Source of the DNA: Lachnospiraceae bacterium
GTDB lineage: Bacteria; Bacillota; Clostridia; Lachnospirales; Lachnospiraceae
Direction of reading: 5' to 3'
Length of the DNA: 59,589 nt
Assembly (NCBI GenBank): GCA_017551165.1
Contig: JAFZMO010000021.1
Location: forward strand, 1-59,589
Part shown: piece after piece, positions 1-59,589 of the stretch
Numbering within the stretch: the first letter of the stretch is position 1
Layout: each line of letters opens with the position of its first letter
Program-made: the position numbers and the translations under genes
Notes under the pieces: generated by a model
Told to the model about the DNA's origin: nothing
Database searches by the model: none
What the model saw: the letters and a program-made list of their open reading frames with translations, nothing else

Positions 1-168
1 GACATAAAGCATCGAGCAGATGTGACGATTGCGCTCGCCCTGATTGAAAACCTTGTGAAGAAAGGTGTGCTCAGCGAGGAGTGCTTTTTGAAGATAAAGG
101 AGGATGCGGAGCAGATGCTCGAGGAGGAAGAACTCGAGCCGGAGGAGACGATGGTAATAAACCTGTGA
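1..168 (+). CDS. C-terminal fragment of a small acidic protein (5' end outside window)
   Basis: The first frame of the window is open from base 1 to a TGA at 166-168 and encodes the last 55 residues of a protein. The visible part is helical, with an Ala/Leu-rich stretch followed by a strongly acidic tail rich in Glu. No family was recognised. It lies directly upstream of a serine recombinase and reads in the same direction, so it may be a small accessory gene of the same mobile element. That link is inference from position only. Confidence 0.5.
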   Translation, partial: DIKHRADVTIALALIENLVKKGVLSEECFLKIKEDAEQMLEEEELEPEETMVINL

Positions 169-190
169 GGACGGATGAGAATGACAGTTA

Positions 191-222
191 CGGATCGTGT
201 TTCGGATCAAGTTTCGGATCAA
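191..222. repeat. Three CGGATC words at exact 12-bp spacing
   Basis: CGGATC starts at 191, 203 and 215. The last two copies lie within a perfect 12-bp tandem repeat (GTTTCGGATCAA at 199-210 and 211-222). The array ends 13 bp before the -35 box of the recombinase promoter. This arrangement suits a regulator-binding or recombinase-binding array, or part of an attachment site. A short frame (175-258) also crosses it, so a coding repeat cannot be excluded. Confidence 0.5.
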
Positions 223-235
223 CCTGAAAATGTCC

Positions 236-264
236 TTGATTATAACTTTTTTATGTGATAGAAT
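236..264 (+). promoter_or_regulatory. Sigma-A promoter of the serine recombinase
   Basis: TTGATT (236-241) and TAGAAT (259-264) are separated by 17 bp, and a TGA just before the -10 box gives an extended -10. Transcription would start near 271, about 30 bp before the recombinase start codon. Confidence 0.6.
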
Positions 265-301
265 CAAACTAACATAGGATGATGTTTCGGAGGGCAGGCA
301 G

Positions 302-2074
302 ATGAGTCGGGTCGTGGCAATCTATGCAAGGGTTTCGACGGAGCATGAGGCACAGTTATCTGCTTTGGAAAATCAGGTGCAGTATTACAACAACGTTTTG
401 AAGCTGCATCCGGACTGGAAGTTGTACCGCCAATACATCGATGAAGGGATCACCGGCACCTCGGTAAAAAAACGGAAAGCCTTCCTCGAGATGATGGAGG
501 ACGCGGCTAGGGGTTGCTTTGACCTGATCGTTACGAGGGAAGTGTCACGGTTCGCCAGAAATACGGTGGATACGCTTCAGGAAACCCGGAAGCTGAAACG
601 AATGGGCGTCGAAGTGTATTTCACCGAAGATAACATCTGGACTATGAATGACGAGGACGGAGAACTGCGTCTTACCTTAATGGCAACGCTTGCGCAAAAT
701 GAAAGCAAGAAGACGTCAATCCGCGTCAAGGCCGGCATGAAGGTGTCCTACCAAAATGCAATACCCTACGGGAACGGCAATATTCTCGGGTATGATCGTG
801 TCGAGAAGGAACGGGTGATCAACCCTGAGCAGGCGGAAACGGTTCGCATGATCTTTGATCTCTATCTGAGCGGCATGGGATTGTCCAAGATCCAGCGTGA
901 GCTGGAGAAGCGTGGAAGACGTACTTCGTCGGGACTGACAAGATGGCATGCGAAGACGGTGAGCCAGACGCTGCGGAATCCTTTTTATTGCGGGACCATC
1001 GTTTACCGGAAAGAGTTCGTTCCGGACTATTTGGATCAACGGAAAGTAAAAAACCATGGTGAGGTTGAACAGGTGGTCGTTGAGGGAAAACATACCCCCA
1101 TCGTTACCAAAGAAGAATTTGCCCGCGTGCAGGAGTTGCTTGACAACCAGAATACCAAATTCAAAGACGGCAGGAGATATGGCGTTAAGCCGTTGGAATA
1201 TATCTGGTGCCAAAAACTGAAATGCACCTGCGGTCATAGATTCAATCGGCGGCCTTGGTCAATCGCCAGCAAGGGTGTGAGGACGTATTGCTACCAGTGT
1301 TACAGCCAGAAGATGACGGGGACGGTAGCTTCTAGACTGAAGAAGGGTCTCAGCATTGAGGGGATCTGTGATGCGCCAATCATTGCAGAATGGAAACTGG
1401 AGACGATGCTGTCAATGCTTCTCAACCTGTTCCTGTCGGATCGTAAGCGGGTGCTGCAGATTGCCAATTCTCTTCTCGAAGAGAATTTTCAGGATGATAT
1501 GAACAAGGAGATGAGAGCCAGACTGAAGAAGCAGGAGCGGCAGTTGAAAGCTCTCAAAGATAAACAGGAACGGCTTGTGGATCTCCGGCTGAACGATGAG
1601 ATTACCAGAGCACAGTTCCATGACCGCAATACAGAACTGACGGAGCGGATTGACAAGCTCGAAACAGAACTTGAGGAAATCCGGCAGGAAGAAGTACTGA
1701 GCAAGGAAGAAGTCAACAAGAAACTGGATTTGTTAAAATACACGATGAAACAGGATTTTTCGTTTACAAATATACGAATTCCTGATACCATAATAGATGC
1801 CTTTGTGAAAGAGGTTATCCCCTACAATGACCACTTTGTGTGGCGTTTGAGGATATGTGAAGGCGAGGTAGGTTGTTCAGTCGAAGGAACGGCGCGTAAG
1901 CCGAGGTTCCGACTGAGAGAATCGAAGACACCCGGCCAGGATGATAGCGACACAGGCCGCGATCAAGGATTTGAAGTAATCATCCGAAAAATAAAACGAC
2001 TGTTTCAGCCGGCTCCATCCGAAAGGGTGGGGCCGGTTAATTTTTTATTACGAATAATCCAATATGTGATATAA
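302..2074 (+). CDS. Large serine recombinase (site-specific integrase/resolvase family)
   Basis: This 590-residue protein is predicted to catalyse site-specific DNA strand exchange for a mobile element. The N-terminal resolvase domain carries the YARVST motif with the nucleophilic Ser at residue 12. A recombinase domain follows at about 160-280, then a Cys-rich zinc ribbon at about 302-340 (CxCG and CxxC pairs) and a long Lys/Glu-rich coiled coil at about 403-475, the usual order for large serine recombinases. The ATG follows GGAGGGCAGGCAG. The last ~22 codons run through a strong terminator hairpin (2008-2045), so the natural C-terminus may have been altered by insertion next to a host terminator. 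No partner integrase or clear element boundary is visible. Confidence 0.93.
   Translation: MSRVVAIYARVSTEHEAQLSALENQVQYYNNVLKLHPDWKLYRQYIDEGITGTSVKKRKAFLEMMEDAARGCFDLIVTREVSRFARNTVDTLQETRKLKRMGVEVYFTEDNIWTMNDEDGELRLTLMATLAQNESKKTSIRVKAGMKVSYQNAIPYGNGNILGYDRVEKERVINPEQAETVRMIFDLYLSGMGLSKIQRELEKRGRRTSSGLTRWHAKTVSQTLRNPFYCGTIVYRKEFVPDYLDQRKVKNHGEVEQVVVEGKHTPIVTKEEFARVQELLDNQNTKFKDGRRYGVKPLEYIWCQKLKCTCGHRFNRRPWSIASKGVRTYCYQCYSQKMTGTVASRLKKGLSIEGICDAPIIAEWKLETMLSMLLNLFLSDRKRVLQIANSLLEENFQDDMNKEMRARLKKQERQLKALKDKQERLVDLRLNDEITRAQFHDRNTELTERIDKLETELEEIRQEEVLSKEEVNKKLDLLKYTMKQDFSFTNIRIPDTIIDAFVKEVIPYNDHFVWRLRICEGEVGCSVEGTARKPRFRLRESKTPGQDDSDTGRDQGFEVIIRKIKRLFQPAPSERVGPVNFLLRIIQYVI
2008..2045 (+). terminator. 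Rho-independent terminator inside the 3' end of the recombinase frame
   Basis: An 11-bp GC-rich stem (CGGCTCCATCC with GGGTGGGGCCG, two G-U pairs) closes a GAAA tetraloop and is followed by a T-rich run. The same 28-bp sequence recurs exactly at 6738-6765, and a degraded relative lies at about 2809-2831. Confidence 0.75.
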
Positions 2075-2126
2075 TCGCCCTAAGTAGACATGTTATGTCT
2101 TGCCAAAAACGGGGTATTCCCGTTTT
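2067..2126 (+). promoter_or_regulatory. Extended -10 promoter and leader hairpin of the XRE regulator
   Basis: TGATATAAT (TATAAT at 2070-2075, with TGA just upstream) gives an extended -10 element; no good -35 is visible. In the leader, AAAACGGG (2106-2113) pairs with CCCGTTTT (2119-2126) across a 5-nt loop. This is an attenuator-like hairpin before the start at 2188. Confidence 0.45.
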
Positions 2127-2187
2127 GTGTCGTGTTTTCTTTAAGGCTGTTTTGATACGATTTTCCCGAAAGGAGGAACGAAAGCTC

Positions 2188-2697
2188 ATGGATCAGAAGA
2201 AGATAGGTGGATTCCTGAAAGAGCTCAGAAAAGAAAAAGGGATTACGCAGGAACAGCTTGCGGAAGTCTTCAATGTATCAGGAAGGACCGTGTCCCGCTG
2301 GGAAAATGGTAACAACATGCCGGATTTGGATATTTTGATCGAGATCTCCGATTACTATGAAGTTGACCTCCGAGACATACTAAACGGAGAAAGGAAACAC
2401 GAAACAATGGAAAAGGAAATGAAAGAAACCGTATTACAGGCAGTCGAATACACCAATGCAGAGTCCGAAAGATGCCACAAACGCGTCAGACTTTGCACTT
2501 CCGTCGGAATGCTCATCTTTGTGATCGCTATGATCGTAAATGATTCGTCATTTGCGGCGACTCATGAGTACGCTCATGTCGGATGCGATATCGCGCAGGG
2601 AGTCGCTCTGGGGATCATGCTTTGCGGATTGATCCTGTCAAGTCGGTACGGCGCGAAGATCAAAGCATTTAAAAAGAGATTGTTCAAAAAAGCATGA
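2188..2697 (+). CDS. XRE-family regulator with two C-terminal membrane segments
   Basis: The 169-residue product begins with a Cro/C1-type helix-turn-helix (residues ~5-60, including the ITQEQLAEVF and VSRWENG motifs). After a short linker come two hydrophobic segments at about 104-120 and 134-152, so this looks like a membrane-tethered DNA-binding regulator. The ATG at 2188 was chosen because AGGAGG lies just upstream; a longer in-frame start at 2095 falls in the leader hairpin region. Membrane-linked XRE proteins are common in Firmicutes and often control a neighbouring gene, but the target here is unknown. Confidence 0.8.
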   Translation: MDQKKIGGFLKELRKEKGITQEQLAEVFNVSGRTVSRWENGNNMPDLDILIEISDYYEVDLRDILNGERKHETMEKEMKETVLQAVEYTNAESERCHKRVRLCTSVGMLIFVIAMIVNDSSFAATHEYAHVGCDIAQGVALGIMLCGLILSSRYGAKIKAFKKRLFKKA

Positions 2698-2701
2698 CAG
2701 A

Positions 2702-2737
2702 AATGCCGGGCCGGATTAAGGTCCGGCATTTTTTGTC
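2702..2737 (+). terminator. Terminator of the XRE gene
   Basis: AATGCCGGGCC pairs with GGTCCGGCATT around a 7-nt loop and is followed by a T run. It begins a few bases after the stop codon of the regulator. Confidence 0.85.
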
Positions 2738-2868
2738 TGGAGCGAGTTGTTTGAAACAGCTATGAATCAGGGGGGAAGTAATTTGCGAAAATCAAATGAG
2801 ATCAGCTTAGCCGGTTCCATTCGAAGAGTGGCACAATAATGGCCACCCTTCGATTCATTTTATCCCTA

Positions 2869-3402
2869 TTAGGAAGGAAGATACTCAGATAGACAATCGC
2901 TAAAAACTGTAAAGCAGATAATGGCATTACGATAAACTTCGCGTTGCGCTACTTTATACTCGTTAAATGTATGATTTTTGCAGTAAAAGATAATGCCACC
3001 GATTACTATAGTAAGACCAAACAGGAGCAGGTACTGGATAGATGTATTTGAGAGTGAGCCAAATAGCAAACCACCGCCGAATAGTAGTGCCATAACGGAG
3101 AACAAAGAGCCTATGTAGGTTGTTACATTTGAATAAATAGTATTTATTGTACTTTCAAAGTGATCAACGTCTTCCGTAGCCATTTCGAGAATCTGTATAG
3201 CCACTGCAGACTGATGCTTTAGCAACGAATAATCGCTTTGCTTTTTTAAGTGAAATTGATAAAAACTACGAAGTTCCTTTAGCGCTTTGTCAGATCTTTG
3301 TTCACAGAAGTTGTCTTCTTTTGTCATAACCTCATCGGTATTTTCTAGGTTATCGGAGAAAAAAGAACTTGGAAAGAATGGATAAACGGATTTGTGGTTC
3401 AT
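2869..3402 (-). CDS. Unrecognised two-TM protein with long N-terminal helical region
   Basis: A 177-residue protein on the minus strand, preceded by AAGGAG seven bases from its ATG. The first ~90 residues are charged and helical. Two hydrophobic segments follow at about 96-116 and 122-140, then a short amphipathic tail. This outline resembles the 2TM effector-type proteins found in defence islands (for example SLATT proteins), but no diagnostic motif was seen, so that is only a possibility. Its base composition is clearly AT-richer than the chromosome downstream. It is divergent from the larger membrane protein at 3629, and both lie beside a serine recombinase, suggesting acquired cargo. Confidence 0.7.
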   Translation of the reverse strand: MNHKSVYPFFPSSFFSDNLENTDEVMTKEDNFCEQRSDKALKELRSFYQFHLKKQSDYSLLKHQSAVAIQILEMATEDVDHFESTINTIYSNVTTYIGSLFSVMALLFGGGLLFGSLSNTSIQYLLLFGLTIVIGGIIFYCKNHTFNEYKVAQREVYRNAIICFTVFSDCLSEYLPS

Positions 3403-3560
3403 GAAATGTCAATCTCCTTAATATTTTATTTGCGAAGCATAGAAAAGAGAAGCTTCGTCATAGAAAATATCTTATCACAAGACAGTGTCGAAAGATAGAG
3501 TAGAGCATGTACAATGTAGAGGATTAGGCAAATAACATATAAGAAACCATATTATACTAC

Positions 3561-3589
3561 TTGTTTGACTGAACCGGTCATGATACAAT
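3561..3589 (+). promoter_or_regulatory. Promoter of the 3629 membrane protein
   Basis: TTGTTT (3561-3566) and TACAAT (3584-3589) are 17 bp apart. The predicted start of transcription lies near 3596, which argues against the upstream in-frame ATG at 3593. Confidence 0.55.
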
Positions 3590-3628
3590 AAAATGAATTA
3601 TCAAATCTTTTCTGCTGGGGTGGTGCTT

Positions 3629-5209
3629 ATGTCAAAAGAACAGAACGGTAAGGTTAAGGATACTCATCGAGATTTTCCCTCATGGGTAAGTACGGTGATC
3701 ATATGTGTTGCGGTTGCAGATTTGATTTTTGTAACTCTATTGTTCTATTTTATGTCAATGGGGTATATCACCGAAGAAGCATTTGGTGGGGGTGCCCTTG
3801 CTATGGTTATGTCTAGCGGTATATCGATCATCGCTATTGCTGTAGCAGTGTGGGCAGGCCTTAATATTGCTAACGCCGTAGAAAGAAGACAGCTAATTAA
3901 TCTACAGGAAGCTTTAACGGATGTAGAGGAGAGACAAAGAAAACTCAAAGATGAGGAAAAGGCGTATGCCGAAACCATTGAAGATATTCGAGCAACGCAA
4001 AAGGAGGAGTTTCTTATCGAATTAGAAAGATTATCGTTTGATGTCTTGTCTCGGAAACTATTTGATGTCTTCTATATAATTGATATAAAAAAAGAGGGCA
4101 AATCAATCCCTTGGGCAAAGCTTACCTCTATCGAGCGTGAATTTCGTTTAATTGACTTTGCAGCACGTGAAAAACGAACGAGCGTTGGATTACTTCGAGT
4201 TACAGATGGAAATGAGTTTTTCCTTAGGGTTGTTGATCAGTGTGTGAACCGTATTGACAACTTGCTTTCAATGTATACGATGGAAAAAAACGATATAGTT
4301 TCTTGTTATCTAAATATTCGAAAGGGTGACTTGTATTACTATCGGGGATATGAAAGCAGGGCTCACGAAGATTTTCAAACGACTATAAGATTGTATACGC
4401 ATAAAGCGGTATTGAATCAGTTGCTAAATATTGAAAGTAAAGATCCTGGAGGTGGAATAAAAACACTCCAAGATAGTTGCAAGTTGATGAAGACTCAGGA
4501 TAAGAAAGAACCTTTGGTTGCGTATATGTGTAACACTATTGGAGATTCTTATCGCATAATGGATGATTTATCGAACTCACGAGTTTTCAGCGAGTATGCA
4601 ACAGTTTTGTGTCCGAACGAGATAACTTCACCAGAGGAACTAGAGGCTGCTGAGATATATCATAGAAAACGTGGTTGTGTACTCGAGCGCATATTTGCGG
4701 CTGATGGAAAACAATTAGAGGAGAGTTCGTTTAAGGCTACGATGGAGGAATACGAAAAAGCAGCAAAAATCAAACTTACACGAATGAATCTCAAAACGCG
4801 GTTATCTTTGATTGAGAAGTATCTAAGCGCTATGGTGGGGATAGGCTTCGTGAAAATTGATGATAATCAGCATCGAACCCCCAAAATAGTTGATGATCGA
4901 TATTTCCAAACATATAATAGCTTTTTGCCTGAACAAAAGAAAATTTGGCACTTAAGAATGCGAGAATTAGAACAGTTAAAGAACACTGCGTTGTTGATGT
5001 ATCCGGGAGAGCCGCTTGGATACGAATATGAATGTGTCTATTTCCGAAATAGATTTATTTCGTGCGGAAAAGATGCTGCGCAAAAAAAAGGAGTGGTTAG
5101 AAAGGCTACGGAGGCTATGAAAAAACTTGATTATATAGCACCGGTTAAACGAGGTTTTACGCAGGTGATTTTTGAAGACATTGAAGAAATCGTGAAACTA
5201 AAAAGATAG
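3629..5209 (+). CDS. Unrecognised two-TM protein with coiled coil and TPR-like cytoplasmic region
   Basis: The 526-residue product has two N-terminal hydrophobic segments (about 20-42 and 54-80). A charged coiled coil follows at about 82-120, then a long soluble helical region whose middle part has tetratricopeptide-like character (paired aromatic helices around residues 220-330). The ATG at 3629 follows a GGGGTGG ribosome site and is downstream of the predicted transcription start; an in-frame ATG at 3593 is too early. The gene is AT-rich and lacks the genome's GGAAAATG word. No enzymatic motif was found. Its position beside a recombinase and opposite another 2TM gene fits accessory cargo; a signalling or defence role is speculation. 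Confidence 0.75.
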   Translation: MSKEQNGKVKDTHRDFPSWVSTVIICVAVADLIFVTLLFYFMSMGYITEEAFGGGALAMVMSSGISIIAIAVAVWAGLNIANAVERRQLINLQEALTDVEERQRKLKDEEKAYAETIEDIRATQKEEFLIELERLSFDVLSRKLFDVFYIIDIKKEGKSIPWAKLTSIEREFRLIDFAAREKRTSVGLLRVTDGNEFFLRVVDQCVNRIDNLLSMYTMEKNDIVSCYLNIRKGDLYYYRGYESRAHEDFQTTIRLYTHKAVLNQLLNIESKDPGGGIKTLQDSCKLMKTQDKKEPLVAYMCNTIGDSYRIMDDLSNSRVFSEYATVLCPNEITSPEELEAAEIYHRKRGCVLERIFAADGKQLEESSFKATMEEYEKAAKIKLTRMNLKTRLSLIEKYLSAMVGIGFVKIDDNQHRTPKIVDDRYFQTYNSFLPEQKKIWHLRMRELEQLKNTALLMYPGEPLGYEYECVYFRNRFISCGKDAAQKKGVVRKATEAMKKLDYIAPVKRGFTQVIFEDIEEIVKLKR

Positions 5210-5219
5210 GGAACCTCAG

Positions 5220-5270
5220 GGCTGAACAATCACCCTCTAGGGCAGTTGTTCAGCCTTCTTGTATTGCACA
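5220..5270 (+). terminator. Terminator after the accessory membrane gene
   Basis: GGCTGAACAA (5220-5229) pairs with TTGTTCAGCC (5256-5265) and is followed by TTCTT. It separates the AT-rich accessory segment from the GC-richer aldo/keto reductase region. Confidence 0.7.
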
Positions 5271-5364
5271 GGAACTTTAATGGATAATCCATTGAGGATG
5301 CATTTTCCGAATGATAGAATGAGGACAGTGGGTTACCACAATACGATTGAACGGAGGAGAGGGT

Positions 5365-6216
5365 ATGAACAATCAAAACGATGTTTATAAGCTGGCCAAT
5401 GGGGTGGAAGTTCCGTGCATCGGGTTCGGCATGTGGCAGACGCCGGACGATCGGACCGGGATCAATGCGGTGAAGAGCGCGATCCGGGCCGGGTACACGC
5501 ACATCGACACGGCGCAGGCGTACGGCAATGAGGATTGCGTGCGGATCGCCATCGAGGAGTGCGGTGCGGACAGAAGCAAGCTTTTTATCACGACCAAGCT
5601 ATGGAATACGAATCACAGTTATGATCTTACGATGCGCTCATTTGAGGAGTCGCTTCGGAAGCTCGGGACGGACTACGTGGATCTGTTCTTGATCCATTGG
5701 CCGAATCCGGCGCCGTACCGGAGCCGCTGGCAGGCGGCCAATGCGGAAACCTGGAAGGCGATGGAAGAGTTGTATGAGGCCGGTAAGATCCGCGCCATCG
5801 GTATCAGCAACTTCCGCAAGCACCACATCGATGCGCTGCTCGAGACCGCGAAGATCAAGCCGATGGTGAACCAGATCCGCCTGTGCCCCGGTGAGACGCA
5901 GGACGAGGTTGTCGAGTACAGCCGTGCGCAGGGGATGATCCTGGAGGCTTACAGCCCGCTGGGTACCGGCAAGATCTTCGGCGTTCCGCAAATGCAGGCT
6001 TTGGCCGACAAATACGGCAAGAGCATCGCGCAGATCTGCATCCGCTGGAGCCTGCAGAGAGGCTATCTTCCGCTGCCGAAGTCGGTGACGCCGGCGCGGA
6101 TCGAGGAGAATCTCAAGGTGTTTGACTTTGAACTTGAGGAAGCAGATGTTCAGCTGATCGCTTCGCTCACGGGCTGCGTCGGACTGTCCAGTGATCCGGA
6201 CACGAGACCGTTCTGA
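5365..6216 (+). CDS. Aldo/keto reductase
   Basis: A 283-residue cytoplasmic NAD(P)H-dependent oxidoreductase predicted to interconvert aldehydes or ketones and alcohols. The AKR signature is clear: GFGMWQTPDD near the N-terminus, HIDTAQAYGNE with the catalytic Asp and Tyr, TTKLWN with the catalytic Lys, LIHWP with the active-site His, and a C-terminal PLPKSVTPARIEEN cofactor-binding segment. The ATG at 5365 is preceded by GGAGGAGAGGG; the frame extends to a TTG at 5347, which would overlap that ribosome site. Length is typical for the family. The physiological substrate cannot be read from the sequence. Confidence 0.93.
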   Translation: MNNQNDVYKLANGVEVPCIGFGMWQTPDDRTGINAVKSAIRAGYTHIDTAQAYGNEDCVRIAIEECGADRSKLFITTKLWNTNHSYDLTMRSFEESLRKLGTDYVDLFLIHWPNPAPYRSRWQAANAETWKAMEELYEAGKIRAIGISNFRKHHIDALLETAKIKPMVNQIRLCPGETQDEVVEYSRAQGMILEAYSPLGTGKIFGVPQMQALADKYGKSIAQICIRWSLQRGYLPLPKSVTPARIEENLKVFDFELEEADVQLIASLTGCVGLSSDPDTRPF

Positions 6217-6269
6217 GATGAGAACGGAAGGACTCCGTCGGAAAATGCGCTCACAAGAAGGAGAAGACC

Positions 6270-6710
6270 GTGGAATTTATCGTAAAACCGTTCTCGGAAC
6301 TCAGCCCGCTGGAACTGTATGAGATACTGAAGACGAGATCCGAAATATTTGTCGTGGAACAGCAGTGCGTCTGTCAGGACATGGATGACAAGGACAAGGA
6401 CGCGCTCCACGTGTTCTGCTGGTATGATGCCGGCAGAGTGACAGGATGCCTTCGGGTGTTCTGGAATGACGAGGCGAACGGTGTCGCACAGATCGGGCGC
6501 GTCGTAACCCTCGAGCACGGCAAGGGTATCGGCGGACAGCTTCTCCATAAGGGAGTGGAGGTAGCGAGAGAGCAGTTGAAGGCGAAGTCAATCTATCTTC
6601 ACTCGCAGCAGTATGCCATCGGATACTACGCGAAGGAGGGCTTCCGGGTGGTGTCGAACATTTTCCAAGAGGACGGGATCCCGCATGTGGAGATGGAAAT
6701 GAAGCTGTGA
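6270..6710 (+). CDS. ElaA-like GNAT acetyltransferase
   Basis: A 146-residue protein matching the ElaA branch of the GNAT N-acetyltransferase superfamily. It has the typical start (FSELSPLELYEILKTRSEIF, then VVEQQCVCQDMD) and an acetyl-CoA loop around IGRVVTLEHGKGIGGQLL. The start is GTG at 6270, preceded by GAAGGAG, with no in-frame ATG nearby. Substrate unknown. It follows the aldo/keto reductase by 53 bp, so the two may be co-transcribed, and a strong terminator lies just downstream. Confidence 0.88.
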   Translation: MEFIVKPFSELSPLELYEILKTRSEIFVVEQQCVCQDMDDKDKDALHVFCWYDAGRVTGCLRVFWNDEANGVAQIGRVVTLEHGKGIGGQLLHKGVEVAREQLKAKSIYLHSQQYAIGYYAKEGFRVVSNIFQEDGIPHVEMEMKL

Positions 6711-6737
6711 TAAGTGAAAAAGAACTGAGAGTCTATT

Positions 6738-6769
6738 GCCGGCTCCATCCGAAAGGGTGGGGCCGATTT
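6738..6769 (+). terminator. Terminator, identical 28-bp hairpin to that at 2008
   Basis: The same GAAA-tetraloop stem found at the end of the recombinase frame is repeated here exactly (6738-6765), followed by ATTTTG. It ends the aldo/keto reductase-acetyltransferase unit. Confidence 0.8.
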
Positions 6770-6906
6770 TGTGCGCCATATAGGTTATAGCGAAGGGCTG
6801 GAGAGTTGTCAGGCAGGATGGAGGAAGAGATTACATAAAAAAACGCATTTTTTGACGTCTTTTATTTATCTTGGTTTCTGAAGTATAAGACACGATTTTT
6901 TGACCA

Positions 6907-6936
6907 TTGACATAGTGTCTGCGGAAATAGTACAGT
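6907..6936 (+). promoter_or_regulatory. Sigma-A promoter of the 6981 membrane protein
   Basis: A consensus TTGACA (6907-6912) and TACAGT (6931-6936) are 18 bp apart, about 45 bp before the start codon. Confidence 0.7.
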
Positions 6937-6980
6937 GAATATGGTCGATATAACGACAATACAAGAAAGGAGAAAGTTAT

Positions 6981-7370
6981 ATGAAAACATGGAAGTTAGT
7001 TGCTGGAATCCTGTCAATTATTTTATTTGTAATTATTATGGTTCAGTCCTGTGCAGCGGGTGCTGTAAACGCACTTGAAAAAAATGGCGGCAATTCCGGT
7101 TCCGTAGGTTTCATTTGCGGAATTCTTGTTCTGACCGGAGGTATTGTTTCCGTAGCTACTCGTAATTCTACCGGAAAAGGCGGAAACGTAGCACTTATCA
7201 TCCTTTTTGGGTTGGCGGCGTTGTTCGGGTTTACCGGATATGGCAATTACAAAGACTTGGTTGTGTGGTCTTTCTGGGCGGCAATCAATGCATTGATTGC
7301 ATTTGTTGCAATAATTAACGCAAAGAAGTCACAAGAGACGATTACAGAGAAGCCTGCGGAAAAAGAATGA
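6981..7370 (+). CDS. Small multi-pass membrane protein of unknown function
   Basis: A 129-residue hydrophobic protein with about four membrane segments (roughly residues 6-26, 42-58, 72-88 and 93-112) and a charged C-terminal tail rich in Lys and Glu. The first segment looks like a signal anchor and contains a Cys, but it is not a clean lipobox. Similar small proteins occur widely in Clostridia with no known role. The ATG follows AAAGGAGAAAG, and the gene has its own strong promoter. Confidence 0.75.
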   Translation: MKTWKLVAGILSIILFVIIMVQSCAAGAVNALEKNGGNSGSVGFICGILVLTGGIVSVATRNSTGKGGNVALIILFGLAALFGFTGYGNYKDLVVWSFWAAINALIAFVAIINAKKSQETITEKPAEKE

Positions 7371-7436
7371 TTTTTGAAAATCGTTTATCGACGTGCAGAT
7401 GCATGATCGTCGTTAAGAGGACAATAGGGATTTGAA

Positions 7437-7482
7437 GCAAAGGATACCGCCAGTTGAGAGATCAAAGGGAGGTATCTTTTGC
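7437..7482. other. Intergenic long-stem hairpin without T tail
   Basis: GCAAAGGATACC pairs with GGTATCTTTTGC (one mismatch) around a ~20-nt loop. There is no U run, so it is not a standard terminator. It could be an mRNA-stabilising structure or a small-protein binding site. Confidence 0.4.
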
Positions 7483-7499
7483 ATAGGACCTAACCTTCC

Positions 7500-7528
7500 T
7501 TGACACGCATTTTGATATCCGCTATACT
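7500..7528 (+). promoter_or_regulatory. Near-consensus sigma-A promoter of the 7562 gene
   Basis: TTGACA (7500-7505) and TATACT (7523-7528) are exactly 17 bp apart, about 34 bp before the ATG. Confidence 0.8.
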
Positions 7529-7561
7529 GAATAAAATCTCATAATTGAGGAGGGTAACAAA

Positions 7562-8062
7562 ATGTACGGGTTTGTAGCTTTTTTGGCAACAACGGATAAG
7601 CCGTCCGTTGGTGCAATCATCGGTATCGTTGCATTTTTCGTTGTGATCATCGGTCTTTCAATCTGGTCCACGGTAACCGCCAGCAAGAAGGGTGCGCAGA
7701 AGATCAAGGACAAGTACGGTGACCAGATTATCGAAGAGGGTGTTTTCTCGAAATCGCTGCATTACTTCTTCACGCAGAACGATTTCCTCGTGCAGAAGTA
7801 CAATGTCGTTTTCGCGGCTTACCGCCTGAGAGATATTCGATTCATCGACATTCGCTGGGATTCTGTGCAGCGCACGAATGTGCTCTGGATGACGGATGCG
7901 GAAGGCAATCGTCTGAAACCGGCTGAGGTGATCGGCGGCACGAAGGCTGCTCAGAAGATGTACGGCAGCAACCTGCTTAGCGCGGACAAGGAGGATATGA
8001 AGAAGATTTGCGCTGCGCTTCTCAAGCATGCTCCGCACATCCAGTTCGAGCAGAAGCAGTAA
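7562..8062 (+). CDS. Membrane-anchored protein of unknown function
   Basis: A 166-residue protein with one N-terminal membrane segment (about residues 16-37) followed by a basic KK stretch. The remaining ~125 residues form a soluble alpha/beta domain that would face the cytoplasm. The pattern of short strands around FTQNDFLVQKYNVVF and a terminal helix is loosely PH-like, but no family was identified. The ATG follows GAGGAGGG, and a near-consensus promoter suggests good expression. No terminator is seen immediately downstream. Confidence 0.72.
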   Translation: MYGFVAFLATTDKPSVGAIIGIVAFFVVIIGLSIWSTVTASKKGAQKIKDKYGDQIIEEGVFSKSLHYFFTQNDFLVQKYNVVFAAYRLRDIRFIDIRWDSVQRTNVLWMTDAEGNRLKPAEVIGGTKAAQKMYGSNLLSADKEDMKKICAALLKHAPHIQFEQKQ

Positions 8063-8275
8063 GTTGCGAGGAGACTAAATATTGATACCAGCTTCATCCG
8101 CACAGCTGTGTTGGTAGATTTGTGAGAACCCAACTGCTTTTTTCAAAATAGAAATCTTTCCGTCTTGGAGTGAAAGTGCATAATAATACTCGTGAAAATA
8201 TGCAACATTCTGCCTAAATGAAAAAAACTGACGTTTCAAAAAAATAGTAGGAATAAATGAAACATATGTTTTTTG

Positions 8276-8304
8276 TTGAAATTTTTAGCAAATTGGGTTA
8301 TAAT
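8276..8304 (+). promoter_or_regulatory. Consensus promoter of the candidate small RNA
   Basis: TTGAAA (8276-8281), a 17-bp spacer and TATAAT (8299-8304). No ribosome site or open frame follows before the terminator at 8401-8436. Confidence 0.75.
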
Positions 8305-8310
8305 TACATC

Positions 8311-8436
8311 GTGTAGGGCTATCACCAAAAAAGTTGGGATGAAAAGGGTAATAAAGGCGGATCGATAAGGATTTGCCTTTTCCACAGAATTTGCAAGAAA
8401 AATAGCAATCCGGGCTAGGGATTGCTATTTTTTTGC
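8311..8436 (+). ncRNA. Candidate ~125-nt orphan small RNA
   Basis: A consensus promoter and a perfect terminator (AATAGCAATCC pairing with GGATTGCTATT, then seven T) bracket about 125 nt with no credible coding frame. The middle folds into a second hairpin: AAAGGCGGATC pairs with GATTTGCCTTT (two G-U pairs) around GATAAG, at about 8354-8380. No plus-strand gene lies downstream to be regulated, so this looks like a free-standing RNA rather than a leader. It did not match the conserved cores I know for 6S RNA, SRP RNA, tmRNA or common riboswitches. Function is unknown. Confidence 0.6.
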
Positions 8437-9466
8437 TGTTAGGCGCAGGCAATGTGCGTTGCGGTTTTGATTTGTCCTTTCCACAGATTGCAATATTTGT
8501 TTGTAGTTAGTCAAACTACGATAAGCGAATACAGGCCGCTTTCTATATTGGTGGTTATTGTGTCACATTAGAGAATACCTCGGGAATCTCAGTCAATTCT
8601 TTTTGTATATCTATTGCGGTGCCGTGCCTTTCTACTTCGCCTATAGAAATTGCCTTTTGGGCTGGAATTGACGGGTGGACTACGAACTGAAACAGTACTG
8701 GTGTCTTTTTGCTCTCTTTTGTTTAAACTTTTGCCCTTTCCGGAACTGGCCGCCTGTTCGTTGCGGTTTCCATTATGTTCACAACGCGAGAGACTATTGG
8801 TTAGGAGAATAGCTAACCATCGTTGGCCTAGAAGTCGTAGTATTTTCATGGTAATGTAACGTAACAGAGGAAAATACGTGGCAAGGCAAGGGTAATATGT
8901 CTTTAGTATGTTTTGAATCGTTTCCATAAAGTGTTGTTCCTCCATAAATGGTTAATCTAAGATAATTGAACGTGAATTTTATCTTGGAAAAGGAACAACG
9001 CTTAACCTGCGTCCAACATTTAACCACCGCTGACAGCATACCATTAGTGTGTTGTTTTGTCAATAATATTGTTGATACATTATTCAGAATTGTGCTAAAT
9101 TATTTCATAAACATTCATTATTGTCTGAATTGTATGCACAATTAACACCTTTTTGTAAGTCGGGAATTAGTTTTATATAGAGTTTTTTGAATAGTCATAT
9201 TATATTGCAATAAAGTGGATGCATTTTAGTAGATAGAATAATAATAGAATTCTGAGAAATAAGATATTTTTTGCGATTTTCGACGTTACTTGCGTCACAA
9301 TGGTAAATTCTTGTTAAAGAAAACAGGTAAATGAGGAGAATACAGTTTTGATGATTGTGTTATTAAGCGAGAAAGAAACGATAATCGGATGCTACATAAA
9401 ATGATATTATTATTGGCGATTTGATTTTTGTGTTCAATTCGAATGCGCTAATAAACTGTAATTGCA
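8437..9466. other. AT-rich stretch without a convincing gene
   Basis: About 1 kb holds no frame with good start, ribosome site and protein-like composition. It does contain a diverged copy of part of the upstream RNA: 8470-8495 resembles 8371-8398, sharing TTTCCACAGA and TTGCAA. The stretch lacks the GGAAAATG word that is frequent elsewhere. A 118-codon minus-strand frame at 8589-8945 looks non-coding or decayed. Confidence 0.5.
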
Positions 9467-11812
9467 TCACTTCAGTGCCTCCACCATATCTATTCTCCGA
9501 ATTCGCAGGGACAGGAGAAGTGTGGTGGCGAGCGTGCAGAGGAACACGATGCTGCACACGCGGGCCAGGTCAGCGCCGGTGATGGAGGCGTAGATCTTCA
9601 GGGTGTCGTTCGAGAAGTTCGAGCAGTACAGCTTTAGGAACCGGAAGCCGAGCGGCAGTCCGGCCAGAGCGCCGAGGCCGAGGATCAGGATGTTCTCAAA
9701 CGAGGCGAGCAGCCGGATCTCGCCGTAGTGGAAGCCGAGCACACGGAAGGTGTTGTACTCGCGGGCGCGCTCGATGAAACTGAGCACGCTCAGGTTGTAC
9801 AGGACGATTACGACGAGAGCGAAGGCAACCGTTTTCATGAGGTTGAATATTCCGGAAAATGCGGTCCGAAATTCGTCCAGATTGTTCGCCTGACGCGCGA
9901 CGCCCAGGAGCTGCGAGACGGCCGGATCGGCCTTCACGGCGGTTGGATCGGCGATGTCGCTCGTGAGCATGTGGGTAGGGCGAAACGCCGCGCCTGCGCT
10001 TGTCCAGCAGCGCTCGGTGATATACAGGGTCTGTGGCATGCTCGATGGGATGATGCCCGCGATCACAAAGGAAAAACTACGTTCGGAACCGGAGGGGAAC
10101 AGCTCGACTGTGTCCCCTCTTTTGATGCCCAAAGCTTCGGCCATACCCTCGGTGATGTACGCGCCGTCATCGCCCGGAGTCCGCCCGTCGGTGGTTTCCA
10201 GGTTGATGAATGTTCCGTCGGAAAATACGGTGACAGTCTTGAAGTATGTATCCTCCATCGCGGCAACGCTCCCACCGGCTTCTCCCCCCTTGACGACCCT
10301 CATCCGGCTCTGCAGCACCTCGGTCATCTGTCCGTTCAGCTTTTCCGCCAGGGAATCGACATATGACGGATCTGTGCCGGCAGTCAGAGTCAGCTTGTTC
10401 GTGTACGTGAACTCGCTGCCGTATGTTTTGTCGGTAAATGCTTTGATGGAGTCGGGCGTGCCGAAGCCGATCATGAGCAGCATGAAGCTGCCGCACACAC
10501 TGATAACACCTAAGGATATGCGCGCCTTGTGGGCTGCCGCATCGCGAAGAGTCCAACGCAGGCCGAAACTGATTTTCCGCCAAAAACCGGGCAACCGTTC
10601 GAGCAGCGTGTTGCGGGCGGTTTTGCCGCGCCTGTCGGCGGACTCTGCGGGCAACCCCCTGATGGCCCCTACAGCGGCCAGGACCGCCGTGAGGAAGGAG
10701 AGGAAGACGAGGAGAAGTATGACGAGCAGCGAGCCGACTGTGTGGCGGATCGGCCACTCGGGGATCGAGATGATCCTCTGCTGATTGGGTTGCAACGCCT
10801 TCGTGAACGGGAAGGAGCACAGGAAGCCCAGGATCGTCCCGGGGATGCTCACGAGCAGGCCGTACGAAGCGTAGTGGAGGATGAGCGCGTGGTTGGAAAA
10901 ACCGAGCGACTTCAAGGTGGTGATGTCCGAGCGCTGGGCGTCGATCAGACGCTTGATCGTGGTGCGCATGGACATCACGGCGAGCAGGAGGAACAGGCCT
11001 GAGAACAACAGAGAGATCCGCTTGAGGTTGCCTGCCTGATTGTTCACGAATGAAACTTCAAACATGGTATCCCTGTCGTAGTAGGCGAGAAACCGCGAGC
11101 CGAGGATGTCGTTGACCCGCTCCTTGAGCGCGGAATCCTCGCTCGTCACCGCGAGGAGATTGCAGCGGTACGGAATGCCGAACGCGCTCGCGAGATCGTC
11201 GCTCATATAGCCGTAGCCGAAGCGATGATGGTCCGGGACATAGTAGTCCGACGATCCCACAAAATGCGCGCGTTCCGCGGACATGACGATGCCGGCAACG
11301 GAGACCTCGACGGTGGTGTTATTGAGGGTGAGGGCAAGCGTATCCCCGACTGCGATGTCGTTTGCCTCCGAGTAGTCGCTGTTGATCCACACGCTGTCTG
11401 TGTGAGTGCGATCGTAGGGAACGCCCTCAATCAGACGCATGGATGAGATGGACTCGTTGCCGACGGTGTCGAGGCTGAGGCGGGAGCTGGGTTCGGCCGC
11501 GGCGGACGGATTCTGAGCGGACTCTGCGGCGCTGACCTCCACGGTGATCCGCAGCCGCGCAGAGACATCACTCACGCCGGCTGTGCCGCGGACTGCGGCG
11601 ATATCTTCGTCGGTGAAGTACGTGGCGTACACCCACTCATCGGCCAGATTGGTCTCCTCGGAGAATCGGCCGTACTCGTACTCAATGCCGCTCCAGATGC
11701 CTTCCAGACCGCTGTACACGGTGACCGAGAGCGTTGCGAGCAGCAGCACGGACAGAAATTGAAGCTTGTATTGGCGAATGCTGCGAAGCATTTTCCGAAA
11801 CAGAAATGACAT
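9467..11812 (-). CDS. ABC transporter permease, FtsX-like (duplicated)
   Basis: A 781-residue membrane protein with an N-terminal membrane segment and a large extracytoplasmic domain (about residues 45-255). A first block of three membrane segments follows (about 270-400), then a fourth segment, a second extracytoplasmic domain and a final three-segment block. This is two FtsX domains in tandem, as in the large permeases that pair with MacB/LolD-type ATPases. Such systems act as mechanotransmitters or exporters of peptides and lipids. GAGGAAGAAGGGA precedes the ATG. The ATPase gene lies 30 bp upstream in the same operon, controlled by the divergent TetR regulator. The substrate is unknown; antimicrobial peptide resistance is one option. 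Confidence 0.9.
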   Translation of the reverse strand: MSFLFRKMLRSIRQYKLQFLSVLLLATLSVTVYSGLEGIWSGIEYEYGRFSEETNLADEWVYATYFTDEDIAAVRGTAGVSDVSARLRITVEVSAAESAQNPSAAAEPSSRLSLDTVGNESISSMRLIEGVPYDRTHTDSVWINSDYSEANDIAVGDTLALTLNNTTVEVSVAGIVMSAERAHFVGSSDYYVPDHHRFGYGYMSDDLASAFGIPYRCNLLAVTSEDSALKERVNDILGSRFLAYYDRDTMFEVSFVNNQAGNLKRISLLFSGLFLLLAVMSMRTTIKRLIDAQRSDITTLKSLGFSNHALILHYASYGLLVSIPGTILGFLCSFPFTKALQPNQQRIISIPEWPIRHTVGSLLVILLLVFLSFLTAVLAAVGAIRGLPAESADRRGKTARNTLLERLPGFWRKISFGLRWTLRDAAAHKARISLGVISVCGSFMLLMIGFGTPDSIKAFTDKTYGSEFTYTNKLTLTAGTDPSYVDSLAEKLNGQMTEVLQSRMRVVKGGEAGGSVAAMEDTYFKTVTVFSDGTFINLETTDGRTPGDDGAYITEGMAEALGIKRGDTVELFPSGSERSFSFVIAGIIPSSMPQTLYITERCWTSAGAAFRPTHMLTSDIADPTAVKADPAVSQLLGVARQANNLDEFRTAFSGIFNLMKTVAFALVVIVLYNLSVLSFIERAREYNTFRVLGFHYGEIRLLASFENILILGLGALAGLPLGFRFLKLYCSNFSNDTLKIYASITGADLARVCSIVFLCTLATTLLLSLRIRRIDMVEALK

Positions 11813-11842
11813 AGTGGTTCCCTTCTTCCTCTATCGAATTCT

Positions 11843-12514
11843 TTATGCGCAGGCAGCGGTCTTGTCCGCAATAATCCTCCCGTCGCGCAGCCGGATTACG
11901 TGGTCGGCGATTGCGGCGACGTCGGGGTTGTGGGTGACGACGACAACGGCGGTGTCAGGGTTTTTGGAGCAGTTCTTCAGGATCTCGAAGATGCGCGCCC
12001 CGGTCGTGACGTCGAGTGCGCCTGTCGGCTCGTCGCACAGCAGAAGCTTCGGGGATTTGGCGATCGCCCGCGCAATGGCGACCCGCTGCATCTCCCCGCC
12101 GGAGAGCTGGTTCGGAAAATTCTCCATCCGCCCGGCGAGGCCGACATCCGCGAGGATCTCTGCCGACTTGTCTGCATTGCCGTTCAGGTTGGCGGCGATG
12201 CCGACATTTTCGAGCGCGGTGAGATTTTCCACAAGGTTGTAGAACTGGAAGACGAAGCCGACGTCCCTGCGCCGGTAGTCGGTCAGCTTGCGGTCGGGGT
12301 AGGCGGAGATGTCCTCTCCGTCGACCAGGATCCGGCCGGACGTCGGGCGGTCCATCCCACCGAGCAGGTTGAGCATCGTGCTCTTGCCGGAGCCTGACGG
12401 CCCCAGGATGACCGTGAATTCACCGGGCTTGATCTCTGCGGAGACGCCGCCGAGCGCGGAGATCTCCTCGGAACCGGAGTTGTATTTTTTTACGACATTG
12501 TCCAAAATGATCAT
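11843..12514 (-). CDS. ABC transporter ATP-binding protein, MacB/LolD type
   Basis: A 223-residue cytoplasmic ATPase that would energise the FtsX permease encoded next to it. Walker A (GPSGSGKST), the signature LSGGEMQRVAIARA and Walker B (LLLCDEPTGALD) are intact, and the switch His is present in VVVVTHNPD. The start at 12514 (Met-Ile-Ile-Leu) was chosen because GGGAGG lies 10 bases upstream; the frame stays open to 12574 but that reaches into the operator region. It is the first gene of the minus-strand operon. Confidence 0.93.
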   Translation of the reverse strand: MIILDNVVKKYNSGSEEISALGGVSAEIKPGEFTVILGPSGSGKSTMLNLLGGMDRPTSGRILVDGEDISAYPDRKLTDYRRRDVGFVFQFYNLVENLTALENVGIAANLNGNADKSAEILADVGLAGRMENFPNQLSGGEMQRVAIARAIAKSPKLLLCDEPTGALDVTTGARIFEILKNCSKNPDTAVVVVTHNPDVAAIADHVIRLRDGRIIADKTAACA

Positions 12515-12566
12515 GAGTAATGTACCTCCCAAAATTTTCTGCCCTTCTTTTGCAAAAGAAAATAAG

Positions 12567-12665
12567 TGACACACTTGTGTAACTTCGAGCGTTATGATAT
12601 AATCGAAATCGGGCGGAAGTCAATAGCTCCGGGAAAAGATACACGATAATGTCACAAGTGTGTCA
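12567..12665. promoter_or_regulatory. Divergent promoter region with two inverted TetR-type operators
   Basis: TGACACACTTGTGT (12567-12580) is repeated in inverted orientation within TGTCACAAGTGTGTCA (12650-12665), sharing a 13-bp core. Between them lie a plus-strand promoter (TTGTGT 12575-12580, 17 bp, TATAAT 12598-12603) and a minus-strand one (TTGACT, 16 bp, TATATC, read from 12623 to 12596). The first operator overlaps the plus-strand -35 box. This fits autorepression by the TetR regulator and control of the ABC operon. Confidence 0.7.
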
Positions 12666-12700
12666 TTTTCGAAAAATGCCTCTCGGAAAGGAGATCGTTC

Positions 12701-13330
12701 ATGAACAACTCGACCAATCCTTCGGCTTTGCGGTCGAAGAAGGAGATCTGCGATGCGCTGATCCGGTTGATGGATCAATACCCGTACAGCGAGATCACGG
12801 TCAAGCAGATCGTGCTGGAAGCGGGGGTCGTGCGCAAGACCTTTTACCGGAATTTTACGGACAAGGACGATGTCCTCGAAGCGCTTTTGAATGAGTTTAT
12901 CAGGGAATATACGACAGAGATGCATTCGGCGCTGGATCGGTCGTGGGTGGAGGTTATCTTCAATTTTTGCGTGAAAAACAGCCATTTTGCGGAGCTCCTT
13001 GACCGGAACGACATGCTGTATCTTGTGCTGAATAAGCTGAACACGGTACTACCCAAAATGCATGACGAAGCGGATGCGATGGGCGTTATCCCGGAGGAGA
13101 TCTTCGGCGACCTCGACATGACGTACATCATCCCGTTCAACACGGGGGCAATGTGGAATGTAGTCGCGACGTGGCTTCACCGCGGGATGCGCGACGATCC
13201 GAAGAAGATCGCCGCCGACCTGCGGGCGTACGCGATCCGGCTCGGCAATATTGCGACGAAGCGGGCCGCGCAGCGCGGCGCGGCAGCGGCCCCGGCGGAG
13301 CAGAGCACGGTCAATGGAGGAAACGCATGA
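12701..13330 (+). CDS. TetR/AcrR-family transcriptional regulator
   Basis: A 209-residue regulator with an N-terminal TetR helix-turn-helix (ITVKQIVLEAGVVRKTFYRNF, about residues 32-52) and a variable helical ligand-binding domain with a C-terminal Ala-rich tail. The ATG follows AAAGGAG. It is divergent from the FtsX/ATPase operon with two inverted operator copies between them, which strongly suggests local control of the transporter. The stop overlaps the next start (ATGA), so it is translationally coupled to the small membrane protein downstream. Confidence 0.92.
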   Translation: MNNSTNPSALRSKKEICDALIRLMDQYPYSEITVKQIVLEAGVVRKTFYRNFTDKDDVLEALLNEFIREYTTEMHSALDRSWVEVIFNFCVKNSHFAELLDRNDMLYLVLNKLNTVLPKMHDEADAMGVIPEEIFGDLDMTYIIPFNTGAMWNVVATWLHRGMRDDPKKIAADLRAYAIRLGNIATKRAAQRGAAAAPAEQSTVNGGNA

Positions 13331-13743
13331 GAATCCCAAAGATCAACTCAAACAGTTACGGCGGCAAATGGATCGCCGTCAGCTTCTTAATCGGCGCCGT
13401 CATCCCTCTGATCCTGTGGCTTGTGTTCGGCAAGGTATATTGGATTTTCGTGATCCTGGGCGGCCTCGGGCTCACGGCATTCGGCGTCATTTTCGCGATC
13501 GAGATGCGGCAGGATTCGGCCAAGATCCCGCACTACGAGCGGGACATGCGCGAGAGGATCGGGTTCGACCCGCAGACGCAGTACGCCGTGATCCGCAGCT
13601 CAATCTGCACCGGCGAGAAGGTGGCCGGGTTCAAGAATAAGAAGAACGGACAGTTCACGGAAGTCATGGTGATCCGCACTCCCGCGGACGAGGAGCGCTT
13701 TCGCCGCATCTTTGAGCTGGAGAGCGTAAAAACTGAGTATTGA
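13327..13743 (+). CDS. Small two-TM membrane protein
   Basis: A 138-residue protein with two membrane segments (about residues 15-34 and 39-58) and a soluble C-terminal domain. Its ATG overlaps the TetR stop codon and is preceded by GGAGGAAAC, so the two are co-translated. No family was recognised. The tight link to a transporter regulator suggests an accessory or sensing role, which is inference only. Confidence 0.78.
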   Translation: MRIPKINSNSYGGKWIAVSFLIGAVIPLILWLVFGKVYWIFVILGGLGLTAFGVIFAIEMRQDSAKIPHYERDMRERIGFDPQTQYAVIRSSICTGEKVAGFKNKKNGQFTEVMVIRTPADEERFRRIFELESVKTEY

Positions 13744-13788
13744 TGACGGAAAATGAGGCATGCGCATTTGCTTTATACCACAAGTATA

Positions 13789-13817
13789 GTGACATTTTCC
13801 AAAAACTATGCTATGAT
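13789..13817 (+). promoter_or_regulatory. Promoter for the rtcB leader transcript
   Basis: GTGACA (13789-13794), 17 bp, TATGAT (13812-13817). The -35 box overlaps a copy of the CATTTTCC word (13793-13800). Transcription would begin about 330 nt before rtcB. Confidence 0.5.
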
Positions 13818-13875
13818 ACAGCGCAGAATGAGATAGGCGGGGCGATCATGAGCTCCCGGAAAGGAAAGAATAAGC

Positions 13876-14004
13876 ATGGCAATGTTGGCTTGCATAAACA
13901 GTCTTGAGAAACGCTATGTGTTTCGGCCTGATTTTGGTTTCGGGCGGGAATATGTTTTGGTGCGTTCATATGAGACCGGGCATATGCGAGGAAATGTTGC
14001 TTAG
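13876..14004 (+). CDS. Possible 42-residue peptide in the rtcB leader
   Basis: ATG at 13876 follows AAAGGAAAG and opens a 42-codon frame ending in TAG at 14004. The peptide is mixed and aromatic-rich, with no signal or membrane segment. It lies between the leader promoter and a terminator hairpin (14056-14094), so it could be a leader peptide, or simply a chance frame within a structured RNA. A short hairpin (AGCCGTC with GACGGCT) follows it at about 14011-14029. Confidence 0.3.
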   Translation: MAMLACINSLEKRYVFRPDFGFGREYVLVRSYETGHMRGNVA

Positions 14005-14055
14005 CTGAGAGCCGTCGTGGGGACGGCTGGAAGCTTGAATTGAAGGCATGTTCGC

Positions 14056-14094
14056 AGACCGCTTACCTTGTATGAGGCAAGCGGTCTTTTATTT
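14056..14094 (+). terminator. Terminator/attenuator upstream of rtcB
   Basis: AGACCGCTT-A-CCT pairs with AGG-C-AAGCGGTCT around a 6-nt loop and is followed by TTTATTTTG. It lies 60 bp before the rtcB start, so transcripts from 13824 must pass it to reach rtcB. Confidence 0.75.
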
Positions 14095-14153
14095 TGCTCC
14101 GTTAGCTCATTCGCAGAGTATTGTTCAATGTATTCCAAGAAAGGACGAGGAAA

Positions 14154-15368
14154 ATGGACATTCTGGAAATCAAAGGAAAAGTGAATACGGCAATCTGCTA
14201 TGCAAGAGTAGTGGAGGACGAAGCGATAGAGCAGATCAGGCGCATGTGCGATTACGACATGACGGAGGGCTCGAAGATCCGGATCATGCCGGACGTCCAC
14301 GCGGGTAACGGCTGCACCATTGGAACGACCATGACGATAAGAGATAAAGCGGTTCCCAACGTGGTTGGCGTCGATATCGGCTGTGGAATGTACACGGTTG
14401 ATCTTGGAACGGAGGACGTCGATCTTGAGCGCGTCGACGAGGCTGCGCATTGCATCCCTTCGGGGATGAATGTGTGGGACGGTCGACGGGAGCATTTTGA
14501 CCTGACCGGGCTTGTCTGCTACAGAGAGTTGAAGGATGCGAAGAGACTGGAGAGATCGCTTGGCACGTTGGGCGGAGGCAACCATTTTATAGAGATCGAT
14601 AAGGCCGCGAACGGGACTAAGTATCTCATCATTCACTCCGGATCACGCAACCTCGGGAAGCAGGTGGCGGAGTTCTACCAGAATCTTGCGATCCGACTGG
14701 ACAGAGGGTTTGACAGGTACCTGCAGGAGCGGGACGAGATCATCAGAAGCTACAAGGAGATGGGACGTAAGAATGAGATAGAAGGGGCGTTGAAGCAACT
14801 CCAAAAGCAGTTCCATGAGCTCACACCGACCATGCCGGACGACCTGTGCTACCTGTCCGGACAGTATTTGGATGACTACCTTCACGATGTGGAGATCTGT
14901 CAGAATTTTGCGAAGAGAAGCAGAGAGCTCATGGCAGAGATCCTTATGGAGCGCGCCGGGCTGACCGGCGGCGAGAGCTTCCACACCATTCATAATTATA
15001 TCGATACAGAAGAAATGATTTTGAGAAAGGGCGCAATTGCGGCCCATAATGGTGAAAAAGTGCTGATTCCGATAAATATGAGGGACGGAAGCATTCTTGC
15101 GGTCGGCAAGGGCAATCCGGAGTGGAATTACTCCGCTCCGCACGGCGCCGGGAGGATCATGTCGCGAGGCAAGGCTCGGGCAACACTGAACCTTGAGGAG
15201 TACCGAAAGACGATGGAGGGCGTATACACAACTTCGATCAACGAAAATACATTGGACGAGGCGCCGATGGCATACAAGAGTCTTGGGGACATCATCGATG
15301 TCGTTAAGGAGTCTGTGGATGTCATCGACGTCATGAAACCTATTTACAACTTTAAGGCTTCCGAGTAG
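14154..15368 (+). CDS. rtcB: RNA-splicing ligase RtcB
   Basis: A 404-residue GTP- and Mn-dependent RNA ligase that joins 2',3'-cyclic phosphate (or 3'-phosphate) ends to 5'-OH ends in RNA repair. Family motifs are all present: DVHAGNGCTIGTT, VGVDIGCGM with the metal-binding Cys, LGGGNHFIE, HSGSRNLGKQV, and SAPHGAGRIMSR near residue 330 with the His that is guanylylated. The ATG at 14154 follows GGACGAGGA; the frame stays open upstream to 14121 without a better site. The octamer GGAAAATG spans the start codon. A structured leader with a terminator precedes it. No rtcA or rtcR is nearby. Confidence 0.96.
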   Translation: MDILEIKGKVNTAICYARVVEDEAIEQIRRMCDYDMTEGSKIRIMPDVHAGNGCTIGTTMTIRDKAVPNVVGVDIGCGMYTVDLGTEDVDLERVDEAAHCIPSGMNVWDGRREHFDLTGLVCYRELKDAKRLERSLGTLGGGNHFIEIDKAANGTKYLIIHSGSRNLGKQVAEFYQNLAIRLDRGFDRYLQERDEIIRSYKEMGRKNEIEGALKQLQKQFHELTPTMPDDLCYLSGQYLDDYLHDVEICQNFAKRSRELMAEILMERAGLTGGESFHTIHNYIDTEEMILRKGAIAAHNGEKVLIPINMRDGSILAVGKGNPEWNYSAPHGAGRIMSRGKARATLNLEEYRKTMEGVYTTSINENTLDEAPMAYKSLGDIIDVVKESVDVIDVMKPIYNFKASE

Positions 15369-15409
15369 AGGCGCGTCCTCTGCTCCGGGGAGCCGGAACG
15401 GAGGACACT

Positions 15410-15664
15410 ATGAGAGCGATTCCTGCCATTGATATGGCAGCAACAGGAAGAAACATTGCCCGAATGCGACAGAACGCCGGTCTGACCGTCAGGGAGCTGC
15501 AGGCCATCTTCGGCTTTGGAACTCCCCAGGCGATCTACAAGTGGCAGCGCGGCACCGCGATGCCCACGATCGACAACCTGGTCGCGCTGGCAGTGATCTT
15601 CGGCGTGTCCATCGATGAGATCATCATCGTGGATGCGAACTCGGAAGCACAGAGAAGTGCGTAA
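15410..15664 (+). CDS. Small XRE-family DNA-binding protein
   Basis: An 84-residue protein that is almost entirely a Cro/C1-type helix-turn-helix (residues ~12-72), including MRQNAGLTVRELQAIFGF and a recognition helix with QAIYKWQRG. The ATG follows CGGAGGACAC. It lies 41 bp after rtcB and is followed by its own terminator, so it may be transcribed with rtcB. Small proteins of this type are common in Lachnospiraceae genomes, with unknown targets. Confidence 0.85.
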   Translation: MRAIPAIDMAATGRNIARMRQNAGLTVRELQAIFGFGTPQAIYKWQRGTAMPTIDNLVALAVIFGVSIDEIIIVDANSEAQRSA

Positions 15665-15673
15665 CATGATGTA

Positions 15674-15709
15674 GGCGGAGCCGGTAGTAATGTCGGCTCT
15701 GCTTGTCTT
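15674..15709 (+). terminator. Terminator after the small XRE gene
   Basis: GCGGAGCCG pairs with CGGCTCTGC around a 10-nt loop and is followed by TTGTCTTTT. Confidence 0.7.
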
Positions 15710-15839
15710 TTCCCCGGAAAACATGTAAAATTTCGGGTGAAAGATATTTTTTGAAAATTTTTGAAAAATTTTTCCAATACCTCAAATAATCTTCTTCCCT
15801 CCCGTGTCTATAGGGCAGATGCGGATAAGGAGGCAACAC

Positions 15840-17360
15840 ATGACGCCGAAAGAATGTGAACAAATCTACAAGGAAGCCTATCGCGCGGTGTACTGGACGG
15901 CAATGGCGCTTATGAAAAATGAGGCCGATGCCGAGGATGTCGTGCAGGAGACGTTCGTGACGCTGATCGAACGCTACGACACGCTTCAGGACAAATCCAA
16001 GGTGGTTCCGTGGTTGAAGAAAATCTGCGCCAACAAGTGTCTGAATCTTCTGACGAGGACGAAGACGCAGGCGATGGAGCAGGAATTTTTCGACAACATC
16101 GAGGCTGTTCCGGAGGATTTTCTGCCCGAATCGATCCTGGAGTCGCAGGAGAAGCGGAAGATCATCATGGATATCATCGAGCGGGCACTACCGGAGGATG
16201 TCCGAAGGACGATCATCCTGTTCTACTTCGACGAGATGAGCACGAAAGAGATCGCGGAGGCGATGGGAGTCCCGCAGGGAACCGTTCTGTGGCGTTTGAG
16301 TTCTGCCAGAGGGAAAATCAAGAAGGAGGTTGAAAAGTATGAGAAAGATAATGACATCAAGCTGTATGCCGTGGCTGTACCGTTCTTAACGTTGTTGTTC
16401 ATCAGAGAATCGGAGCAGGTGCCCTTGCGGCCCATGCCCGCTTCGCTTACCGTCCTGTCCGCATCTGCAGAGGCTTCCATAGGGGAAGCCGCGACCGCAA
16501 TTGCTACTGAGGCAATTGAGAAAGGGACAGGGATTATGATCAAGAAGCTTATTATTTTCATTATTACGACACTTTTTTTAGGCGCGGCTGCGGCCGGGAT
16601 TTATTTTGCGACGCGAGACAAAGACGAGGAGAGTCCGAAGAACAGGAAGACGGATCAAGAGATCGAGACCACGGTTACCGGCGCGGCAGACGAGCCGGGA
16701 GACGAGCCGGAATTCGGGTCGGAGGAATACTGGCTCAGCCAAATGTACCTCGTCGATGCCAATGATGAGGCGGCGCTTCGGAAAATAGCGGATACGCTTA
16801 TGAACTGCGAGCCTAAGCTCGGCGAGGATAAGCAGGACCTCTACGCCAAGGTTGTGGCGTCGATCGGGAAGGATCCGATGGGCACGTCCATGTGGAGCAA
16901 CCAGCACACGTTTGACTTCGAGTTCAGTTTTGAGAACGGGTACGAAGGTCATAACCGTCTGGTCAGTTTCGGCTACTGGAGATATGAAACTGAGCCTTGT
17001 GAGGACGTTATCGCCGATCCCGGAAAAGTCATCGCCTATGACTACTTCTCATCGGCTGATAAGAGAAAAGGAATCGGCGACTTCACCCTCCATTTCTACG
17101 ATGAGGCGAGTGCGAATAAGGCATACGATTTCTACTGCCGTTACATTACCGAATACTATGCCGAATACAATCCGATCGTTAAGGATAATTCACTCGGGTA
17201 TTTCCTCGAGACCGGCGACGGCCGTACCGATTACGCGTATGTGCGGCTCCTGCATAAAGACGGCGAAGATCTGTGGAGAGTCGGCGTCGTGAACTATTTC
17301 GCTGACCCGGATCTGACGGCAGCCTGGGAAGAACTCTACGGGAAAAAGGAAGAGCAGTAA
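15840..17360 (+). CDS. ECF-type sigma factor fused to a membrane-anchored extracytoplasmic domain
   Basis: A 506-residue protein. Residues ~1-165 are an ECF sigma-70 factor: region 2 with NEADAEDVVQETFV and region 4 with EMSTKEIAEAMGVPQGTVLW. After a linker comes a membrane segment at about 239-259 (LIIFIITTLFLGAAAAG), then an acidic, Thr-rich spacer and a ~200-residue ectodomain of unknown fold. The ATG at 15840 follows AAGGAGG. In most ECF systems the anti-sigma factor is a separate membrane protein; here sensing and sigma function appear to be on one chain, so release by proteolysis is a reasonable hypothesis. A strong terminator follows. Confidence 0.88.
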   Translation: MTPKECEQIYKEAYRAVYWTAMALMKNEADAEDVVQETFVTLIERYDTLQDKSKVVPWLKKICANKCLNLLTRTKTQAMEQEFFDNIEAVPEDFLPESILESQEKRKIIMDIIERALPEDVRRTIILFYFDEMSTKEIAEAMGVPQGTVLWRLSSARGKIKKEVEKYEKDNDIKLYAVAVPFLTLLFIRESEQVPLRPMPASLTVLSASAEASIGEAATAIATEAIEKGTGIMIKKLIIFIITTLFLGAAAAGIYFATRDKDEESPKNRKTDQEIETTVTGAADEPGDEPEFGSEEYWLSQMYLVDANDEAALRKIADTLMNCEPKLGEDKQDLYAKVVASIGKDPMGTSMWSNQHTFDFEFSFENGYEGHNRLVSFGYWRYETEPCEDVIADPGKVIAYDYFSSADKRKGIGDFTLHFYDEASANKAYDFYCRYITEYYAEYNPIVKDNSLGYFLETGDGRTDYAYVRLLHKDGEDLWRVGVVNYFADPDLTAAWEELYGKKEEQ

Positions 17361-17419
17361 CCGCTGCAATGATCCGAAGCGGGACAACCATTGTTTCGTC
17401 AAATACGCATAATAAGCCA

Positions 17420-17469
17420 ATATCACGCTGTTAGAGAAAATATCTCTCGCAGCGTGATATTCATTTTCC
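17420..17469 (+). terminator. Long-stem terminator after the sigma factor gene
   Basis: ATATCACGCTG (17420-17430) pairs with CAGCGTGATAT (17450-17460), with an inner AGAGA/TCTCT extension. It is followed by TCATTTTCC, which is also a copy of the CATTTTCC word (17462-17469). Confidence 0.7.
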
Positions 17470-17531
17470 GAAAGATCCGTGGTAGAATACAGTCGAAGGG
17501 CGCGCTTCAAATGTATTCGGGAGGATTGATC

Positions 17532-18317
17532 ATGGAACTGAAGATCGGAGAAAACATCAAGAGATTGCGAAAAGCACACGACATTACGCAGGAGGATTTT
17601 GCGAACATTCTGGGCGTCAGCAGCCAGTCGGTTTCGCGCTGGGAGAAGGGCGTATGCTATCCGGACATGGAGCTGCTGCCGTCGCTTGCAGGGTACTTCA
17701 AGATCAGCGTCGACGAGCTGCTCGGGATCGGCGACCTCGAGAAGAGCCGCAAATACGACGAGATCAACGCGACCTGGAAGAAGAACAACGAGAAAGGCCT
17801 TCATTCGGAAAATGCGGCCCTCATGCGCAAGGCGCTCAAAAACTATCCCAACGACTCGCTGCTGCTCGTGCAGCTGTCGACATCGCTGGAGAAGATCGGC
17901 GGAACGGCCGAGGAGAAGCGGCTCCATTTGGCGGATTCCATCGCGATCCAGGAGCAGATACTGCGATACGGCGAGGACTCCGAGGTGAGGGGCGCGACCA
18001 TGTACAACATCTGCATCTCCTACATGAAAAACGGCGAGCCGGAGAAGGCGATCGAACAGGCCGAGAAGCTCCCGAACCTCTACAAGGCCCGGGAAAATGC
18101 TCTCATCTACTTCCTCGAGGGCGCGGAGCGCCGCCGCATCTCGGAGGACGCGCTCACGCCGCTTTCCTGGGCGCTCGCGAAGCACCTGACGGTGCTCGCC
18201 GAGGAAACCAACAATTCCACGTACCGCACTAAAGCGGATCGGATCCTTGACCTCCTCTGGGAAGGACGAGAGGAAAATGAGGTGGTGAGGAAGGCGAGGG
18301 AAGAATTGAAGGGGTGA
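17532..18317 (+). CDS. XRE-family regulator with TPR-like C-terminal region
   Basis: A 261-residue protein. Residues ~5-65 form a Cro/C1 helix-turn-helix (KAHDITQEDFANILGV and SQSVSRWEKG). The rest is a helical, tetratricopeptide-like region that in related proteins binds peptides or dimerises. The ATG at 17532 follows GGGAGGATTGATC; the frame continues upstream into the preceding terminator and is not used. It has its own terminator at 18371. Two of its codon pairs fall on exact GGAAAATG words. The target genes are not evident. Confidence 0.88.
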   Translation: MELKIGENIKRLRKAHDITQEDFANILGVSSQSVSRWEKGVCYPDMELLPSLAGYFKISVDELLGIGDLEKSRKYDEINATWKKNNEKGLHSENAALMRKALKNYPNDSLLLVQLSTSLEKIGGTAEEKRLHLADSIAIQEQILRYGEDSEVRGATMYNICISYMKNGEPEKAIEQAEKLPNLYKARENALIYFLEGAERRRISEDALTPLSWALAKHLTVLAEETNNSTYRTKADRILDLLWEGREENEVVRKAREELKG

Positions 18318-18748
18318 AAGATTCCAACAAGGAAATGAGGATACTTTAGCAAAGTATTGTGAAACAGTCTGGAGGCTCAAGACGATGAGCCTCCATTTAT
18401 TATGTTTGGCATTGGTTAATAGTGAAGAGTGAAGAGTGAAGAGCTCACATAAAGCGTAATACGATCGCAGAGTGTCCGTTTTTTAGGACTTGGTTTGTGA
18501 TATATAAACCGTAGGGAGGTAATAATTTGCATAAATTTGACATTGTGAAAAAGGGGGAGACTCCTTGTATGAGGCATAGTTAATGAAATTTGTCATCTTT
18601 TTGAATATATGAGCTCTGAAAATATGATGCTGCCTGCATTAATGCATATAAGGGGAACTATCACTTGTGGTGATTTTCAATTATTGCTATAATTCTATAA
18701 TAACATTCAGATGAAAAACTAAAGTGTTTTGCAGGAGGAAATTTCTTT
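18318..18748. other. Intergenic region entering an AT-rich island
   Basis: It begins with a terminator (GGAGGCTC 18371-18378 with GAGCCTCC 18387-18394, then ATTTATT). A short tandem repeat follows (GTGAAGA three times, 18422-18442). At the end is a promoter for the next gene (TTGTGG 18665-18670, 17 bp, TATAAT 18688-18693). Nothing coding was seen between. Confidence 0.6.
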
Positions 18749-18937
18749 ATGGCTACAATCGAGAGCATCAATGAACAGTATGTCTCATTACTGAAGGATA
18801 TTGATCAGGTCCATTTTTATGAGGGTTCAATTGCGTCGATTCAGCGTTCTTCGGCGAATGTAATTGATAAGGTTAAAGAAAGCATAAAGAATTTGACAGA
18901 ATTGATTAAGAATACGAATTCTGCATGTAAACTATGA
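18749..18937 (+). CDS. Small helical protein, possibly 5' part of a broken gene
   Basis: A 62-residue helical frame starting at ATG 18749 after GCAGGAGGAA, with its own promoter. It has no signal peptide. The length and amphipathic helices are reminiscent of small secretion-associated helical proteins, but no WXG motif is present. The stop at 18935-18937 lies inside a region where another frame reads as the tail of a conserved repeat domain, so this may be the N-terminal part of a frameshifted gene. Confidence 0.5.
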   Translation: MATIESINEQYVSLLKDIDQVHFYEGSIASIQRSSANVIDKVKESIKNLTELIKNTNSACKL

Positions 18938-19343
18938 ACAATACACTGATGGAGAGTGCTTTGTTCAGAAAAACGCACCAATTGCTATCGATTACTATCG
19001 AGTGAAGATTCATATAGGAACGCGCTTAGGCGATTATGATGAAAATAAAAAGATGAAGTATAAGAGTGTCGTGGAAGATCTGAGAAAAATGGGGTTCACG
19101 AATATTCATCTGTATCGTAACAATGCGTTAACTACTGGCGCAATGAAAAACGAGGGCTCAATTGCATCTTTTTATATTGATGGCACTGCGTATAGACTTG
19201 ATGGAAAATGGACGGAAAAGGTTTCTGGCGCACCCCCTTTTTATCGAGATGCATTAATAGAAATTGTTGTTTATACATATAGCCCCGATAATATAGTCTT
19301 TAGCGATAAGTGTTCGGATATTACTGACTACAAGAAGAAATAA
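18906..19343 (+). pseudogene. Remnant of a GFTNI-type (PASTA-like) repeat protein
   Basis: From 18906 to the stop at 19343 this frame is open but has no proper start before GTG 19002. Residues before the GTG read as the end of one repeat (CFVQKNAPIAIDYYRVKI). Those after it form a full repeat with YKSVVEDLRKMGFTNI, a TGAMKNEGSIASFYIDG turn and RDALIEIVVYTY. This pattern is seen in multi-repeat proteins of Firmicutes. The missing start and the overlap with the preceding frame suggest a truncated or frameshifted gene. A sequencing error cannot be excluded. Confidence 0.55.
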
Positions 19344-19382
19344 TTAGAAAAGCAATCAAATAAGTAGACCAAGGAGACAATC

Positions 19383-20420
19383 ATGGGAAACAGGAAACAA
19401 ATCGTGACGGCAGAAGACATTCAGAGGTTGTTGGATACATGTTATGCTAAGTGCCTTGACGGTATTCCTATGGTAAGTGAAAGCGTTGAGGAACTTGCGG
19501 AGGACTATCTGAAAAAGAACAAAACGAAGGACGAAGCATGTAAGAAGATGGTTCGTAACCAAGTTGCAAAGTGTACTACATCCGGGGCGCTCACGAGTTT
19601 GGGAGGTATTATTACTTTGCCTGTTGCGATTCCTGCAAATGTGGGTAGTGTTCTTTATATTCAAATGCGTATGGTTGCTTGTATTGCACACATGTCGGGT
19701 TACGATTTGAGAAGTGATCAGTCGCAAACCTTTGTATATGCCTGCTTAGCAGGTGTTGCGGTGAATCAAGTTGTAAAAAAAGCATCTATCAAGTTTGGAG
19801 AAAAGGCAGCAACCAACCTGATTAAGAAAATACCGGGAAAGACCCTAACTCGGATTAATCAAAAAGTTGGATTCCGATTCCTTACCAAGTTTGGAGAGAA
19901 AGGAATTATCAATTTCGGTAAACTGGTTCCTGGAGTTGGGGCGGCCATAGGCGGTGGACTCGATTTCGCCGAGACAAAGATAATCGCCAAACGAGCATAT
20001 AAGTGGTTCGTTGAAGGTGATTTTTCAATCGGAAAGAACGAAGAAGTAATTGAGGTCGATGAGGAAGATCTAGTTGAAGCTGAAAAGGAATGCCCTAAAA
20101 ATCAAATAACTACTGATGATGTGGTTGCGGCAATTGTTGAGGAAGTTCTTTCCAGTCAGGAACGAATTGTCAGTTCCGTCTATGAAATGGCTGTGAGAAT
20201 AGGTAAAGAAAAGTTCAATATCGATGATATTGAAAAAGAAGTTGCGTGCAGTGACGGTGAATCAGATGTTTTCGGGGCTATATACAATGGGTTAAGAAGG
20301 GAGTCTCGGAACAAAGAGAACGCCTTTTCGATGCGGGCTGTTCCCCACAGAGAAATGCAGTGGGGTATTCCATACAACATTGATTATATATTCAAAAAAC
20401 GAACAGTAAAGGGAAATTGA
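19383..20420 (+). CDS. EcsC-family protein
   Basis: A 345-residue protein with the EcsC domain pattern: a hydrophobic glycine-rich helix (SLGGIITLPVAIPANVGSVL, about 73-92), a conserved QMRMVACIAHMSGYD segment, and a second hydrophobic segment PGVGAAIGGGLDFAETK around 190. A charged C-terminal extension follows. EcsC proteins are membrane-associated and of uncertain biochemical role. The ATG follows CCAAGGAGACAA. The gene is clearly AT-richer than its surroundings and contains no copy of the genome's frequent octamer, which suggests recent acquisition. Confidence 0.85.
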   Translation: MGNRKQIVTAEDIQRLLDTCYAKCLDGIPMVSESVEELAEDYLKKNKTKDEACKKMVRNQVAKCTTSGALTSLGGIITLPVAIPANVGSVLYIQMRMVACIAHMSGYDLRSDQSQTFVYACLAGVAVNQVVKKASIKFGEKAATNLIKKIPGKTLTRINQKVGFRFLTKFGEKGIINFGKLVPGVGAAIGGGLDFAETKIIAKRAYKWFVEGDFSIGKNEEVIEVDEEDLVEAEKECPKNQITTDDVVAAIVEEVLSSQERIVSSVYEMAVRIGKEKFNIDDIEKEVACSDGESDVFGAIYNGLRRESRNKENAFSMRAVPHREMQWGIPYNIDYIFKKRTVKGN

Positions 20421-20524
20421 TTTTTATGGTATATTATCAAAAAATGCTTTTTCGGTAAAGTCGTTTGCATCTGCAGAAGCCAAACATTATAATAGAGCTA
20501 GAATTAGTTAAGGAGGACACCCCC

Positions 20525-20899
20525 ATGGCAGCATGCAAAGCATTTATGATGAAGACCATCGACGAAGCTCTGGAACACTGGGGCGAGGGTTGGGAACATG
20601 TGGAAGAGTACGGCGACACGTTGTACAACCATCCCCTGCACACGTGGGACGAGGGCTCGCGGAAGTTGCGGCGGTGCAACAGCTGCGGCGGGTATATCCT
20701 ATGCCAGTGGTCGGAGTTCCACTCATTTTCCGATGATTCGGACGGCTACTACACGGACTTCTTCCCGGTCGATGGACCGGTGGAGGCGGACGAGATGAAC
20801 TACAAGTACGATGGGTTCCAGATCGAGGCACAGTTCCCGAAGAGGTACCTGTGCATCACCAACGGAAGATACCATTGGGCGGGCCAATCGGACGACTGA
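20525..20899 (+). CDS. Unrecognised small protein with a CxxC knuckle
   Basis: A 124-residue soluble protein. Residues ~48-56 contain CNSCGGYILC, a likely single zinc-binding knuckle, and the rest is rich in aromatic and acidic residues. The ATG at 20525 follows AAGGAGGACACC; an in-frame upstream start at 20465 lacks a ribosome site. It precedes a Sel1-repeat gene by 22 bp, so the two likely form one unit. No family assigned. Confidence 0.72.
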   Translation: MAACKAFMMKTIDEALEHWGEGWEHVEEYGDTLYNHPLHTWDEGSRKLRRCNSCGGYILCQWSEFHSFSDDSDGYYTDFFPVDGPVEADEMNYKYDGFQIEAQFPKRYLCITNGRYHWAGQSDD

Positions 20900-20921
20900 G
20901 AGCCGGAAGGAGAAGAAAACG

Positions 20922-21347
20922 ATGGATGAGGATATGCAGACCAAATTGAATGCGGTCATTCAGTTGTGCGAGGAGGGCGACCCGGAGATGTGCGCCTTTC
21001 TCGGCAAGGAGTTCTATTTCGGGTGGAATATCGACCAGGATCTGGATCGCGCGTTTCGGTATCTGACGGTGGCGGCGAAGGACGGTGACGCGATGTCGCA
21101 GTTCCTCGTCGGGTTCATGCACTGGTCCGGCCGCGGCACGGAGCAGGATCAGGACAAGGCGCTTGAGTGGTTCCTGCTCGCCTCGGAGCAGGGCGTTCCC
21201 GAGGCGATGTACAATGTCGCGAAGATCCTTCTGGATAAGGACGAAGAGAAGAACCGGGAGGAAGCGATCAATTGGCTGAAGCGCTCGGCCAACGCGGGCT
21301 ATGACACGGCGTATGACATGCTCTCGGACCTGGATGACGATGAGTGA
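20922..21347 (+). CDS. Sel1-like repeat protein
   Basis: A 141-residue protein of about three Sel1-type repeats (36-residue helical pairs), for example around AFRYLTVAAKDGDAMSQFL and ALEWFLLASEQGVPEAMYNV. Sel1 repeats form superhelical protein-binding scaffolds. There is no signal peptide, so it should be cytoplasmic. The ATG at 20922 follows GGAAGGAG. It lies between a CxxC protein and a DraG-like hydrolase on the same strand. Partner unknown. Confidence 0.85.
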   Translation: MDEDMQTKLNAVIQLCEEGDPEMCAFLGKEFYFGWNIDQDLDRAFRYLTVAAKDGDAMSQFLVGFMHWSGRGTEQDQDKALEWFLLASEQGVPEAMYNVAKILLDKDEEKNREEAINWLKRSANAGYDTAYDMLSDLDDDE

Positions 21348-21396
21348 TCGGGTCATTAGATTGGGAAAATGTGCGTAGATCGGAGGACTGAGGAAA

Positions 21397-22194
21397 ATGT
21401 ACGGAGCAATACTTGGCGACATCATCGGTTCGCCGTATGAGTTTGATCAGGGCGATAAGTCGAAGGAGTTTGAGCTGTTTGATCCGCGGGTTCATTTTAC
21501 GGATGATTCGGCGATGACGCTGGCGATCGCGAAGGCGATCCTGAGCGCGGGGCCGGACGCGGGTGAGGCGGACATGAAGGCAGCGATGATCTCCTGCATG
21601 CAGGATTTTGGGAACCGGTATGCGATCCATGAGTACGGAGCGCGTTTCATCGGGTGGCTGCGCGAGAAGGATCCGAAGCCGTACGGCAGCTTCGGCAACG
21701 GCTCGGCGATGAGAGTGGCGGCGGTTGGCTGGTGCTATGACTCGCTGGAGCGCACCCGCGAGGTTGCGCGGTGGTCGGCGGAGGTTTCGCATAATCATCC
21801 CGAGGGGATCAAGGGCGCGGAGTCCGTGGCAGCGGCGATCTTCCTGCTGCGCAACGGCAGCTCCATGGAGGATGTGAAGGAGTTTATCTGCAGCGAATTC
21901 GGGTATGATCTGTCCCGGACGCTCGACGAGATCCGCCCGGGCTACTACCATGTGGAGAGCTGCCAGCAGACGGTGCCGGAGGCGATCACGGCATTTCTCG
22001 AGAGCACGGATTTTGAGGATGCCATCCGCAACGCGGTCTCGCTCGGCGGCGACTGCGACACCTTAACGTGCATCACCGGAAGCCTTGCGGAGGCGTATTA
22101 CGGTGTGCCTGCGGACATGGTCGCGGAGTGCGAGCGGCGTCTCCCGGAGGAGCTTCTCACAGTGCTGAAACGCTTTGAGGAAATCCGCCGATAA
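21397..22194 (+). CDS. ADP-ribosylglycohydrolase (DraG-like)
   Basis: A 265-residue enzyme predicted to remove ADP-ribose from proteins or small molecules using a binuclear Mg site. Hallmarks are GAILGDIIGSPYEF at the N-terminus, FTDDSAMT with the metal-binding Thr-Asp-Asp, GNGSAMR, HNHPEGIKGAES, and the C-terminal GGDCDT metal motif. The ATG at 21397 follows GGAGGACTGAGG, and the octamer GGAAAATG spans it. No ADP-ribosyltransferase is encoded nearby, so it may act generally rather than as a toxin antidote. Confidence 0.94.
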   Translation: MYGAILGDIIGSPYEFDQGDKSKEFELFDPRVHFTDDSAMTLAIAKAILSAGPDAGEADMKAAMISCMQDFGNRYAIHEYGARFIGWLREKDPKPYGSFGNGSAMRVAAVGWCYDSLERTREVARWSAEVSHNHPEGIKGAESVAAAIFLLRNGSSMEDVKEFICSEFGYDLSRTLDEIRPGYYHVESCQQTVPEAITAFLESTDFEDAIRNAVSLGGDCDTLTCITGSLAEAYYGVPADMVAECERRLPEELLTVLKRFEEIRR

Positions 22195-22198
22195 TTCC

Positions 22199-22227
22199 TT
22201 GTATTTTCCTTTCTCCTGTGCTATAAT
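22199..22227 (+). promoter_or_regulatory. Promoter of the transglutaminase lipoprotein
   Basis: TTGTAT (22199-22204), 17 bp, TATAAT (22222-22227), about 80 bp before the start. Confidence 0.65.
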
Positions 22228-22305
22228 TCCTGCGTTCCGAGGATTCGGGACAGTGGGGAATTGGAAGGAAGCCGGGGGGCTTCCGAGATGAAAGGAGTTT
22301 CGCGC

Positions 22306-24702
22306 GTGGGGCGCGAGAATTTTGTTATGCGAAAGAAGAATAGTAGTTTGTTGTTGAGAAAGGTCAGTGTGTTTGTGCTGGCCTTTTTGTTGTGCGCAGG
22401 CGTGCTTGCCGGGTGCGGCAAGGACAATAAGCCGGGCGCGGACAACAGCACGAAGGTGACCGCGGGTGCCACCGCGAGTGCGACGCCGACGGCCACCGCG
22501 ACGCCGACACCGTCGCCGCTTGTGGTGAGCACGACGTATGAGCTGGCTGCCCGCGATGATGTCTACCGCGTGCCGGTGCAGGATCTGGCCAACGGCTGGT
22601 GCCTGATGAACACGCTCTGTGCGGGCGACTATGTGCTGTTGTGGTTCAATCCGCCGGCGGTCGATGAGAATTGGGAAGGCAACACAAGCAACGTGATCGT
22701 GCTGTTGAACCCGACAGTGAGCACCGAGCAGCACAGGATTGAGCTGGACTATGCGCTCACATCCCCAATCCTGTTGCCCGATGGCACGGTCATCCTTGAG
22801 GAGCAGGGCACGGAGCGCATTCACGTGTATGACAACACGCTGAAGGAGACCGCGAATTTCCTGCTGAGCGGGACGGAGCTGTCATTTTTCGGAGCTACCG
22901 AGGACGGCCTTCTCTGGAACTACGATGAGAAGGGCGCAAAGCTGCAGTCGTTTGATCTGAAGGGGCAGTTGGTGGGCGAGTACCCTTACGACACGAAGTA
23001 TCGTTTCACGAGATATCTCGGCTCCGTGGACGGTCAGAAGTATTTCGCCGCTGCGGTGATCGATAGTTCGTATGAGTTTGTGTTCATGTCGCTTTCGAAG
23101 GGCGCAAGCGAGCTAAGCCTCCGGACCGAGAACGAGAACGACCTCGGCGACGAGTGGTGGACGGATCGCATCTGCCCGATGAGCGCGCCGGTCACGACGG
23201 TCGCGTCGAGCACCTGGTTCTTCCACTCTCCGGGCAACCTCCGCGAGGGCGTTGCTTTTCGGAAAATGGACTCCCAGGAGCAAGTGAATTTCTCGCAGGG
23301 CGAGTGGCTCGGCAGCATCAATTATCGCCGTGAGGCGGACGAGCATGTGTACCAGGACTATCGCCTGTACAACCTCGAGACGAAGATGTATTCCGAGAAG
23401 CTGACCGATTCGGAGATCCCCGGGTCCGTCTATCTGTCGGCCAAGGGTGTGGTCGGTGACGGCTATGTCCTGCTCTGCTCGGACAGGGAGCTTGATACAC
23501 CCGAGATCATGTTGTGGAACGCCGGAGCGAGCATGCTCCCGATCGACAATTTCTGCGATCTTGCGAAGGACGATCTCGCGAAGAGCCTGCAGAATCTGAT
23601 CAATGAGGCTGCGCAGTACGGTATCGAGTTCACGCCGGACCGCACGGTGGACGACGGAACGATCGGTTCGCTCGGCGATTTTATGTCGGAGATGGAGCTG
23701 GTCAACAGCTTCGTGCTGCTCGCGAAGAATGATCCGGAGCTCGTGAAGACGAAGTCCGGCAAGGCGCTTCATCCGGAAAATGTTCGCAACAACGACGGGG
23801 CGTCCTTCACCTTCAACCCGCACGTATTTTCCACCTTCTACCTCAAGGAACACGGGGAGAAGCGACGCGATGCATTTTACGCATATGTGGACGCGCTGCG
23901 CGCCGGCGAGGACAAATACTACTGCGGTAACGAGGGCAATGCGGCGTGGAGCAGCGGCCGTTTTGCGATGATGTTCTTCCCGTACGCGGGGCTGTACGCC
24001 GACGCCGAGTACACCGGGGACGGCTGGGCGAAGATCATCTACAAGGTCCCGAAGGAGGAGTTCCTGCAGAAGGAGAAGGAGTTCGAGGAGCTGGTCGAGC
24101 GGATCCTGAACGACGCGCTCGAGGATGATTACACGGACTTCGAGAAGGCGCTTGCGCTGTACGAGTTCCTGACGGAATACACGGTCTACGACTACGATAT
24201 GATGCAGCACAACGGGGAGGAAGAGTGGAACTGCAAACAGTCGTCCTACCGCGTCCTCACGGAGAAACAGGGCATTTGCGGCGAGATCGCGATGCTGTAC
24301 CAGTACCTGGGACTGCAGTGCGGCATCGACGTGGACGAGGTCGTCGGATCGCCGCTTGAATACGGCGCGGACTCGCACGCATGGAATTACATCAAGCTTG
24401 ACGGCAAGGGTTACCTGATCGACGCCACGTGGGGCCTCACGGAACAACGCGCGCCGCTGATGACGTACTTCCTCTTCACGGACGAGCTGCGCGAGACCCG
24501 CGATGGCTATGACATCGAGTCGTTTGACGTGGGCTTCTGCGGAATGTACGGCGCCCGCAAGAAGTTCAAGTTCGAGTGCAAGGACGAGACCTACGGCGAG
24601 ATGTGGAACGGCACCTACGTCGCCTTCGACGAGGAGGAGAACTGCATCTTCTATCGCTCCGTAAACGGCGTGATGAAGCGGTTCGACTACCCCGAGCAGT
24701 GA
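22306..24702 (+). CDS. Secreted lipoprotein with C-terminal transglutaminase-like domain
   Basis: A ~798-residue protein with a lipoprotein signal peptide ending in LAGC, then a Thr/Pro/Ala-rich low-complexity linker and a large middle region (~150-590). That middle region has propeller-like strand repeats, including VDGQKYFAAAVID and similar segments. The C-terminal part is a transglutaminase/cysteine-protease fold: Cys ~658 in KQGICGEIAML, His ~691 in SHAWNYIKLDG and Asp ~706 in DATWGL form the catalytic triad. The chosen start is GTG 22306 after AAAGGAG; ATG 22327 is an alternative. It should be anchored on the outer face of the membrane and may cross-link or cleave surface proteins. Confidence 0.88.
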   Translation: MGRENFVMRKKNSSLLLRKVSVFVLAFLLCAGVLAGCGKDNKPGADNSTKVTAGATASATPTATATPTPSPLVVSTTYELAARDDVYRVPVQDLANGWCLMNTLCAGDYVLLWFNPPAVDENWEGNTSNVIVLLNPTVSTEQHRIELDYALTSPILLPDGTVILEEQGTERIHVYDNTLKETANFLLSGTELSFFGATEDGLLWNYDEKGAKLQSFDLKGQLVGEYPYDTKYRFTRYLGSVDGQKYFAAAVIDSSYEFVFMSLSKGASELSLRTENENDLGDEWWTDRICPMSAPVTTVASSTWFFHSPGNLREGVAFRKMDSQEQVNFSQGEWLGSINYRREADEHVYQDYRLYNLETKMYSEKLTDSEIPGSVYLSAKGVVGDGYVLLCSDRELDTPEIMLWNAGASMLPIDNFCDLAKDDLAKSLQNLINEAAQYGIEFTPDRTVDDGTIGSLGDFMSEMELVNSFVLLAKNDPELVKTKSGKALHPENVRNNDGASFTFNPHVFSTFYLKEHGEKRRDAFYAYVDALRAGEDKYYCGNEGNAAWSSGRFAMMFFPYAGLYADAEYTGDGWAKIIYKVPKEEFLQKEKEFEELVERILNDALEDDYTDFEKALALYEFLTEYTVYDYDMMQHNGEEEWNCKQSSYRVLTEKQGICGEIAMLYQYLGLQCGIDVDEVVGSPLEYGADSHAWNYIKLDGKGYLIDATWGLTEQRAPLMTYFLFTDELRETRDGYDIESFDVGFCGMYGARKKFKFECKDETYGEMWNGTYVAFDEEENCIFYRSVNGVMKRFDYPEQ

Positions 24703-24744
24703 TCGTGTAGGCGCAATGAACAACTGAATTATATGAAAAATGAC

Positions 24745-24788
24745 AATCCCTGTGACTATCGGTACACCGGTGGCCGCAGGGATTCTTT
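24745..24788 (+). terminator. Terminator after the lipoprotein gene
   Basis: AATCCCTG pairs with CAGGGATT, with a GC-rich inner stem, followed by CTTTG. The T tail is short, so strength is uncertain. Confidence 0.55.
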
Positions 24789-24805
24789 GCGCGCAGAAGT
24801 ATTCC

Positions 24806-24834
24806 TTGAATTACCATTCCGTATGCGGTAAAAT
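24806..24834 (+). promoter_or_regulatory. Promoter of the TolQ/TolR-like operon
   Basis: TTGAAT (24806-24811), 17 bp, TAAAAT (24829-24834), about 48 bp before the first gene. With the terminator at 27556 it bounds a five-gene unit. Confidence 0.65.
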
Positions 24835-24882
24835 ATAGTATCAACGTGGTTCACTTTACCAATTCTCGGAGGTAAAACTACT

Positions 24883-25431
24883 ATGGCTGCAGGAATTACA
24901 TTTGTCTGCTGTGCGTTCATTTTGGGCTTGGGCGTATTCTGCTTCTTCTCCCTGTGGGATTACAAGAGGCATTTCAGCAGCGTGCTCAAGGATGTCCGGG
25001 CGGCGCGCCGGGAAGTGAGCGAGGTGGGCCAGAACATTGATGAGGATTTTTCAATCCAGGAGAAGGTGACGATCCGGACGACGTTTGACAACGTCAAGTT
25101 GGAAAATGCGCGCACCGAGTTCGACAAGCTGTATTCGGGCTATGTGTGCTGGTCGCAGATGGTCCCGCTGTTCTCGTCGCTGGGACTTCTGGGAACGGTG
25201 CTTGGATTGATCCTGAGCAGCCAGGGCGAGATCGAGATGGACACGCTGATGTCGAGCCTCAGTCTGGCAATGTGGACGACTCTCGTCGGTTTGATCTGCA
25301 CGATCGTGTTGAAGGTTGTGGATGCGGTCGGACCGGGCAGAGTCATCAATGATATCGATGCGGCGTTTGCCCGCGTCAATGAGAAAATGAGCAAGGAGCT
25401 GTATCGCAAGGCCGGAAGCAGCGGAAACTAG
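24883..25431 (+). CDS. MotA/TolQ/ExbB-like proton channel subunit
   Basis: A 182-residue protein with three membrane segments (about 4-25, 88-108, 120-146). The second contains the family hallmark SLGLLGTVLGLIL and the third carries MWTTLVGL, matching the conserved Thr-Thr/Gly-Leu of TolQ/ExbB. A charged cytoplasmic loop separates segments 1 and 2. Such proteins form a pentameric ring around a dimer of the TolR/ExbD partner and convert proton flow into mechanical work. The ATG follows TCGGAGG. The next gene encodes a TolR-like protein with the essential membrane Asp. There is no long cytoplasmic tail as in ZorA. Confidence 0.88.
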   Translation: MAAGITFVCCAFILGLGVFCFFSLWDYKRHFSSVLKDVRAARREVSEVGQNIDEDFSIQEKVTIRTTFDNVKLENARTEFDKLYSGYVCWSQMVPLFSSLGLLGTVLGLILSSQGEIEMDTLMSSLSLAMWTTLVGLICTIVLKVVDAVGPGRVINDIDAAFARVNEKMSKELYRKAGSSGN

Positions 25432-25450
25432 GAAGAGCGAGGTGCGCAGA

Positions 25451-26080
25451 ATGAACAGAAGAAATCCTGCGACAGCGTCATCGCCGAATCCGCAGTTTGA
25501 AATGACCTCCTTCATGGATATCATTTTCATTTTCCTGTTTGTGGTCATGATCGGCTATGCCATAAAATGTGCGAATCAGAGTGACGCTGCGGAACAAGAG
25601 ATGAAGGAAGCGGACGCCAAGCTGATGGAGGCGACCAAGAAGCTGGAGGAGGCGGAGGGCATCCGCGCCGATATCCAGATCTACGAGCAGCAGATCGAGG
25701 CGCTGAAGGGCTCCGTCGTCGGACGGCGCGTGCTCGTCGTGTCGATCAGTTGCCGGTACGACTCCGGCGACGTCAATCACCCGGAGGATTGGGCGCGGCA
25801 CCTTCGCGTGCTCGGGCTCGACGGACGGATCATGCTGGAGCGCGACTTCAAGGACGGCAGCGTAAAGACAACGTTTGACAAGCTTCGCGAGGTGCTCACG
25901 GAGTACGTGGACGGCGTGAAGAAGACGGATGTCGCGGACAGCGATGACGCGGAGAAACAAGGCAGAACGGTTATCATTTTCCATATCGACAGAGAGGAAG
26001 GTGGTATCCTGACAAGTGACTATGAGGCGATCATGGGGATCATAGAGGAGCTTGAGAACGCCTATGACGATGTATATTAG
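25451..26080 (+). CDS. ExbD/TolR-like channel partner with coiled coil
   Basis: A 209-residue protein. A single membrane segment (about 18-38) begins FEMTSFMDIIFIFLFVVM. Its Asp at residue 23 is where TolR and ExbD have their proton-carrying Asp. An extracytoplasmic coiled coil (~45-80) is unusual for the family. The C-terminal half ends in a TolR-like alpha/beta fold (VIIFHIDREEGG, then a final helix). The ATG at 25451 follows GAGG; an in-frame GTG lies at 25442. It starts 19 bp after the TolQ-like gene, and its end overlaps the next gene. Confidence 0.85.
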   Translation: MNRRNPATASSPNPQFEMTSFMDIIFIFLFVVMIGYAIKCANQSDAAEQEMKEADAKLMEATKKLEEAEGIRADIQIYEQQIEALKGSVVGRRVLVVSISCRYDSGDVNHPEDWARHLRVLGLDGRIMLERDFKDGSVKTTFDKLREVLTEYVDGVKKTDVADSDDAEKQGRTVIIFHIDREEGGILTSDYEAIMGIIEELENAYDDVY

Positions 26081-26639
26081 ACTTGCGAACATTTTGGCGT
26101 TTACGCCGATGCGGGACATGATCTCGCGGGCGATGGAGAGCCGCAAGGCGTGGCTCTTCAACACCGGCGTGGGATTTGTTGTCCTGTTCGTGGGTCTGTC
26201 CTTCATATTGCCGCGGTTCATCCCGAAGAAGGTGGCGCGCAATGTGCTGTATTCGAGGCTTTCGAAGACGTCGTTAGGGCTCGGGCTGTTGCTCATCTTC
26301 CTGAGCCTTGCCTGGGGCATCGGCTTCGGGTTCGGCAAGGGGAAGGGCATCGGGATCGGCAGCGGCAGCGGCGTCGGTATTACGGAAAATAATGCGGAAC
26401 GCAAGAAGGCGGACATCGAAGGCGAGCTCGATATCACGATCACCGGCTGCACGGTGTACGTGGATGCGGTCGAGGTGCCGATCGAGGAGTTCCGCGACCA
26501 CATACAGAAGAAGGACATTGACAACGTGCTTGTCGTCCTGATCGACGACTATTCGGATTACGGAACCTACTCGCGGGTGGTTGCCATCCTGGATGATCTG
26601 TTGACGGGCGCGCAATATGAGAAGCGAAAAGGGCAGTGA
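26064..26639 (+). CDS. Second TolR-domain protein, two membrane segments
   Basis: A ~191-residue protein with two membrane segments (about 32-52 and 71-90) and then a glycine-rich repeat GKGKGIGIGSGSGVGI. It ends in a domain with the ExbD/TolR periplasmic pattern: ITITGCTVYVDAVEVPIEEF, then VLVVLIDDYSDYGTYSRVVAIL. It lacks an obvious membrane Asp at the TolR position. ATG 26064 or 26070 overlaps the end of the preceding gene, so the two are translationally coupled. It may bind the channel complex or relay force. The role is inferred from domain and operon only. Confidence 0.78.
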   Translation: MTMYIRLANILAFTPMRDMISRAMESRKAWLFNTGVGFVVLFVGLSFILPRFIPKKVARNVLYSRLSKTSLGLGLLLIFLSLAWGIGFGFGKGKGIGIGSGSGVGITENNAERKKADIEGELDITITGCTVYVDAVEVPIEEFRDHIQKKDIDNVLVVLIDDYSDYGTYSRVVAILDDLLTGAQYEKRKGQ

Positions 26640-26708
26640 GCGGAGTAGTTTGAGGCTGGTATCTTCGTAAAATTCAGATAAAACAGAACAGAAGGAGAAA
26701 AGAAGAAC

Positions 26709-27116
26709 ATGAGCAAGAAAAACCAGAACGAGCAGAACGTAGGAAAGAAGTCGAGCAAGAAGCCTCTGGTGGCGATTCTGCTGGCAGCGGTGCTGGCACT
26801 CGGCGGTTACGGCGCAAGCCAGTACCTCGACAACCAGGAGAAACCTTCCGTGCAGAAGGAAGAGGAGACGAAGAAGGAGACCGTCAACATCCGTGTCACC
26901 GGAACGTCTGTGTTCGTGAACGATCAGGAGCAGAAGCTGACGGATGGTCAGGCGTGGAAGGCGCTGCTGACGGATTTCTTCGGGAAGAAGGATCTGAGCA
27001 AGACCAACGTTGTCGTTGACTTCGATAAGGGCGATTACGACGTCGTCAAGGAGATCAAGGACGCGCTCACCGAGTTGAAGATCACCTCGACCGAGTCCAA
27101 GAGCGCGGAGAAGTGA
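26709..27116 (+). CDS. Third TolR-domain protein, single membrane anchor
   Basis: A 135-residue protein with a basic N-terminus, one membrane anchor (about residues 19-36) and a Lys/Glu spacer. It then has a compact domain reading VNIRVTGTSVFVNDQEQKL, NVVVDFDKGDYDVVKEIKDAL: again the strand-helix pattern of the TolR/ExbD periplasmic domain. It has no Asp in the membrane segment, so it is unlikely to conduct protons itself. The ATG follows AGAAGGAG. It ends 3 bp before the thioesterase start. Three distinct TolR-type domains beside one TolQ-like protein is unusual. Confidence 0.78.
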   Translation: MSKKNQNEQNVGKKSSKKPLVAILLAAVLALGGYGASQYLDNQEKPSVQKEEETKKETVNIRVTGTSVFVNDQEQKLTDGQAWKALLTDFFGKKDLSKTNVVVDFDKGDYDVVKEIKDALTELKITSTESKSAEK

Positions 27117-27119
27117 TCG

Positions 27120-27530
27120 ATGGACTACACGCACGTTGTTCAATACTATGAGACCGACAAGATGGGGATCACGCACCACTCCAACTACATCCGCTGGATG
27201 GAGGAGGCGCGGGTCGATTTCCTGTCGCAGATCGGCTGGGACTACGCCAAGCTGGAGGCAGCGGGGATCTTTTCCCCCGTGCTGAATGTTTCGTGTGACT
27301 ACAAGAAAACGACGACATTTTCCGACAAGGTGACGATCCGGGTTTCCGTGCAGGAGCTCCGGGGAGTCAAGCTCCATCTGGCGTATGAGATGAAAAATGA
27401 AGAGGGCACCGTCGTGTGCCTCGCAACCTCCTCGCACGCGTTCCTGAACACGGACGGCAAGCCGATCCGGCTGCAGCAGGAACAGCCCGGACTATTCGCC
27501 GCGCTGAGCAGTCTGATCGAGGAAAAATGA
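27120..27530 (+). CDS. YbgC-like acyl-CoA thioesterase (hot-dog fold)
   Basis: A 136-residue cytoplasmic thioesterase of the 4HBT/YbgC family. The signature YYETDKMGITHHSNYIRWME includes the catalytic Asp, and EEAR follows. It would hydrolyse acyl-CoA or acyl-ACP thioesters. It starts only 3 bp after the TolR-domain gene and lacks its own promoter, so it belongs to that operon. In E. coli, ybgC heads the tol-pal operon, so the association here is a notable parallel, although YbgC-type genes are also common elsewhere. Confidence 0.92.
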   Translation: MDYTHVVQYYETDKMGITHHSNYIRWMEEARVDFLSQIGWDYAKLEAAGIFSPVLNVSCDYKKTTTFSDKVTIRVSVQELRGVKLHLAYEMKNEEGTVVCLATSSHAFLNTDGKPIRLQQEQPGLFAALSSLIEEK

Positions 27531-27555
27531 TCGCGGAAAACTAAAGAAACAGGGA

Positions 27556-27597
27556 ACCGCCCGTCAGACCAGTTCCGGTCCGGCGGGCGGTTTTTTC
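27556..27597 (+). terminator. Terminator of the TolQ/TolR-like operon
   Basis: A GC-rich stem (ACCGCCCG with CGGGCGGT, extended inward by GACC/GGTC) is followed by six T. It lies between convergent transcription units. Confidence 0.9.
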
Positions 27598-27623
27598 GTG
27601 AACTATTGCAAGGGAGCTTTTCG

Positions 27624-29405
27624 TTATGCAATGTCCTCCAGCTGGGAGGTGTACAGGTGATAGTAGTCACCTTTCTTCGCCATCAGCTCGTCGTGCGTTC
27701 CGGCCTCCGTGATGCCGCCGTCATCAATGTACATGATGAGGTCGCAGTTGCGGATGGTCGAGAGACGGTGTGCGATCAGGAAGGACGTACGGCCCTTCAG
27801 CATGGAGTTCAAGCCCTGCTGGAGTGCGCGCTCCGTCTGCACGTCGATGCTCGAAGTCGCCTCGTCCAGGATGAGGATCGCGGGATCGGAGAGCACGGTG
27901 CGTGCGAACGAGATGAGCTGCTTCTGGCCCTGGCTTAAGAGCGAACCGCGCTCCTTGACCTCGGTGTCGTAACCGTTGGACATTCCGGTGATGAAGGAGT
28001 CGGCGCAGACGAGCTTGGCCGCCTTGCGGATCTCCTCGTCGGTGGCGTCGAGCTTGCCGTAGAGTATGTTGTCCTTGATCGTGCCGGAGAAGATGAAGCT
28101 GTCCTGCATCATGATGCCCATCTGGCTGCGCAGGGAGGAGAGCGTCACATCGGCGATGTCCTGACCGTCGATCAGCACCTGACCGGAATCGACGTTGTAG
28201 AAGCGCGAGATCAGGTTGACGATCGTACTCTTGCCGGCGCCGGTCGGGCCGACCAGCGCGACGCTCATTCCCGGTTTCACGTCGAAGGAGACGTTGTGCA
28301 GGATCTCCTTGCCGGGCTCATACGAGAAGCACACGTTGCGGAAGGAAACCGCGCCCTTGATGGGCGGCATCTCGGTCGCATCGGGCTTGTTGTCTACGGT
28401 AACGGGCTCGCCGAGCGTCTCGAAGATACGCTCGAGGTAGGCCATGTTGTTCAGGAAGTTGTTGAAAATGTTTCCCATGTTCATGATCGGCTGCCAGAAG
28501 CGGGACGAGTAGCTCGAGATCGCGACGATGGTACCGATCGTTTTGCTTCCCTGACCGAACAGGATCATACCGGAGATGAAGATCGCAGCACGGATGCAGA
28601 CGGAGATCGCGTCGATGCCGGGCCATACGAGGTTGTTGCAGCGCACGGCGTGCATCCAGGTCTTGCGGCAGTCGTCGGACAGGTCTGCGAAGATGCGGGC
28701 GTTCTCATCCTCGCGGGCGAAGATCTGCGTGATCCTCGCGCCTACGATATTTTCCTGAAGATACGCGTTCAGGTTCGAGTTCTTGTTGGACACGCGCTGC
28801 CATGCCCGGCGCTGACGGTTCTTGATCCAGAAGAGGAAGGCAGCCAGCACGGGGACACCGCACATGACGACGAGGGACATCTGCACGTCCACGATCATCA
28901 TGAAGATCACGATCAGGATCAGGTTGATCATCTCGAGGATGACGTTGATCAGACCGTTCGAGAGCATGTCCGAAACGGAGTTTACGTAGTTGACGACGCG
29001 GATCAGGATCTTGCCGTGAGGCCGGTCGTCGTAGTACTGGAACGGCAGCTTCTGCAGGTGTGCGAACAGGTCCTTGCGGATGTCGTAAATGATGCTCTGG
29101 GAAACCCGGATCATCAGGTGCGAGCGAAGCAGGCCGAGGATGATGCTGACGATGAACACGCTGACCAGGAGACCGCCCAACAGGAACAGGTATCCCTTGT
29201 CACCGGCCGGGATCGCGTCGTCGAGCGCCTTCTGCGTGAAGATCGGGGACAACAGCGCGACCGCGCCGCCGAGGGCGCTGATCAAAAGCGCGAGGATCAT
29301 TTTCGGCAAATATTTTTTGATGTAGGCGGACGCGAGCAACAGATGCCTTATGTTAAAGGGTTCGTCGAGGCGTTCGTCCTGCTTGTAAGTATTTCTTTCA
29401 GCCAT
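27624..29405 (-). CDS. ABC exporter half-transporter (TM-ATPase), second gene of pair
   Basis: A 593-residue half-transporter: six membrane segments in residues ~25-320, then an ATPase domain with Walker A GPTGAGKST, signature LSQGQKQ and Walker B AILILDEATSSID with an intact catalytic Glu. It follows its partner by 14 bp with GGGGGG as ribosome site. Together they should form a heterodimeric multidrug or peptide/lipid exporter of the BmrCD/TM287-288 type, this subunit supplying the Walker B Glu. The substrate cannot be predicted. Confidence 0.94.
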   Translation of the reverse strand: MAERNTYKQDERLDEPFNIRHLLLASAYIKKYLPKMILALLISALGGAVALLSPIFTQKALDDAIPAGDKGYLFLLGGLLVSVFIVSIILGLLRSHLMIRVSQSIIYDIRKDLFAHLQKLPFQYYDDRPHGKILIRVVNYVNSVSDMLSNGLINVILEMINLILIVIFMMIVDVQMSLVVMCGVPVLAAFLFWIKNRQRRAWQRVSNKNSNLNAYLQENIVGARITQIFAREDENARIFADLSDDCRKTWMHAVRCNNLVWPGIDAISVCIRAAIFISGMILFGQGSKTIGTIVAISSYSSRFWQPIMNMGNIFNNFLNNMAYLERIFETLGEPVTVDNKPDATEMPPIKGAVSFRNVCFSYEPGKEILHNVSFDVKPGMSVALVGPTGAGKSTIVNLISRFYNVDSGQVLIDGQDIADVTLSSLRSQMGIMMQDSFIFSGTIKDNILYGKLDATDEEIRKAAKLVCADSFITGMSNGYDTEVKERGSLLSQGQKQLISFARTVLSDPAILILDEATSSIDVQTERALQQGLNSMLKGRTSFLIAHRLSTIRNCDLIMYIDDGGITEAGTHDELMAKKGDYYHLYTSQLEDIA

Positions 29406-29419
29406 TCAACTCACCCCCC

Positions 29420-31210
29420 TTACGCGCTGATTACAGACTCGCCGAGCTGAAGCTTGACGAGTTCCGCGTAGTAACCGTCGGCTGCGACGAGCTCTCTGTG
29501 GTTGCCGGACTCGATGATCTTGCCGTCCTTTAAGACGAGGATCTTGTCGCAGAACTTGGTCGTGGAAATGCGCTGCGCGATGATGATCTTCGTGCAAGGA
29601 AAATCAAGGTTGCGCAGGCTGTGCTGGATCTGCTTCTCCGTCTCCATATCCACGGCCGACGTCGTGTCGTCGAGGATGAGGATGGAGGGCTTGATGGCGA
29701 GCGCTCTCGCGAGCGAGATGCGCTGCTTCTGGCCGCCCGAGAGGCCGACACCGCGCTCACCGACGATGGTGTCATAGCCCTCCGGCATATGGTGAATGAA
29801 GTCGGACGCCGCCGAGTAGCGGGCGTATTTTTCGACTTCCTCTGCAGTCAATGTCATGGCGCCGTACGCGATGTTGCCCTCGATCGTGTCGGAGTACAAC
29901 AGAACGTCCTGCGTCGCGAGACCGATGTTCTTGCGAAGGTCGGTCAGCTTGTAGTTCTCCACGGGAACGCCGTCCACGCGGACCGAACCGGAGTTGGGCT
30001 CGTAGAACCGAGGGATCATCTGGATCAGCGAGGTCTTGCCGCAGCCGGTCTCGCCGATGATGGCAACCGTCTCGCCGGGCTCCGCCGTGAAGGTGATATC
30101 CTTGAGGACAGGCAGCTTGCCGTCTTCATACTGGAAGCTGACGTGGTCGAACTCGACCTTGCCCTCGAAGCGCTCCGGGTGTGCGATCGCGTCGGGATGA
30201 TCGACGATCTCGGCCTCGGAGTAGTAGATTTCCATGATCTTGTCGGATGCTGCGCTGAAGCGCTGGAACTCGTTCATGATGTTGCCCATCATGCGCATCG
30301 GGTTCGCGATCGCCCAGATCAGCAGGGAGAACGCCACGTAGTCGCCCATGGAGATCTTGCCGTTGATGATGAACAGACCGCCGATCAGCAGCAGGATGAC
30401 CGGGAGCGAGTTGGCGATCAACTCGACAAACGGGAAGAAGTGCAGCCACACCTTCTGCGTCTTGATGTTGGTGTCGCGGTAGTCGCGGTTTGTCTTGTCG
30501 AAGTGCTCGATCTCGTAGTCCTCGCGGGCGAACGCCTTTACCACGCGGTTGCCGGAGATGTTTTCCTGAGCGTCCGTGTTCATGCCTGCGAGCTTCTCGC
30601 GGAGCGCCTTGTGCATCGGGCCGACCTTCTTGCGGAAGCGCCATACGATGAGGAAGATAAGCGGTGCGAGCGAGACGATGCACAGAGCGAGCGTCACGTC
30701 GATCGTAAAGAAGTAGATCGCCGCCGAGAGGAACAGCGTGATGGACTCCACGATACAGCGGATGACCCACGCGATGTTGTGTCGCACGGCGTCCAGGTCA
30801 CCGGTCACACGCGTCATCAGGTCGCCCGTGCGATAGGTGCTGTAGAACTTCATGTCCTGTCTCTGGATCTTGTTGTACAGGAAGTTGCGGATCCGGTACA
30901 GCGTCGCCTGGGACACACGCTCGTAAGCCATGCAGTCCAGATACACGATGGTGACACGGAACAGCGTCAGACCGACCATGAGGAATATCAGACGGTAGAA
31001 CGTGTCCGAGTTGTACGCAAGGCTCAGACCTTCGGATTCCACCCGCTTGAAGAGGTCGACGATCTTGCCGGAGTAGTGGGGAACGACGAGCTGCAACACG
31101 TTGTAGAGCGCCGTTCCGAACAGAGCGACGATGAACAGCGCGTGCTTGCCCTCCATGTTCTCCCAGAGCCAGCCGAGGCGCGACTTCGGATACTGATTTT
31201 TCTTCTCCAT
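29420..31210 (-). CDS. ABC exporter half-transporter with degenerate catalytic site, first gene of pair
   Basis: A 596-residue half-transporter with six N-terminal membrane segments and a C-terminal ATPase: Walker A GETGCGKTS, signature LSGGQKQRISLARALA and Walker B SILILDDTTSAVD. The catalytic Glu after Walker B is replaced by Asp, the usual degenerate site of one subunit in heterodimeric exporters. Its partner downstream keeps the Glu. GGAGG precedes the ATG. It is divergent from the diguanylate cyclase gene across a 274-bp region. Confidence 0.94.
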   Translation of the reverse strand: MEKKNQYPKSRLGWLWENMEGKHALFIVALFGTALYNVLQLVVPHYSGKIVDLFKRVESEGLSLAYNSDTFYRLIFLMVGLTLFRVTIVYLDCMAYERVSQATLYRIRNFLYNKIQRQDMKFYSTYRTGDLMTRVTGDLDAVRHNIAWVIRCIVESITLFLSAAIYFFTIDVTLALCIVSLAPLIFLIVWRFRKKVGPMHKALREKLAGMNTDAQENISGNRVVKAFAREDYEIEHFDKTNRDYRDTNIKTQKVWLHFFPFVELIANSLPVILLLIGGLFIINGKISMGDYVAFSLLIWAIANPMRMMGNIMNEFQRFSAASDKIMEIYYSEAEIVDHPDAIAHPERFEGKVEFDHVSFQYEDGKLPVLKDITFTAEPGETVAIIGETGCGKTSLIQMIPRFYEPNSGSVRVDGVPVENYKLTDLRKNIGLATQDVLLYSDTIEGNIAYGAMTLTAEEVEKYARYSAASDFIHHMPEGYDTIVGERGVGLSGGQKQRISLARALAIKPSILILDDTTSAVDMETEKQIQHSLRNLDFPCTKIIIAQRISTTKFCDKILVLKDGKIIESGNHRELVAADGYYAELVKLQLGESVISA

Positions 31211-31371
31211 AAATGCCTCCGCATATATTGCATAATACCTTCTTGCTCACAGAGTATCAAATCGCGCGGCGATACACAATGTGCATTGTTCGCGGGAGAA
31301 TGTCTGAAACTGTAAACATTTGCGACAGCGGAGGACAGGAGGAGGGCGCGTCTCATTTTTTGTACGAAAAA

Positions 31372-31401
31372 TTGTTTTCTTACGGCGTGGTGTGGTATAA
31401 T
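31372..31401 (+). promoter_or_regulatory. Promoter of the diguanylate cyclase gene
   Basis: TTGTTT (31372-31377), 18 bp, TATAAT (31396-31401). It lies in the 274-bp region divergent from the ABC exporter pair, about 84 bp before the start. Confidence 0.6.
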
Positions 31402-31484
31402 GATATAATCTATAAAAAGACTGTTGTATGAGCGTTTACATAAACCATAAAGGCCGGTCAGATTTGGGGAAGGGGTAAAGCAAC

Positions 31485-32891
31485 ATGGATTTTCAGGCAT
31501 TTGTCGACAACATCGATGCGATGACCTGCGTCATCTCGGTGGAGATGTTGGAAAACGGGCATTACGGAGACATTCGTCTTGTCGCGGGAAACAAGGCGTA
31601 TGTCGATTCGATCGAGCAGGCGTGGGACGGACCGCAGCTGATGAGCAATAAGTTCGTGCCCGGAAGCCTGTATCAGGTGTATTTTCCGCAGGACCTCAAC
31701 TTTGAGACGATCTGCTACCGCGCGGCGGTGGAAAAGATCCCGGTGCACACGTATGTGCATCCGGACCGGTTCGACTTCTGGTTCAACCTGTTCCTGCTCC
31801 CTTTGAAGCATGAGGGGAATATGTACTACTGCACGTACACGCAGGAGGTAACGCAGAAGGCGGACACGGTGAAGATGGCGAGCATATCGCAGGACACGGC
31901 GACCGAGGTACTGAACACCTGCATTAAGCTGCACGGGGCAAGGGATTTTTCGGATACGATGCACGAGGTCATCAAGGACATCCGCGCGCTGTGCGGCGCG
32001 TTCTCGTGCACGATCCTGCTGATGGATCCGGAGACGCGCACCTGTCGGGCACTTGCGGAGGACCGCGACGAACCCGATATGCGTGCTTCCGTGGATTCCC
32101 TTATCGCGCGCCACAGTGATTTCTACGATGTCGCGGAGTCTTGGGAGGACACCATCGGCGGCAGCAACTGCCTGATCGTGAAGAACGACTCCGACATGGA
32201 GTATGTGCGGCAGAAGAACCCGCGCTGGCACGAGACGCTTGTCGCCCATGGGATCACGAGCATCGTGCTCTTCCCGCTGCGCTCCGGCGAGAGCCTTCTC
32301 GGCTACATATGGGCTACCAATTTTGATACACAGAACGCGGACCGGATCAAGGAGACGCTGGAGCTGACCACATTTTTCGTCGCTTCCGCGGTGGCCAACG
32401 AGCAGCTTCTCAAGCGGTTGAAGATCATGGGTTCGGTCGACATGCTGACGGGCGTTCTTAACCGTAACGAGATGAACAATCGCATCGACCGCATCAGCAA
32501 GGGTGTCGACCGCGTGAAGAATCTCGGCATTGTGTTCGCCGACGTCAACGGACTCAAGTGCATCAACGACGACAAGGGCCACATCTCGGGCGACGAGCTC
32601 CTCAAGAATGCGGCCGGCGTGCTGATCAAGGTCTTCGGCAACATTGATATCTACCGTGCCGGCGGCGATGAGTTCATGATCATCGTGCCGAACACGACGG
32701 AGGCGAAACTCGAGGCGATGGCGGCGGAGGTCCGCGCGAGCAGCCTCGGCTTTGACCGTGCAAGCTTCGCGGTCGGATGTTGCTTCGTCAAGGATTCCAA
32801 GGATATCTTCACCGCGCTGCACGTCTCGGACGAGAGAATGTACGAGGACAAGGAAAAATATTACGATCGGCATCCGGAGCTTCGGCGGTAA
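31485..32891 (+). CDS. Diguanylate cyclase (PAS-like/GAF/GGDEF)
   Basis: A 468-residue soluble protein. Residues ~1-120 resemble a PAS-like sensor, ~140-310 a GAF-like domain (SCTILLMDPETRTC and following) and ~315-468 a GGDEF domain. The latter starts at DMLTGVLNRNEMNN and has an intact GGDEF active site at about 393-397. It should make cyclic di-GMP from two GTP. No RxxD inhibitory site is evident just upstream of the active site. The ATG follows GGGAAGGGG. It is followed 21 bp later by an HD-GYP gene, giving a paired synthesis and breakdown module. Confidence 0.92.
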   Translation: MDFQAFVDNIDAMTCVISVEMLENGHYGDIRLVAGNKAYVDSIEQAWDGPQLMSNKFVPGSLYQVYFPQDLNFETICYRAAVEKIPVHTYVHPDRFDFWFNLFLLPLKHEGNMYYCTYTQEVTQKADTVKMASISQDTATEVLNTCIKLHGARDFSDTMHEVIKDIRALCGAFSCTILLMDPETRTCRALAEDRDEPDMRASVDSLIARHSDFYDVAESWEDTIGGSNCLIVKNDSDMEYVRQKNPRWHETLVAHGITSIVLFPLRSGESLLGYIWATNFDTQNADRIKETLELTTFFVASAVANEQLLKRLKIMGSVDMLTGVLNRNEMNNRIDRISKGVDRVKNLGIVFADVNGLKCINDDKGHISGDELLKNAAGVLIKVFGNIDIYRAGGDEFMIIVPNTTEAKLEAMAAEVRASSLGFDRASFAVGCCFVKDSKDIFTALHVSDERMYEDKEKYYDRHPELRR

Positions 32892-32912
32892 TCCGGGAGG
32901 AGAAGAGATGGT

Positions 32913-34283
32913 ATGGAGATGTTGGAAAAATACCAATTGGATCTGATGCTCGCGCTGAGCGGCGTCGGCGTGGCGCTCGCCATGCTGGTCCTTCTCTCGA
33001 AGGCTCTGCCACGGAGAAGACGGCTGGTGATCGTCATCATCGAATTGTCAGCTGCGGCATTGTTGTTCTTCGACCGCCTCGCGTACCTCTATGACGGGGA
33101 CGCGAGCAGCCGGGGATTTGCGGTGGCGCGCGTCAGCAACTTCTGTGTGTTCATGCTGACGCAGTTCATCATGTTTGCGTTCGTCCATTACATCATGAAT
33201 ATCATCCGCGAGGACCGGGAGATGAAGATCCCGTTCCCGCTGTGGCTGGCGTGCGCTCTTTCGGGCGCGGAGATCCTGCTCGTGTTCGCGGGAACATTTT
33301 CCGACTTCATCTACTATTTCGATTCGGAAAATGTGTACCATCGCGGTAACGGGTTCCTTCTCTGCTACATCGTTCCCGGGATCATCACGGTGCTTCTGGT
33401 GTGGTTCGTGCTGCGGTACCGCAAACACTTCAGCCCGACCATATGCGTCTCGCTTCTGTTGTTCCTGCTCGGGCCGGTTGTGGCGTCGCTGATCCAGTTT
33501 TTCGTCTACGGACTGTCGCTTTTGAATATCACGATCTCCGTCATGTCGATCCTTGCGTACGTGTTTGCCTATCTCGACATCAATGACAAGGTGGAGCGCG
33601 CAAACACCATCAAGATCGAGCATCTGGAGGAGCAGCGGATATTGTCCCAGCGACTGTTCGAACAGATCGCGACAGTGCTTGCCAACGCGATCGATGCGAA
33701 GGACGAGTACACGAGGGGCCATTCGCGGCGTGTCGCGGAGTACTCGGAGAAGATCGCTCGGGAGATGGGCAAGAGTGAGGAGGAGTGCAGGAAGATCTAC
33801 TACACTGCGCTGCTGCATGACGTCGGCAAGATCGGGATCCGGGACAGCATCATCACCAAGAACGGCCGCCTGACGGAGGAGGAATACGCGACGATGCGGC
33901 AGCATCCGGTCATCGGGAACCAGATCCTCTCGAGCGTCAGTGACTACCCGTACCTGAGCGTCGGCGCGCACTACCATCACGAGCGCTTCGACGGCAACGG
34001 CTACCCGGATCATCTCAAGGGGGAGGAGATCCCCGAGATCGCCCGGATCATTTCGGTCGCGGACGCGTACGATGCGATGACCTCCCACCGGAGCTACCGC
34101 TCGGCGATCTCGCAGCAGAATGTGCGGGAGGAGATCGTCAGAAACTCCGGAACGCAGTTTGATCCTGAGATCGCGAAGGTCATGCAGCGTCTCATCGACA
34201 GCGACAGCAGTTACCGGATGAAGGAGCGAAGACGCGGAAAAACAGAGGGCTTGGATCAAGGATCGGAGACAACGGAGGTGTAG
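32913..34283 (+). CDS. Membrane HD-GYP phosphodiesterase
   Basis: A 456-residue protein with about seven membrane segments in the first ~225 residues, then an HD-GYP domain. The metal-binding His-Asp is at about 302-303 in LLHDVGKIGI, preceded by HSRRVAEYS and followed by HPVIGNQIL, HHERFDGNGYPD and SVADAYDAMTSHRSYR. HD-GYP enzymes hydrolyse cyclic di-GMP (some also other cyclic dinucleotides). The ATG at 32913 follows GGGAGGAG. Its neighbour upstream is a GGDEF protein, and a beta-lactamase-fold gene begins 1 bp after its stop. Confidence 0.93.
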   Translation: MEMLEKYQLDLMLALSGVGVALAMLVLLSKALPRRRRLVIVIIELSAAALLFFDRLAYLYDGDASSRGFAVARVSNFCVFMLTQFIMFAFVHYIMNIIREDREMKIPFPLWLACALSGAEILLVFAGTFSDFIYYFDSENVYHRGNGFLLCYIVPGIITVLLVWFVLRYRKHFSPTICVSLLLFLLGPVVASLIQFFVYGLSLLNITISVMSILAYVFAYLDINDKVERANTIKIEHLEEQRILSQRLFEQIATVLANAIDAKDEYTRGHSRRVAEYSEKIAREMGKSEEECRKIYYTALLHDVGKIGIRDSIITKNGRLTEEEYATMRQHPVIGNQILSSVSDYPYLSVGAHYHHERFDGNGYPDHLKGEEIPEIARIISVADAYDAMTSHRSYRSAISQQNVREEIVRNSGTQFDPEIAKVMQRLIDSDSSYRMKERRRGKTEGLDQGSETTEV

Positions 34284-34284
34284 G

Positions 34285-35454
34285 ATGAAGGATTTTTCGA
34301 AAATGGACAAGCTGCTGCAGGGGTTTGTGGAGAAGGGAACCAACCCCGGCTGCGCGGTGGCGGTGATGCAGGGCGATGAGATGATCTACCACGGCGAGGC
34401 CGGCTACGCGGACATCGCGTCGGGCAAGAAGGTGGATGTGCACAGCATGTTCAGCCAGGCGTCCACGACGAAGCTGTTCACGTATGCGATCCTCGGGATG
34501 ATCTATGAGGAGGGCAGGTTCCTCTTCAGCGACCCGCTGTACTACTATCTTCCTGAGTGGAAGGACACAAAGAAATATGTAAAGCGGCCGAACGGCGAGA
34601 TCGTCACGGAGCCGCTTGAGAAGCCGATCACGATCCGCGATGCGGTCGCGATGATGTGCGGTCTGCCGTACTGCATGGTGCCCGCGCTCAATCCGAGTAC
34701 GCCCACGCTGGCGGCGATGAGCGAACAGATGCGGAAGCTCCTGGAGAAGGGCCCGACGACGATCGAGCAGGAGGTGCGCGCCATGGCCGACGTGCCCGTC
34801 ATGTTTGAGCCTGGCTCGCATTGGCTGTACGGCTTCGGCTCCGAGATCACGGGCGTTTTGGTCGAGAACTTCGAGGGCAAGCCGCTCCGCGAGGTGTTCA
34901 AGGACCGCCTGATCGATCCGCTGGAGCTCGAGGACGCGGACACGCTCGCGCGTCCGTGGAACAAGGACCGCATCGTGACGAACTATGCGCGCAAAGATCT
35001 CGGCGTGTTCGAGCCGATGCCGAACTTCTCGTCGACCGACCCCGACAGCGTGCCTGCCGGCGCGCGCCCGAACCTTCTGATCAGCGCGCATGATTTTGCG
35101 GTGTTCATGCAGATGCTCGCAAACGGCGGAACGTACAAGGGCAAGAAGTTCCTCGGCAGCGGCACGGTCGCGATGCTCCACGAAAACCAGCTCGGCCCGG
35201 TGCAACTGGCTGATTTTGAAAATGATTACCTTGCGGGCTACGGCTATGGCCTCGGCTTCCGCACACTTCTCACGCAGAAGTACGGCCACAACGGCCATCT
35301 CGGCAACTTCGGCTGGACCGGCGGCACCGGCATCTGGGCCGAGGCCGACCCGACGGACAAATTTTCCGTCGTCTACATGCACAACATGATGCCGAACGAC
35401 GAGCTGTATCACCACCACAGAGTGCGCGCCGTCGTGAACGGGATCATGCTGTAG
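34285..35454 (+). CDS. Serine beta-lactamase-fold hydrolase (class C-like esterase)
   Basis: A 389-residue protein of the class C beta-lactamase/penicillin-binding superfamily. The SxxK motif is STTK at residues 60-63, the Tyr motif is in LYGFGSEITG and a C-terminal GGTG strand is present. There is no signal peptide, so a cytoplasmic esterase or peptidase is more likely than a beta-lactamase. The ATG follows GGAGGTG and lies 1 bp after the HD-GYP stop, so it is translationally coupled. Confidence 0.88.
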   Translation: MKDFSKMDKLLQGFVEKGTNPGCAVAVMQGDEMIYHGEAGYADIASGKKVDVHSMFSQASTTKLFTYAILGMIYEEGRFLFSDPLYYYLPEWKDTKKYVKRPNGEIVTEPLEKPITIRDAVAMMCGLPYCMVPALNPSTPTLAAMSEQMRKLLEKGPTTIEQEVRAMADVPVMFEPGSHWLYGFGSEITGVLVENFEGKPLREVFKDRLIDPLELEDADTLARPWNKDRIVTNYARKDLGVFEPMPNFSSTDPDSVPAGARPNLLISAHDFAVFMQMLANGGTYKGKKFLGSGTVAMLHENQLGPVQLADFENDYLAGYGYGLGFRTLLTQKYGHNGHLGNFGWTGGTGIWAEADPTDKFSVVYMHNMMPNDELYHHHRVRAVVNGIML

Positions 35455-35502
35455 GATGAGAGCGAGTTTGAGACTGTCGTGAAGCGAAACGGAGGTGAAC
35501 CG

Positions 35503-36051
35503 GTGACACTGTTTATCAATGCATGCATTCGGGGGGATTCGAGAACACGCAGGCTGACGGAGCGCCTGATGGAGAGATGGGACGATCCCGTGACGGAGGT
35601 GAACCTCGGCGAGATTGCGTTCGGTCCGACGGACGAGGCGTATCTTGCGCGCCGCGACCGGCTGCTCGCGGAGGGACGCTTCGAGGATCCGATGTTCGGC
35701 CTTGCGAGGCAGTTTGCCGCAGCCGACCGGATCGTGATCGCCGCGCCGTACTGGGACCTGTCGTTCCCGGCGGTACTGAAGCAATACATTGAGAAGATCA
35801 ACGTGCCCGGCATCACATTTTACTACACGCAGGAGGGAGTTCCGCGCGGACTCTGCCGTGCGAAGGAGCTCTACTACGTGATGACCGCCGGCGGGATGTA
35901 CGTGCCGCCGGAGTTCGGTTTCGGGTACGTGGAGGCGCTTGCGAAGTATTTCTACGGGATCCGCGAGGTCCGGTTCATTCAGGCAGCCGGGCTGGACATC
36001 GACGGAGCGGACCCCGAGCAGATATTGGCGGATGTAAATCTTGAGTCATGA
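35503..36051 (+). CDS. Flavodoxin-fold NAD(P)H oxidoreductase (AzoR/quinone reductase-like)
   Basis: A 182-residue FMN-binding protein of the NAD(P)H-quinone/azoreductase family. The N-terminus (MTLFINACIRGDSRT) gives the phosphate-binding loop, APYWDLSFPAVLKQYIE is the typical flavin-contacting segment, and TAGGMY is the second loop. The start chosen is GTG 35503 after GGAGGTG, since an earlier GTG (35479) overlaps that ribosome site. It should reduce quinones or azo compounds in the cytoplasm. Confidence 0.88.
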   Translation: MTLFINACIRGDSRTRRLTERLMERWDDPVTEVNLGEIAFGPTDEAYLARRDRLLAEGRFEDPMFGLARQFAAADRIVIAAPYWDLSFPAVLKQYIEKINVPGITFYYTQEGVPRGLCRAKELYYVMTAGGMYVPPEFGFGYVEALAKYFYGIREVRFIQAAGLDIDGADPEQILADVNLES

Positions 36052-36069
36052 GTTGAGGAGGGAAAGAGC

Positions 36070-36834
36070 ATGGGCTTGTTCGACAAATTCAAGAAAAAGA
36101 AAAAGAAGCAGGAAGCGGAGCTTCCGCAGGAACCTGAACTGAACGAGGAGAAGGCGGAAAATGTGGAGCTTCCGCCGGAGACCGAGAAGGAACCGAGCAG
36201 TGTTGGCTGGGATGCGATCGAGGCGGAATTCCTGCGGGTTTACCCCGGGCAGACCGATCCGAAGCACTATGCTCCGATGGTCAAATGGATCTTCGGCGGC
36301 AACGATCCGCTGGACGGCATCAGCATCTACGACGGCGGCGACTACTATCATTTTGTCACGTTCGGCCTGACGGAGCTCTATGACAAGCAGAGCCGGAATA
36401 CGGAACTCAGCGGCTATGGCTACGAGATGACGCTCAAGCTGAAGAAGGCAGGCCTTGAGGACGAGGAAGCCGAGATCAGGAACATGTGCGGCATCCTGCA
36501 GACGATCGCGCGGATCACGTTCACGAAGAACGAGTGCTTCTTCCCCAACGAGTACATTTATACCGGGCAGACCGCGGGTATGGACGCAACGCAGAAGTCG
36601 CAGATCACCGGATTTATCGTAGTCACGGATCCGACCGTGGAGACGCTGGAGACGTTCAACGGGCGCGTTGAGTTCCGCGAGCTTATCGGCATGACCGACG
36701 CGGAATTGAAGACGCTGAAGACCACCGAGTCCGTGGCGAACATGTATGAGAAGCTCGGTTCGGACATCACCGATTATCAGAGAGAGTCGATCGTACAAGA
36801 TTCGGAGGAACCGGTTGAGGGCGGTGATCAGTAA
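36070..36834 (+). CDS. Suppressor-of-fused (SUFU) domain protein
   Basis: A 254-residue protein with a Lys-rich N-terminus and acidic spacer, then a SUFU domain from about residue 45: GWDAIEAEFLRVYPG, DPLDGISIYDGGDYYHFVTF and ELSGYGYEMTLKL. In bacteria this fold is often found in immunity proteins for polymorphic toxins. No toxin is encoded here, but two further small unrecognised proteins follow on the same strand. The ATG follows TGAGGAGGG. Confidence 0.88.
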   Translation: MGLFDKFKKKKKKQEAELPQEPELNEEKAENVELPPETEKEPSSVGWDAIEAEFLRVYPGQTDPKHYAPMVKWIFGGNDPLDGISIYDGGDYYHFVTFGLTELYDKQSRNTELSGYGYEMTLKLKKAGLEDEEAEIRNMCGILQTIARITFTKNECFFPNEYIYTGQTAGMDATQKSQITGFIVVTDPTVETLETFNGRVEFRELIGMTDAELKTLKTTESVANMYEKLGSDITDYQRESIVQDSEEPVEGGDQ

Positions 36835-36877
36835 CCCGTGACAACGAGGGATTGTTGAAAAGGAGGATAGGACAGAC

Positions 36878-37408
36878 ATGCTTCTCGGCTTGTTTGGCAG
36901 GAAACGACATAGAAACGAGACGCTTGAGAACCCGCAGTACCGGATTTACGCGAAGGCGGACAACGGGTTTATGCTGGCGTATCAGGCTCATTTTGCGCTG
37001 GACGGAGAGACGATCGAGTTTCAGCGGGGGAAAACGCATACAGCGGATGTCTACATTGAGCAGAAGTATGAGCATTTCTTCCCGGACAGCTATTATTTCG
37101 ATGTGATCGCCGAAGGGGAGGACCCTGCGAACTGGGAGTACCGGCAGCGCAACAGCGAAAATCCGTATGATACGGCGAAGCTTGTCGAGCTCATGGGAAA
37201 ACTGGACTTCGAGTCCAAGGGGCATCTCAACTTCACGGTCACGGAGTTTGACGGGTATCAGATCACGGAATTGTTGAAACTGGAGCACGATACGCACGGG
37301 TCGGTGCTGTGGCAGAATTTTGCGCTGCTGAAGGACGGAAAGCGGCTGACGATCCCGGGCAATCTGAATCTGGGGTGCCTGCACGATTTCTACCGACGAA
37401 AGGATTGA
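36878..37408 (+). CDS. Unrecognised protein in the SUFU cluster
   Basis: A 176-residue soluble protein with a basic N-terminus, then a beta-rich domain (VYIEQKYEHFFPDSYYFDVI and later strands). No family recognised. The ATG follows AAAAGGAGGATAG. It lies between a SUFU protein and another uncharacterised protein with very short spacers, which suits an immunity-gene cluster. That reading is inference from context only. Confidence 0.75.
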   Translation: MLLGLFGRKRHRNETLENPQYRIYAKADNGFMLAYQAHFALDGETIEFQRGKTHTADVYIEQKYEHFFPDSYYFDVIAEGEDPANWEYRQRNSENPYDTAKLVELMGKLDFESKGHLNFTVTEFDGYQITELLKLEHDTHGSVLWQNFALLKDGKRLTIPGNLNLGCLHDFYRRKD

Positions 37409-37411
37409 TCC

Positions 37412-37966
37412 ATGAAGCTTGACGAACAATGGATCCGGGCGCATCTGCCGGAGGACTGCAGGGACGAAGACATCGACGTGTTCGGCGGATTGTACCTGGA
37501 CGGCCTCAAGATCATGTCAGAGGGCGAGCGGGGCAACCCGGACACCGTCAGCTATGAGGCGAAGGATGAGGACGATCTGCGGTGGCATCAGCTGGAGACG
37601 ATCTGCCACTTCGTCGGCAAATGTGACAAGTCGCGGACCTGGCGTTGGTACCGCGCGCGTGCGGTGGACGGTCATTGGACCTACATTGAGCACCGGAACT
37701 ACGATTACAATGCGATCGAGGATTCGAGGCTTCCCGGGTTTGAGCGGTTTCTGTTCAACATGCATTACGCATTTCCTCGGGATGTCTGGGAAAAGAGAGT
37801 GAAGCACTACGTCGATCTGATGAACTTCTGGTACAAGGTACCGCACTGGGATTATGACCGTGAGAAGCTTTGTTTCGTCGAGATCAGCGACTCGCGGGAG
37901 CACGATGATCATGCGGATATTGTCGAGGAGCCGCGGCCGGGCTCGGTGGTCGAGGTTGTTGACTGA
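37412..37966 (+). CDS. Unrecognised acidic protein, possibly immunity-like
   Basis: A 184-residue acidic protein rich in aromatic residues, for example around TWRWYRARAVDGHWTYIEHR. There is no signal peptide or membrane segment. The start lies 3 bp after the stop of the preceding gene, so they are co-translated. The composition and cluster with a SUFU protein are compatible with an immunity protein, but I could not identify the family. Confidence 0.72.
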   Translation: MKLDEQWIRAHLPEDCRDEDIDVFGGLYLDGLKIMSEGERGNPDTVSYEAKDEDDLRWHQLETICHFVGKCDKSRTWRWYRARAVDGHWTYIEHRNYDYNAIEDSRLPGFERFLFNMHYAFPRDVWEKRVKHYVDLMNFWYKVPHWDYDREKLCFVEISDSREHDDHADIVEEPRPGSVVEVVD

Positions 37967-38019
37967 CCCGGTGGGCAGGCGAGGAAGAGAACAGAGACGA
38001 ATTGAACAGGTGAGGGTAT

Positions 38020-38763
38020 ATGAAGGAGTTTTACATCGATTGCGACGGAACGAGGCTTCACGCGAAGCTCGATCGCCCCGAGGGCGCGGACAAGGGACCG
38101 CTTTGTATCCTGATCCACGGCTTCACGGGGCACATGGAGGAGGACCACATCATCGCGGCGCAGAAGGCGATGAACGAGGCGGGTGTCTCCGTGTTGCGCG
38201 TCGAGATGTTCGGCCACGGTGGGAGCGACGGAAAGTTCTGCGACCACACGCTCTACAAATGGGTGACCAACGCGCTCGCGGCGGTGCGCTACGCGAAGAC
38301 GCTTGATTTTGTGACGGATCTGTACATCAGCGGCCACTCGCAGGGCGGCCTTCTGACGATGCTGATCGGCGGCATGTGCAATGACGACTTCAAGGCGATC
38401 CTGCCGCTGTCGCCGGCGTGGATGATCCCGGAGATGGCGCGCGAGGGCAATGTCCTCGGCGCGATGTACGATCCGAAGCACATCCCCGAGAAGGTTGTCT
38501 CGGACGGCTGGGAGCTGTCCGGCGACTACATCCGCGTGGCGCAGACGATCCACGTGGAGGACGAGATCGCACGGTACGAGGGCCCGGTCGTGATCATCCA
38601 CGGTGACGCGGACGAGACGGTCCCGTACTCCTACGCGGAGAAGGCCGTGGAGCTGTACAAAAACGCGAAGCTGATCCCGATCCACGGGGACGACCACTGC
38701 TTCACGAAGCATCTGGATCAGATGGCCGAGGCGATACGGACATTTTTCGAGGAACAAATATGA
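38020..38763 (+). CDS. Alpha/beta hydrolase, cinnamoyl/feruloyl esterase-like
   Basis: A 247-residue esterase with the nucleophile elbow GHSQGG (Ser ~107), an oxyanion segment ILIHGFTGHMEE, the acidic residue in HGDADETVP (~199) and the catalytic His in HGDDHCF (~228). This closely follows cinnamoyl and feruloyl esterases from Lactobacillus and rumen Butyrivibrio, which release phenolic acids from plant cell walls. No signal peptide is seen, so it would act inside the cell. Its stop overlaps the start of the next gene (ATGA). Confidence 0.9.
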   Translation: MKEFYIDCDGTRLHAKLDRPEGADKGPLCILIHGFTGHMEEDHIIAAQKAMNEAGVSVLRVEMFGHGGSDGKFCDHTLYKWVTNALAAVRYAKTLDFVTDLYISGHSQGGLLTMLIGGMCNDDFKAILPLSPAWMIPEMAREGNVLGAMYDPKHIPEKVVSDGWELSGDYIRVAQTIHVEDEIARYEGPVVIIHGDADETVPYSYAEKAVELYKNAKLIPIHGDDHCFTKHLDQMAEAIRTFFEEQI

Positions 38764-39671
38764 CGATACACAATACAGGGAAGGCGAAATATCACCTTCC
38801 CGGTTTGTTTGAATTCTATGAGTTGTACAAGGTGTTCCTGCCGCTCTTTCGGGAGCATCGGGAATACTTCTACGACTGGTGCGAGATCGGGTCGATCTAC
38901 GGCGCGCCGCAGGATTGCCTGTGGGGCGGCGGACGGGTCGGCTTCGGTGACGCGGACCCGGACGATGTGGCCGCGCTCATGCGGGAGTACGGCGTCCCGG
39001 CGAGGCTTACGTTCAGCAACTCGCTGATCGCGGAGGAGCATCTCGCGGACAAGCGGTGCAACGATCTGTGCGCATTGTTTGAGCGGAACGGTGCGTCGGA
39101 AAATGGTGTGATCATCACCTCGGACCTACTTCTCAATTACATCAAAACCAACTACCCCGGCTTCTACTTTGTCTCCTCGACGACGAAGGTGCTGACGGAG
39201 TTTTCGCAGTTTGAGGCAGAGCTGAACCGGGAGGAATTCCGCTATGTCGTGCCGGATTTCCGGCTGAATAAGCGGTTTGCGGAGCTGAGTTCGTTAGGCG
39301 ATGCGCAGAAGCGGAAGGTCGAGTTTCTGTGCAACGAGTGCTGCTGGTTCGAGTGCTACGACCGGAAGAACTGCTACGAGAACGTCAGCCGCAAGAGCCT
39401 CGGGGAGGCCTGCGAGGATCATGAGTGTGTCTCGCCGACCGCGGGGAGAGGGTACCGATTTTCCGACGCGATGGAGAACCCCGGATTCATCGGGATCCGG
39501 GACATAAAGGATGTGTATCTGCCGGCAGGATTTGAGCACTACAAGATTGAGGGGCGCAGCCTCGGAAGCGCCGTGATCCTGGAGCTTTTGCTGTACTACA
39601 TGACCAAGCCGGAGTATCAGCTGAAGGTCCGCGAGGAGATCTATCTGGACAGCATGCTGGACCTGTTTTAA
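38760..39671 (+). CDS. Cys-rich protein resembling the U32 peptidase-like family
   Basis: A 303-residue protein. The segment PDFRLNKRFAELSSLG followed by VEFLCNECCWFECYDRKNCY and a later CEDHEC resembles the conserved Cys region of U32-type proteins, some of which carry an iron-sulphur cluster and hydroxylate RNA. The N-terminal part is alpha/beta and could be a TIM barrel. The match is partial, so the family is provisional. Its ATG overlaps the esterase stop, so they are translationally coupled. Confidence 0.65.
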   Translation: MTIHNTGKAKYHLPGLFEFYELYKVFLPLFREHREYFYDWCEIGSIYGAPQDCLWGGGRVGFGDADPDDVAALMREYGVPARLTFSNSLIAEEHLADKRCNDLCALFERNGASENGVIITSDLLLNYIKTNYPGFYFVSSTTKVLTEFSQFEAELNREEFRYVVPDFRLNKRFAELSSLGDAQKRKVEFLCNECCWFECYDRKNCYENVSRKSLGEACEDHECVSPTAGRGYRFSDAMENPGFIGIRDIKDVYLPAGFEHYKIEGRSLGSAVILELLLYYMTKPEYQLKVREEIYLDSMLDLF

Positions 39672-39696
39672 AATAGTGCCGCGGGGAGGAATGGCA

Positions 39697-40380
39697 ATGG
39701 GAGATCGGAAGTGCAAGGCGGTATTGTTCGACCTGTTTGAGACGCTGGTCACCGAGTGGGGGCATAAGAAGTACACGAAGCGAGAGATGTGTGCGGACCT
39801 CGGCGTCGACAAGGAGGCGTTTGACCCCTACTGGGAGGAGAAGGAGCAGGCGCGATACCTCGGGGATATCGACTTCGAGGGATCGATCGAGTATGCCTGC
39901 GAAGCGTGCGGCAGAAGCATCGACAAGGCGACCATGGAGCTGGTCGCGGACAAGCGCAGGACGACCAAGTCCGAGTGCTTCTCGTACGTGCTCCCGGAGG
40001 TGCTTGAACTGCTTCGCACCTTGCGGAAAATGGGCCTGAAGACGGCGATCGTCAGCAACTGTTCCGCGGAGGAGGTGCACGGGCTTCGGGAGTCCGAGAT
40101 CGGCGCGCTTATGGATGAGATCGTGCTCTCGTTTGAGGTGCATATGCGAAAGCCCGACCCCGACATCTACGGGGAGGCCGTGCGGCGCCTGGGCGTCACG
40201 GCGGAGGAGTGTATCTTCGTCGGGGACGGCGGCAGCAATGAGCTTGTCGGGGCGAGAAACGCCGGGATCCGCGCGATCCAGGCCAAATGGTACACGGATC
40301 GTTTTCCGGTGAAGCGGGACACGATCGAAGGCTTCCCGGCAGCGGAGAAGCCATCGGAGATCACAACGTTTACGAAGTAA
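39697..40380 (+). CDS. HAD-superfamily hydrolase
   Basis: A 227-residue phosphatase of the HAD superfamily. Motif I is in AVLFDLFETLV, motif II is SNCS, motif III is around RKPDPDIY and motif IV is FVGDGGSNELVGARNAG. Motif I has FDLFET, so the second Asp is replaced by Phe-Glu at the usual DxD position, as in several HAD dehalogenase-like and pyrophosphatase-like members. The ATG at 39697 follows GGGGAGG with better spacing than 39691. Substrate unknown. Confidence 0.9.
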   Translation: MGDRKCKAVLFDLFETLVTEWGHKKYTKREMCADLGVDKEAFDPYWEEKEQARYLGDIDFEGSIEYACEACGRSIDKATMELVADKRRTTKSECFSYVLPEVLELLRTLRKMGLKTAIVSNCSAEEVHGLRESEIGALMDEIVLSFEVHMRKPDPDIYGEAVRRLGVTAEECIFVGDGGSNELVGARNAGIRAIQAKWYTDRFPVKRDTIEGFPAAEKPSEITTFTK

Positions 40381-40399
40381 AGGAAAGGGGATCAAGACG

Positions 40400-40861
40400 A
40401 TGGATTATGAGGCACAACACGCAGTTGAAGTAATTCCGGGATTGATCCTCGGAAGTCTTCGCAACCTAGAGGAGATCTTGTTTTTGAAGCCGGACGTGAT
40501 CTTCCCGCTGGAGATCGCTCCCGGCTGGATCTGGAAGGCGGGGTACCGCGGCGAGATCGTGTACTACCCGATCCCGGACTACAACATTTTGCCCGATGAC
40601 GTGCTGGAACGGCTTGTGAACGAGCTGCTTACGCGGTATCAGGCGGGCAAGCGCGTGGCGGTCTTCTGCGTCGGCGGACACGGCCGCACGGGGTATGTGG
40701 TGTCCTGTTTTCTTCACATGCTCGGCACGAAGCGGCCGATCGCGTTCCTGCGGGACAACTACAGCTACAAGGCAGTGGAGACGCTTGAGCAGGAAAATGC
40801 GGTCAAGCGCTTTCAGCAGAGCCATCCCGTGGAGATCAAGCGCGATCTTTCGGAGGACTGA
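40400..40861 (+). CDS. Protein tyrosine/dual-specificity phosphatase-like
   Basis: A 153-residue cysteine phosphatase. The P-loop FCVGGHGRTGYV has the nucleophilic Cys at residue 90 and the phosphate-binding Arg at 96, matching Cx5R(T/S). The segment PIPDYNILPDDVL carries Asp residues that may act as general acid. It is shorter than typical eukaryotic phosphatases but usual for bacterial dual-specificity forms. The ATG follows GAAAGGGGATC. The substrate (protein, phosphoinositide or RNA) is unknown. Confidence 0.85.
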   Translation: MDYEAQHAVEVIPGLILGSLRNLEEILFLKPDVIFPLEIAPGWIWKAGYRGEIVYYPIPDYNILPDDVLERLVNELLTRYQAGKRVAVFCVGGHGRTGYVVSCFLHMLGTKRPIAFLRDNYSYKAVETLEQENAVKRFQQSHPVEIKRDLSED

Positions 40862-40893
40862 ATAAACAACGAATGGGCGAAAATGGAGAAGTT

Positions 40894-42411
40894 ATGACTG
40901 AGGAAGAATTCAGCATTTTGAACCTGCACGGGCAATCGTATGATCCCGAGGGGACGGAGGCCTTCTACCTGGACCTCAACCTCCTGCAGATCATCGAGCG
41001 GGCGATCGCCAACTGGGGCGTCGGCGTGAAGAAGTACTACATGTATTTGCCGGAGAGCGCCGAGGAGACAGCGTACCGCCGCGCCGTGTACGGGGATGTC
41101 AAGAAGGACGCGGTGTACGAGGCGCTGGTTGCGTACACGAAGCAGCTGGCCGGGGTGGCGGAGCTGCGACGCGAGAAGGAGGCGACCACCAGCCCGATGC
41201 GGCGGACGATCTGGCGGATCCGCGAGACGGAGGCGTACTGCAACGCCTATGAGACGCTGGCGCGGGCGCTGGAGCAGGCGGACCTTGCCTCGGACGGCAT
41301 GATTCGGTTCCGCGGGATTCTTCAGAGCATCCTTGCGGACGAAGAGTACCTTGCGATGCGGGAACAGACGAGCCGGCTACTCGGGGAGATCCGGGCGCTC
41401 CGGTTTGTCGTCACATACGATCGGGAGCGGATGAGCGTGGAGCTTCGGGAGCTTCCGGAGCGCGGCGCCTACGACGAGTGGCTCGACAGCGTGAGCGGCG
41501 TCACCGCCGGCGCGTCGTCGCTGCTACAGAATCCGTTCAAGGCGGACCCCGGAGTCACCGAGATGGAGCAGGCGTGCGTCAACATCCTGATGAAGAAAAA
41601 GCCGGAGTTCTTCCGCGAGTTAAAGGCCATGGCGGAAAATGAGACCGACTGCCGCAGGCAGGAACTGACTCGCTTTGAGCAGGAGATCCTGTTCTACCTC
41701 TCCTTCGCAACATTGCAGCGCGACATGGAGAAGGCGGGCTTTGCGTTTGCGACGCCGGACACCGATGAGAATAAGCGCATGGAGGCGACGGGACTGTATG
41801 ACCTGGCGCTCGCGCTTGCGTCGCGCACGAGCGGAAAGACCGTGATCCCGAACGATTTCTACTACGGCGAGGGTGATCGCTTCTTCGTGCTCACGGGACC
41901 GAACCAGGGCGGAAAGACGACATTTGCCAGAAGCCTCGGGCAGCTGGTGTATTTTTCGATGATGGGCCTCGACGTGCCCGCGAAGGCGGCGTGTGTGCAC
42001 TTCTTCCCGAGCATTCAGACTCATTTTTCGGTGGAGGAGAGTATCGAGACGGGGCGCGGCAAGCTGATGGAGGAGCTGGTGCGGCTCGCTCCGATGATGG
42101 GGACACACCGACAGGGCAGCTTTGTTGTCATCAACGAGCTGTTCACGACCGCAGCAAACTACGATGCGCAGATCATGGGCAAGCGCGTGCTGGATCATTT
42201 TGTGGGGCTTGGGTGCATGGGCATCTACGTCACGCACATCAAGGAGCTGGCCGATGAACGCAAGGGCGTTGTGAGCCTGCGTGCGATGCTGAACGACCGT
42301 GGCATCCAGACGTTTGAGATCCGCCGTGGCGAGGCGGAGGACACGGCCTGCGCGATCAACCAGGTGAACAAATACCGGCTGACATATGAACAGCTGAAGG
42401 AGCGCTTATGA
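40894..42411 (+). CDS. MutS-like ATPase, first of a tandem pair
   Basis: A 505-residue protein ending in a MutS-type ABC ATPase: Walker A GPNQGGKTTFA (~335-345), then SVEESIETGRGKLMEEL and FVVINELFTTAA (Walker B). The upstream helical region resembles MutS lever/core segments, but there is no mismatch-binding domain I. The ATG at 40894 follows GGAGAAG; an earlier ATG at 40873 lacks a ribosome site. The stop overlaps the next gene (ATGA), so the two MutS-like proteins are made together, probably as a heterodimer. Function unknown; DNA structure recognition is likely. Confidence 0.88.
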   Translation: MTEEEFSILNLHGQSYDPEGTEAFYLDLNLLQIIERAIANWGVGVKKYYMYLPESAEETAYRRAVYGDVKKDAVYEALVAYTKQLAGVAELRREKEATTSPMRRTIWRIRETEAYCNAYETLARALEQADLASDGMIRFRGILQSILADEEYLAMREQTSRLLGEIRALRFVVTYDRERMSVELRELPERGAYDEWLDSVSGVTAGASSLLQNPFKADPGVTEMEQACVNILMKKKPEFFRELKAMAENETDCRRQELTRFEQEILFYLSFATLQRDMEKAGFAFATPDTDENKRMEATGLYDLALALASRTSGKTVIPNDFYYGEGDRFFVLTGPNQGGKTTFARSLGQLVYFSMMGLDVPAKAACVHFFPSIQTHFSVEESIETGRGKLMEELVRLAPMMGTHRQGSFVVINELFTTAANYDAQIMGKRVLDHFVGLGCMGIYVTHIKELADERKGVVSLRAMLNDRGIQTFEIRRGEAEDTACAINQVNKYRLTYEQLKERL

Positions 42412-44027
42412 AGGTTTGTCTGTTATATGAAGACCGGGAGCGCGCGGGGCAGGGCACGTACTACGACCCCGCGAGCATCATCCAGGATCTGGGCCTGAAG
42501 GCACTGTTCTCGGCGGCCTCGAAGGAGCTTGTCTACGAGGACGGCAAGGTGATGAAGGTCGACAACATGGATCCCTTCCTCGCGGAGACGATGCAGAAGG
42601 TCATGATGACGCCGCTGTCGACCGCGGAGGAGATCACGTTCCGCCAGGAGATCGTGGCGGACAGCGTAAAGAACGAACAACTGATCCGCGGCCTGTACGA
42701 GATCGGCGACCGCGTGCTGCGGCGCTGGGATGAGCTCGGCAGAGGCTTTCGCGAGAAGATGCGGCAGGGAAACCCCGTCATGCGACTGACGTCGGAGATC
42801 CGCGTGCTGCATCTGTTCACCGACGCGCTTGCGGAGATCCGCGGGCTCTGGGAGGAACCCCGCGAGATCCAGTCGCGCGGGCTCACGGCCTTCCGGGACG
42901 AGTTCCTGGCGGCATTTCCGAAGGAGCGGGAGGACAACGTTCGGCGGATCCTCGCCGACATCTCCTTCTACACCGAGGGCCTTGACCAGAAGGACGAGGG
43001 GCGCGACCAGGTGATCCGCCCGAGGATCGTGTTCGAGAGCGGGCTTGAGGACGGACTGAAGTTCAGCTCGCTGAAGCTCGAGGAGGTCTCCTCGCAGAGC
43101 ACGAAATTCTATCGCCGCGGCAGCACGATGGACAAGATCCAGAAGTTCAAAAATTCGAGGATCCCGGACTCGTTTTCCACGGTGGAGGAGGACCACATCA
43201 ACGAGCAGACGAGGCAGCTGGAGTTTGAGGTCGTCAACTACCTGATGCGCCGTGTGAAGCCGCTGACGGAGGAGTTCCAGACATTTTTCGACCAGTTGAA
43301 ATATCAGATGGGGTTCTACCTCGGCGCGATCCGGCTGACGCAGCACATGAAGCGCTTCGCGATCCGGTGGTGCTTCCCGCAGGTCTGCGACCGCAAGGAT
43401 CTCGAGTTTGAGAACCTGAAGGAGGTCGTGATGGGCCTCGAGCAGCGCGTGAACGTGATCGGCAATTCGTGCTCGCTGCTGCAGAAGGACCTGCTGATCG
43501 TGACGGGCGCCAACCAGGGCGGCAAATCGACGTTTTTGCGCAGCATAGGCATCGCGCAGGTGATGATGCAGTGCGGTCTGCCGGTGGCGGCGTTGTCGTA
43601 CCGAAGCGGTATCTTCCCGAGGATCTTCGTGCATTTTACGAGGCGCGAGGACAGCGCGATGAACAGCGGCCGTCTGGACGAGGAGCTGAAGCGCATGAAC
43701 GGGATCGTGGAGCAGGTCGGCGAGGGCTCACTGATCCTGTTGAACGAGTCGTTTGCGACGACCACGGAGAAGGAGGGCTCGGTGATCGCGTACGACATCA
43801 TCCGCGCACTGCATGAGGCGGGCGTGCGGATATTGACGGTCACGCACCTTCTGTCGTTTGCAAAGCGCATCTACGAGGAGACGAAGGACCATCCCGAGTC
43901 CGGCGTGGAGTTTCTGTCCGCCGAGAGACGGGAGAACGGAACGCGCACGTACCGCATGATCCGCCATGAGCCGGAGCTCACGAGCTTCGGACTGGACCTC
44001 TACGACGCGGTTGTGGGACAGGCATAG
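42408..44027 (+). CDS. MutS-like ATPase, second of a tandem pair
   Basis: A 539-residue partner of the preceding protein. Walker A is GANQGGKSTFLRS (~367-379), the MutS segment TRREDSAMNSGRLDEEL follows, then LILLNESFATTT (Walker B) and a terminal LTVTHLLSF. It also lacks the MutS mismatch-reading domain and any nuclease or Smr domain. The two pair members differ in length and sequence, so this looks like an old duplication with division of labour. Confidence 0.88.
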   Translation: MKVCLLYEDRERAGQGTYYDPASIIQDLGLKALFSAASKELVYEDGKVMKVDNMDPFLAETMQKVMMTPLSTAEEITFRQEIVADSVKNEQLIRGLYEIGDRVLRRWDELGRGFREKMRQGNPVMRLTSEIRVLHLFTDALAEIRGLWEEPREIQSRGLTAFRDEFLAAFPKEREDNVRRILADISFYTEGLDQKDEGRDQVIRPRIVFESGLEDGLKFSSLKLEEVSSQSTKFYRRGSTMDKIQKFKNSRIPDSFSTVEEDHINEQTRQLEFEVVNYLMRRVKPLTEEFQTFFDQLKYQMGFYLGAIRLTQHMKRFAIRWCFPQVCDRKDLEFENLKEVVMGLEQRVNVIGNSCSLLQKDLLIVTGANQGGKSTFLRSIGIAQVMMQCGLPVAALSYRSGIFPRIFVHFTRREDSAMNSGRLDEELKRMNGIVEQVGEGSLILLNESFATTTEKEGSVIAYDIIRALHEAGVRILTVTHLLSFAKRIYEETKDHPESGVEFLSAERRENGTRTYRMIRHEPELTSFGLDLYDAVVGQA

Positions 44028-44058
44028 TTCGGAAAATGAGTTGAGAGGAGTCACGGGT

Positions 44059-45282
44059 TTGAGTAACACGACACTGCTTGCGCTCGGAGCGCTCGGCAAG
44101 AGTATTTTGTGGGAGTATCTGATCGTGGTGATCGCCGTCGCAGCGATCTATCTTGTGATGCCGATCTTGTTCCGCCTCTTTCCGCCGAGGAGCCAGGGGA
44201 TCGACGGCATCGGGGATGCCTTCGCGGTTGCCATCCTCGGAAGGATCGTCATGATCATCCTGGCGTTCTTCCTTCTTTTGATCAACCCGATCCGGGTGCT
44301 CGTGAAGCGTTGGAGCGAGATCACGGCGGTCTCCTCCGTGCCGGGGAGGATCGGATACATCGTGCTGATCCTGTTGCCCGTGTTGATCGCGCTGTTTTTC
44401 ATTTTCCAGATACAGATCTCGAACTGGAGTTTCCGCCGCAAATACGAGACCGGCAAGGGCGGTTACAGTAAGGACCCGTCGGAGCTTCGCCCGGTTTCCG
44501 AGTTTTACGCGGAACTTGCGAAGAGAGGACTCACCCCGACCGATGAGGACCGCGAGTTGCAGTGCCGGCTGAACCGGCCGTACGGCCACAGGTTGACGAG
44601 CGGCAGCCTCAGGTATTATTATTACCCCGAGGCCGAGTTCATGGCCTTTGAGAAGGATGAGTTCAGCGACTCGGCGACGTACAACGAGTTTATCCCCGCC
44701 GACAGCGAGAAGCGGGCGCCCGTGTACATCTATAACGCGATCCTGACGAAGCCGTCGAAGGACGAGGACCTTCGGTATGCGCCGGTAGCGCGCTACGACG
44801 ATCACACCGCCATCGGGCCCGGGCGGTATCCGTATTCCGATGATTTCTATGTGGAGATCAAGATCCTGTTTGTGGACGGTGCGATCTACGCGCCGGTCGG
44901 CTGCAGCGCCTGCCGGACCGTCCAGTGGTATGAGCCGTTCGGCGAGAAGATGCGGGGAAACCGCCCGTACCGTGTTCTGCTCTCCGAAAGCGACAAGATC
45001 GTCACATATTTTAAGGGCAAATTCTATCCCGACGCCGGGATCAACGATAACGGCTCCCGTTTTGAAATGTCGCCGAACACCGCCCCCGGATTTCTCTGCG
45101 ACAAATACCCCGTCGTCAACGTGGGCAGGCTGGACCGCGACGCGATCAACCGTTTCGCGAAGGAGCTTCAGGACGGCGTCCTGAAGGACGTGATCGAGGA
45201 GCACTACCGGAAGCAGGAGGAGAAGGCGCGGAAGGCGGAAGAGGAGGAACAGAAGCCGGAAGCGAAGGAGGAAGAGGAATGA
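44059..45282 (+). CDS. Multi-pass membrane protein with large soluble domain
   Basis: A 407-residue protein with three N-terminal membrane segments (about 15-36, 55-76, 95-117), then a ~250-residue soluble region with a possible CSAC pair and a strongly charged Lys/Glu C-terminus. The start is TTG 44059, preceded by GAGAGGAG at good spacing; no in-frame ATG is suitable. The stop overlaps the next start (ATGA). No family recognised. Confidence 0.75.
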   Translation: MSNTTLLALGALGKSILWEYLIVVIAVAAIYLVMPILFRLFPPRSQGIDGIGDAFAVAILGRIVMIILAFFLLLINPIRVLVKRWSEITAVSSVPGRIGYIVLILLPVLIALFFIFQIQISNWSFRRKYETGKGGYSKDPSELRPVSEFYAELAKRGLTPTDEDRELQCRLNRPYGHRLTSGSLRYYYYPEAEFMAFEKDEFSDSATYNEFIPADSEKRAPVYIYNAILTKPSKDEDLRYAPVARYDDHTAIGPGRYPYSDDFYVEIKILFVDGAIYAPVGCSACRTVQWYEPFGEKMRGNRPYRVLLSESDKIVTYFKGKFYPDAGINDNGSRFEMSPNTAPGFLCDKYPVVNVGRLDRDAINRFAKELQDGVLKDVIEEHYRKQEEKARKAEEEEQKPEAKEEEE

Positions 45283-45503
45283 GAAAATTTACACTGATCG
45301 CGGGCATCGTGCTCTGCGCCCTGGGCGCGCTCAGCCTGTGCCTGAGCTGGCTCTCCGATTTTATGGCGGGTGGCACGAAGGACGCCTCCAATGAGTTTTA
45401 CCACAAGATGGCCGTGCGCATCACGGCGTTTCTGTGGAGCGGGATCGGGCTGCTTGCGGCCGGAGTGATCCTGCTTGTGATCCATTTTCTGATAAAAAAA
45501 TAA
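45279..45503 (+). CDS. Small two-TM membrane protein
   Basis: A 74-residue protein with two membrane segments (about 5-28 and 48-71) linked by a short hydrophilic loop. Its ATG overlaps the stop of the larger membrane protein upstream, so both are co-translated and may form a complex. No known family. Confidence 0.72.
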   Translation: MRKFTLIAGIVLCALGALSLCLSWLSDFMAGGTKDASNEFYHKMAVRITAFLWSGIGLLAAGVILLVIHFLIKK

Positions 45504-45525
45504 ACATACTTAGGAGATACGGAAA

Positions 45526-46023
45526 ATGCTTCGTTTGCGACCGTACAAAAGCTGTGATGCGGAGGTGATCGCGGAGTGGGTCCGCGATAAGGATGTGTTC
45601 CTGAAGTGGGGCGGCAGTCTGTTCGGTGAGTTCCCGATCACGGCGCAGATCATTGACGACAAATACATGAAAAACAACGGCGGCTGCACGGAGCCGGACA
45701 ACTTCTATCCCTGGGTTGCGATCGATGAGGACAACCGCGTAGTCGGGCATTTCATCATGCGCTACCTCCACGGGGACACGAAGATCCTGCGCTTCGGGTG
45801 GGTTGTTTTGGACAACACGATCCGCGGTCGCGGCTACGGCACGGAGATGCTCCGGCTCGGGCTGCGCTATGCGTTTGAGATCCTCGGCGTCGACAAGGTA
45901 ACGCTCGGCGTGTTCGAGGGCAATGACATTGCACACCACTGCTACCGGAAGGCCGGCTTCGTCGACCGCGAGGTGGTCGAGAAGGAGCCGTGGAATGTCA
46001 TTGAGATGGAGATCACGAGGTAA
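45526..46023 (+). CDS. GNAT-family N-acetyltransferase (RimJ/RimL-like)
   Basis: A 165-residue acetyltransferase with an acetyl-CoA loop in VVLDNTIRGRGYGTEMLRLG and the typical VTLGVFEGNDIAHHCYRKAGF tail of RimJ/RimL-type enzymes. The start ATG at 45526 follows TAGGAGATAC, and the GGAAAATG octamer spans it. Substrate unknown (protein N-terminus or small molecule). Confidence 0.9.
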   Translation: MLRLRPYKSCDAEVIAEWVRDKDVFLKWGGSLFGEFPITAQIIDDKYMKNNGGCTEPDNFYPWVAIDEDNRVVGHFIMRYLHGDTKILRFGWVVLDNTIRGRGYGTEMLRLGLRYAFEILGVDKVTLGVFEGNDIAHHCYRKAGFVDREVVEKEPWNVIEMEITR

Positions 46024-46055
46024 ACGGTGGTGACAGGGGGAAGGAATTACAGCCA

Positions 46056-47366
46056 ATGAGAAGAAACAAAAAGATCAAGTGGATCATCCTGGGCATCTGC
46101 GCAGTCGCGCTGGTAGGCTGGGGTGCACTCATGGTAGCGATATTCGGCGGAGATCCGAAGAAACCGGCCAAGCCGACGGGCACTCCGACGCCGACGGAGT
46201 TTATCAAGACACCGGGCACCGTGGTTGTGTGGTGCATGACGGATGAGTACGAGCGCGACGCCGACGGGGTGAGATATCATCTCAGATCGTTCGAGTACGA
46301 TGACCGGGGAAGATGTGTCAAGGAGATCGTTTATCAAGGCACTGTTGCAGAGACCGAAGAGGAGCTCAAGAAAGTGAAGACCTGTACGTATGATGAGGAG
46401 ACTCACTATGCGACATGGCGGGAGAGTTACATGGGGTCTGCGGCATCCGGGGTGTCAGAGACAAGCTATGACAGTGCCGGAACCATGCGCGTAAGCACCG
46501 ACTATAGCCTGGAATTCGACGGGACATCGATCAAAAGGTTTGAAAATACGTACGATGAGTGCGGAAGGCTCCAGGGTGGACGAGAATTTAACAGAGAAAC
46601 CGGCGAGCCGGAATACGAGTATGTGATCAAGCGGGATATCAACGGGGAGATACTGTCGGAGAAATCACGCAGAGCGCAAAGTGACAAATGGGAGATGACG
46701 ATGTCCAGTCAGACCGATGAGCTCGGCAGGGCGATCGAGGTCTATGATGTCAATGAGATATCCCACTGGCTGAATACGGAAAATCAGTATCCCGAGGATG
46801 GTACGAGAACGAGCGTGAAGTATAGGGACGGCAGCAACGAAGAACGGTATATCGGGGAAATTAGCGTGTATGACCGGCTGGGGCGCCGGACGGAATCCCT
46901 CACGCTGTCGGAGAATGGTCAGGAAGAAATGAGAATAACATCAGAGTACCTTGAAACCCCGGAGGGAACAACCGAATTAAGGTCGCGTTACATAGAAAAA
47001 GATCTCAATCAAACGGTCGAGATCAGACGGAACCGGGATGGGAAGGTAACTTATCTGGAAGAGTGCAGATTCGATGAGACATGTGATGGACGTAACTGGC
47101 TGCTCGAAGTATTCTATGATGAGAACGGTCGCGTCACACGCGTTGTGAATGAGGGGTTATATCAACTCGATTATGCGTACGATGAGCACGGGAACTGTAT
47201 TATGATCACGGAGACAATGACCGGAGGTGATGTGTATTATCTGGAGTACGAGTACACCCCGGTGGAGATCAGTGAGGAGCAGGCAGAGGAAAACAAACTG
47301 TTTTATCAGCCGGAGCAGATCGAAGATCCGGCAAAGAACATGCTTCTGATGCTCGGATTGCAGTGA
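46056..47366 (+). CDS. YD-repeat secreted/anchored protein, paralog 1
   Basis: A 436-residue protein with a basic N-terminus and signal anchor (~8-30), a Thr/Pro linker and then YD-type repeats: YDDRGRCVKE, YDECGRLQGG, DELGRAIEVYD, YDRLGRRTES, YDENGRVTRVV, YDEHGNCIMI. YD repeats are found in RHS/teneurin-like surface proteins, but here there is no toxin tip. It is the first of three tandem paralogs, and even the GGTGACAGGGGG leader before the start is repeated before each. Likely exposed outside the membrane. Confidence 0.85.
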   Translation: MRRNKKIKWIILGICAVALVGWGALMVAIFGGDPKKPAKPTGTPTPTEFIKTPGTVVVWCMTDEYERDADGVRYHLRSFEYDDRGRCVKEIVYQGTVAETEEELKKVKTCTYDEETHYATWRESYMGSAASGVSETSYDSAGTMRVSTDYSLEFDGTSIKRFENTYDECGRLQGGREFNRETGEPEYEYVIKRDINGEILSEKSRRAQSDKWEMTMSSQTDELGRAIEVYDVNEISHWLNTENQYPEDGTRTSVKYRDGSNEERYIGEISVYDRLGRRTESLTLSENGQEEMRITSEYLETPEGTTELRSRYIEKDLNQTVEIRRNRDGKVTYLEECRFDETCDGRNWLLEVFYDENGRVTRVVNEGLYQLDYAYDEHGNCIMITETMTGGDVYYLEYEYTPVEISEEQAEENKLFYQPEQIEDPAKNMLLMLGLQ

Positions 47367-47400
47367 AAGCCAATGGTGACCGGGGAGAAGTAATTACAGG

Positions 47401-48711
47401 ATGAGAAAAAACAAAAAGAGCAAGCGGATCATTTTAAGCATCTGCGCGGTAGCGCTGGTAGGCTGGGTTGCACTCGTGGTAACGATATTCGGCGGAGACC
47501 CGAAGAAGCCGGAGGGCACTCCGACACCGACGGGGTTTATAAAGACACCGGGCACCGTGGTCGTGTGGTGCATGACGGAAAAGTACGAGCGCAATCCCGA
47601 CGGGGTGAGATCTCTTGTCGGATCGTTCGAGTACGATGACCGGGGAAGATGCGTCAAGGAGGAAAGACATTACGGCCCCGCTACTGAGACCTCGGAGATT
47701 TTTTGGAAGGGGAAGACATATACGTATGATGAGGAAAATCACTATGTGATACGTCGGGAGACTTACATGGGGTCCGGCGTATCCGGGGTTTCAGATACAA
47801 GCTATGACAGTGCCGGAATCGTACGCGCAAGTATCGATTACGATCTGCCATACAACGGAACACTGACCAAAAGGTTTGAAAATACATACGACGAGAACGG
47901 AAGACTTCTGGGCGGACGCGGGTTTGACAGAAAGACCGGAGAGCCGGATTCCGAGTATGTGATCACGCGGGATATCAACGGGGAGATACTATCGGAGAAA
48001 TCATTCAGTGCACAAAGCGGAAAATGGGAGATGACTATGTCCAGTGAGACCGACGAGCTCGGCAGAGCGATCAAGGTCTATGATGTCTATGAAAGCATAG
48101 GTGAACCGAACCGGCTGAGTATGGAAATTCAGTATCATGAGGATGGTTCGAGAACGAGCTTGACGTATTGGGACAGTAGCAGCGGAGGACAGTTTGTCGG
48201 GACTGTTTATGAGTATGACCGGCTGGGTCGTCGGACGGAATACCGCAATTTGTCAGAGGAAGGAAGAGAAATATCAAGACGAACAACGGAGTATCTTGAA
48301 ACTCCGGACGGCACAACCGAAAAAAAGTCACGGTACGGAAACGGAGTTCTCGAGCTAACGGTCGAGATCAGACGGAACCGGAATGGAAAGATAATATATT
48401 TGGAAGAGTGCAGATACGGCGAGTATAACAACGGGCGGACCCGGCTGATCGAAACGTTCTACGATGAGGACGGTCGCGTCACGCGGGTTGTGTGTGAGGG
48501 AGTATATGAACTTGAGTACGCGTATGACGAGTATGGAAACTGCGTCATGATCACGGAGACAAAGTATAACGGGCAGGTATATTATACGGAGTATGTATAC
48601 ACCCCGGTGGAGATCAGTCCGGAGCAGGCGGAGGAAAACAAACTGTTTTACCTGCCGGAGCTGATCGAAGATAAAGCAGAGAGTTTGTTGCGGTCGATCG
48701 CGACGTGGTGA
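47401..48711 (+). CDS. YD-repeat secreted/anchored protein, paralog 2
   Basis: A 436-residue close paralog of the gene before it: same N-terminal anchor, same order of YD repeats and the same C-terminal motif TPVEISPEQAEENKLFY. It lies 34 bp after paralog 1 with a similar ribosome-site leader. Differences are concentrated in the middle repeats, where the copies vary in the stretch after SYDSAG. This indicates recent tandem duplication followed by divergence. Confidence 0.85.
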   Translation: MRKNKKSKRIILSICAVALVGWVALVVTIFGGDPKKPEGTPTPTGFIKTPGTVVVWCMTEKYERNPDGVRSLVGSFEYDDRGRCVKEERHYGPATETSEIFWKGKTYTYDEENHYVIRRETYMGSGVSGVSDTSYDSAGIVRASIDYDLPYNGTLTKRFENTYDENGRLLGGRGFDRKTGEPDSEYVITRDINGEILSEKSFSAQSGKWEMTMSSETDELGRAIKVYDVYESIGEPNRLSMEIQYHEDGSRTSLTYWDSSSGGQFVGTVYEYDRLGRRTEYRNLSEEGREISRRTTEYLETPDGTTEKKSRYGNGVLELTVEIRRNRNGKIIYLEECRYGEYNNGRTRLIETFYDEDGRVTRVVCEGVYELEYAYDEYGNCVMITETKYNGQVYYTEYVYTPVEISPEQAEENKLFYLPELIEDKAESLLRSIATW

Positions 48712-48747
48712 GGATGAAAGGTTGCATGTGGTGACAGGGGGGATAAG

Positions 48748-50049
48748 ATGGAAAAAAGCAAAAAGGTCAAGTGGATCATTCTGAGTATCTGCGCGGTAGC
48801 GCTGGTTGTCTTGGGAGTACTCATGGTGAAGAAGTTCGGCGGAGAAGAGAAGAAGCCGGCTAAGACAAACAATAATACTTCGACACCGACGGCGGAGGTG
48901 TCGCCGGAGGCAAAAGATACCGTGACGGTGTGGTGTCTTACGGATGTGTACGGGCATGACAGCGATGGAGAAGTGCGACACACCAAAACGTACGAGTATG
49001 ATGATCAGGGAAGGTGCATAAGCGAGATCAATTACCTGAAATGGAACGAAGTGACCGGAGAGGAGTACAGTTCGACTTCGGAATACACGACATACACGTA
49101 CGATGAGCAGAATCATTTTACGATACAGCATAATTCTGTCCCTGAGGTTTCCGAGTACAGCTACGATGTTGACGGAACGTTGCGTTCGGTCGTCACCTAT
49201 CAGCCAAAGCAGGATGGGACATTGGCTAAGTCGTGGAGGGTTGAATATGATAAGAACAGCTGGATAGCCTCAGAAGCATACGATCTCGAGACGGGCGAAA
49301 GGGTGGATGCGGATTTGATCTCGCGGGACGTCAACGGGAATGTGATCTCGGAGAAGACATACAAGGCGGGGGAATCGGAATGGCAAGTATTGTCAAAAAG
49401 CGAATGCGATGAGCTTGGCAGAGTAACGACCGCATACAAGGTCGTTAATGGACAGGATCAACTGTATATGGAGAACAAGTATCGTGAAGATGGTTCATGG
49501 ACTGCTCTGTCGTATGATTTGGAGGGCGATGAACTGCAAGTAGATGGCAGCAAAGAGTACGATCCGTCCGGTCGCGAACTTGAGCATTTAGAGATAATGC
49601 CTGACGGCAGTGTTCGAATGAGAGATACAACGGAGTATCTGGACACTTCAGAGGGAACTGTCACAAAAAGGGTGAGAACTTATTACGGAGAACTCTCGAG
49701 GACGCTGGAGACCAGACGAAACCCTGAGGGGAAACTGACCTATGTGGAAGCGCACGAATACGGCGAAGATTATGAATCAATCACACTGTATGAGGTGTTC
49801 TGTGACAAGGAAGGCCGTTTCGAGAGAGTTGTGTATAAGGATGCATTTGAACTGGTCTACTCGTATGATGAACATGGTAATTGCGTTCGGATCACGGGAA
49901 CCGGTGTTGACGGTGAAGTCTGGAGCACAGAGTATGTATACACCCCGGTGGAGATCAGTCCGGAGCAGGCGGAGGAGAACAAATTGTTCTATGATCCGGT
50001 GAGTTTGCCGGATTATGGTGGGGACGTAATGCGGACGATCCGTCGGTGA
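48748..50049 (+). CDS. YD-repeat secreted/anchored protein, paralog 3
   Basis: A 433-residue third tandem copy with the same anchor (KVKWIILSICAVALVVLGVL), YD repeats and C-terminal TPVEISPEQAEENKLFY motif, but more divergent internally than paralogs 1 and 2. The ATG is preceded by GTGACAGGGGGG. It is followed by a DUF2975-XRE module, after which the fourth, more distant paralog lies at 52409. Confidence 0.85.
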   Translation: MEKSKKVKWIILSICAVALVVLGVLMVKKFGGEEKKPAKTNNNTSTPTAEVSPEAKDTVTVWCLTDVYGHDSDGEVRHTKTYEYDDQGRCISEINYLKWNEVTGEEYSSTSEYTTYTYDEQNHFTIQHNSVPEVSEYSYDVDGTLRSVVTYQPKQDGTLAKSWRVEYDKNSWIASEAYDLETGERVDADLISRDVNGNVISEKTYKAGESEWQVLSKSECDELGRVTTAYKVVNGQDQLYMENKYREDGSWTALSYDLEGDELQVDGSKEYDPSGRELEHLEIMPDGSVRMRDTTEYLDTSEGTVTKRVRTYYGELSRTLETRRNPEGKLTYVEAHEYGEDYESITLYEVFCDKEGRFERVVYKDAFELVYSYDEHGNCVRITGTGVDGEVWSTEYVYTPVEISPEQAEENKLFYDPVSLPDYGGDVMRTIRR

Positions 50050-50119
50050 GACCCCTGTCACCGACGTTGTCACTGCAATACAGAAATTAAAAAAATTAAA
50101 GTAATGCTTTAAAAATGTG

Positions 50120-50148
50120 TTGACAAACTTTAAACAGTGTGATATGAT
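50120..50148 (+). promoter_or_regulatory. Promoter of the DUF2975-XRE module
   Basis: Consensus TTGACA (50120-50125), 17 bp, TATGAT (50143-50148). TTTAAA motifs on both sides of the -35 box could be the regulator's binding sites. Confidence 0.75.
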
Positions 50149-50217
50149 CCAGTCATCGGGAAGAGAAATCCAATGCATTGAATCGATCTGAGAATACTAC
50201 TGTTTGGAGGAATTGTT

Positions 50218-50829
50218 ATGGATAAAAAAGCGAAAAAAAGAGTGCGTCTGATGCAGATCAGCGCGATCATTTCCGTGGCTATCATTTTGATTCTGGGGGC
50301 TCGGACGAAGGATTTTGTGAGGGCTGTGCTGTCCGACGGTGACAATTTTGAGGTCCGTCTTGAGGAGGACACCGATGTCACAAATCATCAGCAGGTCTAC
50401 CGTCTGTACAAGAACAACTCGTATATGGGCGATATCGATTACAACCGATACTCCCTGTTGGACAAGATCGGAAGGACCGATATCCGCTATTGCGTGCTCA
50501 TTGAGGAGGCGAAAGCGCTTACTTACTCGGTGCTGCTCGGCGCCATGCTGATCATCGCCATCGTGATCGCGGCTTCATCCATCGACGGAACGCCGTTTAC
50601 GAAGAAAAATGCGAACCGCATTCGCTGGATCGGCGTGCTGCAGTTTGGCCTGGCGATCGTTCCCGGGCTGGTTGGTTTTCTGATGAGCTTCTTCCGCTTT
50701 GAGTACACGAGCTTATCATTTTCCGTTACACAGTTTTACATGTTTGCGATCGGCGTAGCGATCATGATCCTTGCGCAGGTCTTCGATCACGGAGTGCAGC
50801 TGCAGGAAGACGTGGACAGCATTGCTTGA
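50218..50829 (+). CDS. DUF2975 membrane protein
   Basis: A 203-residue membrane protein with four membrane segments and the DUF2975 signatures DGTPFTKKNANRIRWIG and LAQVFDHGVQLQEDVD near the C-terminus. It is followed 35 bp later by a small XRE regulator, the standard arrangement for this family. The pair is likely a membrane sensor/partner with its own regulator. The ATG follows TTTGGAGGAA. Confidence 0.9.
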   Translation: MDKKAKKRVRLMQISAIISVAIILILGARTKDFVRAVLSDGDNFEVRLEEDTDVTNHQQVYRLYKNNSYMGDIDYNRYSLLDKIGRTDIRYCVLIEEAKALTYSVLLGAMLIIAIVIAASSIDGTPFTKKNANRIRWIGVLQFGLAIVPGLVGFLMSFFRFEYTSLSFSVTQFYMFAIGVAIMILAQVFDHGVQLQEDVDSIA

Positions 50830-50864
50830 GTGGGGTATGTTGAACGAAGCAGGAGGAGAAACGA

Positions 50865-51077
50865 ATGGGAATTATCATCCGCTTGGATCGCATGATGGCG
50901 GACCGCAAGATATCTCTCAATGAGCTGGCCGACAAGGTCGGGATGACCAACGTGAATCTTTCCAACCTAAAGACCGGCAAGATGAAGGGCATCCGCTTCG
51001 AGACGCTCGACGCGATCTGCAAGGCGCTCGACTGCCAGCCGGGGGACCTGATGGAGTACCGGCCGGACGAAACGTGA
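50865..51077 (+). CDS. Small XRE regulator (YozG-like), partner of DUF2975
   Basis: A 70-residue helix-turn-helix protein, nearly all domain: RKISLNELADKVGMTNVNLS then FETLDAICKALDCQPGDLM. The ATG follows GGAGGAGAAACG. This type is typically co-encoded with DUF2975 proteins and probably regulates the module. A terminator follows directly. Confidence 0.92.
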   Translation: MGIIIRLDRMMADRKISLNELADKVGMTNVNLSNLKTGKMKGIRFETLDAICKALDCQPGDLMEYRPDET

Positions 51078-51084
51078 CAAAGTG

Positions 51085-51119
51085 ATCGCCACACAGCAAT
51101 GTGTGGCGATTTATTTTTT
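51085..51119 (+). terminator. Terminator of the DUF2975-XRE module
   Basis: ATCGCCACAC (51085-51094) pairs with GTGTGGCGAT (51101-51110) and is followed by TTATTTTTT. A TATAAT at 51133-51138 just downstream may serve the next gene. Confidence 0.9.
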
Positions 51120-51172
51120 CACAATTTTATGGTATAATTTCCCTAATCATCATGATATGGAGACGGAGCAGT

Positions 51173-51868
51173 ATGATCACAGCGGTTTTGACGATCGATG
51201 ACATAGCGTCGAAGAACACACCGGCGATCGTGGACTACCTGAGGGAGAAGGACATTCAGGCGGTGATGTTTGCGGTGGCGGAGTGGGCGGAAGCCAACTA
51301 CGAGGAGGCCGTATACACGGTGAAAAATGGGATGATCCTCGGGAACCACAGCGCGACCCACCCGAGCTTCTCGCAGATCAGTCTCGAGGAGGGGGTCCGG
51401 GAGATCGAGAGATGCGAGGAGACGCTTGCGAGGATTTACCGGGATGCCGGCGTGGAGCGGGTGTACCGGCCGTTCCGTTTTCCGTACGGGGACAAGGGCG
51501 GCGCCAACAAGGCGGCGTTGCAGCAGTACCTTAAGGAGCAAGGTTTCAGCAAGCTGCGCGACACGCAGATCCCGTATCCGTGGTGGAAGCAAACCGGGCT
51601 GGACAAGGACATCGACACGCTGTGGACGTATGATTTTGAGGAATACCGCATCCGGCAGGGGAGCGATTTTACGGCAGAGGATGCGATGCGCAAGATCCAT
51701 CGCACCGACGCGGGAGTGTCGGCACCGCTGCTCGCGGACGGCGGCAGCCACATTTTGCTGCTGCACGCGCACGACGAGACCGACGCCATGTTCCCGGGGT
51801 ATTATAAGGCATTTATCGAGGAGCTGTTGGAAAATGGCGTAACTTTCACAAGGCCGTCATTTTTGTGA
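51173..51868 (+). CDS. Polysaccharide deacetylase-like (NodB-type) protein
   Basis: A 231-residue protein with the carbohydrate esterase 4 motifs: LTIDDI with the catalytic/metal Asp pair, GNHSATHPSFS (the HxxxH metal motif) and RPFRFPYGD. There is no signal peptide, which is unusual for a cell-wall deacetylase. It may act on a cytoplasmic or small substrate. ATG 51173 was chosen over an upstream ATG at 51101 that lies in the terminator. Confidence 0.85.
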   Translation: MITAVLTIDDIASKNTPAIVDYLREKDIQAVMFAVAEWAEANYEEAVYTVKNGMILGNHSATHPSFSQISLEEGVREIERCEETLARIYRDAGVERVYRPFRFPYGDKGGANKAALQQYLKEQGFSKLRDTQIPYPWWKQTGLDKDIDTLWTYDFEEYRIRQGSDFTAEDAMRKIHRTDAGVSAPLLADGGSHILLLHAHDETDAMFPGYYKAFIEELLENGVTFTRPSFL

Positions 51869-51887
51869 GAATACAGGAGGTAGAATA

Positions 51888-52340
51888 ATGAGCACATTGG
51901 TAACGTATTTCAGCGCAGAGGGGACGACCGCGAAGGTCGCGAAGGAATGGGCCGCGGAGATCGGTGCGGACGTGTTTGAGATCGTGCCGGAGGTTCCGTA
52001 CACGAAGGCGGACATCCGGTGGGTCAATCCGCTGGCGCGCTGCAACAAGGAGAAGTTCGGCAAGAAAGAGGTGCCGGTGCAGGGAGCGGTCGAGGAGATG
52101 GCGAAGTACGACACGGTGTATATCGGCTTCCCGATCTGGTACGGGTGCGCGCCCAACGTGGTCAATACCTTCTGCAAGGCGTATGATTGGAGCGGCAAGA
52201 AGGTGTACGCGTTTGCGACTTCGGGCGGATCGAAGATCGGTAAGACCGCGGAGAAGCTGGCTCCCTACGTGGGAGGAGCAGCGGAGGTGGATGCACTTCT
52301 CGTGAAGAGTGCGGCAGACCTGAAGGGCTGGAAAGAGTGA
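51888..52340 (+). CDS. Flavodoxin
   Basis: A 150-residue flavodoxin. The phosphate loop is VTYFSAEGTTAKVAKE, with the aromatic FMN-contacting loop around IGFPIWYGCAPNV and a later TSGGSKIG. It should carry single electrons in the cytoplasm. The ATG follows AGGAGGTAG and comes 19 bp after the deacetylase gene. Confidence 0.93.
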   Translation: MSTLVTYFSAEGTTAKVAKEWAAEIGADVFEIVPEVPYTKADIRWVNPLARCNKEKFGKKEVPVQGAVEEMAKYDTVYIGFPIWYGCAPNVVNTFCKAYDWSGKKVYAFATSGGSKIGKTAEKLAPYVGGAAEVDALLVKSAADLKGWKE

Positions 52341-52408
52341 GTGAGGCGTCGCGTGGGGCGGCGGAAAATACAGGTCTTAACTGAGAAGTATCGAATCGGG
52401 GGAGAAAC

Positions 52409-53563
52409 ATGAGAACGCAGACAAAGAAGTGGATTATCTTGGGTATTTGCGCGGCGGCGCTGGTGGCGTGGGGCGTGCTGATGGTTGTCATTTTCCGGGG
52501 GAACGATGATCCCGGGAAAGACGTGACACCGACGGTCGAGCCGTTGCAGGAGGGCTACGTGCGCGTGTGGCGCCTGTCGGGAAGGGATGAGTACACGGGC
52601 AGCACGAAAACCGCTTGGGCAACATACGGGTACGATGACTACGGCAGATGTGTTTCCGTGAGGTACAAGGGGAAGTGGTGGACGCAAGAGCAAACCATCG
52701 AATATGATGAGGCCACACACCTGACAAAGTCAGTTTCGGATTGCTGTGAGGATAAGGAATCCGTGAGTCGGACTATTGATATCTATGACAACACCGGCGA
52801 GCAGCGTGAAAAGTGGGAGTATGTATGGGAAAGTGTGGGTGACTGGAAGGCAGGAAATGAGCCTATCCTGCTGTGGCACTATGTGTACGATGAAGCAGGG
52901 AATTTCACGGAAGAGAGGTACGAGGAAGATGGAAGTCCGAGCCAATTCCGGCGAGAGACAAGAGATACTTACGGACACCCGATCCTATGCGAGGTGAAGT
53001 ACGGAGATAGCGAATGGACTTCGGTTTATGTCGCCGAACTTATTGACGACGAGGGGCGTGTCGTCAGTTATTATCATATTGACGAAGAGGGCGAACAAGA
53101 CCACAAATATGAGATCGTTTACTATGCGGACGGATCCCGGATCGAACGGGACTATTCGGTAAGTGACCCGGAGAAAGTCTCCATTGAGGAATACGATGCG
53201 AACGGGGCCTTGATCAATATAAGTGGTAATTCCGGATTGTGGGAATCACCACTGGAAGGGCCCATAACAATAATCGATCGGGTCACTTACGAGTACGAGG
53301 AATATGTCGACAAAGCGACCGGATACAGGGTTCAGAAAAAAATTTGCCATGGGATGTCGGAGGGTTATGTCATCGAATACTATTATGACAAGGACGATAG
53401 ACTGGTCGAGGTCAGGGAATACGGTGATATGATTGATTACATTACAACAACGAAATACACATACATCCCGATAGATATTCCGGAGGAGAAGGCGAAATAT
53501 CGGGACGATTTCTATGATCCGCTAAACATGAGGGGCACTGATGAGACTGTTTATTGCGATTAA
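52409..53563 (+). CDS. YD-repeat secreted/anchored protein, distant paralog 4
   Basis: A 384-residue protein with the same N-terminal anchor pattern (KKWIILGICAAALVAWGVLM), linker and YD-type repeats (YDDYGRCVSV, YDEAGNFTEE, YDKDDRLVEV), but shorter and more divergent than the three tandem copies. Its 3' end overlaps the thpR start by 23 bp. It probably arose from the same family after an older duplication. Confidence 0.82.
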   Translation: MRTQTKKWIILGICAAALVAWGVLMVVIFRGNDDPGKDVTPTVEPLQEGYVRVWRLSGRDEYTGSTKTAWATYGYDDYGRCVSVRYKGKWWTQEQTIEYDEATHLTKSVSDCCEDKESVSRTIDIYDNTGEQREKWEYVWESVGDWKAGNEPILLWHYVYDEAGNFTEERYEEDGSPSQFRRETRDTYGHPILCEVKYGDSEWTSVYVAELIDDEGRVVSYYHIDEEGEQDHKYEIVYYADGSRIERDYSVSDPEKVSIEEYDANGALINISGNSGLWESPLEGPITIIDRVTYEYEEYVDKATGYRVQKKICHGMSEGYVIEYYYDKDDRLVEVREYGDMIDYITTTKYTYIPIDIPEEKAKYRDDFYDPLNMRGTDETVYCD

Positions 53564-54047
53564 TTTTGATCGAAAAATGTTGGATTCGCTGACGGAGTTT
53601 CAGGCTTCGCTGCGGAAGCAGGAGGTGACCGGCAATTACACAACGGAGGAAAACCTGCACCTGACGCTCGCGTTTATCGGCGATTACAACGATCCGGACG
53701 CGGTGCTCGAGGCGATGGAGCAGTCGGCGTTCCGGCCGATGGAGATCCGCCTCGACGGCGTCGGCAGTTTCGGGGATCTCTTCTGGGTCGGCCTTGCGGA
53801 AAATAAGCCGCTCTTCGCGTACGTAAAGCGCCTTCGCAGGGAGCTTGCGGCTGCGGGGATCCCGTTTGACGGCAAGCGCTTCTCACCGCATGTCACGTTG
53901 ATCCGCAGGGCGTCCGCCCGCGGCGGCGGAGCGATCCCGGTTGCGGAGGCACCGGCGGGAAGCATGCTCGCGACTCGCGTCAGTCTGATGCGCTCAGACC
54001 GTGGCAAGAACGGAATGATCTACACGGAGATCGGATGTGTGGAATAG
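53541..54047 (+). CDS. thpR: RNA 2',3'-cyclic phosphodiesterase ThpR (LigT-like)
   Basis: A 168-residue enzyme of the 2H phosphoesterase family with two HxTx motifs, HLTLAF (~44) and HVTLIR (~117). It hydrolyses 2',3'-cyclic phosphate ends of RNA. The ATG lies inside the end of the preceding gene, so translation may be coupled. It is distant from rtcB, which uses similar RNA ends; no direct link is visible. A terminator follows. Confidence 0.93.
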   Translation: MRLFIAINFDRKMLDSLTEFQASLRKQEVTGNYTTEENLHLTLAFIGDYNDPDAVLEAMEQSAFRPMEIRLDGVGSFGDLFWVGLAENKPLFAYVKRLRRELAAAGIPFDGKRFSPHVTLIRRASARGGGAIPVAEAPAGSMLATRVSLMRSDRGKNGMIYTEIGCVE

Positions 54048-54054
54048 TAATACG

Positions 54055-54090
54055 GGTGACAGGAGAAAGGTTCTTCTGTCACCTTTTCTT
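54055..54090 (+). terminator. Terminator after thpR
   Basis: GGTGACAG with inner pairing to TCTGTCACC, followed by TTTTCTTG. Confidence 0.8.
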
Positions 54091-54199
54091 GCCACTCCGC
54101 ACTTTGTATGATATGATATACTTGTGTTTTATGTGCACTGTACGAAAACAAGGTCAGGCGATAGCCTGAACCGAAGACCCGACAGGAGGAACGCACTCG

Positions 54200-55474
54200 A
54201 TGGACTGCATGAATTTCGAACGGTTTGACATGGCGAAACCGCCGGTTCGGACAAAGTGGTATCTGCGGCCGGTCACGATCGCGCTGAGCCTGCCGGATGT
54301 GTGGAAGCACAGGGCAAAGATCACGAAGGTGCGCACGGAGGGACTCAAGCCGCCGTTCGTGATGTTATGTAACCACAATGCATTTCTCGACTTCAAGGTG
54401 GCGACGAAGGCGATCTACCCGAAGCGGGCGAACTACGTCGTGGCGATCGACGGATTTATCGGCCGGGAGAAGCTGCTGCGCAACGTCGGGTGCATTTGCA
54501 AGAGAAAATTCACAAACGATATCGTGCTCGTGAGACAGCTGCACCAGGTGATCAAGAACGGCGATATCGCGATCATTTATCCCGAGGCGCGCTACTCGCT
54601 GTGCGGGACGACGGCGGTGCTGCCGGAGTCGCTCGGCAAGCTGTGCAAGCTGTTGAAGGTGCCGGTCGTGACGATGATCTGCCACGGACATCATGTCAAC
54701 TCCCCGTTCTGGAACCTGCACGACCGCGGGATCAAGCCGACGGAGGCGGAGATGACATGCATCTACACGCCCGAGGAGCTGCAGGCGGCGTCGGTCGATG
54801 AGATCAACCGCAAGATCGTTGAGATGTTTCAGTACGATGACTACGCATGGCAGAAGGAGCGCGGCATCGAGACCAAATACAAGGGGCGCGCGGAGGGGCT
54901 GCACAAGGTGCTCTACCAATGCCCCGCATGCAAGACGGAATTCCGCATGAACAGCGAGGGCACAAAGCTCTTCTGCGAGGCGTGCGGCAAGCGCTGGACG
55001 CTGAGCGGCTTAAGCGAGCTGTCGGCGGACGAGGGAGAGACCGAGTTCTCGCACATCCCCGACTGGTACGAGTGGGAGCGCGCGAACGTGCGCGCGGAGG
55101 TAGAGGCCGGGACTTACACGACAGGTGACCTTCCGGTCCACGTCGACTCGCTGCCGAACGCGAAGAAGTACATCCGGCTCGGCAACGGCACGATGCGCCA
55201 CGACATGGACGGATTCCATGTGTCGGGCACTGACGCGGAGGGCAGACCATTTTCCATGGAGATCCCTGCCGTCACACAGTACTCGGTGCACATTGAGTAT
55301 GAATATCTCGGAAAATACGGCGATTGCGTCGACCTGAATACCCTGGAGGACACGTGGTACACGTACCCCGAGGGAACCGGCTGGGCGGTCACGAAGATGG
55401 CGCTCGCCACGGAGGAATTGTATTTTCATTACCGAAGACGCGACGGCAGACCGTGCAAACCGGGACTGGCGTAA
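54200..55474 (+). CDS. PlsC-like acyltransferase with C-terminal zinc ribbon
   Basis: A 424-residue protein. The acyltransferase motif NHNAFLDF (NHx4D type) lies at about 58-65, with PEARYSL as the second motif. The C-terminal half has a zinc ribbon (CPAC and CEAC) and a beta-rich tail. It should transfer fatty acyl groups to a lysolipid or glycerol phosphate at the membrane. The added ribbon is unusual for simple PlsC enzymes. The ATG follows GACAGGAGGAAC. Confidence 0.85.
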   Translation: MDCMNFERFDMAKPPVRTKWYLRPVTIALSLPDVWKHRAKITKVRTEGLKPPFVMLCNHNAFLDFKVATKAIYPKRANYVVAIDGFIGREKLLRNVGCICKRKFTNDIVLVRQLHQVIKNGDIAIIYPEARYSLCGTTAVLPESLGKLCKLLKVPVVTMICHGHHVNSPFWNLHDRGIKPTEAEMTCIYTPEELQAASVDEINRKIVEMFQYDDYAWQKERGIETKYKGRAEGLHKVLYQCPACKTEFRMNSEGTKLFCEACGKRWTLSGLSELSADEGETEFSHIPDWYEWERANVRAEVEAGTYTTGDLPVHVDSLPNAKKYIRLGNGTMRHDMDGFHVSGTDAEGRPFSMEIPAVTQYSVHIEYEYLGKYGDCVDLNTLEDTWYTYPEGTGWAVTKMALATEELYFHYRRRDGRPCKPGLA

Positions 55475-55522
55475 ACGCGAATAACAGGCTGCGGCGAAGC
55501 AGCCCGCACGGAGGTTTTTATT

Positions 55523-56953
55523 TTGGCTGAGAAGATGACAAGAGCGGAATACAAGAGGTACAAGAAGCGCAAGCGTACGCAGCGGCGCATCCTTCTGGGG
55601 ATGATGTGCGTGCTTTTGATCGCTGCCGTAGTGTGCGGGCTTGTGCTGGCCGGAGTGATCAAGCCGGGCAACGGAGGCGGATCGGGAAGCAACACGCCGA
55701 CGCCGACGAAGCTTGTGGTGACGCCGACGAACTCGCCGACCCCGACGAGCACGCCGACGCCTACCCCGTCGCCGACACCGACGCCGATGCCCAAGACGGT
55801 CAGCATGATCGCGGTGGGCGACAACCTCTACGACTGGTATTTGCTGGAGGACGGCTACGACCGCGAGGCGGGCACGTTCGATTTCAGCCACAACTATGAC
55901 TATATCAAGAAGTACGTGCAGATGGCCGATTTTGCGGTCGTGAACCAGGAGACACCGCTCGGCGGAGACGAGGGCTACACCGGCGACGACTGGGAGCAGA
56001 AGTACTTCGGCAATCGGAAAATGTGGGGCTCCTACCACGGGTACGCCTCCTTCAACTCGCCCGACGAGGTCGGGCATGAGCTCGTCAAGGCCGGGTTCAA
56101 CATCATCACGATGGCGACCAACCACGCGTCTGACTACGGATACAAGGCGGTCAAGAACTCCGTCAGCTTCTGGCGCAACAACTATCCGGATGTGACGCTC
56201 CTCGGCATTCACGACAGCGAGGAGGACAAAAACACGATCCGCGTCGTCGAAAAATACGGCATTCGCATCGCGCTGCTGAACTACACCTACGGACTGAACA
56301 AGAATTCCGCGACCAACGAGGCTTCGTACAGCGTCGACAAGCTGGAGGAGAAGCGCGTTCGCGAGGAGATCGCGAAGGCGAAGGAGATGGCGGATTTCGT
56401 CGTCGTGTTCCCGCACTGGGGCACGGAGTACTCGATGGATGAGCTCAACTCCACACAGACGAAATACACGAAGATCTTCCTCGAGTGCGGCGTGGACGCC
56501 GTCGTCGGAGCGCATCCGCACATTTGTCAGAAGATGGAGTGGAAGACGCGCGAGGACGGCCACAAGATGGTCATCTACTACTCGCTCGGCAACTTCATCT
56601 CGGTGTTCAAGAGCGCGGACTGCAACCTCGAGGGCATGGCGTACCTCGAGTTCTACAAGGACGGAGACGAAAAATACCTGCGCGAGGGCTCGATCATCCC
56701 GCTGGTCAACCACTGGGAGTACTGCGGCGACAAGCTCGGCAATCAGGGCAGAACGCGGCAGGGAAAGAACTACCGCGTGTACGCGCTGCAGGATTACACC
56801 GAGGAGCTCGCCAAGTCGCACGGCTGCTTAAAGTACAGCGACGGCAAGAAGTTCTCCTTGAGCCGTGTGAAGAGTCTTGCGGAGAAGCTGTGGGGAGACA
56901 ATATCAAGATCGTCGACTGGAACGGAGCGGAAGAGGCCGGCGCCGAGGGTTGA
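55523..56953 (+). CDS. CapA-family (PgsA-like) secreted metallophosphatase-type protein
   Basis: A 476-residue protein with a basic N-terminus and signal anchor (~22-45), then a long Thr/Pro/Ser linker and a CapA domain. The CapA domain has VGDNLYD, VNQETPLGG, MATNHASDYG and later GAHPHICQ with metal-binding Asp, Asn and His. CapA proteins are linked to poly-gamma-glutamate capsule or related surface metabolism. The start is TTG 55523 after GGAGGT. It would be exposed outside the membrane. Confidence 0.88.
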   Translation: MAEKMTRAEYKRYKKRKRTQRRILLGMMCVLLIAAVVCGLVLAGVIKPGNGGGSGSNTPTPTKLVVTPTNSPTPTSTPTPTPSPTPTPMPKTVSMIAVGDNLYDWYLLEDGYDREAGTFDFSHNYDYIKKYVQMADFAVVNQETPLGGDEGYTGDDWEQKYFGNRKMWGSYHGYASFNSPDEVGHELVKAGFNIITMATNHASDYGYKAVKNSVSFWRNNYPDVTLLGIHDSEEDKNTIRVVEKYGIRIALLNYTYGLNKNSATNEASYSVDKLEEKRVREEIAKAKEMADFVVVFPHWGTEYSMDELNSTQTKYTKIFLECGVDAVVGAHPHICQKMEWKTREDGHKMVIYYSLGNFISVFKSADCNLEGMAYLEFYKDGDEKYLREGSIIPLVNHWEYCGDKLGNQGRTRQGKNYRVYALQDYTEELAKSHGCLKYSDGKKFSLSRVKSLAEKLWGDNIKIVDWNGAEEAGAEG

Positions 56954-56978
56954 CACGGAAAGGAACAGGGTAACGCAC

Positions 56979-58658
56979 ATGAACGGCAGTGAACTGGTAA
57001 TCGAATGCCTGCGGGAGCACGGAACAGACCTTGTGTTCGGCTATCCCGGCGCGACCAATCTTGCGCTTTACGATGCGATGTATCGCCAGACGGCGGTGCG
57101 CCATGTGCTGACTGCCCATGAGCAGGGCGCGGCGCACGCGGCGGACGGATACGCGAGGGCGACGGGCCGTGTCGGTGTGTGCATGGCGACGAGCGGACCC
57201 GGCGCGACAAACCTTGTGACGGGCATTGCGACGGCGATGATGGACAGCGTGCCGATCATCGCGATTACCTGCAACGTGACGGTGGATTCGATCGGCAAGG
57301 ACAGCTTTCAGGAGATCGACATTTTCGGCATCACACTGCCGATCACAAAGCATAATTTCCTTGTGAAGGACATCCGCGAGCTGCGCGGCGTCATGGACGC
57401 GGCGTACGCGATCGCGGCGGGCGGTCGCCCCGGGCCGGTGCTTGTGGACATCGCGCGCGACGTGACGACGGCGGAGTGGACCGATGAGATGGAGACGGCG
57501 TACCGCGAGTCAAAGCGCGCGGACGAGAACCATGACGGGCGTGTGCTCTCGGCGGACGGAAATGAGGATGCGTTCGGCGTGACCGCACACAAGAGCGATC
57601 TGCAGCAGGCGGCGCGGACGTTCCGCAACGTGCTGCGCAGGGCGAAGAAGCCACTGATCCTGGTCGGCGGAGGTTGCATCGCCTCGGGCGCCGAGGAGAT
57701 CGTGCAGGAGCTTGCGGCGAAGATCGACGCGCCGATCTGCGAGACGCTGATGGGCAAGGGCGTCTGCAGCGGCACGGGAGACCGGTATCTGGGCATGGTC
57801 GGCATGCACGGAACGCACGCGGCCAACGCGGCCGTGGCGGAGTGCGACTGCCTTCTCGCGCTCGGGATCCGCTTCAGCGAGCGGGTGACGGGCAACCGGC
57901 CCGACTGGTGCTCGCAGGCGAAGATCCTGCAGATCGACATCGATCCCGCGGAGATCAACAAGAATGTCGCGGTAACCGCAGGCGCGGTCGGTGATGTGCG
58001 CGAGGTGTTGACGGCGCTGCTGCCGGAGATCCCCGGGCAGACGCACGCGGCGTGGATGATGAACAATACGAAGCGTCGGGCGGAGGAACTCACGGCGCAG
58101 AGAGCATTTTACGAAGACAAGTCGACGATCGCGCTCTCGTCCCGCTGGGTGGCGATGCTCCTCGACGACGTCACGGGCGGCAACTGCATCGTCACGACGG
58201 AGGTCGGACAGCATCAGATGGATATCGCGCAAAATTACCGCGTGCACAGTCCGCGTCAGCTGCTGACGTCGGGCGGCCTCGGCACGATGGGTTACGGTCT
58301 GCCGGCGGCGATCGGTGCAGCGTTCGGTTACCCCGGCACGCGCGTGATCAACGTGGCCGGCGACGGATGCTTCCGCATGAACATGAACGAGCTCTCGGTG
58401 GCGGCGAAATACCGCCTGCCGATCGTGGAGGTCGTGTGCGACAACCACGGGCTCGAGATGGTGCGCCACTGGCAGCACGTGTACTACAACGACCGCTATT
58501 ATCAGACCAGTTTTGAGGACCACGCGGACTATGTGAAGATCGCCGAGGCGCTCGGTGTTCCGGCCGTGCGCGTGGCTACCCGCGAGGACGCCCGCGCGGC
58601 GCTCACCAGAGCCCTCGCCAAGGACGGCCCGATGGTGATCGTGTGTGAGCTGAGATAG
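56979..58658 (+). CDS. ilvB: Acetolactate synthase large subunit
   Basis: A 559-residue TPP enzyme. The N-terminal half has HEQGAAHAADGYARATG with the catalytic Glu (~48), the middle FAD/linker domain has GVCSGTGDRYLGMVGMHG and RFSERVTG, and the C-terminal GDGCFRMNMNE binds TPP-Mg. It condenses pyruvate for branched-chain amino acid synthesis. The FAD-domain pattern fits biosynthetic acetolactate synthase. No small regulatory subunit (ilvN) is visible in the window. The ATG follows AAAGGAACAGG. Confidence 0.92.
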   Translation: MNGSELVIECLREHGTDLVFGYPGATNLALYDAMYRQTAVRHVLTAHEQGAAHAADGYARATGRVGVCMATSGPGATNLVTGIATAMMDSVPIIAITCNVTVDSIGKDSFQEIDIFGITLPITKHNFLVKDIRELRGVMDAAYAIAAGGRPGPVLVDIARDVTTAEWTDEMETAYRESKRADENHDGRVLSADGNEDAFGVTAHKSDLQQAARTFRNVLRRAKKPLILVGGGCIASGAEEIVQELAAKIDAPICETLMGKGVCSGTGDRYLGMVGMHGTHAANAAVAECDCLLALGIRFSERVTGNRPDWCSQAKILQIDIDPAEINKNVAVTAGAVGDVREVLTALLPEIPGQTHAAWMMNNTKRRAEELTAQRAFYEDKSTIALSSRWVAMLLDDVTGGNCIVTTEVGQHQMDIAQNYRVHSPRQLLTSGGLGTMGYGLPAAIGAAFGYPGTRVINVAGDGCFRMNMNELSVAAKYRLPIVEVVCDNHGLEMVRHWQHVYYNDRYYQTSFEDHADYVKIAEALGVPAVRVATREDARAALTRALAKDGPMVIVCELR

Positions 58659-58690
58659 GCGCGAACAACAGCGATAATAAGCAAAAATCA

Positions 58691-58727
58691 GGGGCTGTCG
58701 GGAGTCATTTTCCGGCAGCTCTTTTTC
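58691..58727 (+). terminator. Terminator after ilvB
   Basis: GCTGTCGG pairs with CCGGCAGC (one G-U) and is followed by TCTTTTT. The loop contains a CATTTTCC word (58706-58713). Confidence 0.8.
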
Positions 58728-58739
58728 CTTGGAATTTCC

Positions 58740-58768
58740 TTGACGAAAAGGCGGCATAGGTATACAAT
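58740..58768 (+). promoter_or_regulatory. Promoter of serC
   Basis: TTGACG (58740-58745), 17 bp, TACAAT (58763-58768). The transcript would begin near 58775, at the first base of a pseudoknot-capable leader. Confidence 0.7.
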
Positions 58769-58774
58769 AACTCA

Positions 58775-58879
58775 TAAGCGGCCCTGAGGAAGATAGTTTC
58801 TTCTCCCGGGGGCAAAACCGCTTACGACACAGGGCCCGTCAGTCGGGCAACGATATATTCTTTTTAGGAGGTACTAACC
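58775..58879 (+). promoter_or_regulatory. Structured serC leader with H-type pseudoknot potential
   Basis: TAAGCGG (58775-58781) pairs with CCGCTTA (58818-58824). CCCTG in the loop (58782-58786) can pair with CAGGG outside it (58830-58834), an H-type pseudoknot. GAGGAA/TTCTTC forms a small hairpin in the loop. GCCCG (58834-58838) pairs instead with CGGGC (58844-58848) in a competing hairpin. The ribosome site TAGGAGG follows at about 58865-58871. This looks like a ligand- or translation-responsive leader. Confidence 0.6.
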
Positions 58880-59589
58880 ATGGGAAGAGTGTATAACTTT
58901 TCTGCAGGTCCGGCCGTACTGCCGGAGGAAGTATTGAAGGAAGCCGCAGCAGAGATGCTCGACTACCAGGGGAGCGGCCAATCCGTTATGGAGATGAGCC
59001 ATCGCTCCAAAGTATTTGACAAGATCATCAAGGACGCTGAGCAGGATCTTCGGGATCTGTTGAACATCCCGGACAACTACAAGGTTCTGTTCCTTCAGGG
59101 CGGCGCTCATCTGCAGTTTGCCATGATCCCGATGAACCTGATGAAGAACAGGGTTGCGGATTACATCGTAACCGGCCAGTGGGCTAAGAGAGCCTTCAAG
59201 GAGGCTCAGAAGTTCGGCGATGCGAAGTGCATTGCCTCCAGCGAGGACAAGACGTTCTCCTACATTCCGGATTGCTCCGATCTTCCGATCGACGACAATG
59301 CGGATTATGTCTACATTTGCGAGAATAACACCATTTACGGAACGAAGTTCAAGACTCTGCCGAACACGAAGGGCAAGGATCTCGTCGCTGACGTATCCTC
59401 CTGCTTCCTCAGCGAGCCGATGGACGTTTCCAAATATGCGGTGATCTACGGCGGTGCGCAGAAGAACATCGGACCTGCCGGCGTTGTGATCGCCATCATC
59501 CGCGAGGATCTGATCACCGAGGATGTGCTTCCGGGCACGCCTACGATGCTTCAGTACAAGACTCATGCGGACAATGATTCCCTCTACAA
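58880..59589 (+). CDS. serC: Phosphoserine aminotransferase (3' end outside window)
   Basis: The visible 236 residues are the N-terminal part of SerC, which transfers an amino group to 3-phosphohydroxypyruvate in serine synthesis. Features are NFSAGPAVLPEEVL at the start, EMSHRSKVFD, LFLQGGAHLQFAMIPMN and the PLP-binding Lys ~195 in GAQKNIGPAG. Codon use is more biased than in neighbouring genes, suggesting high expression. A structured leader and near-consensus promoter precede it. The gene runs off the end of the window. Confidence 0.97.
   Translation, partial: MGRVYNFSAGPAVLPEEVLKEAAAEMLDYQGSGQSVMEMSHRSKVFDKIIKDAEQDLRDLLNIPDNYKVLFLQGGAHLQFAMIPMNLMKNRVADYIVTGQWAKRAFKEAQKFGDAKCIASSEDKTFSYIPDCSDLPIDDNADYVYICENNTIYGTKFKTLPNTKGKDLVADVSSCFLSEPMDVSKYAVIYGGAQKNIGPAGVVIAIIREDLITEDVLPGTPTMLQYKTHADNDSLY

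Follow-up and report, generated by a model that had tools for sequence, protein, structure and literature searches.

The window analysed here, the whole stretch of 59,589 nt, carries 40 exact copies of the word GGAAAATG, dispersed within genes and in the gaps between them (Table 1). A first-order Markov model predicts 2.4 copies, and GGAAAATG is the most over-represented 8-mer of the window (z 24). The most over-represented 9-mer is CGGAAAATG, with 24 copies where 0.8 are expected under the same model. A preliminary description of this DNA had put the number of exact copies at about 40 and the expectation at one to two; its observation is correct, and the effect exceeds what it described. It had also put the siblings differing in the last base at roughly 18, about 6 each; we count 11 of GGAAAATA, 10 of GGAAAATC and 2 of GGAAAATT, 23 in total. 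The near-absence of the word from AT-rich islands that it described is only weakly supported: the three islands contain 0, 0 and 1 sites, where 2.0, 0.9 and 1.4 would be expected.

Table 1 Copies of the motif and associated features in the window
Feature	Position	Strand	Remarks
GGAAAATG, 40 copies, dispersed	1..59589	both (25 +, 15 -)	Copies below are examples
AT-rich island	2309..5300	.	GC 0.394; 0 copies, 2.0 expected
CGGAAAATG copy	9853..9861	+	Within FtsX-like permease gene (9467..11812, -)
CGGAAAATG copy	13747..13755	+	Intergenic by the gene calls; convergent with copy at 13793
Motif copy	13793..13800	-	Gap shared with 13747 copy
Motif copy	21364..21371	+	Upstream of ORF 21397..22194
Motif copy	21392..21399	+	ORF 21397..22194 starts at its ATG
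Motif copy	33295..33302	-	Divergent partner of copy at 33326; inverted, ~30 bp apart, within called gene
CGGAAAATG copy	33325..33333	+	Partner of 33295
CGGAAAATG copy	41633..41641	+	Within MutS domain V gene (40873..42411)

Abundance and coding context of the word

The enrichment persists in a genome-wide count. In the 2.54-Mb genome to which the window belongs (G000), GGAAAATG occurs 667 and 717 times in the two orientations, 1,384 times in all, compared with 12 and 8 times, 20 in all, for the reversed word. On average a copy is met about every 1.8 kb, within genes as well as in gaps and in either orientation. The spacing of the relaxed motif is even (CV 0.92 in G000 and 0.96 in its congener G011). 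The contexts of the copies are distinct in 139 of 155 cases, which rules out a repeat family or mobile element as the source.

The enrichment is specific to the word. In about 280 kb of G000, 4 of the 24 one-letter neighbours of GGAAAATG are enriched (observed/expected: GGAAAATA, 54/5.5; GTAAAATG, 36/3.8; GAAAAATG, 60/9.5; GCAAAATG, 32/8.4), and the remaining 20 occur at 0.45 to 2.6 times expectation. In accordance, the second base of the word is loose and a final A is tolerated. When extended, the motif reads CG[G>n]AAAATG[A/C/T], with a final position that is mostly not G, and the flanks add information at a few bases only. Maximal-order Markov statistics are unable to detect the motif, as the enrichment extends to its sub-words.

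In line with the preliminary description, the encoded proteins do not account for the word. Genes were called with a simple script, so coding fractions are approximate, and the codons were shuffled synonymously 100 times. In the genes of a sampled tenth of G000, GGAAAATG occurs 113 times, versus a mean of 7.0 and a maximum of 13 after shuffling (16-fold). The corresponding counts are 194 versus 17.5 (maximum 27) in G011 and 40 versus 4.7 in G002. In the motif-poor genomes G006 and G017, the counts are 17 versus 12.8 and 11 versus 7.6, inside the shuffle range. In the three motif-rich genomes, about half of the peptide places that permit GGAAAATG are filled (112/222, 191/356 and 40/80), versus about a tenth in G006 (17/151) and G017 (11/108), and 13/75 in G004. 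The density of permissive places is similar, at 2.7–3.1 per 1000 residues versus 2.8, 2.4 and 2.0 in G006, G017 and G004, respectively. Half-filled places at similar permissive density match the expectation for drive at neutral sites. Together, the shuffles and the filling of permissive places rule out a protein or codon cause.

The preliminary description had also noted that the word is read in several frames, and within genes it is found in all of them (sense phases 4/15/43, antisense 5/23/22). A ribosome-binding site with start codon is ruled out as well, since most copies are intragenic and in all frames; the copy at 21392 does overlap an ORF start. Between genes, CGNAAAATG occurs 42 times versus 3.1 expected (13 times the first-order expectation). 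This intergenic excess may be partly general, because between the genes of G006 and G017 GGAAAATG also reaches 8 versus 3.0 (2.7-fold) and 14 versus 3.9 (3.6-fold), respectively, by first-order expectation.

Distribution, dialects and inverted pairs

Genomes were tallied by hand according to whether the count of GGAAAATG reaches 10 times that of the reversed word. In the genus, 16 of the 22 genomes reach this threshold, the six below it being G004, G006, G015, G016, G017 and G018. The nearest named loci mostly bear the labels Lachnospiraceae or Lachnoclostridium, which fits the Clostridia of the preliminary description. Five of 250 sampled genomes of the family reach the threshold, as do none of 143 genomes of the class outside the family. 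For G253 only small contigs were sampled (6.5 kb counted), so its motif rests on the whole-genome counts.

Related words occur elsewhere in the family, in other genera: GGNCAATG in G118 and G199 and GGNAAATG in G134. In genes, GGNCAATG occurs 71 times in each of G118 and G199, versus 11.2 and 12.0 after synonymous shuffling, and GGNAAATG occurs 101 times versus 18.4 in G134. The three motif types share the skeleton GGNMAATG and form lineage-specific dialects with a common core. G004 retains CG[N][AC]AAATG (37 versus 5.0 in genes and 16 versus 3.1 between genes). G006 has its own enriched word, GCAAAAGC (63 versus 16.9 in genes and 20 versus 4.1 between genes), with 36 of 65 coding copies in one frame; this word may be a separate dialect or serve in terminators. 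The words CCTNCAAAA, TCCNAAAGC and CCGAAAGC (G017), TNCAAAAGC (G006) and GNCAAATGC (G004) lie mainly in one frame and are therefore taken for codon-context effects. They are set aside with less certainty; a modest intergenic excess is seen for GNCAAATGC (6 versus 1.3) and CCGAAAGC (8 versus 3.2).

Conservation of sites between species is little above that of other 8-mers (24/76 versus 19.9 expected), in a comparison of 76 sites; a type IV pilus region with few motif copies makes up a large part of the alignment. In a ComEC tree, G006 and G017 are firmly paired, and their placement next to the remaining rows of the genus is weakly supported (88/50). The tree is left out as evidence on the history of the dialects, because its deep forks are unsettled and the G199 row is probably in the wrong reading frame.

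Two terminators of G118 are built from inverted copies of the GGNCAATG dialect, shortly 3' of ORF ends. Terminators of this kind made of uptake words are described for Neisseria and Pasteurellaceae (PMC1852404). The samples of G199, G134 and L048 yielded no terminator-like inverted pairs; the close pairs in the G134 sample are 1 opposite and 3 same-orientation. In G000 and G011, exact-word pairs within 200 bp number 34 in opposite and 10 in the same orientation, and no clear terminator pairs are among them, the pairs being without clear T-runs or weakly folding. Foreign DNA was approximated by low GC, with a mixed outcome: the GC-poorest fifth holds fewer copies in G011, G118 and G134, but not in G000 and G199. 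Likewise, motif density drops with GC in G011, G118 and G134 and does not drop in the sampled parts of G000.

Candidate functions of the motif

The preliminary description had offered three readings, a DNA uptake sequence, a Chi-like recombination site and a chromosome-organising site, of which the uptake sequence fits best and the polar forms of the other two are disfavoured. On a 291-kb contig of G011, most genes and the GC skew, from which replication direction is read, point one way. On this contig GGAAAATG occurs 89 times forward and 78 times reverse (p 0.44), where other words of the same composition occur 1,912 versus 661 times. Thus the strand bias proposed as a check is not seen, which argues against both Chi- and KOPS-like sites, and a strand-polar signal is rejected. 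KOPS and SRS, the sites of FtsK and SpoIIIE, are likewise abundant octamers, but the origin-to-terminus polarity that defines them is missing on this contig. A Chi-like site, which AddAB would read on DNA under degradation to switch to recombination and so mark self DNA in repair, is unlikely. In its favour, AddA, of the AddAB that the preliminary description had proposed to look for, matches in 22/22 genus genomes (21 above the curated cut-off), and Chi words are short, asymmetric, abundant, species-specific and enriched in core DNA. However, AddA scores equally high in the motif-poor G006 and G017, known Chi sites are mostly G-rich and often show a leading-strand enrichment that this contig lacks, and the excess of GGAAAATG over codon and protein expectation is much above that known for any Chi. 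The Chi model also gives no role to the terminator hairpins of G118.

A site bound without strand polarity by an abundant protein of the nucleoid or of chromosome organisation would account for the even coverage. It would also accommodate the palindromic doubles ATTTTNCGNAAAAT, which number 8 and 9 versus 1.1 and 1.4 for independent halves, some of them in sequence that looks promoter-like by eye. We regard it as improbable nonetheless, since an occupancy near one half at permissive places in genes is seemingly far above the need of such a site, the word is not enriched in the genes of two congeners, and known organising sites are few or polar. That the word marks self DNA for a defence or methylation system, for example as an asymmetric methyltransferase motif protecting against a nuclease, is quite unlikely. 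Asymmetry and richness in A are features that BREX or type I/III methylation motifs can share with GGAAAATG, but restriction sites are usually avoided rather than gathered. HIP1 of cyanobacteria is likewise a hugely enriched octamer of uncertain role; it is a palindrome, which GGAAAATG is not. Codon-context words such as CCTNCAAAA illustrate how a codon-pair, amino-acid or mutational bias could happen to favour one word. Such an artefact is highly improbable for GGAAAATG, which lies in all frames and on both strands, exceeds expectation both in genes and between them, and would require a mutational context of about eight bases.

A putative DNA uptake tag

We consider the odds slightly better than even that GGAAAATG is a genome-wide self-identification tag working like a DNA uptake sequence. 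The word is over-represented beyond composition and, in the sampled tenth of G000, beyond coding, and its orientations are near-equal on the G011 contig and in the G000 genome. The reader would be a DNA-binding protein of the competence machinery, at the surface or in the membrane, that prefers tag-bearing DNA; candidates are ComEA, ComEC and a pilin of the Tad/Flp or type IV kind. Fragments with the tag would enter cells and recombine more frequently, and each new copy would therefore tend to spread in the population. Spread by preferred uptake would let the tag accumulate wherever the protein sequence tolerates it, and the tag would drift into dialects as lineages separate.

The machinery that such a tag would need is present in the genus. 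In accordance with the competence-gene check proposed earlier, ComEA is found in 22/22 genus genomes (21 above cut-off) and ComEC in 20/22. At least one pilus-type T2SSF gene is present in 22/22 and a PilC-type gene in 17/22; the pili are of Tad and/or type IV. G000 has a Tad locus with a Flp-like pilin. A PilC-type gene was not found in G000, G199, G134 or G253, PilB/PilT-like frames are present in G134, and no close Tad ATPase was found in G009; assembly gaps could account for some of the missing pilus genes. The motif-poor sisters G006 and G017 retain ComEC, ComEA, type IV pilus, Tad and AddA genes, so no examined gene separates motif-rich from motif-poor genomes.

Like the DUS of Neisseriaceae, the motif numbers in the hundreds to thousands per genome, lies in either orientation both inside and outside genes, has lineage-specific dialects around a shared core, is missing from some related genomes and, in the two cases of G118, forms inverted pairs that serve as terminators; such pairs are not evident for the GGAAAATG dialect. 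It differs in sequence and host, the DUS belonging to diderm Proteobacteria and the motif to Clostridia, monoderm as judged from the family, and in that a ComP-like receptor is not known for it. The USS of Pasteurellaceae (the 9-mer of Haemophilus influenzae) are likewise asymmetric, of about nine bases, similar in density and loose at some positions; their sequence and host are unrelated, and the flanking information of our motif is limited to a few bases. DUS are 10-mers in eight dialects, with 2,245 to 4,549 copies in dialect counts from PMC3630211, compared with 1,384 exact copies in G000. Sequence-specific DNA uptake is termed an outlier in PMC12040237.

In the open-access literature we found no paper with GGAAAATG as a whole word and none on Lachnospiraceae with an over-represented octamer. 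To our knowledge, uptake sequences are known only from diderms, self-specific DNA uptake is documented in two proteobacterial families only, and no such self-recognition tag is known in gut Clostridia. We tentatively suggest, with a little less than even confidence, that sequence-specific uptake evolved independently in the monoderm Lachnospiraceae, with its own dialects CGGAAAATG, GGNCAATG and GGNAAATG, possibly read by ComEA or a Tad/Flp pilus and not by a minor pilin of the ComP type. Gene exchange among gut Clostridia would in that case run within groups separated by dialect. If so, uptake tags would have a further, independent origin among Gram-positive bacteria of the gut, which would point to them as a general result of transformation. 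Natural competence would extend to many uncultured Clostridia of the rumen and gut, and their DNA-exchange partners would be predictable from genome sequence alone. The tag, added to DNA, would provide a practical handle for transforming harmless anaerobes that resist manipulation.

Abundance and form of the word

In the window (59,589 bases, GC 0.540), GGAAAATG is the top 8-mer under a first-order Markov model, with 40 exact copies (25 on the plus strand and 15 on the minus strand) against 2.4 expected. The top 9-mer under the same model is CGGAAAATG (24 copies against 0.8 expected). The window is one contig of an assembly, G000, of 2,543,225 bases in 160 contigs (completeness 91.4, contamination 7.7), across which the word occurs 667 + 717 = 1,384 times, or once per 1.8 kb; the reversed word, with the same letters read backwards, occurs 20 times. 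Among the named loci nearest by the RtcB protein of the window, L019 (Lachnoclostridium sp. UBA1175), L020 and L021 contain 10, 11 and 5 copies, respectively, and 0 of the reversed word. Codon structure is lost in the reversed-word control, so synonymous shuffling is our main statistic.

Across about 280 kb of G000, the word widens to TTCGGAAAATG, in which the base after CG is loose, and CGNAAAATG has 175 copies against 18.8 expected, 147 of them in distinct contexts. Only 4 of the 24 one-letter neighbours are clearly enriched in this sequence, the other 20 lying at 0.45 to 2.6 times expectation. In 182 aligned intergenic copies from G000 and the relative G011, the base in front of the motif is C at 0.66, the loose place is G at 0.56, and the base behind is A (0.40), C (0.29) or T (0.23), with G rare at 0.08. 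The flanks are distinct in 139 of 155 exact copies, which rules out a repeat family.

Close pairs of the word (<200 bp apart), pooled over G000 and G011, are in opposite orientation in 34 cases versus 10 in the same orientation. Palindromic double sites, ATTTTNCGNAAAAT, number 8 in G000 and 9 in G011, against 1.1 and 1.4 under independent halves. Several double sites lie between genes, and some, judged by eye, in promoter-like sequence (L001-L018 and the window; L126-L132, L169-L182).

Placement relative to genes and strand

Genes were called with a simple, crude script, and synonymous codons were shuffled 100 times. The genes in a sampled tenth of G000 contain 113 copies of the word, against 7.0 ± 2.3 after shuffling (maximum 13). 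The corresponding counts are 194 against 17.5 (maximum 27) in G011 and 40 against 4.7 in G002. In the genes of the sister species G006 and G017, the counts stay inside the range of the shuffles (17 against 12.8, maximum 19, and 11 against 7.6, maximum 15). The word is read in all three frames and on both strands. By the same kind of calls, 38 of 155 copies are wholly intergenic, in an intergenic share of about 15% of the sequence, and intergenic CGNAAAATG occurs 42 times against 3.1 expected. Synonymous shuffling, the use of all frames and the intergenic copies together rule out the word as a by-product of proteins. Intergenic GGAAAATG also exceeds first-order expectation in G006 (8 against 3.0) and G017 (14 against 3.9), which weakens the contrast between motif-rich and motif-poor species.

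The word fills 112 of 222 places where the peptide permits it in G000, 191 of 356 in G011 and 40 of 80 in G002; the corresponding values are 17 of 151 in G006, 11 of 108 in G017 and 13 of 75 in the congener G004. The density of permissive places per 1000 residues is similar (2.8, 3.1, 2.7, 2.8, 2.4 and 2.0, respectively). Therefore, the word occupies synonymous positions, to about half, and there is scant evidence of protein sequence being altered to create further sites. Sites are scarcely better conserved between species than other 8-mers are (24 of 76 against 19.9 expected). With low GC taken as a stand-in for foreign DNA, the GC-poorest fifth carries fewer copies in G011, G118 and G134 and not in G000 or G199.

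Polarity was assessed on contig C1 of G011, whose 291 kb were covered in adjoining stretches; there, GC skew is positive in 15 of 15 bins and 83% of called coding bases are on the plus strand. The word occurs there 89 times forward versus 78 times reverse (p 0.44), and for 275 other words with identical composition the totals are 1,912 forward and 661 reverse. The lack of orientation bias on a strongly polar contig makes a replication-polar signal and an mRNA-level signal unlikely.

Distribution, dialect words and inverted pairs

Sequence from relatives was sampled by stretches. Enrichment was tallied by hand as copies at least ten times the reversed-word count. This level is reached by 16 of 22 genomes of the genus, G000 included, with up to 1,763 copies, and not by the congeners G004, G006, G015, G016, G017 and G018. 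It is reached by 5 of 250 sampled genomes of the family (G000, G002, G118, G134 and G253) and by none of the 143 genomes sampled from other families of the class.

In G118, which belongs to a different genus, GGNCAATG ranks first among words, with 79 copies in 93 kb of sequence; genes contain 71, against 11.2 after synonymous shuffling, and the whole genome 2,302, versus 162 reversed. The same word occurs 1,171 times versus 83 reversed in G199 (in genes, 71 against 12.0 after shuffling) and 20 times versus 0 in the named locus L048 (Lachnospiraceae RGIG8251). The dialect word of G134 is GGNAAATG (101 in genes against 18.4). In these three genomes, the dialect words are spread over frames and exceed first-order expectation between genes (G118, 8 against 2.1; G199, 8 against 1.5; G134, 9 against 2.1), and the skeleton common to the dialects is GGNMAATG.

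In G006, G017 and G004, the leading words mostly keep to one frame and were left out of the set of dialects. The exception is GCAAAAGC of G006 (L099-L108, L225), with 63 copies in genes against 16.9 after shuffling and 20 intergenic against 4.1, perhaps another dialect or a terminator part. In genome G025 (L143-L146), TTCGGAAA has 24 copies in genes against 4.5 after shuffling, in several frames; it may be a further dialect or a palindromic site. G004 (L119-L125) has dispersed repeats around GGGGACGGGG and CCCCTAACCCC, with 11 to 22 copies of these words in 140 kb and few distinct contexts; TCCTATGAAAC and GGATCGCACTG in G017 (L109-L118) and GAGGCAATGG and ACATTCAGGG in G006 (L099-L108) are also dispersed-repeat-like.

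In G118, the dialect word forms inverted pairs at two places, one a few bases and the other about 40 bases past the end of an open reading frame. Both give strong hairpins that have T-rich runs (-23.6 and -23.4 kcal/mol; z of -5.0 and -5.9). This arrangement, in two cases, is similar to the terminators formed by inverted uptake sequences that are reported in Neisseria and Pasteurellaceae (PMC1852404; PMC3630211). Samples of G199, G134 and L048 show no terminator-like inverted pairs, and inverted pairs in genomes with GGAAAATG do not clearly qualify as terminators.

Among other genes of the window, the serine recombinase region is probably a mobile element. Most of the named loci nearest by RtcB bear the label Lachnospiraceae or Lachnoclostridium, and many come from rumen; these labels point to Lachnospiraceae as the family. 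One genome, Tb.RUG.520, has two copies of RtcB (L022 and L031).

Features of the window and of a G118 stretch
Feature	Location	Remarks
Large serine recombinase	window 302-2074	Resolvase and Recombinase domains; beside AT-rich island
RtcB gene	window 14121-15368	relatives up to 88% identical, across many rumen Clostridia
Two adjacent genes	window 40873-44027	MutS domain V the sole Pfam match of each
Open reading frames preceding the inverted pairs of G118	L196 242..2056 and 10896..13325	

Competence genes and possible origin of the pattern

Matches to ComEA are found in 22 of 22 genus genomes (21 above the cut-off), to ComEC in 20 of 22 and in 10 of 10 other genomes queried, and to AddA in 22 of 22. 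The comEA gene adjoins comEC in G008 (L261). In G000, G011, G006 and G017 (L257, L258, L259, L260), the two are separated by three genes, one for a response regulator, one for a histidine kinase and a third; a domain scan of the G000 genes assigns a Germane domain to the third, and the other genomes were matched by eye. It is possible that this two-component system is a built-in competence regulator.

Of the 22 genus genomes, 17 have a PilC-type gene for a type IV pilus; none was found in G000. The Tad locus of G000 encodes a T2SSE-type ATPase, a T2SSF protein, a Flp1-like pilin and a TadE-like protein. Among 12 genomes queried, 9 have counterparts of the ATPase at 45 to 91% identity (G004, G006, G011, G017, G118, G134, G199, G230 and G253), G009 and G012 have weak matches only, and G018 has weak matches and a 39-residue piece at 67%. 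In Micrococcus luteus, Flp pili are reported to serve DNA uptake (PMC6370729). None of ComEC, ComEA, the PilC-type gene, the Tad ATPase and AddA separates motif-rich from motif-poor species.

Readings of the word as a Chi site, a nucleoid site, a methylation motif or an artefact each have a small chance of being correct, and what probability these and uptake-biased transformation leave falls to processes of some other, as yet unrecognised kind. The data show that a strong, non-coding, non-polar and lineage-specific force writes one asymmetric word at synonymous and intergenic sites, and a different word in other genera. To our knowledge, uptake-biased transformation is the only process that does exactly this. 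We lean somewhat towards uptake-biased transformation as the cause of the pattern, which would involve a reader protein, an uptake bias and competence, all of which we infer.
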